A stretch of DNA of 31,843 bases from a virus (IMGVR_UViG_3300009008_000156:1-31843), one strand, 5' to 3'. Positions 1-31,843 are shown, counted from the stretch's first letter. Translations and numbers: made by a program. Notes: generated by a model not told the origin, from the sequence alone.

Positions 1-9
1 GGCTAATAT

Positions 10-37
10 TGATACGATTAGACGGATATTCGTATCA
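10..37 (-). terminator. Inverted repeat at the end of a leftward gene
   Basis: TGATACGA (10-17) and TCGTATCA (30-37) form a perfect 8-bp stem with a 12-nt loop, overlapping the stop codon of the leftward gene. It could end the leftward transcript, but no strong T-run follows on that strand, so terminator function is only possible. Confidence 0.3.
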
Positions 38-283
38 TATGTCCGTGTCTTTAAACTTTTTCCGACAAGCGCAAGTACCAACCCACACTTTTGCTTTTTG
101 TTGCCAATGTATAATCGGATTTTTATCAAACTTTTTATCACAATTTGCGCAGTCGTATTTTGCTACGCGCTCGAGTAAAATATGATGACCTTTAGCAACT
201 ACAAACTCGCTCTTTGCTAAGTGCATTGATTTGGTCTTGTGCTTGTAGTTTTTACACAGGTAGTCTTTCAGCTTTTTGTGCAT
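35..283 (-). CDS. Small putative zinc-binding protein, unknown function
   Basis: An 82-residue basic protein that I do not recognise as a family. Its second half has a CxxC pair (residues 45-48, C-A-N-C) and a CxC pair (about residues 71-73, C-A-C), spaced as in a small zinc ribbon, with Lys-rich flanks. It lies just downstream of, and on the same strand as, the gene ending at 285, with one base between them, so the two are probably co-transcribed and translationally coupled. Nucleic-acid binding is a reasonable inference from the basic, zinc-ribbon-like make-up, but nothing shows it directly. Confidence 0.65.
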   Translation of the reverse strand: MHKKLKDYLCKNYKHKTKSMHLAKSEFVVAKGHHILLERVAKYDCANCDKKFDKNPIIHWQQKAKVWVGTCACRKKFKDTDI

Positions 284-284
284 A

Positions 285-752
285 TTATCTCGGTAGCATC
301 TTCTTCTGTTTGCTGAATCGGATATTATCAGCCATTAACGTAAAGAACAAGTACTTACCAACTGCTGTTTGCTGAATCATCATTGAGTACTGTGGTGTCA
401 TACCGTTGATATTCTTGAGCGATGTTTCGATATATTCATCATCAATGTAAAGTTCGTAAACTAAGAAGTAATAATTCTTGTACATCAGCACATCATAGGT
501 AACATCACCACCCAATTCATTGGCTAGTTTATCAGTGATTAAATCAGCAATGTTAAACGCTTCAACGCAACCCGTTAAGCCTTCTCGATTATTGTAGTTA
601 ACTCGTGTAATACCATCTTCAAGTACCAACTCAGCATTAACAACAGACGAACCCATTGACACTTCGTGCAGTAGGTACATCGGATGTTTGTTTGAGCAGA
701 ACTTATCGTCTAGTATTTCATCAATCGTAAATGTTGTTTGTTTTTCAAGCAT
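285..752 (-). CDS. Unknown phage protein (155 aa)
   Basis: A soluble, mixed alpha/beta protein with no membrane segment and no motif I recognise. The open frame extends one codon further upstream to a TTG at 753-755. I chose the ATG at 750-752 because it sits at a sensible distance from a GGATAAC purine stretch. Its stop lies next to the start of the gene ending at 35, so the pair forms a leftward operon. It is read away from the rightward early genes that begin at 812, and the short space between them must hold the control of both. Confidence 0.7.
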   Translation of the reverse strand: MLEKQTTFTIDEILDDKFCSNKHPMYLLHEVSMGSSVVNAELVLEDGITRVNYNNREGLTGCVEAFNIADLITDKLANELGGDVTYDVLMYKNYYFLVYELYIDDEYIETSLKNINGMTPQYSMMIQQTAVGKYLFFTLMADNIRFSKQKKMLPR

Positions 753-775
753 CAATAATAGTTATCCGTAAATAG

Positions 776-784
776 GTGTATAAT
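776..784 (+). promoter_or_regulatory. GTGTATAAT promoter -10 box
   Basis: An exact GTGTATAAT, containing a consensus -10 TATAAT, lies 28 nt before the GTG start at 812. The same nonamer recurs at 1075 and 4345 on this strand and at 5883 and 31343 on the other, always outside genes. No TTGACA lies 16-18 nt upstream here. Confidence 0.5.
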
Positions 785-811
785 AATAAAAAACATTTAG
801 AAGGTGAAACC

Positions 812-982
812 GTGCAACAATTCAAACATTTCTGTAAGTTACAGGACAAGGTAGTAACACTTCACAGTGCAGATGTCTGTGAGTTCTGTGGTGCTGAAGA
901 TTTAGTTAACAATCGACATATGCAAGATTTCAGTGTTGAAGATTACGAGCTCGATTATCGTAAATCTACCGAGCGCAAATAG
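812..982 (+). CDS. Small CxxC protein, unknown function
   Basis: A 56-residue protein. The frame is open back to a GTG at 776, but that codon lies inside the promoter box. The GTG at 812 has an AGAAGG ribosome site seven bases upstream, so I take it as the start. The same AGAAGGT leader followed by RTGCAA precedes the starts at 3175 and 6298. A single C-E-F-C pair near residues 23-26 resembles half of a zinc knuckle, and the C-terminal half is acidic and then basic. No family is recognised. It is the first gene of the rightward early region. Confidence 0.6.
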   Translation: MQQFKHFCKLQDKVVTLHSADVCEFCGAEDLVNNRHMQDFSVEDYELDYRKSTERK

Positions 983-1074
983 TACAATTATTGGTGTATT
1001 TCTGAGTCCATTACGGACTACAATATGAGCAAGTGTATTAGCAAATCATGATGTACGCTACAAGTCAGTTATTA

Positions 1075-1083
1075 GTGTATAAT
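1075..1083 (+). promoter_or_regulatory. GTGTATAAT promoter -10 box
   Basis: An exact copy of the recurring nonamer, 170 nt before the start of the polymerase-like gene. A second TATAAT (1136-1141) lies downstream, so the gene may have two start sites. No good -35 match was seen for either. Confidence 0.45.
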
Positions 1084-1191
1084 TCATTTAGTTCTAAATG
1101 TAAAAAATAGAAAAACACCCAAAAAAAAAACCGTTTATAATAGGGGAAATACACAAGCAATTACAGCACAAAACACAAGCACTATTACATC

Positions 1192-1217
1192 ACGACGGTG
1201 TGCACAGCACACCTCGT
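1192..1217 (+). other. Strong RNA hairpin in leader
   Basis: GGTGTGC (1197-1203) pairs perfectly with GCACACC (1207-1213) around an ACA loop. ACGA/TCGT extends the stem beyond a single bulged C. It is one of the most GC-rich hairpins in the window and lies 36 nt before the start codon at 1254. No T-run follows, so it is more likely a leader structure or protein-binding site than a terminator. Confidence 0.55.
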
Positions 1218-1253
1218 TAATAGTAACTAAACTTTAGCAAGAAACACACAGAC

Positions 1254-2723
1254 ATGATTGAAACTAATACCAACACAAACCCAAGCACTAACCAACTACT
1301 AACCAAGTGTATTAACAAGAACATCATTGCAGTTAATAGACATAGGCATGATTACATTACTAAGACATCAGACCTAGTAGAATGTAAGTTTAATTACTCA
1401 GTAACCAAAGCAAGTAAAGCAATTCAAATCATTTATGATGAAGTAGTAAAGCAGTTGGTACAGAAATCACTTAGTAGAGATTGTGATAATGGAAGTTACA
1501 GGTTTGCATTTGGTACTAAGTTTTATAGACGAACCTTTCATGATATTAAGGTTAAGTTCAAACAAGATGTTACGATTGATGGTAAGTTCAAAAAAACAAA
1601 AGGTGTTAAGAAGAAAGGCACAGCGATTGCTATGTGGACAATCATGCAAGATGTAAATCCATTATTGAAAGTTCAAATTCAAGGTAATGATATGATTGGT
1701 ATTAGTACAGTACTAATTGATGATGATTTCAATTCAGTTATCAAATACATTACTTTGAATGATGGCGTGTACATTGTTAATATGATTGAACAACAAGGCT
1801 CGTTTAAACAAATCACTACCAAAAGTACAAAAGCTAAAAAAGGCTCTACTAAGACTGTGTTTATCAATGCTAAGATTGATAAAATCAAAATCAATGAAAC
1901 TGCATTGCTGTACTTCACAAACACCACGACTGATGAAAAACTAAAAAGTGTTGCTAAGCAGTTGCTGTTGGTTAATTCAGTTAAAGGTTATATACCACTA
2001 GCAGTATCGTACGCACATTCGGGTCGCAAGTATTACCGTGGGTCGAAATACACTAACTTACAGAACGCCAATAAAGAAGTACGCAATGTTTGTTTTAAAG
2101 GCTGTACTGAGATTGATATTAATGCGTGCAGTGCGAACTATCTAATTCAACAAGCGGACAAGTACGGTGTTGAGGTTAAATCGCTAAGACAACTAAGAGC
2201 TAATTCATTTAAGAAGAAGATTCGATTTGATTTAGCAAAACACGTATATGGTGTTGCTACACAAGAAAATATCGACAAGGCAAAGGAAATCATCACAGCA
2301 GTTGGGTTAGGTGCAAGTTTAACGGTAATACATCATGGCTTCAACAAACTACTAAGTCGTGGTGTTGTTGATGTTGTACAAATGAAACGAGCGTACCGAC
2401 ATTCATTCATGCGCATGTACTGTAAAGAAGTTACACAACTGCATAAAAAAATGTTCAATAACAATCAAGACCTTAACACCAAGTCGTACCTACATAAAGA
2501 TGGTGACATGAAACAGCCATTACAGATGGGTAGGGTTTGCACTTATCTGTACCAACGCTTTGAAGCGAAGGCCATGAATACTGCACTGAAAGGCTACACC
2601 GATAATATTAGATTACAAGTGCATGATGGCGTTTACCTTGATAATATCACTACCAAAGATATTAACATTATCAAGCAAAGATTCAGTAAAATGGACTTGA
2701 CTATTTCAATTACGGATTTATAA
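1254..2723 (+). CDS. Putative family-A-like (TV-Pol-like) polymerase
   Basis: A 489-residue protein whose second half shows ordered polymerase-like motifs. Residues 258-285 (GRKYYRGS, NLQ, KEVR, FKG) lead into motif A, E-I-D-I-N-A-C (286-292, Asp288). Next comes a basic helix ending Y-G (about 320-333), like motif B. A Q..Q..R helix near 421-445 leads into L-Q-V-H-D-G-V-Y-L (454-462, Asp458), like motif C of DNA polymerase I and single-subunit RNA polymerases. Family A polymerases use the two Asp residues to bind catalytic metals. The 'D-x-N-A' form of motif A recalls the TV-Pol branch known from virophages. I see no 3'-5' exonuclease motifs, and residues 1-240 are unrecognised. It overlaps the next gene by one base (TAATG). 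The start lacks a clear ribosome site. It may be the phage replication polymerase; the fold is inferred from motifs only. Confidence 0.55.
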   Translation: MIETNTNTNPSTNQLLTKCINKNIIAVNRHRHDYITKTSDLVECKFNYSVTKASKAIQIIYDEVVKQLVQKSLSRDCDNGSYRFAFGTKFYRRTFHDIKVKFKQDVTIDGKFKKTKGVKKKGTAIAMWTIMQDVNPLLKVQIQGNDMIGISTVLIDDDFNSVIKYITLNDGVYIVNMIEQQGSFKQITTKSTKAKKGSTKTVFINAKIDKIKINETALLYFTNTTTDEKLKSVAKQLLLVNSVKGYIPLAVSYAHSGRKYYRGSKYTNLQNANKEVRNVCFKGCTEIDINACSANYLIQQADKYGVEVKSLRQLRANSFKKKIRFDLAKHVYGVATQENIDKAKEIITAVGLGASLTVIHHGFNKLLSRGVVDVVQMKRAYRHSFMRMYCKEVTQLHKKMFNNNQDLNTKSYLHKDGDMKQPLQMGRVCTYLYQRFEAKAMNTALKGYTDNIRLQVHDGVYLDNITTKDINIIKQRFSKMDLTISITDL

Positions 2724-3097
2724 TGAACACACGACAAAAGAACACATATCACAAATTAGGTACAACATGGTTACGCATTAAACGACATTTAACTGTTAAT
2801 GTTAAAGAAACTTTCAGTTACGGACAATTGCGAATCGAAACAACTGCAAAGAAGGTCATGTACATCACACAAGATTCTAATAAGTTCAGATTCAAAGGTG
2901 TGCTTGATTACGCTAGATACGAACCTAAGCAACTAGCCGAAGCAATTAACCAAGGTAAAGTTGAAGATTACTACAATCTCATGTTAAGCCATAAAAAATC
3001 AGATACTAATGTTTGGAAGGACAAATCATTCGAGCAATTATTGAAAAATTATTATCACGAACGAGCTGAAACAAAGCAGATAATTCAGTACAGTTAG
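2723..3097 (+). CDS. Unknown basic protein coupled to the polymerase-like gene
   Basis: A 124-residue, Lys/Tyr-rich protein with no motif I recognise. Its ATG overlaps the stop of the polymerase-like gene in a TAATG junction, so it is very probably translated by ribosomes finishing that gene and may work with it. The N-terminus is strongly basic (K/R at many of the first 30 positions), which would suit DNA or RNA binding, but this is inference. Confidence 0.65.
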   Translation: MNTRQKNTYHKLGTTWLRIKRHLTVNVKETFSYGQLRIETTAKKVMYITQDSNKFRFKGVLDYARYEPKQLAEAINQGKVEDYYNLMLSHKKSDTNVWKDKSFEQLLKNYYHERAETKQIIQYS

Positions 3098-3124
3098 CGT
3101 AAATAAAGTTAAAAACATGTTACT

Positions 3125-3174
3125 ACGCTCAAAAGGCGTGTATACTTTAGTGTTTTAACTAGAAGGTAACGCAA
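3125..3174 (+). promoter_or_regulatory. Leader cassette with palindrome and -10 box
   Basis: ACGCTCAAAAGGCGT (3125-3139) is an imperfect palindrome overlapping GTGTATACT (3138-3146), a one-base variant of the recurring -10 box. An AGAAGGT ribosome site follows before the ATG at 3175. A near copy of the palindrome (13 of 15 bases) and of the AGAAGGT leader occurs at 6253-6300. An operator overlapping its promoter is the simplest reading. Confidence 0.45.
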
Positions 3175-3525
3175 ATGCAAGAAAATCTTTACGACAAGTG
3201 GATTGATGAGAAATCGCTTAAATCACCAATCAAGAAAGTCGTTTACAAGGTCTTAAAAGACAACAAGTTAGTCGTAACGCGCAATGGCAAAAAGCTGATT
3301 GATGAAGCACAAGTTTACAGTGATTTAATTGATTGTGATGGTATTGAAGTCCAATGCACAATCACATTTGAAGATGGTGTTAAAAGTTCACAAACAAATG
3401 TCCACTACACCGCACATTTAACCGAGTTAGCAATTGGACATAAAGACATGGAAAATTGGTCACAATCACCGTACATTTACTTCTGTGATAGTAGTGATGC
3501 TGAGATAACTGAGGTTAAATCATGA
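3175..3525 (+). CDS. Unknown phage protein (116 aa)
   Basis: A protein of mixed charge and beta-rich pattern with no recognised family. The start is well supported: AGAAGG lies upstream of ATGCAA, the same arrangement as at 812. The stop overlaps the start of the zinc microprotein at 3522 in an ATGA junction. It probably begins an early transcript driven from the box at 3138. Confidence 0.7.
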   Translation: MQENLYDKWIDEKSLKSPIKKVVYKVLKDNKLVVTRNGKKLIDEAQVYSDLIDCDGIEVQCTITFEDGVKSSQTNVHYTAHLTELAIGHKDMENWSQSPYIYFCDSSDAEITEVKS

Positions 3526-3659
3526 TTTGTAACTGCGGAAAAATAACAATTAAGCAAACGCACTTTTGGGAGTGTAAGGGCTGTGGGCGTGTTGAGTTCT
3601 TTATCAAACCTAACTCCACTAAACCTAACCAACAAGCCGACAAAACTTCAACACACTAA
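3522..3659 (+). CDS. Zinc-ribbon microprotein (45 aa)
   Basis: A very short gene starting in an ATGA overlap with the gene before it. The 45-residue product has C-N-C-G at residues 3-6 and C-K-G-C-G at residues 18-22, a four-cysteine zinc-ribbon layout, followed by a Lys/Thr/Asn-rich tail. The overlap and the paired cysteines argue that it is real although it is tiny. The start of the next gene lies 16 nt after its stop. Function unknown; such ribbons in phages often bind host polymerase, nucleases or nucleic acid. Confidence 0.6.
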   Translation: MICNCGKITIKQTHFWECKGCGRVEFFIKPNSTKPNQQADKTSTH

Positions 3660-3675
3660 ACTTGGGAGTACAACA

Positions 3676-4341
3676 ATGATTTACACATCAAAGGTCATTA
3701 CTAAAGACCGATTAAAAGATATTCTGTTTTGGGATAGGTTAAGTGGTTATAATCTCGATATTGATTGCGAGTACATTGGCTGTGAGTATGATTTTAGTGA
3801 ATATCAATGGCAAGGTGATGAAACTATCGTAAGTAAGTGCTACGCTTACATTGATGATTACACTGCTGAATGGGTGCAACCTAATTTAAAAAAGGACTTC
3901 TGTGTTAAAGCAAAATCCGATATGATTTTAGTTTCAGTTGCTACTAACGCACACAAACACGATGATTACTTCTACATGTCCGAAAATGAGTACAATTCAC
4001 TAACAGATGTTGAGCATCAAAACACAATGGTCAGTAATGACTTATTCAACACTTACCTAGAGTTTTATAAAGCACACGCTCATGAATACGACGGCTGTGG
4101 TAATATTGAAGATTGGGATAAGTCTGTACCTTTAGACATATTCCACAAGCACATCGACAGACACGCTAACGCGAAGTTCAGAGGTCAGACCGATTTACAC
4201 CACATGCTTCATTGGTTATCGGACAGATGGGAAATGTACGAATCAGACTTTGAAAAACACAGGTACACTTCAACTGCATCAGAGCAACAGGAGTTCATGT
4301 TCGATAAGTTTTTTCAAGTAATAAAAATACCACCAACATAA
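3676..4341 (+). CDS. Unknown acidic phage protein (221 aa)
   Basis: The frame runs back to a GTG at 3583, but that region encodes the zinc microprotein in another frame. The ATG at 3676 has a GGGAG ribosome site, so it is the better start. The product is acidic and rich in Asp, Tyr, Trp and His, with no membrane segment. Residues in the middle (HKHDDYFYMSENEY, about 97-110) and the repeated His near the C-terminus could bind metal, but I recognise no family. Confidence 0.7.
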   Translation: MIYTSKVITKDRLKDILFWDRLSGYNLDIDCEYIGCEYDFSEYQWQGDETIVSKCYAYIDDYTAEWVQPNLKKDFCVKAKSDMILVSVATNAHKHDDYFYMSENEYNSLTDVEHQNTMVSNDLFNTYLEFYKAHAHEYDGCGNIEDWDKSVPLDIFHKHIDRHANAKFRGQTDLHHMLHWLSDRWEMYESDFEKHRYTSTASEQQEFMFDKFFQVIKIPPT

Positions 4342-4344
4342 ATC

Positions 4345-4515
4345 GTGTATAATTAATAGTAGTTGAAATGGTTTTTTATATTTTCCCATTTCGATTAGAT
4401 TGTTGATTTGTAACTCGGTGTTCTTGGACTCCTATATTAAGTGTTATTGCACTAAGTTAATCCTCAACAATCGCACCAAATTTAAGAACTGAACTTACTG
4501 AACTTGAGGATTTAC
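4345..4515 (+). promoter_or_regulatory. Promoter and structured leader RNA
   Basis: GTGTATAAT (4345-4353) is followed by three potential helices before the ATG at 4516: GAAATGG/CCATTTC (4365-4371 / 4386-4392), a long-range perfect 9-bp pairing GATTGTTGA/TCAACAATC (4398-4406 / 4464-4472), and inside it AGTG/CACT (4440-4443 / 4450-4453). A tandem ACTGAACTT (4488-4496, 4497-4505) then runs into the GAGGA ribosome site. A leader of about 155 nt with nested helices is long for a compact phage and looks like a regulatory RNA. Confidence 0.45.
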
Positions 4516-4962
4516 ATGGACAAGGATTTAACTTTCAAGATATTGAAAAACCCGCATTTCTACAATAAAGAAGCACTGCTTGATTTGCACAAGACTTACA
4601 CTGAGCAAATCGAACAAGATACTTGGAGTATTTTCGTAAGTGCAAACAACAAGGCTTATTCTAAACACAACATTGATGATTTAGAGTTAGTTGATTGTAA
4701 TTGGGCTGATACCAACGATGTACCTGCCATGTTAGACGTTAGTGAAGAAGCCTTAGCAATCAGTACAGCTGAAATAGGCATCTTCAAGCAACTTAGAATG
4801 TGCCATTTCATCATTCGTCATATCGAAGAACACCTTCACAAGTTAGAAGGTACTGAGTACGACACAGCACACCAAGAGCTTTTTACTTATTCACCAATGC
4901 GACAACTGAAGCAGTTCGTTACGACCGACCGAGAAACGATTTTCAAAGACTTAACTGAATGA
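4516..4962 (+). CDS. Unknown helical phage protein (148 aa)
   Basis: The frame is open from a TTG at 4504, but that TTG lies within the ribosome site TTGAGGA, so the ATG at 4516 is the start. The product looks mainly helical, with a His-rich helix around residues 94-112 (R-M-C-H-F-I-I-R-H-I-E-E-H), and is acidic overall. No family is recognised. Its stop overlaps the start of the hydroxylase-like gene (ATGA), which suggests coupled translation and perhaps a shared task. Confidence 0.7.
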   Translation: MDKDLTFKILKNPHFYNKEALLDLHKTYTEQIEQDTWSIFVSANNKAYSKHNIDDLELVDCNWADTNDVPAMLDVSEEALAISTAEIGIFKQLRMCHFIIRHIEEHLHKLEGTEYDTAHQELFTYSPMRQLKQFVTTDRETIFKDLTE

Positions 4963-5414
4963 TTTCGTTACTTAGAGAAAACTTTGAGATTATCAAGCAA
5001 GAAGGTCTTGCTATTACCAATCACTTAAAAGTCGATGATTGGCGTAGTGACGATTGGTATATCGCACCTTTGAAAGTAGAAGAAGAAGATAAGGATGTTT
5101 TTACACAAGAGCAAATTAACTACTTCAGAGAGCAATGCCCAATCACAACTAAACTAACTGAAGATGTCCACGCACTAGCATCATCGTTTTCAGTTCTAAA
5201 AGCACATAGTTCAATTAAACCACATACTCATGATAACGCCTGTATCACTTATGCCTTAACACTACAAGCAGAAGATAGTTACATTATCACTAATGGTGCT
5301 CGCTTACCGTTCACGGAAGGTGAGTTCACTACATTTGATTACAGACCAACACATGAAGTCCACAATAACGGTGACATCGATAGAATCGTGTTACTCGTAC
5401 TAAAACACATATGA
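4959..5414 (+). CDS. Aspartyl/asparaginyl hydroxylase-like 2OG-Fe(II) oxygenase
   Basis: A 151-residue protein whose C-terminal two-thirds matches the Asp_Arg_Hydrox (AspH-type) pattern. L-K-A-H-S-S-I-K-P-H (80-89) gives the first iron ligand, His89. A beta-rich core follows, with a G-E-F-T-T-F-D turn (121-127). T-H-E-V-H-N-N (131-137) gives the second ligand, His132, and D-R-I-V-L-L-V-L (141-148) has Arg142 as the expected 2-oxoglutarate anchor. Enzymes of this group bind iron with two His and hydroxylate Asp or Asn side chains of proteins. The substrate is unknown. It is linked by ATGA overlaps to genes on both sides. Family assignment is fairly secure; activity is inferred. Confidence 0.7.
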   Translation: MISLLRENFEIIKQEGLAITNHLKVDDWRSDDWYIAPLKVEEEDKDVFTQEQINYFREQCPITTKLTEDVHALASSFSVLKAHSSIKPHTHDNACITYALTLQAEDSYIITNGARLPFTEGEFTTFDYRPTHEVHNNGDIDRIVLLVLKHI

Positions 5415-5746
5415 AATACAAAGAAGCAGTAGATTTAGGTTTAGATACCTACCAACCCGACAACCCTTGCGCTAGAGGTCATTATCACCGTAAAGTTAAA
5501 GGTAGGTATTGTGTTGAATGCAAAAAACTCACAGATGAGCGTTACAAGAAAGACCCTACCAAGAAAGCCGAACAAGCGAAATGGCAACGCGAGTACCGTG
5601 CTAAAAGAGGTGATGCACACCGAGAATACATTACCAAGTACATGCAAGAATACAGAAAAACTGAAAAACACAAGGCATGGCGAAAGAAGTACTACGACGA
5701 AGTAGCATCACCTAAAGCCAAAAACAAAAACAAAAACAATGATTGA
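5411..5746 (+). CDS. Treble-clef-type zinc-finger protein
   Basis: A 111-residue, very basic protein. Residues 19-38 carry C-A-R-G-H then C-V-E-C, the CxxGH...CxxC pattern common in small phage zinc-finger and endonuclease-VII/HNH-related proteins. The rest is a charged helix rich in Lys, Arg and Tyr, ending in a Lys/Asn tail. No catalytic HNH set is visible, so nucleic-acid binding is likelier than cleavage. It is the last gene of the rightward early run and starts in an ATGA overlap with the oxygenase. Confidence 0.65.
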   Translation: MKYKEAVDLGLDTYQPDNPCARGHYHRKVKGRYCVECKKLTDERYKKDPTKKAEQAKWQREYRAKRGDAHREYITKYMQEYRKTEKHKAWRKKYYDEVASPKAKNKNKNND

Positions 5747-5900
5747 TTTGTACAACAAAGATTGTCCAAAAACACTTTAATAGTTTATTCGATTTGTTGA
5801 ATTAGGTAGTACCTTTTCGAGCGATTAGTAGGTACTGAACTAACTTTAACTATATAAGGATACGTATATTGCTCTGAGTGCAATTATACACAAGAACAAA
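5747..5900. promoter_or_regulatory. Intergenic region between convergent genes
   Basis: This space separates the rightward early genes from the leftward membrane-protein gene. It contains an inverted repeat AGTACC/GGTACT (5808-5813 / 5831-5836), which could terminate or bind protein, and on the minus strand an exact GTGTATAAT (5883-5891). That box points left, into the antisense of the early genes, and away from the leftward gene. No supported gene is visible. Confidence 0.35.
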
Positions 5901-6143
5901 TCACTTGTCCTGCTTCTTTTGTAATAATTGATAGATTTGGTCTAGTTGAGATTCGATTCTATGTAAATCATCTTTAAAATCATCTTTACTGATGTAATTC
6001 TGTGCTAACTCTAATTGGCAGTTAGTAACTGTACCTTTCAGCTTTTTAAAATCATTAACGAATGTAGTGTAGTGCCATGCTATTGGAACTACTGCGAATG
6101 TTATTATTATTTGAACTAACTGTAGTACTTCTTCTATCGACAT
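5901..6143 (-). CDS. Small membrane protein with coiled coil, possibly holin-like
   Basis: An 80-residue protein with one hydrophobic segment near the N-terminus (about residues 5-27, V-L-Q-L-V-Q-I-I-I-T-F-A-V-V-P-I). A charged, heptad-like helical tail follows (residues 29-80), ending Q-K-K-Q-D-K. This layout resembles UviB/BhlA-type small phage membrane proteins, some of which act as holins, but no sequence motif proves it. It is the only leftward gene between 756 and 29893, and no endolysin lies beside it. A G-rich stretch precedes its ATG at a short distance. Confidence 0.6.
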   Translation of the reverse strand: MSIEEVLQLVQIIITFAVVPIAWHYTTFVNDFKKLKGTVTNCQLELAQNYISKDDFKDDLHRIESQLDQIYQLLQKKQDK

Positions 6144-6172
6144 TTAACCCCCAATCCCATAATCAAGCACCG

Positions 6173-6246
6173 TAATGCACCTTCAATCACAATCATCACC
6201 TAATGCACCTAATGCACCTAATGCACCTTCAATCACAATCATCACC
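6173..6246 (+). repeat. Iteron-like direct repeats
   Basis: TAATGCACC occurs four times (6173, 6201, 6210 and 6219), three of them in tandem. The first and last copies are followed by the same 19 bases, making two 28-bp direct repeats (6173-6200 and 6219-6246). The array lies in the spacer upstream of the structural genes. Candidates are a replication-initiator or regulator binding site, or a packaging site. Confidence 0.7.
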
Positions 6247-6300
6247 GTAAACACGCTCAGAAAGCGTAAACACGGTTGTTTAATAAGAAGGTAATGCGTG
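6247..6300 (+). promoter_or_regulatory. Second leader cassette: palindrome plus AGAAGGT
   Basis: GTAAACACG is repeated (6247-6255 and 6266-6274) around the palindrome ACGCTCAGAAAGCGT (6253-6267). AGAAGGT and GTGCAAGG follow. Palindrome and ribosome site have the same order and nearly the same spacing as at 3125-3180, so this is a duplicated regulatory cassette. Confidence 0.45.
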
Positions 6301-6360
6301 CAAGGAAAAAACATTATGGCATTAACATTAAAAGAACACGCACCACCAACTCTTATTTAG
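6298..6360 (+). CDS. Possible 20-residue peptide after the duplicated leader
   Basis: GTG at 6298 sits six bases after AGAAGG, the same geometry as the start at 812, and opens a 20-codon frame ending in TAG. An alternative frame from ATG 6294 (ends 6404, 36 residues, very basic) has its ribosome site too close. Either could be translated. The peptide may be a remnant of a gene lost behind this leader, or a short leader peptide. Low confidence that it is a functional protein. Confidence 0.25.
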   Translation: MQGKNIMALTLKEHAPPTLI

Positions 6361-6393
6361 TGAATTTACGACATAATAAATACAGTAAATTCA
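6361..6393. repeat. 9-bp perfect inverted repeat
   Basis: TGAATTTAC (6361-6369) and GTAAATTCA (6385-6393) are exact inverted copies separated by 15 nt, just before the gene at 6413. The AT-rich arms suit a repressor or activator operator better than a terminator. Confidence 0.45.
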
Positions 6394-6412
6394 ATTTTGT
6401 GTAAATACCTAC

Positions 6413-6769
6413 ATGAAAACACCGATAAAACCTAAGCACATCCACATATTGCGACCTGCTTATTATGGTAAATACTCAAATAAGAAATGGTTAGATAAGA
6501 AAAATCGCTTTCGTGTTGCTGATGAAAAAGCTGATATTGATGGTACTGAATACACTATTTACGATACAGACCTTTACATATTAATGCACGATGGTAAACC
6601 TTGTACGATGAAAACAAAAGCACCCAATAAGCAATCACATCATCCTACTACAGTGCTAACAAGATTAAGTGATATTCGCAAACTTGTTAAGCGCATGAAT
6701 GGTATTTTCGAAACAGATAAATTTAGTTATAAACAGATTTACGAATTTGTTACTGAAACTAATAAATAG
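6413..6769 (+). CDS. Unknown basic phage protein (118 aa)
   Basis: A Lys/Tyr-rich protein with no recognised family and no membrane segment. The start ATG at 6413 has only a weak ribosome site. The product has a beta-type central part (residues 36-65) and a helical C-terminus (residues 85-118). It stands between the repeat region and the fibre genes, so it could be the first gene of the late operon or a small regulator of it. Confidence 0.6.
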   Translation: MKTPIKPKHIHILRPAYYGKYSNKKWLDKKNRFRVADEKADIDGTEYTIYDTDLYILMHDGKPCTMKTKAPNKQSHHPTTVLTRLSDIRKLVKRMNGIFETDKFSYKQIYEFVTETNK

Positions 6770-6800
6770 TACAATCGAGATTTAAAATAGGGAGTAAGCA

Positions 6801-7352
6801 ATGACTTGGCCAACTACAACAATATCAACATCAAACATGGATGCAGGTGGGGATAACCCCGCACTAGCGCGTGCTGATATTAAACAGATGGCGGACAATG
6901 TTAATGCTATTAAAGATGAATTTGCAGTGGGTGATGGTGCTAAGTTAAATTCAGCTTTACAAAACACGGTAGAAGATACTACACCACAGTTAGGTGGTGA
7001 TTTAGATTGTCAAGGTAATCTAGTACAAGATGCAGAACATCGCAATTACTTTGAAACAGTAGTTGCTATGCCCGCTAACGATGTTGATTTCAGTGCAGGC
7101 ACAGTACACACCAAAACAATAACAGGTGCGACCACAATCACATTTAGTAACATACCAAGCACAGGCAAGGTAGCGACATGGCAAATGCATATTCGCAACG
7201 GTGGTAACAATATTACTTGGCCAAGTTCTGTTGATTGGGGTGATGCAGGTACACCATCTTTTTCAGTATCGGGTAATGATGTAGTTTCATTTATGTCTAT
7301 TGATGGCGGTAATACAGTGTTAGGATTCGTCGCACAACAAGGTTTTGCTTAA
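6801..7352 (+). CDS. Tail-fibre-type protein with W-anchor N-terminus
   Basis: A 183-residue, Gly/Thr/Asn-rich protein. Its first 40 residues (M-T-W-P-T..., D...D-N-P-A-L-A-R-A-D-I-K-Q-M, then V-N-A-I) match the N-terminus of the protein at 29164 and loosely that at 27399. This suggests a shared module that docks fibres onto the tail. After the anchor comes T-P-Q-L-G-G-D-L-D (about residues 63-71), a common fibre linker, and then a beta-rich part. It overlaps the next gene by one base (TAATG), so the two may form one fibre. A GGGAG ribosome site supports the start. Confidence 0.7.
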   Translation: MTWPTTTISTSNMDAGGDNPALARADIKQMADNVNAIKDEFAVGDGAKLNSALQNTVEDTTPQLGGDLDCQGNLVQDAEHRNYFETVVAMPANDVDFSAGTVHTKTITGATTITFSNIPSTGKVATWQMHIRNGGNNITWPSSVDWGDAGTPSFSVSGNDVVSFMSIDGGNTVLGFVAQQGFA

Positions 7353-8074
7353 TGTCTTTAGGTGTAGGTAAACTCATGACTGCAAAGGGATGCGATAGTA
7401 GCATCAATTTGTGTGTAGGTGATGCTTACAACGGTGGTTATTACATAGGCAATCACACAATAGGTGCTAACACTTATAAAATTATTTTAAGTAGAAAGTC
7501 TGATGTGTACACTGATTACGCGATTTGGAATACTACAGGTACTTACTTGTACGAACCTTATTTCTACGACCACATCAGTTCAAGCACATCAGCTTCAGAT
7601 GCAGGTACTAGCACTAGCGATGGTTGGTTAAACTCAGCACAATACAGCAATGGTGATGGTAGTTGGATGAACTCAGGCAACTTATTTTGGACTGATGTAT
7701 CTTCAGTACCGGGTAATGCAAACTTTTATTGGTGGGATTATAACGAAGTGGGTTACACACCCGGTTACGGTTTGGTAACAGGTGCAGGTGGTAATAGAAA
7801 ATACATTGCAGTAGGCTCAACCTTAAACGGATATGATGATTGGTATTGGCCAAGTAAAGATGAACTCACGCTCGCAAGTTATGCTAGACATAGAATGCCT
7901 GTTAGTGAAGATTTCTCTAATGATTTACACAGTTCAAGTACAAGTTCAGGTTCTTCGCATTGGATTTTAAATCCTACCAATAACGATATGAATCAAGTTT
8001 CAATATCAACTACTGCTAACCCAAACCCACCACTCGAATTTCATATTAGGGCGGTACGCAGAGAATTAATTTAG
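7352..8074 (+). CDS. DUF1566 (C-type-lectin-like) adhesion protein
   Basis: A 240-residue, Ser/Gly/Tyr/Trp-rich protein. Residues 160-172 (G-Y-D-D-W-Y-W-P-S-K-D-E-L) and the C-terminal F-H-I-R-A-V-R-R-E-L (about 229-238) are the two signature segments of the DUF1566/Lcl/FISUMP group, which has a C-type-lectin-like fold. In phages such domains sit at fibre tips and bind host surface groups. Its position directly after an anchor-bearing fibre gene, with a TAATG overlap, suggests it is the receptor-binding tip. No reverse transcriptase or template repeat is nearby, so I see no sign of targeted diversification. Confidence 0.75.
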   Translation: MSLGVGKLMTAKGCDSSINLCVGDAYNGGYYIGNHTIGANTYKIILSRKSDVYTDYAIWNTTGTYLYEPYFYDHISSSTSASDAGTSTSDGWLNSAQYSNGDGSWMNSGNLFWTDVSSVPGNANFYWWDYNEVGYTPGYGLVTGAGGNRKYIAVGSTLNGYDDWYWPSKDELTLASYARHRMPVSEDFSNDLHSSSTSSGSSHWILNPTNNDMNQVSISTTANPNPPLEFHIRAVRRELI

Positions 8075-8089
8075 AAATTGCAATATAAG

Positions 8090-8116
8090 CATCATGAAAG
8101 TTACTCACTCATGATG
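8090..8116 (+). terminator. Stem-loop after the DUF1566 gene
   Basis: CATCATGA (8090-8097) pairs perfectly with TCATGATG (8109-8116) across an 11-nt loop and is followed by TTAATTTAATT. The stem is AT-rich and the T-run is broken, so it is at best a partial terminator; it might also protect RNA ends. Confidence 0.4.
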
Positions 8117-8163
8117 TTAATTTAATTGAGTAAAAACATGTTTTTATACACAGGAGTATTATT

Positions 8164-8952
8164 ATGTCACAAGCAAGTGATTATATTGAAAACGAAATCC
8201 TAGACCACGTTCTGGGTAATGGTGCGTTCACAAGTCCAGCGACTTTGTTTGTGCGTTTATACACATCAGCAACCGATGATACGGGTGGTGGTACTGAAGT
8301 AAGTGGTGGTAGTTACGCGGCTACCGCTTGTTCATTTGGTGCAAGTACAACTAATGGTGTTGTTACTACTTCGGGTACTGTGACATTCCCAACTGCAACA
8401 GCAGGATGGGGTACTGTTACACACCTAGCAATTTACGATGCCGCTACAGGTGGCAATCAAATCAGTCACGGTGCACTTGATGTTAGTAAAACAGTTACTA
8501 CAAATGACACATTTGAAATTAGTGCAGGACAACTAACGCAAACTGTTTCAGGTACAGCAACTGATTATCTTGAGCAGAAAGTAGCAGACCATATATTCAG
8601 TGAAGGTGCTAGAGCAATGACAGCAGGTTCTAACTTGTACATCGCTATGTTTGATGCATTGCCAACAGATGCAGGCACTTACTCAGAGTTAGCAAGCACA
8701 GGTGGATACGCTCGTGCTAATGCAACAGGTAAATTTGCTAATGCAAGCGCAGGTACTTGTACTAACGATGCTAGCATTGATTTCCCAACAGCAACAGCGA
8801 ATTGGAATGCTACAGCAACGCATTACGGTATCTTCGATGCATCTACAGCAGGCAATATGCTGTTTTGGGATGCGTTAGACGAGAATAAGACTGTAACTAA
8901 CGGTGATACATTGAAGTTCCCGATTGGTGATATTTCAATCTCGTTAGCGTAA
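8164..8952 (+). CDS. Virion protein with two tandem homologous domains
   Basis: A 262-residue protein made of two related halves (about 1-125 and 130-262). Each half begins with a D-Y-(I/L)-E-x-(E/K) helix and a D-H-(V/I) step. It continues with an L-(F/Y)-(V/I) strand, an F-P-T-A-T-A-(G/N)-W core, an H-(L/Y)-(A/G)-I-(Y/F)-D-A step and a K-T-V-T-(T/N) step. Single-domain versions of this protein are common among phage tail-fibre and decoration proteins. The duplication is old, because the halves differ at most other positions. A GGAG ribosome site and a terminator-like hairpin after the gene suggest independently tuned, high expression. Confidence 0.7.
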   Translation: MSQASDYIENEILDHVLGNGAFTSPATLFVRLYTSATDDTGGGTEVSGGSYAATACSFGASTTNGVVTTSGTVTFPTATAGWGTVTHLAIYDAATGGNQISHGALDVSKTVTTNDTFEISAGQLTQTVSGTATDYLEQKVADHIFSEGARAMTAGSNLYIAMFDALPTDAGTYSELASTGGYARANATGKFANASAGTCTNDASIDFPTATANWNATATHYGIFDASTAGNMLFWDALDENKTVTNGDTLKFPIGDISISLA

Positions 8953-8959
8953 CAATATT

Positions 8960-8983
8960 AGAGAGTGCTTAACTGCACTCTCT
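8960..8983 (+). terminator. Probable terminator hairpin
   Basis: AGAGAGTGC (8960-8968) and GCACTCTCT (8975-8983) make a perfect 9-bp stem with a 6-nt loop, right after the stop at 8952, followed by T-rich sequence. It is the best terminator-like structure in the fibre region. It may lower read-through into the large fibre gene. Confidence 0.6.
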
Positions 8984-9008
8984 TAACTTATTATATAGGA
9001 GTGTATTC

Positions 9009-10787
9009 ATGTCTAGTATCACAACAAGAGCGGGTAAAGGTTCAGAACTATCACATAATGAATTAGACGATAACTTTACTAACTTAAACACTGATAAACT
9101 AGAAAACATTACAGGCGAATCATTAAGTGATTTAAGTAATGTTAATGCAACAACACCAACAGATGGACAAGCACTAGCGTACGATAATGCTACAAGCACA
9201 TGGACTGCACAAACTATTAGTGGCGGTGGTGGTGGCTCATCAGCAGGTGATTTAACAGCAGAAATGACAATTACTGGTCAAAGTATGCTTGCAGGTGAGG
9301 TTGTTGCATACAACTCAGATAACACAGTTGTTAAAGTAGGTGCAAACATAACAGTAACAGGTGTGGCTAAAAAATTCACCTACACAGGTGGCGAACCATG
9401 GTCAGATTGGACTAGTGGTGGTAAACAATCAATTGCTACATCAAACGACTACTTAGTTACTGTTAATGGTGGTAGAAATGTTCAGTTGATACAATACACC
9501 GTTGATGGTGTACACACGGGTAATCGCTATGAGTTCTATGGTGATGGTAATGGTTGGAATAACTTAGATTTTGTTGAAGTATCAGACACTGAATGGACTT
9601 GTGTTTATGTGTTAGCACATCACAACGATTGGGATAACATTAACCAACGCACAATATCAGGTTGGGCATGTAATGTAGGCACTCCAGATAATAGTTGGAA
9701 TGGAGTTATGGGTAACGAGTTCGTTATTCACGACAATAACAACGGTAATCGTAATTGGGATGGTAGACAGTACTACTTGGATAAACCATCAATGAAATTC
9801 GCTGTTTCAACATATGACAGCAATGATAACCAACATAAACCTTTAGTAGCAGGTACATTTGGTGGTGATGGTGTTGCTAATATTAATAATCACATTGTAG
9901 GTCCACCACTCGACTTGTGGAATGAGTTACCATTGAATCAATGGAGTGCACCAGGTTGTCCATTTTATACAAGTGATGGTGGATTATGGTTTGCCTACAA
10001 AGATGAAAACACTCAATGGATGAAAGTTGCTAGTATTGCTTATGATGCAAGTTACAACTTAACTGTGGGTGCAACATACAATATTTACGAAACATGGAAT
10101 GGTCCTGACCGTCTTGAAGCAGACCCACATAACCCTGACCACTTTGCAATAAGTTACAACAATGGTGGTCAACAATGGATTCTGTACTTTGGTATTTCAG
10201 GTACATCAATTGTTGATGTTACTAATAATTCAATTATTAATAATAATGATGATGCACAAGGTCTTACATTTAAGTTCGACCCTATTAATTCAACATTAGG
10301 TATGATGGTTTGTCGTAGATGGAGTAATAATGACCAAGGTGAAGTTACTGGTATTAGTATAGACAGAGCAACTAATACATTTAGTCGTGCAGGTGGGTAT
10401 TCAATGCAGATATACGAACAACTTCGTTATCCTACACTTGCATATTACAATGTAGCATCGCATACTAATCAATGTGCTGTTGTTGAAATTGGTGGTGGAT
10501 GGCCACCAAATCCTCAACAAGTTACTGTTTATCAAGTTGGTGGTACAGCATCTAATATCAATGATGTATTACCTTTAGGTATATTGCAAACAGGTGGTGC
10601 TAATGGTACTACACAAACAGTTAAATTAAAAGGTGGACTATCTACAGTACATGCGAGTTTAACACCTGGACAAATGTATGGCATAAACTCATCAGGTGAT
10701 TTAGTTGATGCTCAAGATTCCTCGTCGATTTACACGATAGGTAAAGCAATTAATACAACTTCAATTTTACAAAGAGGTGATGTGTAA
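9009..10787 (+). CDS. Large tail-fibre protein (592 aa)
   Basis: Residues 1-30 (S-S-I-T-T-R-A-G-K-G-S-E-L-S-H-N-E-L-D-D, then N-F) form a frequent N-terminal module of phage fibres. A linker with L-S-N-V and a G-G-G-G-G stretch follows (about residues 43-80). The body, from about residue 110, is rich in Trp, Asn, Gly and Asp and has many repeated short strands, consistent with a beta-propeller or similar sugar-binding domain. The last 80 residues resemble the capping part of other fibre proteins. A TAGGAGTG ribosome site supports the start. It overlaps the next small gene (TAATG). Role in adsorption is inferred. Confidence 0.7.
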   Translation: MSSITTRAGKGSELSHNELDDNFTNLNTDKLENITGESLSDLSNVNATTPTDGQALAYDNATSTWTAQTISGGGGGSSAGDLTAEMTITGQSMLAGEVVAYNSDNTVVKVGANITVTGVAKKFTYTGGEPWSDWTSGGKQSIATSNDYLVTVNGGRNVQLIQYTVDGVHTGNRYEFYGDGNGWNNLDFVEVSDTEWTCVYVLAHHNDWDNINQRTISGWACNVGTPDNSWNGVMGNEFVIHDNNNGNRNWDGRQYYLDKPSMKFAVSTYDSNDNQHKPLVAGTFGGDGVANINNHIVGPPLDLWNELPLNQWSAPGCPFYTSDGGLWFAYKDENTQWMKVASIAYDASYNLTVGATYNIYETWNGPDRLEADPHNPDHFAISYNNGGQQWILYFGISGTSIVDVTNNSIINNNDDAQGLTFKFDPINSTLGMMVCRRWSNNDQGEVTGISIDRATNTFSRAGGYSMQIYEQLRYPTLAYYNVASHTNQCAVVEIGGGWPPNPQQVTVYQVGGTASNINDVLPLGILQTGGANGTTQTVKLKGGLSTVHASLTPGQMYGINSSGDLVDAQDSSSIYTIGKAINTTSILQRGDV

Positions 10788-10975
10788 TGCAATTATTAGT
10801 TAGAAAAACAGACAGAATGGTGTTGAACTTTGCACCTGATAGTGCAGAAGGTGCATTTGATGCATACTTAACAGACAATGTAGTTGAAACAACTACTAAT
10901 ATACCAAAAGACTTTGGTACTAGTAAGTACATGTTCACTAACAAATGGGTTAAAAATCCAAACTACACAGAATAA
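10787..10975 (+). CDS. Small unknown protein coupled to the fibre gene
   Basis: A 62-residue protein starting inside the TAATG junction with the fibre gene. It is soluble and acidic in the middle, with no cysteine pairs or membrane segment. The tight coupling and the position after a large fibre suggest a fibre-assembly helper or a small structural subunit, but no family is recognised. Confidence 0.6.
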   Translation: MQLLVRKTDRMVLNFAPDSAEGAFDAYLTDNVVETTTNIPKDFGTSKYMFTNKWVKNPNYTE

Positions 10976-11006
10976 TTCAATAGAATACACTTAATTAAGG
11001 TAACAA

Positions 11007-12953
11007 ATGGCTTTAATACTAGCATCACTCACAAATTATGTAGCAGATGGATATGTAGCAACAGGTTACGCATCTGAATCACCACGCTTAGTTTTCACAT
11101 CGACGGCAACTGCTACTATTGTGAGTGGTGGTGGAACTACACACAGTGGAAGTTCATCACAAGTATTAGCTTTTTCTAACGATGAAAATTGTAGTAACGC
11201 TAATTCAGCATCAAGTAGTGCTGTTACAGCGTTTACAATGGATGAAGATGCTACTGTTGTATTAGGTGGAACTACGCATAATGCAAGTTCATCACAAGTA
11301 TTAGCTTTTTCTAATACTTCAAGTGCTACTAATACAACATCATCAAGTTCATCACAAGTATTAGCTTTTTCTAATACTTCAAGTGCTACTAATACAACAT
11401 CATCAAGTTCATCACAGGCGATTGAATTTACCAACGATGAAGATGTTTCTGTTGTACATAATGCTAGCGCAAGCCATGAAGTAATAACCGCTAATACAGA
11501 AGATTTAGGTGTTAGACATTACGCATCATCAACACAAACATTAGATTTCACTTCTACTGCAGATTGTTCAAATACGGTAAGTGCAATATCTTCACAAGCA
11601 ATTGAGTTTACTAGTACAGCAACACCAAGTAATAGTATCCCTGCAACTGCATCTTCATCATTAACATTCTCGAGTACAGATGTTGCTGTAGTTTCATCAT
11701 CAGTTTCATCATCAAACGCAATTGTATTCAGTGGTGATGAAGATGCTTCTATTGTGCACAGTGCAAGTGCTAGTCATACCATCGTTTCAGCTTCTACAGA
11801 AGATTTAGGTGTTAGACATTACGCAACTTGCTCAAGTGCAATATCGTTTAGTAACGATGAAGATATAAGCGTTAATCGACCTGCTTCGGGAAGTACGAGT
11901 GTAGTGTTTAGTATCAATGAAGATGCGAGTGTCACTCAATCAGCATCAAGTAGTGCTGATACAGTGTTCAGTAATGTTAGTACGGTACACAATTACCTTG
12001 ATACATCATCATCACAAGCATTAACATTCAGTAATGAAGAAGATGCAAACACACATCACAGTGCAAGTGCTAGCCATGAAGTTATTACTTCAAGTGAAGA
12101 AGATTTAGGTGTTAGACATTACGCTAGTTCAACGCAAACATTAGACTTTACTAATACAGATACACCATCAGTGCTAAGAAGTGCGGTATCTTCTTCACAA
12201 GCAATTGAATTTAGTAACACATCATCAACACTATTAACATTAGACGCAAGTGCAAGTAATGATTTAGTCTTTAGTTGTACAGCAACATATGAAACGCTTG
12301 TATTTGGTAGTGCTACATATGATTTAACATTCAGTAACGATGAAGATTGTAGTAATCACATCACATTATCAACACCGATTGATTATGTGTGGACTGATGA
12401 ATCAACTTGGACTGATTGGTTAAGTTGGGAAGGTTTAGACCAATTAAATCACAGCACAATTGCAATCGGTGATGAAGATGCTAGTGTTAGACATATCGCA
12501 TCAAGTAGTTCTGAAATGTCGTTTAGTACAGATGAAGATTGTTCAGTACAACACAACGCTACTAACAACTCAAATGTAATATTCACTAACGATGAAGATT
12601 GTTCAGTAAAACATAATGCAACTGCTTCACATAACGTAATTACTACTGCTGATGAAGATGCTCATGTGCTACACAAAGCAACCGCAACAGTTAGTATTGT
12701 GTTCAGTAACAGACTTGATGAATACTATGTAGACCATCAAGCAAGTGTTAATCACGCAACAATCTTTAGTAATGAAGAAGATGCTCATGTGCTACACAAA
12801 GCAACTGCTAGCCATAATGTTATTACGAGTAATGATGTTGATGCAGACATGTTAGCGGTACTACCACACAACACGATTGTGATTGGTGAAGAAACTAGAA
12901 CGATTGTTATCGGTGAAGAAAGTCGAACAATCAGTATTAACGAATTAATATAG
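11007..12953 (+). CDS. Repeat protein of about 28 twenty-residue units
   Basis: A 648-residue, Ser/Thr/Asp-rich protein with very few Lys and Arg. After a non-repetitive start (residues 1-30) nearly the whole chain is a 20-residue period of the type S-S-S-Q-x-L-x-F-S-N-D-E-D-x-S-V-x-H-x-A. An insert with W-T-D-E-S-T-W-T-D-W breaks the run near residues 462-485, and the chain ends in I-V-I-G-E-E-T-R-T repeats. Regular alternation of small polar residues with a hydrophobic pair suggests a beta-solenoid or fibre shaft, possibly with acidic turns that bind metal. It lies between fibre genes and an adaptor-like gene, so a virion role is likely. I do not recognise a named family. Confidence 0.65.
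   Translation: MALILASLTNYVADGYVATGYASESPRLVFTSTATATIVSGGGTTHSGSSSQVLAFSNDENCSNANSASSSAVTAFTMDEDATVVLGGTTHNASSSQVLAFSNTSSATNTTSSSSSQVLAFSNTSSATNTTSSSSSQAIEFTNDEDVSVVHNASASHEVITANTEDLGVRHYASSTQTLDFTSTADCSNTVSAISSQAIEFTSTATPSNSIPATASSSLTFSSTDVAVVSSSVSSSNAIVFSGDEDASIVHSASASHTIVSASTEDLGVRHYATCSSAISFSNDEDISVNRPASGSTSVVFSINEDASVTQSASSSADTVFSNVSTVHNYLDTSSSQALTFSNEEDANTHHSASASHEVITSSEEDLGVRHYASSTQTLDFTNTDTPSVLRSAVSSSQAIEFSNTSSTLLTLDASASNDLVFSCTATYETLVFGSATYDLTFSNDEDCSNHITLSTPIDYVWTDESTWTDWLSWEGLDQLNHSTIAIGDEDASVRHIASSSSEMSFSTDEDCSVQHNATNNSNVIFTNDEDCSVKHNATASHNVITTADEDAHVLHKATATVSIVFSNRLDEYYVDHQASVNHATIFSNEEDAHVLHKATASHNVITSNDVDADMLAVLPHNTIVIGEETRTIVIGEESRTISINELI
11284..11416 (+). repeat. Exact 60-bp tandem repeat inside the repeat gene
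   Basis: Bases 11284-11356 are identical to the bases 60 positions downstream (11344-11416), giving 2.2 perfect copies of one 20-codon unit. The lack of any synonymous change means a recent duplication, by slippage or unequal recombination, or an assembly artefact. Confidence 0.9.
11446..12126 (+). repeat. 300-bp higher-order repeat
   Basis: A 26-base block is identical at 11499-11524, 11799-11824 and 12099-12124, exactly 300 bp apart each time. In the protein it is E-D-L-G-V-R-H-Y-A, always preceded by a S-A-S-H unit. So blocks of five 20-residue units were duplicated together, on top of the basic 60-bp period. Confidence 0.85.
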
Positions 12954-12962
12954 GAAATTATT

Positions 12963-13298
12963 ATGTCGAGAAGTGGTGCTAAAAGAGATAGAGAAGGTGT
13001 TTATTTTGAAAAAGACCCGACCGAAGTTGTACCTTACACATTTGATTGGGCAGACCCTAGTAACTTGTTTTTGGATAACGATACCATTGCAACAAGCACA
13101 TGGACTGCACAGACAATTGCAGGTGATACTAATGCATTAACAGTCGATTCATCATCAAACACTGATAGATATTCAGTTGTGTTGTTGAGCGCAGGCTCGT
13201 TAACAAACATTTACCGTGTAACTAACACGATTACAACTGCTAATGGTAATACATTTGAGCGTTACATGCGCATCTTGGTTAAAGATAGAACTGCATAA
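12963..13298 (+). CDS. Fibre/tail adaptor-like protein
   Basis: A 111-residue protein with the layout Y-F-E-K-D-P-T, D-W-A-D-P, D-T-I-A-T-S-T-W-T (about 44-52), then I-Y-R-V-T-N-T-I-T-T and R-Y-M-R-I-L-V-K-D. This is the pattern of small beta-sandwich phage proteins annotated as fibre-tail adaptors. It starts with an AGGA ribosome site after the repeat gene and overlaps the terminase small-subunit gene by one base. It shares an exact 20-base block (13092-13111) with the large fibre gene (9192-9211). Function is inferred from resemblance. Confidence 0.55.
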   Translation: MSRSGAKRDREGVYFEKDPTEVVPYTFDWADPSNLFLDNDTIATSTWTAQTIAGDTNALTVDSSSNTDRYSVVLLSAGSLTNIYRVTNTITTANGNTFERYMRILVKDRTA

Positions 13299-13789
13299 TG
13301 TCTAAAAAGCTCAGAGAAAGTCTTGCATTTGGTGAACAAGATGTCACTAAAAAAGGTTTTATTATTGAAACTAAAGACGGTGAAGTATTGATTGATGAAG
13401 AAGAAGTTCTTCACCTAGCACGACTGTACTGTACTAACAAAGAGATTTCGGAATGGTTTGGTGTAACTACCGACGATATTAAACGATATTTCGGTGATGT
13501 GCTTAGACGCGGTCGTGTTGAAGTTAAGTATCACATTAGACAAGCGCAATACAAACTCGCAATTGAAGATAGAGATAGAACTATGCTGATTTGGTTAGGT
13601 AAAAACCTACTAAAACAGTCAGATACTGGGCAATTAGATACCGAAGATATTGCACCGTTACCGTGGACTGATGATTTTGATAAAGTAATCGAAGATGTAG
13701 GTGTTCAACATGAAGCATCTTGTACTACTGAATTATCATTTAGTAATAGCACTAAGTGCTGTAATGCTGAGGTAGCAACATGCCGTTAA
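13298..13789 (+). CDS. terS: Terminase small subunit with fused repeat tail
   Basis: A 163-residue protein. Residues 30-70 contain a DNA-binding helix-turn-helix (L-A-R-L-Y-C-T-N-K-E-I-S-E-W-F-G-V). Next comes the helical part typical of small terminases (Q-A-Q-Y-K-L-A, then M-L-I-W-L-G-K-N-L-L-K-Q) at about 88-109. It selects phage DNA and recruits the large subunit, whose gene starts inside its last codons. Residues 132-163 are unusual: E-D-V-G-V-Q-H-E-A-S plus a 20-residue unit with E-L-S-F-S-N. This is the repeat unit of the protein encoded at 11007 and is not part of the terminase family as I know it. The start is set by a TAATG overlap. Confidence 0.8.
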   Translation: MSKKLRESLAFGEQDVTKKGFIIETKDGEVLIDEEEVLHLARLYCTNKEISEWFGVTTDDIKRYFGDVLRRGRVEVKYHIRQAQYKLAIEDRDRTMLIWLGKNLLKQSDTGQLDTEDIAPLPWTDDFDKVIEDVGVQHEASCTTELSFSNSTKCCNAEVATCR

Positions 13790-15027
13790 GTAAAGGTCAA
13801 ATCGATATTACTAAGTCTGATGCACGATTTAAAGTCGCTGTATGCGGTCGTAGATTTGGCAAAACTTACTTAGCAATGCGTGAACTTGCTAAACACGCAA
13901 CAACACCGCACACAAACAGCTTTTATGTTGCGCCCACATACCGACAAGCAAAACAAGTGATGTGGGATACACTTACGAACAAACTACGCAGTTTAAATTG
14001 GGTTAAAAACATTAACAAATCAGATTTGCGTATTGATTTAGTTAACGGTAGCACCATCTCGTTACGAGGTGCAAACAATTTTGATAGTATGCGTGGTGTA
14101 GCACTTGACCACCTTGTAATGGATGAGTTCAGTTACACCGATAGTAAAGCGTGGACTGAAGTACTAAGACCTACATTATCAGATAGATTAGGCAATGCAT
14201 TGTTTATTACAACACCTGCAGGTCAAGGTAATTGGTCATTTGATTTGTACAATAGAGGTCAAGAAACTAACAATGATTGGGCTAGTTTTCAGTTCACTAC
14301 ATTAGACGGTGGTAATGTTACTGAAGAAGAAATTGCTGATGCACGCAAAGATTTAGACGAACGCACATTCAGACAAGAATATGAAGCAAGTTTTGAAACT
14401 TATGCAGGTCAGATTTACTACGGATTTGATGTTAAAACGCATGTTAAAGAGTACGAAGGCGATGTTAACAAGATTAAATCAATTAATGTATTCTGTGATT
14501 TCAATGTCAATCCGATGTCAGCAGTTGTATTAGTTGAAACAGACTTTGGATTACACGCAGTTGATGAAATTATCATTTACGGTAGTAATACACATGAATT
14601 AGCCGAAGAAGTACGCAATCGTTACAAAACACAACGAGTTACAGCGTATCCCGACCCTGCATCAACACAACGCAAAACATCTGCACAAGGTAGAACTGAT
14701 TACAGTATTTTGCAGAATGCAGGTTTCAACATGAAGGTTAGGCGAAAGCACCCCGCTGTTAGAGATAGAATAAATGCGGTAAATAGTGTATTAGCACCTA
14801 TTAACGGTAAACCTAAGTTGTTGATTAGTCCTAAGTGCAAGACTTTAATCAATTGTTTGATTAAACAAGAATACAAAGAAGGCACGCAAGTACCTGATAA
14901 AGATTCAGGTTACGACCATTTAAACGATGCACTAGGCTACGGTATTGAGTTTATCTACCCAATTCGCACCGAAGTAGAACCATTAACAAACGCTCAACTA
15001 TCGAGTTGGGAAAGCAGAACATTTTAA
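13780..15027 (+). CDS. terL: Terminase large subunit
   Basis: A 415-residue packaging motor. ATPase part: Walker A C-G-R-R-F-G-K-T (22-29), Walker B L-V-M-D-E (112-116, catalytic Glu116) and coupling motif F-I-T-T-P (142-146). Nuclease part of RNase H fold: Asp240 in C-D-F-N, Asp292 in Y-P-D-P, and D-H-L-N-D (379-383), which supply the metal-binding acids. It cuts concatemeric DNA and pumps it through the portal. Its ATG lies 10 nt inside the small-subunit gene with an AGG ribosome site. Length is within the family range, all key residues are present, and the portal gene follows. Confidence 0.95.
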   Translation: MPLSKGQIDITKSDARFKVAVCGRRFGKTYLAMRELAKHATTPHTNSFYVAPTYRQAKQVMWDTLTNKLRSLNWVKNINKSDLRIDLVNGSTISLRGANNFDSMRGVALDHLVMDEFSYTDSKAWTEVLRPTLSDRLGNALFITTPAGQGNWSFDLYNRGQETNNDWASFQFTTLDGGNVTEEEIADARKDLDERTFRQEYEASFETYAGQIYYGFDVKTHVKEYEGDVNKIKSINVFCDFNVNPMSAVVLVETDFGLHAVDEIIIYGSNTHELAEEVRNRYKTQRVTAYPDPASTQRKTSAQGRTDYSILQNAGFNMKVRRKHPAVRDRINAVNSVLAPINGKPKLLISPKCKTLINCLIKQEYKEGTQVPDKDSGYDHLNDALGYGIEFIYPIRTEVEPLTNAQLSSWESRTF

Positions 15028-15036
15028 GGATTAATT

Positions 15037-16428
15037 ATGTCATACACAATAGAACAAGTAGAACAAAAGCACACTGCGTACGATAAGCACATTGATGAAT
15101 GGCGATTCTTTAGTGATAGCTTTTTAGGTGGTGAATCATACAAACAAGGTGAATACTTAACACGCTATGAAAGTGAAATCGATAACGATGATGCTTACAA
15201 CGCACGCATTCAACAAACACCAATTGATAATCACTGCGCTAGTGTAATTCAAATTTACAACAGTTTCTTATTCAGAGAAAGTGTTACTAGAAGTCTAGGC
15301 TCTTTGCAAAATAACCCGTTCTTGGAGTTGTTTTTAAAAGATAGTGATACCGAAGGTCGTAGTTGGAATAACTTCGTTAAACAAGCGAATGAGCAAGCAT
15401 CAGTGTACGGACATTGTTGGGTTGTATTAGACAGACCTAATATTCAGTTCAAAACACAAGCAGAAGAAATTGATGCTAATGTTAGACCTTATGTGAGTAT
15501 GTTCACTGCACCTAATGTAGTTGATTGGAAGTACGAGTACACCAACAACGGTTTAATTGAATTATCTGAGTTGAAGGTAATTGAAGCATCATCAGTAGAT
15601 TTTACTGTTTACAAGATATTCTACCGTGATAAAACTGATACGGTTATTGTTAATCACAAAAATAAGCGTGAACTACAGTTACTTAAATCAGTACCTAATC
15701 CCTACAACAAAATACTCGCAGTAACGTTGTACGCTAGACGAAGTAATGTACTAGGTTTAGGTTATTCAGACATTAGCGACATCGCTACACATCAAAAAGC
15801 CATTTACAACGAGCGAAGCGAAGTTGAACAAGCAATTCGATTGAATGTTCACAGTATCTTAGCAAGTGAAAGTGGTGTACAAGTTGGGCCAGGTGCAGGT
15901 GGTAGATGCATAATCCCTGAAAACACAGACCCTTCATTGAAACCTTACTTCTTAGATAGTAACAGTGATATTGCTGTAATCATGGCTAGTATCGAACATA
16001 AGGTCGATGCAATCAACATCATGGCGAATGTGGGTAGTGTTAGAGCAATTGAAAGTAAAAAACTATCAGGTGTTGCATTAGAAACAGAATTTCAACTACT
16101 GAACGCTAGACTTGCTGAAAAAGCCGATAACCTTGAGCTGTTTGAAGAACAAGTATTCAAGATGTTCGCAACTATGGTATCAGTGAATTACGATGGTGAA
16201 ATTAATTACCCTAATTCATTCAATATTCGCGACAAGTATGTTGATTTGAACTTTCTACAGCAAGCGAAAGTATCAAATGTTAATAGTGATACCTTCAACA
16301 AAGAAATTGATAAGCAAATCGCTAATTTAGCCATCAAAGAAGAAGGCTTATTGCAAGATGCGTTAGATGAAATCGATACCAATGAAGTTAAAACTACATT
16401 AGTTGATGATACTAACGTAAATATATAA
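15037..16428 (+). CDS. Portal protein
   Basis: A 463-residue protein following the large terminase, as portal genes usually do. Residues near 45-100 (Y-N-A-R-I-Q-Q-T-P-I-D-N, then I-Q-I-Y-N-S-F-L-F) match the N-terminal wing of phage portals. A charged helix-rich stem and crown follow, with V-A-L-E-T-E-F-Q-L-L around 345-354. The dodecameric ring sits at one capsid vertex, binds terminase during packaging and later the tail. An AAGGA ribosome site supports the start. Family is inferred from position, size and these segments. Confidence 0.85.
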   Translation: MSYTIEQVEQKHTAYDKHIDEWRFFSDSFLGGESYKQGEYLTRYESEIDNDDAYNARIQQTPIDNHCASVIQIYNSFLFRESVTRSLGSLQNNPFLELFLKDSDTEGRSWNNFVKQANEQASVYGHCWVVLDRPNIQFKTQAEEIDANVRPYVSMFTAPNVVDWKYEYTNNGLIELSELKVIEASSVDFTVYKIFYRDKTDTVIVNHKNKRELQLLKSVPNPYNKILAVTLYARRSNVLGLGYSDISDIATHQKAIYNERSEVEQAIRLNVHSILASESGVQVGPGAGGRCIIPENTDPSLKPYFLDSNSDIAVIMASIEHKVDAINIMANVGSVRAIESKKLSGVALETEFQLLNARLAEKADNLELFEEQVFKMFATMVSVNYDGEINYPNSFNIRDKYVDLNFLQQAKVSNVNSDTFNKEIDKQIANLAIKEEGLLQDALDEIDTNEVKTTLVDDTNVNI

Positions 16429-16504
16429 ATACAATACAACACTGCGTTTAGCAGGTACGGAACTACACCGTTTGTAGGCAACTCGAACATAAGAGGAAAA
16501 AATA
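16429..16504 (+). promoter_or_regulatory. Spacer with small hairpins before the scaffold gene
   Basis: This 76-nt gap contains CTGC/GCAG (16442-16445 / 16451-16454) and CTAC/GTAG (16463-16466 / 16474-16477) stems and ends with AGAGGAAAAA, a strong ribosome site. It is one of the few sizeable gaps in the head operon and may set the level of scaffold relative to portal. Confidence 0.3.
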
Positions 16505-17170
16505 ATGTCAGAAGTAACTGAAACTGAAAATTCTCAGGATATTGATGCAACTGCAACATCACAAACAGCGCAGGTAGAAATGATTGAAAAATCTAAGGTT
16601 AACGATATTGTACAATCGCGAATTGCACGAGCTGAAAAGAAAGTGCGTGATGAATACAATGATGTTGATGTTGAATTATACAATCAACTAGTTCAAGAAA
16701 AGCAAAACGCTAAACAGTTGATGCTAAAAGAGCAAGGTAAGTTTGATGAATTGTTAAACGAAACCGTAGCACCTTTACAGAATCAGATTAGTGCTTTGAA
16801 AGAGCAAATTAGAGTAGAAAAAGTAGACATGAGTATTTTGGGTAGTGCGAGCAACATGAACGCAATCAATCCCGAACAAGTTGTACAGTTGTTACAGAAT
16901 CAAGTTAAATTCAACGATGGCAACATCGAAGTAATTGATTTGACAACAGGTAATCAACGATATAACAAAGATGCTCAAAAATACACTGTTGACGAGTTAG
17001 TTAACGAATTTCTAACTACTAACCCACACTTCGTTAAAGCAAGTGTTGCGGGTAGCGGAACTAGTAGCAACACCGAAACTTCGGGAATTGAGAAAATCGA
17101 TTGGACTAATGCAGATATGTCAGACCCTGTTATAAGACAACAGTACAAAGACTATAAACGTAATGCCTAA
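16505..17170 (+). CDS. Capsid scaffold protein
   Basis: A 221-residue, acidic, helix-rich protein between the portal and major capsid genes, the usual place of a scaffold. Residues 25-115 are coiled-coil-like (A-R-A-E-K-K-V-R-D-E, then Q-N-Q-I-S-A-L-K-E-Q-I-R-V-E). The C-terminal 25 residues are rich in Asp and Lys, as in the capsid-binding tails of phage scaffolds. It would template assembly of the empty prohead and then leave or be degraded. No protease motif is visible in it or nearby. Confidence 0.8.
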   Translation: MSEVTETENSQDIDATATSQTAQVEMIEKSKVNDIVQSRIARAEKKVRDEYNDVDVELYNQLVQEKQNAKQLMLKEQGKFDELLNETVAPLQNQISALKEQIRVEKVDMSILGSASNMNAINPEQVVQLLQNQVKFNDGNIEVIDLTTGNQRYNKDAQKYTVDELVNEFLTTNPHFVKASVAGSGTSSNTETSGIEKIDWTNADMSDPVIRQQYKDYKRNA

Positions 17171-17207
17171 TCAAACATTATTTTTTATTTTATAGGAGTG
17201 TCATAAA

Positions 17208-18050
17208 ATGGCAAACGAAATCACAACAACTTCATTAACGAAGTTATTCAACGAGATGATTACAGACATCTCATTTACAGCAAACGAAAGTTACATCTTA
17301 AAAAATTTAGTTAAGAATGTAGTCGCACCAATGTCAACTACTACTACACAAGTACCTGTATATCCTACAGACACTATTGCTAGTGCAGTTGCTGAAGGTA
17401 CTGATTACACAACTAACACTGATATTGTACCAACAGACCTTGATTTGACGGTGTCTGAGCATGTTCTAATGTCAACTTTAACAGACTTATCTGCTAGTGT
17501 TGGTAATAGAAACAACATCATGGACATTATCAATTACCTAGGTTCAGGTGTAGCAAAGCGACAAGACCAAGATATTTCAGGTTTGTTCACATCATTCAGT
17601 ACTGAGAAAGGGCCGGGTGCAGGTGCAGAATTAACACCATCACACATTTTCCAAGCAGTAGCATCTTTGCGTGGTAATAATGTAACAGGTGAAATTGTAG
17701 CAGTGTTACATCCTGCTCAAGTTTACGCAGTACAAAACGCGCTAACTAACTCATTCATTCCACAATCAAACGCGGCAACAGCAGAAGCTGTAATGCGTAA
17801 CGGTTTTGTTGGTGAATTAGCAGGTGTTAATGTATTCCAATCTACATCAGTACAAGTTGATGGTAGTGGTGATGCAATTGGTGCTGTATTCGCGCGTGAT
17901 GCAATTGCATTAGCGGACAGAGGTGTTAGTACTGAGATTGAGCGTAATGCTAGTCTACGTGCTTCAGAAATTGTTACCACAGGTACTTGGGCTGAAGGAA
18001 TTCTTCACAATACTTACGGTGTTAAATTAACTTCTGATTCTATTGTTTAA
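17208..18050 (+). CDS. Major capsid protein
   Basis: A 280-residue protein directly after the scaffold, with the strongest ribosome site in the head block (TAGGAG). It shows the HK97-fold pattern: an N-terminal helix, a beta part with V-A-P-M-S-T-T-T-T-Q-V-P-V-Y-P, the long spine-helix region (about 100-150) with R-Q-D-Q-D-I-S-G-L-F, and a late V-N-V-F-Q-S-T-S strand. It lacks a long N-terminal delta domain, consistent with the separate scaffold gene. Hundreds of copies form the shell. Fold assignment is inferred from position and general pattern. Confidence 0.85.
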   Translation: MANEITTTSLTKLFNEMITDISFTANESYILKNLVKNVVAPMSTTTTQVPVYPTDTIASAVAEGTDYTTNTDIVPTDLDLTVSEHVLMSTLTDLSASVGNRNNIMDIINYLGSGVAKRQDQDISGLFTSFSTEKGPGAGAELTPSHIFQAVASLRGNNVTGEIVAVLHPAQVYAVQNALTNSFIPQSNAATAEAVMRNGFVGELAGVNVFQSTSVQVDGSGDAIGAVFARDAIALADRGVSTEIERNASLRASEIVTTGTWAEGILHNTYGVKLTSDSIV

Positions 18051-18056
18051 TTCGTA

Positions 18057-18491
18057 ATGGCATATAGTACAGACGCAGATGTCCAAGAGTTGTTTCCTGA
18101 TTTACAGGATTACGACAATTTGAGTTTTAGTGATGACCATGCTAGAACACAAGCGGATATACAACGCAAATTGAGAATTGATTGGTATCCGATGTACCTG
18201 CAAAGTGTTAAAAACGCTAGCAGTACATCAGAGATGGATAATACCAAACTAACTGATTCGCAGTTTAAGAACGCGTCTGTATACCATGTGTTGAGTTATT
18301 ACATTCTACCTAAGTTGTCTGATTTTGTTGAAGGCGATAAGTTTACAAGTGCAATGGAGTTTTACAGAACTCGCTTTGAAGAAGAATTTGATGCCATCTT
18401 AGCCGATGGTGTTGAGTACGATAGTGATGGTGATTCAACTATCACTAACAAAGAGAAATCCGTTAAAACTTCAGTGTACATGCGAAGATAA
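18057..18491 (+). CDS. Head-tail connector (adaptor) protein
   Basis: A 144-residue helical protein placed immediately after the capsid gene, where gp6/gp15-like adaptors are found. The N-terminal A-D-V-Q-E-L-F-P-D-L and the helix near Y-H-V-L-S-Y-Y-I-L-P-K-L (about 80-91) fit that group. It would form a ring under the portal. No clear ribosome site precedes its ATG six bases after the capsid stop, so it is probably translated by re-initiation. Confidence 0.65.
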   Translation: MAYSTDADVQELFPDLQDYDNLSFSDDHARTQADIQRKLRIDWYPMYLQSVKNASSTSEMDNTKLTDSQFKNASVYHVLSYYILPKLSDFVEGDKFTSAMEFYRTRFEEEFDAILADGVEYDSDGDSTITNKEKSVKTSVYMRR

Positions 18492-18493
18492 TC

Positions 18494-18943
18494 ATGAGTT
18501 TAAGAGAACAAATTGTTGAAGATTTAGTTTCAACACTACGCGATGCCAACAACGGCAACATACGGTTTGTGTCGAGAAAAATATTAAGCGAAAGCGATTT
18601 TTCAAGACAACAATACCCACTTGTTATTGTTGGTGCTAGTGATGAAACAAGAAGCGATTTAACGATGACAGGTACTTCAGGTACGCGTGAATCGTTCTTA
18701 GACATTACATTATTGGGCTTTGTTTCAGGTGCTAAACGCGAAATTGATACTTTACGCAATCGATTAATCGAAGATGTTGAAGTAGCAATTGATGCTGATA
18801 GAACACGAAACGGTCTTGCATTAAACACACAACTTACTACTGTTGCTGTTGATAACTTCGATTTAGTCGATGAACAGAAAACAGTTGGTAGAGTGGATTT
18901 AACTATTGAAATACATTATGTTTACACACGAGGTACACCATGA
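18494..18943 (+). CDS. Tail terminator-like protein
   Basis: A 149-residue alpha/beta protein two bases after the adaptor gene. It has a helix at 1-18, a strand with Q-Y-P-L-V-I-V-G-A, and C-terminal D-L-T-I-E-I-H-Y-V-Y-T. This resembles lambda gpU-type tail terminators, which cap the tail tube and join it to the head. The assignment rests on size, position before the major tail protein and secondary-structure pattern. It overlaps the next small gene (ATGA). Confidence 0.6.
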   Translation: MSLREQIVEDLVSTLRDANNGNIRFVSRKILSESDFSRQQYPLVIVGASDETRSDLTMTGTSGTRESFLDITLLGFVSGAKREIDTLRNRLIEDVEVAIDADRTRNGLALNTQLTTVAVDNFDLVDEQKTVGRVDLTIEIHYVYTRGTP

Positions 18944-19098
18944 ATATAAGAATCACGAACGGTACTGATACTCGCACCATCAATAGTGATGATGTTAAGA
19001 GTTGGGAAGCGATTGGGTGGAAGGCTGTTGATTCAGCTCAAACTAAATCAACACCTAAATCAACTGTAAAAGATACCAAAACATCTAACAAGGAGTAA
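18940..19098 (+). CDS. Small unknown tail-region protein (52 aa)
   Basis: The gene starts in an ATGA overlap with the terminator-like gene and ends seven bases before the major tail protein start; its last codons (AAG GAG) form that gene's ribosome site. The 52-residue product has a short folded part with W-E-A-I-G-W-K and a Lys/Thr/Ser-rich tail. The V-K-S-W-E-A-I-G-W-K-A-V segment recalls small phage tail or head proteins of unknown role. Confidence 0.6.
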   Translation: MNIRITNGTDTRTINSDDVKSWEAIGWKAVDSAQTKSTPKSTVKDTKTSNKE

Positions 19099-19104
19099 TT
19101 TAAG

Positions 19105-19503
19105 ATGGCAAATCATTACACAGGTCAAGAAGGGTCGTTAACGGTTAACGCTGTTGCGATTGGCCAATTACAAAACATTAGTGTTGATTACACGGTTAAT
19201 ACAGTTGAATCAACTGTAATGGGCGACAACACTAAAACCTTTATGTCAGGCTTGAAAGAGTGGACTGCAACTGCAACTATCAGTTACAACGAAGCTGACC
19301 AAGGCACTATAAACACCGCTATTAACACTGATGCTGAGGTTGCTTTTGTAGCATACCCTAGTGCTAGTACAGGTGGCGAACCTAAGTTATCAGGCAATGT
19401 TATTATCACAGGACTATCAGTTTCATCTAGTACAGATGCGTTAGTTACAGGTGATATTAGTATGCAAGGTTCTGGCGACTTAACACTAGGTGTGGCTACT
19501 TAA
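19105..19503 (+). CDS. Major tail tube protein
   Basis: A 132-residue beta-rich protein with no cysteine. It has G-Q-E-G-S-L-T-V-N near the start, W-T-A-T-A-T-I-S-Y-N-E-A-D-Q-G-T-I in the middle, and G-D-I-S-M-Q-G-S-G-D-L near the end. This is the pattern of small siphophage tube proteins, which stack as hexamers around the tape measure. An AAGGAGT ribosome site supports the start. It is followed by the chaperone pair, as usual. Confidence 0.8.
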   Translation: MANHYTGQEGSLTVNAVAIGQLQNISVDYTVNTVESTVMGDNTKTFMSGLKEWTATATISYNEADQGTINTAINTDAEVAFVAYPSASTGGEPKLSGNVIITGLSVSSSTDALVTGDISMQGSGDLTLGVAT

Positions 19504-19504
19504 T

Positions 19505-19942
19505 ATGCCTGTACCTATGATTGTAGGTTCGGTTGCAAGGTTTCTAGTTAGAAAGTCTGCACTGAACGCTATTTTCAAGAAAAACGATAAGCCCATTAAG
19601 TTGGGCTTGTCCCCTATTCGAGTTCACGCTAAATTAGTTGTGAACGCACCTAACATGTCTAAGACTGTTAATACAGCGGGTGCTAAAAAAATAACAGACA
19701 TAATGCGCTTTGCTAGAAAAAAACTTATCGAGTTTACACCAATCGATAAAAGCAAAGGTAAAAAACAAGCAGGACACCCGGGCTTCGCAAAGCGTGGGTG
19801 GAAGTTAGTAGGCAAAGGTATGCGTACTCACATCACTAACCAAGTACCCTACATTAATTTGTTGGACAACGGTTATAGTAGTCAAGCAAGAAATGGCATT
19901 ATAAACCCAACATTAAAAGCAATAAGGAGTAAATTTAAATGA
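19505..19942 (+). CDS. HK97 gp10-like tail/neck completion protein
   Basis: The frame opens at a GTG (19490) inside the tube gene, but the ATG at 19505, just after that gene's stop, is a better start. The product has 145 residues and is strongly basic. The later part has A-K-K-I-T-D-I-M-R-F-A-R-K-K-L and, near the end, P-Y-I-N-L-L-D-N-G-Y-S-S-Q-A. This N-G-x-S-x-Q-A signature is typical of gp10-like neck or tail-completion proteins. These genes usually lie before the tube gene; here it lies after. Confidence 0.6.
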   Translation: MPVPMIVGSVARFLVRKSALNAIFKKNDKPIKLGLSPIRVHAKLVVNAPNMSKTVNTAGAKKITDIMRFARKKLIEFTPIDKSKGKKQAGHPGFAKRGWKLVGKGMRTHITNQVPYINLLDNGYSSQARNGIINPTLKAIRSKFK

Positions 19943-20277
19943 GTTTTTTAAATAAAGCGAAAAAACATTTCAACACATGTTTAACGCAAGAATTACAAAG
20001 TGTTGAAGTTAAAGAGTTAAACGAAACAGTATATTTTAGACCTGTTACAACATTCGCAAAGTTACAAGAAATTTCCAAGTACTACGATGAAGGTAAGATG
20101 CAAGAAGGACTTGCAATGGGTATTATTATGCGTGCATTGAACAAAGATGGAACGCCTATGTTTAATACCAACAACATGCCTGAACTGATGAATGAAGTAG
20201 ACCCTAAAATACTTTATAAAATAGCTGATGCTATGGCTAGTGCCGAAGTTACGATTGAGGAAGTTGAAAAAAACTAA
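19939..20277 (+). CDS. Tail assembly chaperone gpG
   Basis: A 112-residue protein just upstream of the tape measure, overlapping the previous gene by ATGA and carrying an AAGGAG ribosome site. It has a beta N-terminal part (V-E-V-K-E-L-N-E-T-V-Y-F-R-P) and a helical C-terminal part, the layout of lambda gpG. It coats the tape measure during tail assembly and is absent from the finished virion. The last codons GAA AAA AAC TAA hold a -1 slippery site, so part of the product is extended. Confidence 0.8.
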   Translation: MSFLNKAKKHFNTCLTQELQSVEVKELNETVYFRPVTTFAKLQEISKYYDEGKMQEGLAMGIIMRALNKDGTPMFNTNNMPELMNEVDPKILYKIADAMASAEVTIEEVEKN

Positions 20278-20438
20278 TTGAGGATGTTGATTTGATGAAC
20301 GTGATGTTCTTGTGCGATAAACTTCACAAAACTTACGATGAAATATCAACAATGTCCAATTTTAATATTCAACTACACTTAGCGTACTTCAAGCATCAAC
20401 AAGAACTAGAAGAAAAGGCGGTTAAAAAATATGGCTAG
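19939..20438 (+). CDS. gpGT frameshift product of the tail chaperone
   Basis: A -1 shift at 20268-20274 makes ribosomes bypass the TAA at 20275 and read 54 further codons to the TAG at 20436-20438. The product has about 166 residues. The extension is helical (F-L-C-D-K-L-H-K-T-Y-D, then E-L-E-E-K-A-V-K-K) and ends inside the start of the tape measure gene. In lambda the gpGT fusion links tape measure and tube subunits at a few per cent of gpG. The open -1 frame has no good start of its own. Confidence 0.85.
20268..20274 (+). promoter_or_regulatory. -1 ribosomal frameshift slippery site
   Basis: The heptamer A AAA AAC is in the right phase of the gpG frame, immediately before the stop codon. 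This is one of the strongest known -1 slippery sequences in bacteria. Confidence 0.9.
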
Positions 20439-22545
20439 AAGTGATGCTAATTTAAAAATAGGTGCAGATACTAAACAAGCAACACAAGCGATTAAAAAAC
20501 TTAATCGTGATTTAGCGGCTGTAAAACTAGATAGTTTAATTAACTTAGGTGCTCATGCTAGAGATGCGAGTAGCAGTTTAATTAAACTTGCAGGTGGATT
20601 CCAACAAATACAATTAACATTAAACAAAGTTACTGGTGGTGAAGGTTATGCTAAGTTTAGCGAACTATCAACGTTAGCAGGTAAAACACAGTTTGATGTA
20701 ATTGCATTATCTGAGGCTTTTGTTAAGTTACAAACAGCAGGTATTGAAGGGTCTAGTGAAAAACTAACTCAATTTGCTGATATTGCGGCTATTACAACTG
20801 ACCAATTAGGCAGTTTAACTGCACTTACAGACTTATTTTCAAGAACTACTGCAGGTGGACTTCAACTTGATGACTTAAACAAACTAGCAGACAGAGGTAT
20901 TCCAATTTGGCGTGTTTTACAAGAAGAATTAGGACTAACTCGTTTACAAGTATCCAAGTACGGACAATCAGCCGAAGGTGCTAAAGAAATAACAGAAACT
21001 TTACTTGATGTATTAGGTACTGAGTACGCAGGTACAGCCGCTGAACAAGCAAACACTGTTGCTGTTGCTTGGTCTAACGCAGGTATGAAAGCCGATGAAT
21101 TAATTTCTACAATCATGGAATCGAGCGGACTTAGTAGTGCGTTTACATCACTTGCGAAAATTGTTGATAAGGCTTCAACTTCGTTAACTGAATACCTTAT
21201 TGCACAAGATGCAGTCTTATCAATTAAGAAACTACCAATTGAAGAAAGACTTAAACAATTCCCTGATTTAATTAAAAAAGCTACTAAAGAATTCCAAGAA
21301 ATGGACAAAGGAATGACAATTGGTGAAACATTGTCGGGACCAATTACAGGTTTGGTTAGGTCTAAAGCAAGAATTGCTAGTGCAAGAAGTGAAGTACTTG
21401 AATTAAACAGACTTTACTTACAAGACTTAGAAAATCATCGTAAAGCTGAAGAAGAAAAAATTCGCTCGTATTCAAGACGACGAAAAGCAAGTATTAGAAA
21501 TGCATTTGCTGATGCTTTTGGTGGTGATGATACATCCAAAGAAGGTATTGATGCAAAAACTAAACAACAACAAGATGCATTAAACAAAATTAAAGAAGAT
21601 GGTTTAATTGTTGGTAATGCATTAAGTGCAAAATGGGATAGAGCATGGCGTGCAACTGAATTATCAAATGCCATTGCACAACAAAAACTCAAAGTAGAAC
21701 AGCAGAAAAAGTGGAATGAAGAAGATAAGCAACGAATGTGGGATGCATTATCTTCTAAACAACGCATGGACATTACTGCAGGTGAATACACTGCACAACT
21801 ACGCCAATCACAGAACGAGTTGATGGATAGACTCGATGAAGCAAGACTTGCGAATAAAGTTGGTTACTTAGACCGAGAAACACAAGCGTTAATACGCAAG
21901 CACGACTTTGAAATCAAGTTAGAAGAACGCCTTGCTCAGCGTAAACAAAAACTACGCGAAGTTGAATTCAGAAACAAAGGTTTCGGTACTGCATCAGCGA
22001 AGAAGATGGCACAAGATGAAGCTGATTACAACAAGAAAACAGAAACAGAAAAAACTCAATGGGCAATTCAACAAGGTGCAGAAGCACTTACTGCATTAGG
22101 ACAACATAGTCGTAAAGCGTTTGAACTTGCTAAAGCATTTAACATCGCTAATGCAATCATGAACACCATGACAGGTGTTACCAAGGCGTTAGCACAAGGT
22201 GGTGTATTCGGTCTTATTACAGGTGCAGTAGTTCTAGCATCGGGTTTAGCGAATGTAGCGACTATTAGAGCACAGCAATACCAAGGTAGACAATTCGGTG
22301 GTACTGTAACAGGTAACAAGCCTTACATGGTTGGTGAGAAAGGGCCAGAGTTGTTTGTGCCGGGTAAAACAGGTAGTATCGTAAATAACGGTGAACTACA
22401 GAACGGTAGCACTACTAATATTACATTTGAAATCAATGCAGTTGATGCAAGTGGTATTGATGAATTAATAGCAGAACGCCAAGATATGATTATTGGCATG
22501 ATTAGAAATGCGCATGAAGATGCGGGCTATGATGCACGATTATAA
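20431..22545 (+). CDS. Tape measure protein
   Basis: A 704-residue protein and the second longest CDS in the window. Residues 40-230 form the conserved tape-measure domain (L-A-G-K-T-Q-F-D, then T-A-G-I, L-N-K-L-A-D-R-G-I-P-I-W). A long charged coiled-coil part follows (about 270-550), then a hydrophobic helix pair (about 555-615). The C-terminal G-G-T-V-T-G-N-K-P-Y-M-V-G-E-K-G-P-E-L-F-V-P (about 624-645) is a frequent end of this family. At about 0.15 nm per residue it predicts a tail near 105 nm. The start overlaps the gpGT end by eight bases. Confidence 0.9.
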   Translation: MARSDANLKIGADTKQATQAIKKLNRDLAAVKLDSLINLGAHARDASSSLIKLAGGFQQIQLTLNKVTGGEGYAKFSELSTLAGKTQFDVIALSEAFVKLQTAGIEGSSEKLTQFADIAAITTDQLGSLTALTDLFSRTTAGGLQLDDLNKLADRGIPIWRVLQEELGLTRLQVSKYGQSAEGAKEITETLLDVLGTEYAGTAAEQANTVAVAWSNAGMKADELISTIMESSGLSSAFTSLAKIVDKASTSLTEYLIAQDAVLSIKKLPIEERLKQFPDLIKKATKEFQEMDKGMTIGETLSGPITGLVRSKARIASARSEVLELNRLYLQDLENHRKAEEEKIRSYSRRRKASIRNAFADAFGGDDTSKEGIDAKTKQQQDALNKIKEDGLIVGNALSAKWDRAWRATELSNAIAQQKLKVEQQKKWNEEDKQRMWDALSSKQRMDITAGEYTAQLRQSQNELMDRLDEARLANKVGYLDRETQALIRKHDFEIKLEERLAQRKQKLREVEFRNKGFGTASAKKMAQDEADYNKKTETEKTQWAIQQGAEALTALGQHSRKAFELAKAFNIANAIMNTMTGVTKALAQGGVFGLITGAVVLASGLANVATIRAQQYQGRQFGGTVTGNKPYMVGEKGPELFVPGKTGSIVNNGELQNGSTTNITFEINAVDASGIDELIAERQDMIIGMIRNAHEDAGYDARL

Positions 22546-22554
22546 GGATTAACT

Positions 22555-23211
22555 ATGTCAGGTACATTACCAAATAACAGTTTTAGAAGCGTTAGAGTTA
22601 CTGAAATTACGCCCACAGTATCAACGATTTCTACATCGGGTAAATCACAGCGTAAGCAGATACTATCACACTACTTTAAGTTTGATATTGCCTACCCTAA
22701 CTTAACTAGAGCACAAGCAAAACCTATTATGGCGTTTTTAAACAAACAACGCAATAGTTTGTATGATTTCGACATCGTGATACCTGAAATTGGTAGTACT
22801 GATGGTAGTATCAATGATGTTATTACTGCAAACCCATTAACATCAGAAACAATGTTAACAACTGCAAGTGCTAGTATTGGTGCTAGTAGTATCACATTCG
22901 ATACTGATTTTACTAGTGGACTATTCACGGCAATAGGTGCAGATGAAACACAGTGCTTGTTAGCAGGTGATTTTATCAAATTCAGTGGACATACCAAGGT
23001 TTATAAAGTAACCGATGATGTAACTATTGATGGAACGGGTGGTGGTACTATTAACTTCTACCCTAACTTATTCGCACCTGTTAGTAACGGTGAGCAGATT
23101 GTTTTTAAAGATATATCATTTAGAGTGTTTAACGTTCAACAAGACCAACAAGTTAACTATGTACTTAATGGTAACGCAACAATTGCACTTAAACTACAGG
23201 AAAGTTTGTAA
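22555..23211 (+). CDS. Distal tail / minor tail protein
   Basis: A 218-residue, beta-rich protein directly after the tape measure. The N-terminus (F-R-S-V-R-V-T-E-I-T-P-T-V), F-D-I-A-Y-P-N-L-T and the later G-D-F-I-K-F-S-G-H-T-K-V-Y-K fit small minor tail proteins that form the ring joining tube and tip. An AAGGA ribosome site supports the start. The TAATG junction couples it to the hub gene. Family name uncertain. Confidence 0.65.
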   Translation: MSGTLPNNSFRSVRVTEITPTVSTISTSGKSQRKQILSHYFKFDIAYPNLTRAQAKPIMAFLNKQRNSLYDFDIVIPEIGSTDGSINDVITANPLTSETMLTTASASIGASSITFDTDFTSGLFTAIGADETQCLLAGDFIKFSGHTKVYKVTDDVTIDGTGGGTINFYPNLFAPVSNGEQIVFKDISFRVFNVQQDQQVNYVLNGNATIALKLQESL

Positions 23212-23786
23212 TGGCTAGAGGTTTAGATGCATCAACATTAGCGATACTGAACAGCGGTAATTTTATACTTGCTGATTTAGTTGAATTGGAATTGGATACT
23301 CCACTGTACTTTACGAGTGCGGGTTATGATTTAACTACTACAACTGATACTAGTTCAGGTACTCAAACATACTACGCACAAGGTAAATTCATGGAACACA
23401 CTGCTGTTAATGAGCGTGAGCAACCTAACATTGGAACGGTGAACATTACCTTCACAGGTGTACCTGATACTTTTAGAAACATCGCATTATCAGACAACTA
23501 CTTACATAAAGAAATACGCATTTACAAAGCTTTTTTCAGTAGTACTGATTTAAGTTCACTTGTAGACCCTGTGCTTTGGTATTCGGGTAGATTTACAGGT
23601 GCTACTGTTGTTGATAGTACTGATACTAGTACAGTTACATTTCAAACATCGGCTCATTTTGCTGATTTTGATTTTACATCAGGTAGAAAAACAAACGATG
23701 GTAGTCAACAACGCTTTTTCCCGGGTGATAAATTCTTCGAGTACAGTACCGAAGCAATTAAGGATTTGAAATGGGGTAAATCATGA
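23211..23786 (+). CDS. Tail hub protein (DUF2163 / lambda gpL-type)
   Basis: A 191-residue protein. P-L-Y-F-T-S-A-G-Y-D-L near residues 31-41, Y-Y-A-Q-G-K-F and the C-terminal S-Q-Q-R-F-F-P-G-D-K-F-F-E, then W-G-K, are typical of tail-hub proteins sitting between distal tail protein and tip. The gene ends TCATGA, overlapping the start of the HNH gene. Before that insertion it probably overlapped the gene now at 24250 in the same way. Confidence 0.7.
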   Translation: MARGLDASTLAILNSGNFILADLVELELDTPLYFTSAGYDLTTTTDTSSGTQTYYAQGKFMEHTAVNEREQPNIGTVNITFTGVPDTFRNIALSDNYLHKEIRIYKAFFSSTDLSSLVDPVLWYSGRFTGATVVDSTDTSTVTFQTSAHFADFDFTSGRKTNDGSQQRFFPGDKFFEYSTEAIKDLKWGKS

Positions 23787-24255
23787 TTAATAAATCAGAT
23801 ATTAATTGGAATACATTAACGCGATTCTTCAACAAGTTCGATTTTACTGATAGTTCGGTGTGTTGGGATTGGCAGGCTAGTAAAAATAAACAAGGTTACG
23901 GTAGATTTAGTGTTGATAACAAACTTATGTACGCACATAGGTTCAGTTATACAATTCACAACGGTGAAATACCTGAAAACTTGTTCGTAATGCATACCTG
24001 TGATAACCCTAGTTGCGTTAATCCTAGACATTTGAAGGTAGGTACACATCAAGATAACATGGATGATAAATGTGCTAAAAACAGACAAGCACGCATGTTT
24101 GGTGAAGATAATCCTGCATCGAAACTAACAACAGAACAAGTACACGATATTAGAACTAAGCGTATCGCAGGTGTTGAGTTTGCTGAGTTGTACGGTGTTG
24201 ATAAATCACAAATATCAAGAATTCAAAATAATTTAAAGTGGGTGAACGCATGATT
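23782..24255 (+). mobile_element. HNH insertion bounded by CATGATT
   Basis: CATGATT occurs at 23782-23788 and again at 24249-24255, exactly framing the HNH gene. Removing one copy plus the gene would rejoin the hub gene and the gene at 24250 with a normal ATGA overlap. This marks the likely insertion boundaries. Confidence 0.6.
23783..24253 (+). CDS. HNH homing endonuclease
   Basis: A 156-residue free-standing HNH nuclease. It has C-W-D-W (27-30), G-Y-G-R-F (38-42) and A-H-R-F-S-Y (51-56), then the core V-M-H-T-C-D-N-P-S-C-V-N-P-R-H-L (69-84, with His71, Asn80, His83) and G-T-H-Q-D-N-M-D-D (87-95). The C-terminal part (S-K-L-T, then L-Y-G-V-D-K-S-Q-I-S-R-I) is a helix-turn-helix that would give target recognition. 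Such genes spread by cutting alleles that lack them. Here it sits between two tail genes with ATGA overlaps at both ends and takes no part in tail assembly. Confidence 0.9.
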   Translation: MINKSDINWNTLTRFFNKFDFTDSSVCWDWQASKNKQGYGRFSVDNKLMYAHRFSYTIHNGEIPENLFVMHTCDNPSCVNPRHLKVGTHQDNMDDKCAKNRQARMFGEDNPASKLTTEQVHDIRTKRIAGVEFAELYGVDKSQISRIQNNLKWVNA

Positions 24256-24672
24256 CGTGAAGCAGTAGCAAAAGATATTAAACCGATTACTAACTTACTA
24301 GAGCAGTACGCAGGATGTATTGATTTTCCGTTTGTTAAATCCGTTGCAAAAGACAACATCAGAAACGCAATGGTGAAAGATAACGCAGTTGTGTTAATTT
24401 CAAAAGACGATAAGAAGGTTAACGGTATTTTGATTGGACAAGTGGTGTCGAATGGATTTACAACTGATTTTATTCTCGCTGTAAGTGCAGTTTACATCGA
24501 TGATACCATCAAAGATAAAGACAAAAAAGCTAAAGCGTTGTTTAATCAGTGTAAGAATTGGGGTAAAAAACGCGATGTGAACGAGTACATTGCGAGTTTG
24601 TTCGAAGGTTACGAGTACGGTTTAGTTGAAGATACCAATAAACCCAAAGTTAAAACATTTGAGGTAATGTAA
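24250..24672 (+). CDS. GNAT-like protein of the tail-tip block
   Basis: A 140-residue alpha/beta protein. The ATG at 24250, in an ATGA overlap, is preferred over a GTG at 24238. The N-terminus I-R-E-A-V-A-K-D-I-K-P-I-T-N-L-L is the usual first strand and helix of GNAT acetyltransferases, and K-V-N-G-I-L-I-G-Q-V-V suits their central hairpin. The acetyl-CoA loop is not obvious. In many siphophages this slot between hub and J protein holds an NlpC/P60 peptidase, which is absent here. Function uncertain: enzyme or a structural use of the fold. Confidence 0.5.
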   Translation: MIREAVAKDIKPITNLLEQYAGCIDFPFVKSVAKDNIRNAMVKDNAVVLISKDDKKVNGILIGQVVSNGFTTDFILAVSAVYIDDTIKDKDKKAKALFNQCKNWGKKRDVNEYIASLFEGYEYGLVEDTNKPKVKTFEVM

Positions 24673-26729
24673 TGGGTTGGTTTAAGTCGTTAGTTAGTGC
24701 AGTTGTCGGTATAGTCGTAGCAGTAGTCGCTGTGTACACTTTTGGTGCATCATTAGTGGTAGCCGCGGCAATTGGTGTTGTAGCCGCGGCTATAACCTAC
24801 AGTGCAATGAGTTTCGAAGTTAGTGCAGGTGATTCTCAGCGTAATGATGGTGTTTCACTTAATAAAGCGGGTACTAACAATCATATACCTATTGTGTACG
24901 GTGAACGAACCGTCGGTGGCACCCGTGCGTATGTAACAACTGCAGGTGATGATAACAAGTTCTTGTATGTTGCACTTTCAATTTGTGAAGGTGAAATCAA
25001 CAGCTTTAAGAAGATTTATATCGATGATGAATTAGCGTGGGAAGGCACTACTAGTCATGGAAGTAGTTACAATTCAGGCTTCAAAGGTAAATTTGTAGAC
25101 CACATCAAGTTTCAAGCATTTCACGGTACTGAAAATCAATCAGCAAGTACATTGTTGAAGGAAACATCAGGTTGGTCTAATTCACATCAAGGTAAAGGCG
25201 TTGCTTACATCGCTTTCAGATTTAAATGGTTCAAGGTCGAGAAAAATGAAGATAGAGATAAAACGCCTTGGAACGGTGGCATCCCGAATGTTAAGGTTGT
25301 TGTTCAAGGTAAAAAGATTGCCAATGCAACTTCGTTTGCAGATACAACAACTAGAAGCACGGCTTACGCAAGTGAATCCACATCATATAATACTAACAAT
25401 GTTAATGTGTTGCTTGATTATTTACGTAATCCACTTTACGGTAAAGGTCTGAGTAATGATTCGATTCACTTCAAATCGTTTAAAGATGAAGCAACACGCT
25501 TTAATAAATTAGATGATGGTAGCACTGCACCTAGTAGTTTAACGCAGACCTGTGATGCTGTTTTGTTCACAGATAAGACTGTACTGAGTAATGTTAAAGT
25601 TATTCTACAAAACATGCGTAGTGCGTTACCATTTGTTCAAGGTAGATACAAGTGTAGTTTAGAAGATAATCGTTCAACTACAAGCAGATACGGTAGCACA
25701 TCAACATCAGTTATGACTATTGATGAAGATAAAATCATCGGTAAAGTTGAAGTACAAGCAGAAAATGTTAAAGGCAAATACAACAGTGTTGTTATCACTT
25801 ATAGAGGTGGTGAATTTAACCAAGCAGAAGATTTACAAGTACCAACTGCGGGTAGTGCTGATGAAGCAACTTATTTAAGTGAAGATAATGACAGACTTAA
25901 TCAACAGAAAATCGCATTAGACCACGTAACATCAGAAAGTGTTGCTCGAAAGTACGCTGAAGTTCAACTTGCTCGCTCAAGATACAGAAGTAAAACTTTA
26001 ACCTTTGTTGGCGATGCATCACTAAACGAACTCGAGATTAACGATGTGTTCACAATGCAGTACGATAGTCTAGGTATCAATGGTACTTTTAGAGTACGAC
26101 AAATCAACTTTAATAACAATTACACATTCGGTATTATCGCTGATGAACACAACGACAACACTTATTCAGGTAATCCTAATACATACTCAGCACGCTCAGT
26201 GAGCGTAGGTAGAGTAGGTGAAGGTACGCCTACAACATTCACTAAAACATCAACAAGTACTGATATAGGTAATTTTAGTGCTGTTGTTGCCGATGTCGGT
26301 GGTACTGAAGAAGATGCGTTATCAGCGATTGCTAGTGGAAGTTACACATACAATACAGCGTACGACATCATTTACCCAAGTGTGGGTTACGCACCTGTAC
26401 CTAACTTAACTGAGATTTTAATCCAACCTAGTGCAACAGGTATTAGTGGTGAGCGTGATTTAATATTCAGTTTCGATGCAATAACACATCCAAATGTAAC
26501 AGCAATTTCATTACATATCTACAATGAAAGTACCAAGGTGTGGTCTGAAATATCAAGTGTTAGTAGTCCCGAATCAGGTTCGTTTGGCATAATTAGAACT
26601 AACGCTAGTACAGGTAAAACATACGGATTAAAATCACATACAGCAAGTACAAAATCAGCTTTAAGCGATACTTTAGAAGTTAGCAGTAGTGATTTGTTCA
26701 ATAACGCAACGGTAACACAGGAGTTCTAA
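24672..26729 (+). CDS. Tail tip / central fibre protein (lambda J-like)
   Basis: A 685-residue protein. Residues 1-46 are very hydrophobic (V-V-G-I-V-V-A-V-V-A-V-Y-T-F-G-A and more), as in other J-like proteins. They are followed by the family signature N-N-H-I-P-I-V-Y-G-E-R-T-V-G-G (about 69-83). The rest holds hub-like beta domains (about 90-490) and Ser/Thr-rich fibronectin-like parts (about 510-685). It forms the tail tip, probably guides DNA exit and may contact the receptor. It is shorter than lambda J (about 1,130 residues), so more of the adsorption job may fall to the fibres downstream. Coupled to the upstream gene by TAATG. Confidence 0.85.
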   Translation: MGWFKSLVSAVVGIVVAVVAVYTFGASLVVAAAIGVVAAAITYSAMSFEVSAGDSQRNDGVSLNKAGTNNHIPIVYGERTVGGTRAYVTTAGDDNKFLYVALSICEGEINSFKKIYIDDELAWEGTTSHGSSYNSGFKGKFVDHIKFQAFHGTENQSASTLLKETSGWSNSHQGKGVAYIAFRFKWFKVEKNEDRDKTPWNGGIPNVKVVVQGKKIANATSFADTTTRSTAYASESTSYNTNNVNVLLDYLRNPLYGKGLSNDSIHFKSFKDEATRFNKLDDGSTAPSSLTQTCDAVLFTDKTVLSNVKVILQNMRSALPFVQGRYKCSLEDNRSTTSRYGSTSTSVMTIDEDKIIGKVEVQAENVKGKYNSVVITYRGGEFNQAEDLQVPTAGSADEATYLSEDNDRLNQQKIALDHVTSESVARKYAEVQLARSRYRSKTLTFVGDASLNELEINDVFTMQYDSLGINGTFRVRQINFNNNYTFGIIADEHNDNTYSGNPNTYSARSVSVGRVGEGTPTTFTKTSTSTDIGNFSAVVADVGGTEEDALSAIASGSYTYNTAYDIIYPSVGYAPVPNLTEILIQPSATGISGERDLIFSFDAITHPNVTAISLHIYNESTKVWSEISSVSSPESGSFGIIRTNASTGKTYGLKSHTASTKSALSDTLEVSSSDLFNNATVTQEF

Positions 26730-26730
26730 G

Positions 26731-27402
26731 ATGTCTTTATACGCAAGTGATGGTAGTACATGGTCAACATTACCCACATCTTGGAGTGCAGGTTCGTTTG
26801 CTTGGTACAATTGGGATGGTACTTTTACAAGTCCAACTCATTTAACGGTTACGAGTAACGCACTTGATTTAGGTGAGAAGAAGTGGTTTTTTCCAACTAC
26901 GACCCTCAATACAACCAATACCGATAGTTCAAGTACGATTGTTATCACATACGCAACAAGCGATGATGATGTTACTTACACAACAGGACAATTACCAACT
27001 GCGTTCAACGCAAGATATTTAAAAACTGAAATTGATATTCTAGTATCGAGTGGCTACGAAGGTCTAAGTAGTTTAATTACTGAAGCTCATTTCGATACAA
27101 AAACAGTTAATTACAATGCATTAGATACATCTACTTTAGGTGGAAGTACTAGTGCTAGAACAATTGATTTAAGTAATAATTTCAGTAATATCTTTAGTGC
27201 TAGCGTTACACCTAGTGCAAGTAGTTCGGATAAGATTGCATCTAAAATCAGTAACGATACACCAAGCACATTCGCTTTCAGTGTATTTGATTTAGACAGT
27301 TACGGTAAAGTTGATATTGATTCAACTATTAATTTAACTATTAGTGGATTTCCTGCATTAGAAACCATTGCTAGTACAGGACAAGTGAAGGTGATACAAT
27401 GA
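26731..27402 (+). CDS. Tail-tip-associated structural protein
   Basis: A 223-residue, Ser/Thr/Asp-rich beta protein with almost no basic residues in its first half. It begins M-S-L-Y-A-S-D-G-S-T-W and has two similar beta-sandwich-like parts (about 1-110 and 120-223). It lies between the J-like gene and the S74 fibre, overlapping the latter by ATGA. Likely a fibre-joining or baseplate-side subunit. No named family is recognised. Confidence 0.6.
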   Translation: MSLYASDGSTWSTLPTSWSAGSFAWYNWDGTFTSPTHLTVTSNALDLGEKKWFFPTTTLNTTNTDSSSTIVITYATSDDDVTYTTGQLPTAFNARYLKTEIDILVSSGYEGLSSLITEAHFDTKTVNYNALDTSTLGGSTSARTIDLSNNFSNIFSASVTPSASSSDKIASKISNDTPSTFAFSVFDLDSYGKVDIDSTINLTISGFPALETIASTGQVKVIQ

Positions 27403-29162
27403 GTTGGGTAGCGATTGATACGACAAAGTTTGATGCGAGCACAGATTCGATTAGCGAATCGCGAGCTGAATTACTTAAAATGTCTGAAAACAGCAATACC
27501 ATTGATTTATCAGGTATCACTAACGGACAAGGTTTAGTTTACAACAGCAGTACAGGTAAATTAGAAGCAGGTACTGTTAGCGGTGGTGGTAGTGTTAGTA
27601 CATTCGCTACAATTGCTGTAGCAGGACAATCAGATGTTGTTGCTGATGCGACTAACGACACACTAACACTAGTAGCGGGTAGTAATGTTACCTTAACGAC
27701 TGATGCTACTACAGATACCATCACTATTGCTAGCACAGGCGGTGGTGGTTCTTCAGCTTTTACAATAACTGATGGTACGACATCACAAACAATCAATGAT
27801 GGTGATACACTAACGCTTAACGGTACTGCAAACGAGATTAATGTTGCTGTATCGGCAACAGACCAAATGTGGATTGGATTACCTGATAATGTTACTATTA
27901 CAGATACACTAACCGCTAGTGGACTAACGATTAACGCATCTAGTACAATTAGTGCAGGCTCTAACAAGATTAACAATGTAGCAGACCCAACTGCTAGTCA
28001 AGATTGCGCTACTAAGGCGTATGTTGATTCAAACATATCAAGTGCATCTAATGTATTCAAAACGATTGCTGTAGCAGGACAATCAGATGTTGTTGCTGAT
28101 AGCAGTACAGATACTTTAACTTTAGTTGCGGGTAGCAATGTTACCTTAACAACCAACGCAAGTACGGATACAGTTACAATTGCTAGTACAGGTGGTGGTG
28201 GTGGTGCTACTGAAATTGATGATTTAACTGATGGACATACAGTTGATGCTAGTGGTATTTTGTGTGTTGGTGTTAATGCGGGTAACGGAACGACATCAGG
28301 CTCACAAACAACTGCATTTGGATGGCATGCGTTAAATGCATTAACTTGGGGTACTCAAAATACCGCAGTTGGTACTAATGCAATGGCTTCAGCAACCACA
28401 AGTGATGAAAGTGTTGCCATTGGTTATAGCGCACTAACCAACATAGTTAGTGGTAATGGTGGTAACACTGCTGTTGGACATCAGGCATTGCAATGCGCGT
28501 CTAGTAGCACAGGTTTCAATAATGTGGGCATTGGTAAAAGTGCAATGATTATCATCACAACAGGTTATAACAACACTGCGATTGGTAATCATGCGTTGGG
28601 TAATTTACAATCAGGACAATACAATTCTGCGTTGGGTAACGCATCTATGATGTATTTGCAAAGTGGTAGTGCTAACAACACAACCGAATATTCAACAGGC
28701 GTGGGTTATGATGCTCGTGTGTCGGGTAACAATCAGGTACAACTAGGTGCTTCAACAACAACAACATACGCGTACGGTTCTGTACAAAATCGCTCAGACT
28801 TACGTGATAAAGCTGATGTTAGAGATACTGCATTAGGTTTAGACTTCATCAATGCACTAAGACCCGTAGATTTTAAGTGGGATTATCGCGAAGCGTACGA
28901 TGTACTTGATGACGACACAGGTGAATTAACTAAGTTACCAAAAGACGGTAGCAAGAAGCGCAGTCGTTATCATCACGGTATTATCGCACAAGAACTAGAA
29001 ACAGTATTAAGTGATTTAGGCATAGATTTTGGTGGATTTCAAGACCATAGCATAAATGGTGGTAACGATGTTAAGTCTATCGGCTACGAAGAACTTATCG
29101 CACCTATGATTAAAGCGATACAAGAATTAACACAACAAGTAAACGAACTGAGAGGTAATTAA
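27399..29162 (+). CDS. Tail fibre/spike with YadA-like stalk and S74 chaperone
   Basis: A 587-residue protein. Residues 1-35 are a W-type anchor (M-S-W-V-A-I-D-T-T). Two copies of an I-A-V-A-G-Q-S-D-V-V-A-D module follow (about 70 and 222), the second after A-T-K-A-Y-V-D (about 206-212). Residues 290-450 are a YadA-like beta-roll (A-F-G-W-H-A-L, T-A-V-G-T-N-A, V-A-I-G-Y-S-A, T-A-I-G-N-H-A). The C-terminus, from about 460, is a peptidase S74 intramolecular chaperone: R-S-D-L-R-D-K with Ser466, Asp467 and Lys471, then G-L-D-F-I-N-A-L-R-P-V and H-G-I-I-A-Q-E. It would trimerise the fibre and then cut itself off before Asp467. Confidence 0.9.
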   Translation: MSWVAIDTTKFDASTDSISESRAELLKMSENSNTIDLSGITNGQGLVYNSSTGKLEAGTVSGGGSVSTFATIAVAGQSDVVADATNDTLTLVAGSNVTLTTDATTDTITIASTGGGGSSAFTITDGTTSQTINDGDTLTLNGTANEINVAVSATDQMWIGLPDNVTITDTLTASGLTINASSTISAGSNKINNVADPTASQDCATKAYVDSNISSASNVFKTIAVAGQSDVVADSSTDTLTLVAGSNVTLTTNASTDTVTIASTGGGGGATEIDDLTDGHTVDASGILCVGVNAGNGTTSGSQTTAFGWHALNALTWGTQNTAVGTNAMASATTSDESVAIGYSALTNIVSGNGGNTAVGHQALQCASSSTGFNNVGIGKSAMIIITTGYNNTAIGNHALGNLQSGQYNSALGNASMMYLQSGSANNTTEYSTGVGYDARVSGNNQVQLGASTTTTYAYGSVQNRSDLRDKADVRDTALGLDFINALRPVDFKWDYREAYDVLDDDTGELTKLPKDGSKKRSRYHHGIIAQELETVLSDLGIDFGGFQDHSINGGNDVKSIGYEELIAPMIKAIQELTQQVNELRGN

Positions 29163-29163
29163 T

Positions 29164-29580
29164 ATGGCTTGGCCAAGTACATTAACATTAACACATTTAG
29201 ATGATGATGCGGATAGTCCATTATCAGCACGCCCACAACTTAAATCAATGGGTGATGCGGTAAACGATATTATCGCTGAAAGAGCAAGTGCAAACGGCAT
29301 TGCTAGTTTAGATGCATCGGGATTAGTTCCACAAGCGCAAGTACCAAATACTTTAAGTAGTAGTGGTGGTAGTGATATTACATTATTACCCGCTAGTGAG
29401 CGTACATCATTTCAGAACATTATCAACTTAAATCCACGCACTTTAGCGCAATTAAACGCTCTGAGCGCGAGCGAAGGTGATATTGCGTATTGCAGTAATG
29501 GTGATGCAGGTAGCAAGTGTTTTGCTGTTTACGACGGTACTGCTTGGAAGGTTGTTAGCCTAGGCGCAACAATATCGTAA
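29164..29580 (+). CDS. Short tail-fibre-type protein
   Basis: A 138-residue protein whose N-terminus (M-A-W-P-S-T-L-T-L-T-H-L-D-D-D-A-D-S-P) is related to that of the protein at 6801. A fibre linker G-I-A-S-L-D-A-S-G-L-V-P follows (about 46-57). The C-terminal part (I-A-Y-C-S-N-G-D-A-G-S-K-C-F-A-V-Y-D-G-T-A-W-K) is a small beta domain common at the end of phage fibres. Its two Cys might form a disulfide. It starts two bases after the S74 fibre gene and probably forms a second, shorter appendage. Confidence 0.65.
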   Translation: MAWPSTLTLTHLDDDADSPLSARPQLKSMGDAVNDIIAERASANGIASLDASGLVPQAQVPNTLSSSGGSDITLLPASERTSFQNIINLNPRTLAQLNALSASEGDIAYCSNGDAGSKCFAVYDGTAWKVVSLGATIS

Positions 29581-29585
29581 GTAAA

Positions 29586-29891
29586 ATGGTAAATCATTCA
29601 AACATTACAGCTGAATGGGAAGGCATTATCGCTGATGTTGATAAGACATACATTAATACGCGTATTGTTAACAGCGTTGAGTTTATTCACGGTGATGAAA
29701 AAACTACTGATGTAGACATTAGTGTATTAAGAAGTGCAGGTATCAGTGAAGATGAAATTGATTTTCTAATTCATGATGCGATTGATAGTTTAAAAAATAC
29801 CGATGCGCAGATTGATGTCAAGTTCGATATTAATTTGCTAATCAAAACAGTTACGCCTGTAACGCGTAACTATTTGAAGATGCTTGGATAA
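29586..29891 (+). CDS. Unknown acidic protein, last of the late operon
   Basis: A 101-residue, Asp/Ile-rich protein with no membrane segment, no signal peptide and no recognised motif. It lies six bases after the short fibre gene and ends two bases before the end of the convergent leftward operon. It has no clear ribosome site and is probably read by coupled translation. Possible fibre chaperone by position only. Confidence 0.55.
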   Translation: MVNHSNITAEWEGIIADVDKTYINTRIVNSVEFIHGDEKTTDVDISVLRSAGISEDEIDFLIHDAIDSLKNTDAQIDVKFDINLLIKTVTPVTRNYLKMLG

Positions 29892-29893
29892 TC

Positions 29894-30250
29894 TTACCTT
29901 TCAGTAAAGAGCCTATCAAAGTTACTTTCAGCTGTTTGCATGTCGATATTATCATAAGCGATATGAATGCAATGCCACTTAATATTCATGGCAAGACCAC
30001 CATCTTTAGACATTACCATCGCTAGTTTTTTCTTCTTAGCATCAGACATCCGAAAATCGTAATCATTATCACGCATGTAGTAGTATAAACTGCGTACATT
30101 ATCCGAATTTAACATCTTAGTAAGTTCGTAGCACGACTGTAAAACAATAGGCTCAGCATCTTTAGTTAACGAACTACCTTCGTTTTTAAGTTTAGTCCTA
30201 ACAGCGTAAATGCCTTCGAAGATTGCTTGAAATTCATTGAAATTTTGCAT
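29894..30250 (-). CDS. Unknown protein, leftward operon gene 4
   Basis: A 118-residue, largely helical, basic protein, the last gene of the leftward operon. S-D-A-K-K-K-K-L-A-M-V-M gives a basic patch (about 74-85), and N-I-K-W-H-C-I-H-I-A-Y-D-N-I-D lies near the end. Its ATG shares one base with the stop of the gene to its right. No family recognised. It ends almost against the end of the late operon, so a two-way terminator would have to lie inside coding sequence. Confidence 0.65.
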   Translation of the reverse strand: MQNFNEFQAIFEGIYAVRTKLKNEGSSLTKDAEPIVLQSCYELTKMLNSDNVRSLYYYMRDNDYDFRMSDAKKKKLAMVMSKDGGLAMNIKWHCIHIAYDNIDMQTAESNFDRLFTER

Positions 30251-30555
30251 TAGTTCGCTCCCGGGTAAAAGTAAGGTTCTACGCCTGTACGCTCGGTTTC
30301 TAAATCAATGTAAGTTTGTCGCTCACCTTGCATTTCAAGTAATTCTTGCGTGCTGTATTCAGTAATCTTAGCGTCTTTAACAAGTTGCTTGTCGATTGTA
30401 GATTGCATCTTAGCAATCTCAATCTCGAGCTCATTGCACAAGTTAATTAACTCAGCATCGGGCTTAATCGCCTTTACGCGCTTATAACCTTCAACGGTTT
30501 GCTCAATAGTACCACCATCGACACCTTCCATGATTGCATTCATAGTCTTAGACAT
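30250..30555 (-). CDS. Unknown helical protein, leftward operon gene 3
   Basis: A 101-residue acidic protein with a predicted coiled-coil stretch (about 40-80, with E-L-E-I-E-I-A-K-M) and an aromatic end (Y-F-Y-P-G-A-N). It shares one base with both neighbours, so the operon is translated as a coupled chain. Unknown function; the helical acidic make-up would suit a host-protein inhibitor, but that is speculation. Confidence 0.65.
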   Translation of the reverse strand: MSKTMNAIMEGVDGGTIEQTVEGYKRVKAIKPDAELINLCNELEIEIAKMQSTIDKQLVKDAKITEYSTQELLEMQGERQTYIDLETERTGVEPYFYPGAN

Positions 30556-31055
30556 TAGTGTAGTACCTCAACATTACTAGCGCAGTTAGATTCATCAAGC
30601 ACAACACCACAATCTTCACAATGCGTGTTATAAACTGTTAACTTCGGATTCTTGCGTTGTTCATCAATAAGATACTGTACTGTTGCACCTACCTCAAATG
30701 CATCGATTTCAAACATTATCTGCACCGCTAATTGATATGTGCTGTAACCCGCTAATTGCTCAATAGAATCAGTACTTAATGCATCACCGTTGATAACTTC
30801 ACGCGTGATTTTCTGAAGAATGCGCTGTAGTTCACGTTGTTGAATCGAGAACAACTCTAATGCCTTCTGTGATGATTTGTTATCTCTAACCCAATCTTGT
30901 AGTTGATACGGTGTTTCAGCTATTTCAGTTGCTTTGCAATATTCGTTCAATGCGAACCAAAGTGCTTCTACTTGATGTGCTTGTTTAGCATCACCTGTTA
31001 CTGTTGCTATGTCGTTTTCGATACTAACGCTATGTCCGTAAAATGATTTTCTCAT
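30555..31055 (-). CDS. Unknown helical protein with C-terminal CxxC
   Basis: A 166-residue protein, mostly helical. The N-terminus has F-Y-G-H-S-V-S-I. Near the C-terminus H-C-E-D-C-G-V-V-L-D-E-S-N-C (about 144-157) gives a His and three Cys, enough for a small zinc site. Its first codons overlap the end of the gene at 31052 (ATGA). No family recognised. Confidence 0.65.
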   Translation of the reverse strand: MRKSFYGHSVSIENDIATVTGDAKQAHQVEALWFALNEYCKATEIAETPYQLQDWVRDNKSSQKALELFSIQQRELQRILQKITREVINGDALSTDSIEQLAGYSTYQLAVQIMFEIDAFEVGATVQYLIDEQRKNPKLTVYNTHCEDCGVVLDESNCASNVEVLH

Positions 31056-31234
31056 TCTGCACCTCTATTGTTTCGAATTGAGATATTATCCCTTAGTTCA
31101 GCGTTAAGATTTTCTAACATATCTTTAAGTGCAGGTATTGTAGTTTCATCGATTCGCTGTAGGTTGTCGTTGATGATTTCAATAACAATCTTATTAGATT
31201 CAAGTATCGCTTCGGTTCTTTGGTCGTCTTTCAT
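31052..31234 (-). CDS. Small coiled-coil protein, leftward operon gene 1
   Basis: A 60-residue, highly charged helical protein with a heptad-like pattern (I-L-E-S-N-K-I-V-I-E-I-I-N-D-N-L) and no membrane segment. It is preceded by an AAGGA ribosome site and is the first gene after the leftward promoter at 31343-31370. Probably a small oligomeric early protein; function unknown. Confidence 0.65.
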   Translation of the reverse strand: MKDDQRTEAILESNKIVIEIINDNLQRIDETTIPALKDMLENLNAELRDNISIRNNRGAE

Positions 31235-31270
31235 ATTATATTTTCCTTATAAAGTTAAATTAATTAAATC

Positions 31271-31303
31271 GGTAGCAACATTTGTTAGGAATGGATTGCT
31301 ACC
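31271..31303. repeat. 8-bp inverted repeat in the leftward leader
   Basis: GGTAGCAA (31271-31278) and TTGCTACC (31296-31303) are exact inverted copies separated by 17 nt. A tandem GGTAAATC (31312-31319, 31320-31327) follows. They lie between the leftward promoter and its first gene, where an operator or a leader hairpin would act. Confidence 0.45.
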
Positions 31304-31342
31304 TAATCGATGGTAAATCGGTAAATCCATCAACTTCCAACG

Positions 31343-31370
31343 ATTATACACATAACATATGTCATGTCAA
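31343..31370 (-). promoter_or_regulatory. Leftward sigma-70 promoter
   Basis: On the minus strand TTGACA (31365-31370) lies 16 bp before TATAAT (31343-31348), both perfect consensus boxes. The -10 is part of the recurring GTGTATAAT. It drives the four-gene leftward operon. Confidence 0.8.
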
Positions 31371-31398
31371 ATATATTTACTCGATTTATCTTGACATG
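31363..31398. promoter_or_regulatory. Perfect dyad joining two -35 boxes
   Basis: CATGTCAA (31363-31370) and TTGACATG (31391-31398) are exact inverted copies 20 bp apart and contain the two -35 boxes. One dimeric regulator could bind here and control both directions together. Confidence 0.5.
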
Positions 31399-31418
31399 GT
31401 GTTTTTTATCAGTACAAT
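31391..31418 (+). promoter_or_regulatory. Rightward sigma-70 promoter
   Basis: TTGACA (31391-31396) and TACAAT (31413-31418) are separated by 16 bp, the same spacing as in the leftward promoter. It points to the gene starting at 31473, giving a leader of about 50 nt. Confidence 0.75.
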
Positions 31419-31472
31419 GAACCGTATCTGAACAATAATGTTTAGATAATTTAACAATATAAGGAGTTCAAA

Positions 31473-31843
31473 ATGAACAAAAATAAAGAAGAAGTAAGAA
31501 GTGATTTTAACCAAGTAGTAATGCGCTTTGGGGATTTTTACCAAGAAGCAATTGAGTTTGATGTTAGTTTGTATTGCGGATATGACGACATCGATAATGT
31601 ATTAGGACTTAAAGAAGTGTTGGAAAATCCAAAAGATACTATTTACAATGAAGCGTGGTTAAACGCACTACCTACGAAAGTATTTGATAAAATCGTCGAA
31701 GTGTGTATCACGACATCAGTTAATGCTATCGCTGATGGGTATTTGGATAATGATACTTTTGTGGAACATATTACTGAACTCAATTATTATCGTGACAATG
31801 CCGATTCGATTAAAAATGAATTTTACGAGGATTTTGCAACTTT
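31473..31843 (+). CDS. Unknown acidic protein, cut by the window end
   Basis: ATG at 31473 with an AAGGAG ribosome site opens a frame of 123 complete codons that runs off the window without a stop. The visible part is acidic and helical (M-R-F-G-D-F-Y-Q-E-A-I-E-F-D, then G-L-K-E-V-L-E-N-P-K-D), with no recognised family. The strong promoter and ribosome site suggest high early expression. It is the first gene of the next rightward transcript. Confidence 0.7.
   Translation, partial: MNKNKEEVRSDFNQVVMRFGDFYQEAIEFDVSLYCGYDDIDNVLGLKEVLENPKDTIYNEAWLNALPTKVFDKIVEVCITTSVNAIADGYLDNDTFVEHITELNYYRDNADSIKNEFYEDFAT

What the first reader, a model, noticed from the sequence alone, without database searches (positions are those of the whole stretch)
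1..31843. No GATC site seen in the whole window
Reading the sequence through, including across block and line ends, I found no GATC. With this AT-rich composition roughly 100 would be expected by chance. Other four-base palindromes (CTAG, GTAC, CATG, TCGA, GGCC) are present. Where an Asp codon precedes a codon starting with C, the cases I checked use GAC (8203, 20200, 27861) although GAT is the commoner Asp codon. That points to selection at synonymous sites. Likely causes are escape from a GATC-cutting restriction system or from Dam-linked host functions.
Basis: partly seen in the sequence, partly recalled or inferred. Interest (0 to 1): 0.8.

Follow-up and report, generated by a model that had tools for sequence, protein, structure and literature searches.

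The report
Phage genome lacking every GATC site
This small aquatic phage genome has lost every GATC, most likely because its hosts cut DNA at that word, and its cousins have each lost a different set of short words; the kind of adaptation is well known, but the family shows its turnover clearly.

Summary
Observation confirmed. The 31,843-base window (a whole IMG/VR virus record; a tailed phage related to pelagiphages HTVC111P/112P/202P/026P) holds 0 GATC against 66 (dinucleotide shuffles), 138 (order-2 Markov) or 82±6 (synonymous-codon shuffles, coding part only). It is the only absent 4-mer. All three reading frames avoid it: Asp before C is GAC 38/38 (94/639 elsewhere), Ile after G is never ATC (0/94; 148/504 elsewhere), no nGA before TCN (0/28).

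Selection is continuing: a sister at 86% DNA identity (L002) also has 0 GATC, although its synonymous substitutions should have made about 9-12. A more distant cousin (G005) lacks GATC, AGCT and ACGT; others lack AGCT+GTAC+GCGC+CGCG (G004), AGCT+GTAC and nearly TGCA (G007:C59), six or seven palindromes (G003), or AGCC (DSL-LC06). SAR11-type members, whose hosts are reported to lack restriction-modification, mostly keep everything.

Best explanation: escape from GATC-cutting restriction (DpnII- or DpnI-type) in present or recent hosts. Dam/MutH mismatch-repair counterselection is the main rival; a phage-encoded GATC nuclease is unlikely. Host and enzyme are not identified. Known kind of adaptation; modest interest.

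The parts
1..31843 (.). Whole phage record with no GATC on either strand
8203..8206 (+). Example: Asp GAC before a C-starting codon (one of 38 of 38)
20200..20203 (+). Example: Asp GAC before a C-starting codon
27861..27864 (+). Example: Asp GAC before a C-starting codon
13780..15027 (+). Terminase large subunit (places the phage: 93% to L002, 67% to G005, about 51% to Pelagibacter phages)
15037..16428 (+). Portal protein; basis of the family tree
17208..18050 (+). Major capsid protein
12247..18904 (+). Stretch matched at 100% by independent record L001 (6,658 b), also with 0 GATC
13780..18811 (+). Main stretch aligned at 86% DNA identity with L002; holds most of the eight genes used for the substitution test (GATC 0 in both; ACGT 5 here against 21 in L002 over the eight genes)
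23783..24253 (+). HNH homing-type endonuclease between tail genes; no homologue in the partial GATC-free cousin G005

Best explanation
The genome has been purged of GATC, mostly by synonymous changes, because present or recent hosts cut DNA at GATC: a DpnII/MboI/Sau3AI-type enzyme on unmethylated GATC, a DpnI-type enzyme on methylated GATC, or both in different host strains. Each site raises the chance of being cut on entry, so any mutation that makes a GATC is removed. Shown here: absence beyond chance, synonymous avoidance in all frames, continued selection since the split from L002, and the same kind of absence for other palindromes in sister phages. Inferred: that the agent is a restriction enzyme. 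Not known: the host and its enzyme.
For: 0 GATC against 82±6 under synonymous-codon shuffling, and 0 in non-coding DNA where about 9 are expected. Codon contexts: GAC 38/38 before C, ATC 0/94 after G, nGA 0/28 before TCN. L002 (86% DNA identity): 493 synonymous codon differences over 2,057 codons made 0 GATC where context-free substitution gives 9.3 or 11.9, minimum 3 in 1,000 re-deals. One-step neighbours AATC and CATC are in excess, z about +8. Site sets in cousins, synonymous null: G005 GATC 0/59, AGCT 0/75, ACGT 0/52; G004 GTAC 0/101, AGCT 0/76, GCGC 0/39, CGCG 0/23; G007:C59 AGCT 0/85, GTAC 0/81, TGCA 3/111; G003 AGCT, CATG, CTAG, TCGA, CCGG and TGCA all 0, GCGC 1/49; DSL-LC06 AGCC 0/89. 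The 76 SAR11-type relatives keep GATC at 0.62 and AGCT at 0.89 of expectation in pool, and SAR11 genomes are reported to lack R-M systems (PMC9516812). GATC is under-represented in all 46 phages whose hosts encode a GATC REase (PMC6286503).
Against: Host unknown, so no GATC enzyme could be shown. In the one bacterial family weakly linked to relatives (Porticoccaceae), no DpnII-family enzyme was found in 98 genomes; only that GATC enzyme family (and MutH/Sau3AI) was searched there. GATC alone is also explicable by Dam/MutH. One SAR11-type contig (L100/G006) has GATC 1/47, although SAR11 is said to lack R-M.
Confidence: 0.77

Rival explanations
1. Counterselection by Dam-linked methyl-directed mismatch repair: MutH nicks unmethylated GATC in fast-replicating, undermethylated phage DNA, or absence of GATC raises the phage mutation rate.
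For: Documented for enterobacteriophages; phiX174 has no GATC against 20 expected (PMC5014478).
Against: Does not explain the simultaneous full absence of AGCT and ACGT in the GATC-free cousin G005, nor partial ACGT/AGCT avoidance here. No MutH in 61 genomes of the Porticoccaceae, the only family linked to relatives, and no Dam-class methylase in the two genomes that hold relatives. The actual host is not known.
Confidence: 0.13
2. The phage encodes its own GATC-specific nuclease that degrades host DNA, and keeps itself free of the site.
For: An HNH endonuclease is encoded at 23783-24253, and several early genes are of unknown function; a zinc-finger-like protein (5411-5746) is the best kept of the non-structural genes shared with G005 (65-68%).
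Against: The HNH protein matches homing endonucleases and has no homologue in the GATC-free G005 record, which is partial. No restriction-enzyme family in Pfam or PADLOC matches the proteins scanned. The 5411-5746 protein is predicted, at low confidence, as long helices. Cousins lack up to seven words, which would need many nucleases each.
Confidence: 0.05
3. Composition or mutational bias, codon-pair preference or a protein-level effect, not selection on the DNA word.
For: Other words are depleted too (CCAG 12/105, TGAC 69/170, CTCC 15/65).
Against: GATC is exactly 0, also in non-coding DNA and in all three frames. L002 keeps it at 0 despite hundreds of substitutions. Cousins with similar composition keep GATC at expectation (C59 69/62, G004 78/78).
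Confidence: 0.03
4. Assembly or library artefact (for example a GATC-cutting enzyme used in preparation).
For: None found.
Against: Cutting would break contigs at GATC, not replace it by synonymous codons. Three further records from three other IMG datasets show the same (L001, L002, L050/G005).
Confidence: 0.02

Closest known systems
Restriction-site avoidance in phages (Sharp 1986; Rusinov et al. 2018, PMC6286503)
   Same: Complete or near-complete loss of a short palindrome recognised by Type II/IIM enzymes; GATC is the clearest case in that survey (CB<1 in all 46 phages whose hosts encode the enzyme).
   Different: Host and enzyme unknown here. Three to seven palindromes are absent at once in some relatives, and the set differs between relatives.
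GATC counterselection in enterobacteriophages (phiX174; Deschavanne and Radman 1991, cited in PMC5014478)
   Same: No GATC in the genome.
   Different: There linked to Dam and mismatch repair in E. coli; here relatives lack unrelated palindromes as well.
GANTC depletion in about half of 33 pelagiphage genomes (PMC9516812)
   Same: Word depletion that partitions a marine phage phylogeny; some pelagiphages are relatives of this phage.
   Different: Different word; GANTC is not notably depleted here (46/58).
Pelagibacter phages HTVC111P, HTVC112P, HTVC202P, HTVC026P and lake phage DSL-LC06
   Same: Same head and tail gene order; terminase about 50-52%, portal about 40-47% identical; similar genome length.
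   Different: They keep GATC (55-127 per genome); GC is lower in the HTVC phages; the early region of the window is largely unmatched.

Membership tests
Restriction-site avoidance (phage anti-restriction by loss of sites) | Count of the site far below expectation from composition | tested here: met
   0 against 66/82/138 under three nulls
Restriction-site avoidance (phage anti-restriction by loss of sites) | Avoidance acts on DNA, through synonymous codon choice | tested here: met
   Codon contexts and synonymous shuffles
Restriction-site avoidance (phage anti-restriction by loss of sites) | Avoidance is maintained by selection over divergence | tested here: met
   L002 comparison, 0 against 9-12 expected
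Restriction-site avoidance (phage anti-restriction by loss of sites) | Host encodes a restriction enzyme for that site | not testable with these tools
   Host unknown; DpnII family absent from 98 genomes of a family linked only to relatives
Dam/MutH counterselection of GATC | Host has Dam and MutH | tested here: inconclusive
   Host unknown; MutH 0 of 61 genomes of a relative-linked family
Dam/MutH counterselection of GATC | Only GATC affected | tested here: not met
   AGCT and ACGT are also absent in GATC-free cousin G005; ACGT and AGCT partly avoided here
Self-encoded GATC nuclease | A nuclease gene shared by all GATC-free members | tested here: inconclusive
   HNH gene has no homologue in G005, but that record is partial, L002 does not cover the region, and unknown early genes remain

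The most novel reading that the evidence does not exclude
Within one phage family the set of fully absent short words is a fast-changing record of which restriction systems each lineage faces: phages 86% identical share the GATC ban but differ in the ACGT ban, and a cousin bans three words at once. Read together with the R-M-poor SAR11 branch as a control, such sets could serve as a host fingerprint for uncultured phages.
Probability: 0.35. Interest if true: 0.5.

Novelty: new member of a known kind. Interest (0 to 1): 0.33.

Why it matters
The absence points to restriction as a live force on this phage and gives a concrete prediction about its unknown host: GATC-cutting enzymes, and perhaps ACGT and AGCT ones. 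The family offers a natural comparison between branches facing little restriction (SAR11 hosts) and branches facing several systems, and a close pair in which one ban is shared and another is not, so the speed of gain and loss of site avoidance could be measured.

Tried and rejected
Chance and composition: rejected by three nulls. Protein-level cause: rejected by synonymous shuffles. HNH gene as cause: no homologue in G005. GCWGC absence as a second restriction target of this phage: dropped because it is also absent or nearly absent in pelagiphages and several other relatives. CCAG, TGAC and CTCC depletion: real but incomplete; GGAG/CTCC may reflect avoidance of ribosome-binding-like words inside genes; left unexplained. 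Host search: relatives of the portal occur in two MAGs of one family (Porticoccaceae), but binning is weak evidence and the closest relatives of the window are not among them; DpnII and MutH searches there were negative. Structure predictions of the 489-aa early protein and of the 5411-5746 protein were too poor to use. Relatives of the early protein: none in the viral contigs scan, isolated phages or the PDB; only G005 has one.

Full report
The observation. GATC does not occur in the 31,843-base window on either strand. Expected counts are 66±7 from dinucleotide shuffles, 107 from base composition and 138 from the order-2 Markov estimate. Because selection on proteins or codon usage could in principle produce a deficit, I re-dealt synonymous codons among all sites of the coding 91% of the window; this keeps every protein and the overall codon usage. 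The expectation is then 82.1±6.1, minimum 70 in 60 shuffles. GATC is the only 4-mer that is completely absent. Non-coding DNA (2.9 kb) also has none where about 9 are expected.

Each of the three frames shows the avoidance. Asp before a codon starting with C is GAC in 38 of 38 cases, but in only 94 of 639 elsewhere. Ile after a codon ending in G is never ATC (0 of 94), but ATC makes 148 of 504 elsewhere. Gly/Arg codons ending in GA never precede TCN (0 of 28). The neighbour words AATC and CATC are in excess, as expected if sites are diverted by single changes.

What the window is. It is a whole IMG/VR virus record, linear, without end repeats. It is a tailed phage with terminase, portal, capsid, tape measure and tail genes. 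Its isolated relatives are Pelagibacter phages HTVC111P, HTVC112P, HTVC202P and HTVC026P and the lake phage DSL-LC06 (terminase about 50-52%, portal about 40-47%). Those genomes are 30-32 kb, so the window is probably near complete. No DNA methyltransferase was found among the proteins scanned, so self-methylation is probably not the protection used.

Relatives. L001 is identical over 6.7 kb, from another dataset. L002 is 86% identical at DNA level over the terminase-to-head region and also has no GATC in 12.4 kb. Over eight shared genes there are 493 synonymous codon differences in 2,057 codons. Re-dealing L002's codons among sites that have the same window codon and encode the same residue gives 9.3±2.5 GATC (minimum 3 of 1,000); the reverse test gives 11.9±2.6 (minimum 4). 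Both observed values are 0. The absence is therefore kept by selection and is not just inherited.

The same test shows that ACGT behaves differently: 5 in the window against 20.0±2.9 expected, but 21 in L002 against 20.7±3.2. Pressure against ACGT has acted on the window's lineage and not detectably on L002. Whether the window is losing ACGT sites or regaining them after an earlier ban is open: the cousin G005 (terminase 67%) has no ACGT, AGCT or GATC at all (0/52, 0/75, 0/59).

Wider family. Other members lack other words (synonymous null). G004: GTAC 0/101, AGCT 0/76, GCGC 0/39, CGCG 0/23. G007:C59: AGCT 0/85, GTAC 0/81, TGCA 3/111. G003: AGCT, CATG, CTAG, TCGA, CCGG and TGCA all 0, and GCGC 1/49. 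DSL-LC06: AGCC 0/89. On the portal tree the window and L002 form one clade; G005 groups with L047-L049, which lack AGCT but keep GATC. The GATC ban therefore needs at least two changes within this small group. The 76 SAR11-type contigs keep GATC at 0.62 and AGCT at 0.89 of expectation; Pelagibacterales genomes are reported to lack R-M systems (PMC9516812). One of them (L100/G006, GATC 1/47) is an exception. Low expected counts make single zeros for other words in short SAR11-type contigs less secure.

Mechanism. Complete loss of several unrelated 4-bp palindromes, differing between relatives, is what Type II restriction predicts. I infer that GATC in this phage has the same cause. Both DpnII-type (unmethylated GATC) and DpnI-type (methylated GATC) enzymes would select for absence. 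The published survey found GATC under-represented in all 46 phages whose hosts encode a GATC enzyme (PMC6286503). The main rival is Dam/MutH mismatch repair, argued for phiX174 and other enterobacteriophages (PMC5014478). It explains GATC but not AGCT or ACGT.

Host. The host is not known. The portal profile found relatives in seven genome assemblies; two lie in the same family, Porticoccaceae, out of 112 family members searched. That family showed no DpnII-type enzyme (0/98) and no MutH (0/61), and the two genomes show no Dam-class methylase. The MAG holding C59 has two cytosine-methylase matches, one of them beside a small open frame that looks to me like a nuclease (not tested). These genomes relate to cousins of the window, so they neither confirm nor refute the claim for the window itself.

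Novelty. Loss of restriction sites, GATC included, is a known phage strategy, so this is a new member of a known kind. The moderately interesting part is the family-level turnover: bans shared and not shared between phages 86% identical, and a branch with R-M-free hosts as a control.

Noticed in passing
window 1-31843: CCAG/CTGG is strongly but not fully depleted (12 against 105 by synonymous null), as in L002 (7/50) but much less so in G005 (64/101) and not in most other relatives; TGAC/GTCA (69/170) and CTCC/GGAG (15/65) are also low. No cause found for CCAG.
   Followed up: partly
L044 (phage DSL-LC06), whole record: The non-palindromic 4-mer AGCC/GGCT is completely absent (0 against 89 in coding DNA; 0/109 by Markov) in a published lake phage; I know of no enzyme that recognises it.
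   Followed up: no
G003 (L036+L037), whole record: Six 4-bp palindromes fully absent and GCGC nearly so, GCWGC absent, and several CG-containing 4-mers (ACGG, ACGA, CCGA) nearly absent: an unusually heavy load of avoided words for a 27 kb phage.
   Followed up: partly
window 1254-2723: 489-aa protein with EIDINACSAN and QVHDGVYLD stretches that recall family-A polymerase or phage RNA polymerase motifs; no Pfam, PHROG, PADLOC, PDB or isolated-phage relative, one relative in G005 (59%).
   Followed up: partly
window 4959-5414: Aspartyl/asparaginyl beta-hydroxylase-like protein (PF05118, 4.9e-17), shared with G005 but without a match in isolated phages.
   Followed up: no
window 11007-12953: Repeat-rich 648-aa protein built of degenerate units of about 60 bases; L002 reads it much longer (2397-6449).
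   Followed up: no
window 27399-29162: Tail fibre whose C-terminal half, with a peptidase S74 chaperone domain, is 46-47% identical to Bacillus SPO1-type tail spike proteins.
   Followed up: no
L038:10406-11182: G004 encodes an N6/N4 DNA methylase (PF01555, 5e-40) next to its terminase, alongside four absent palindromes.
   Followed up: no
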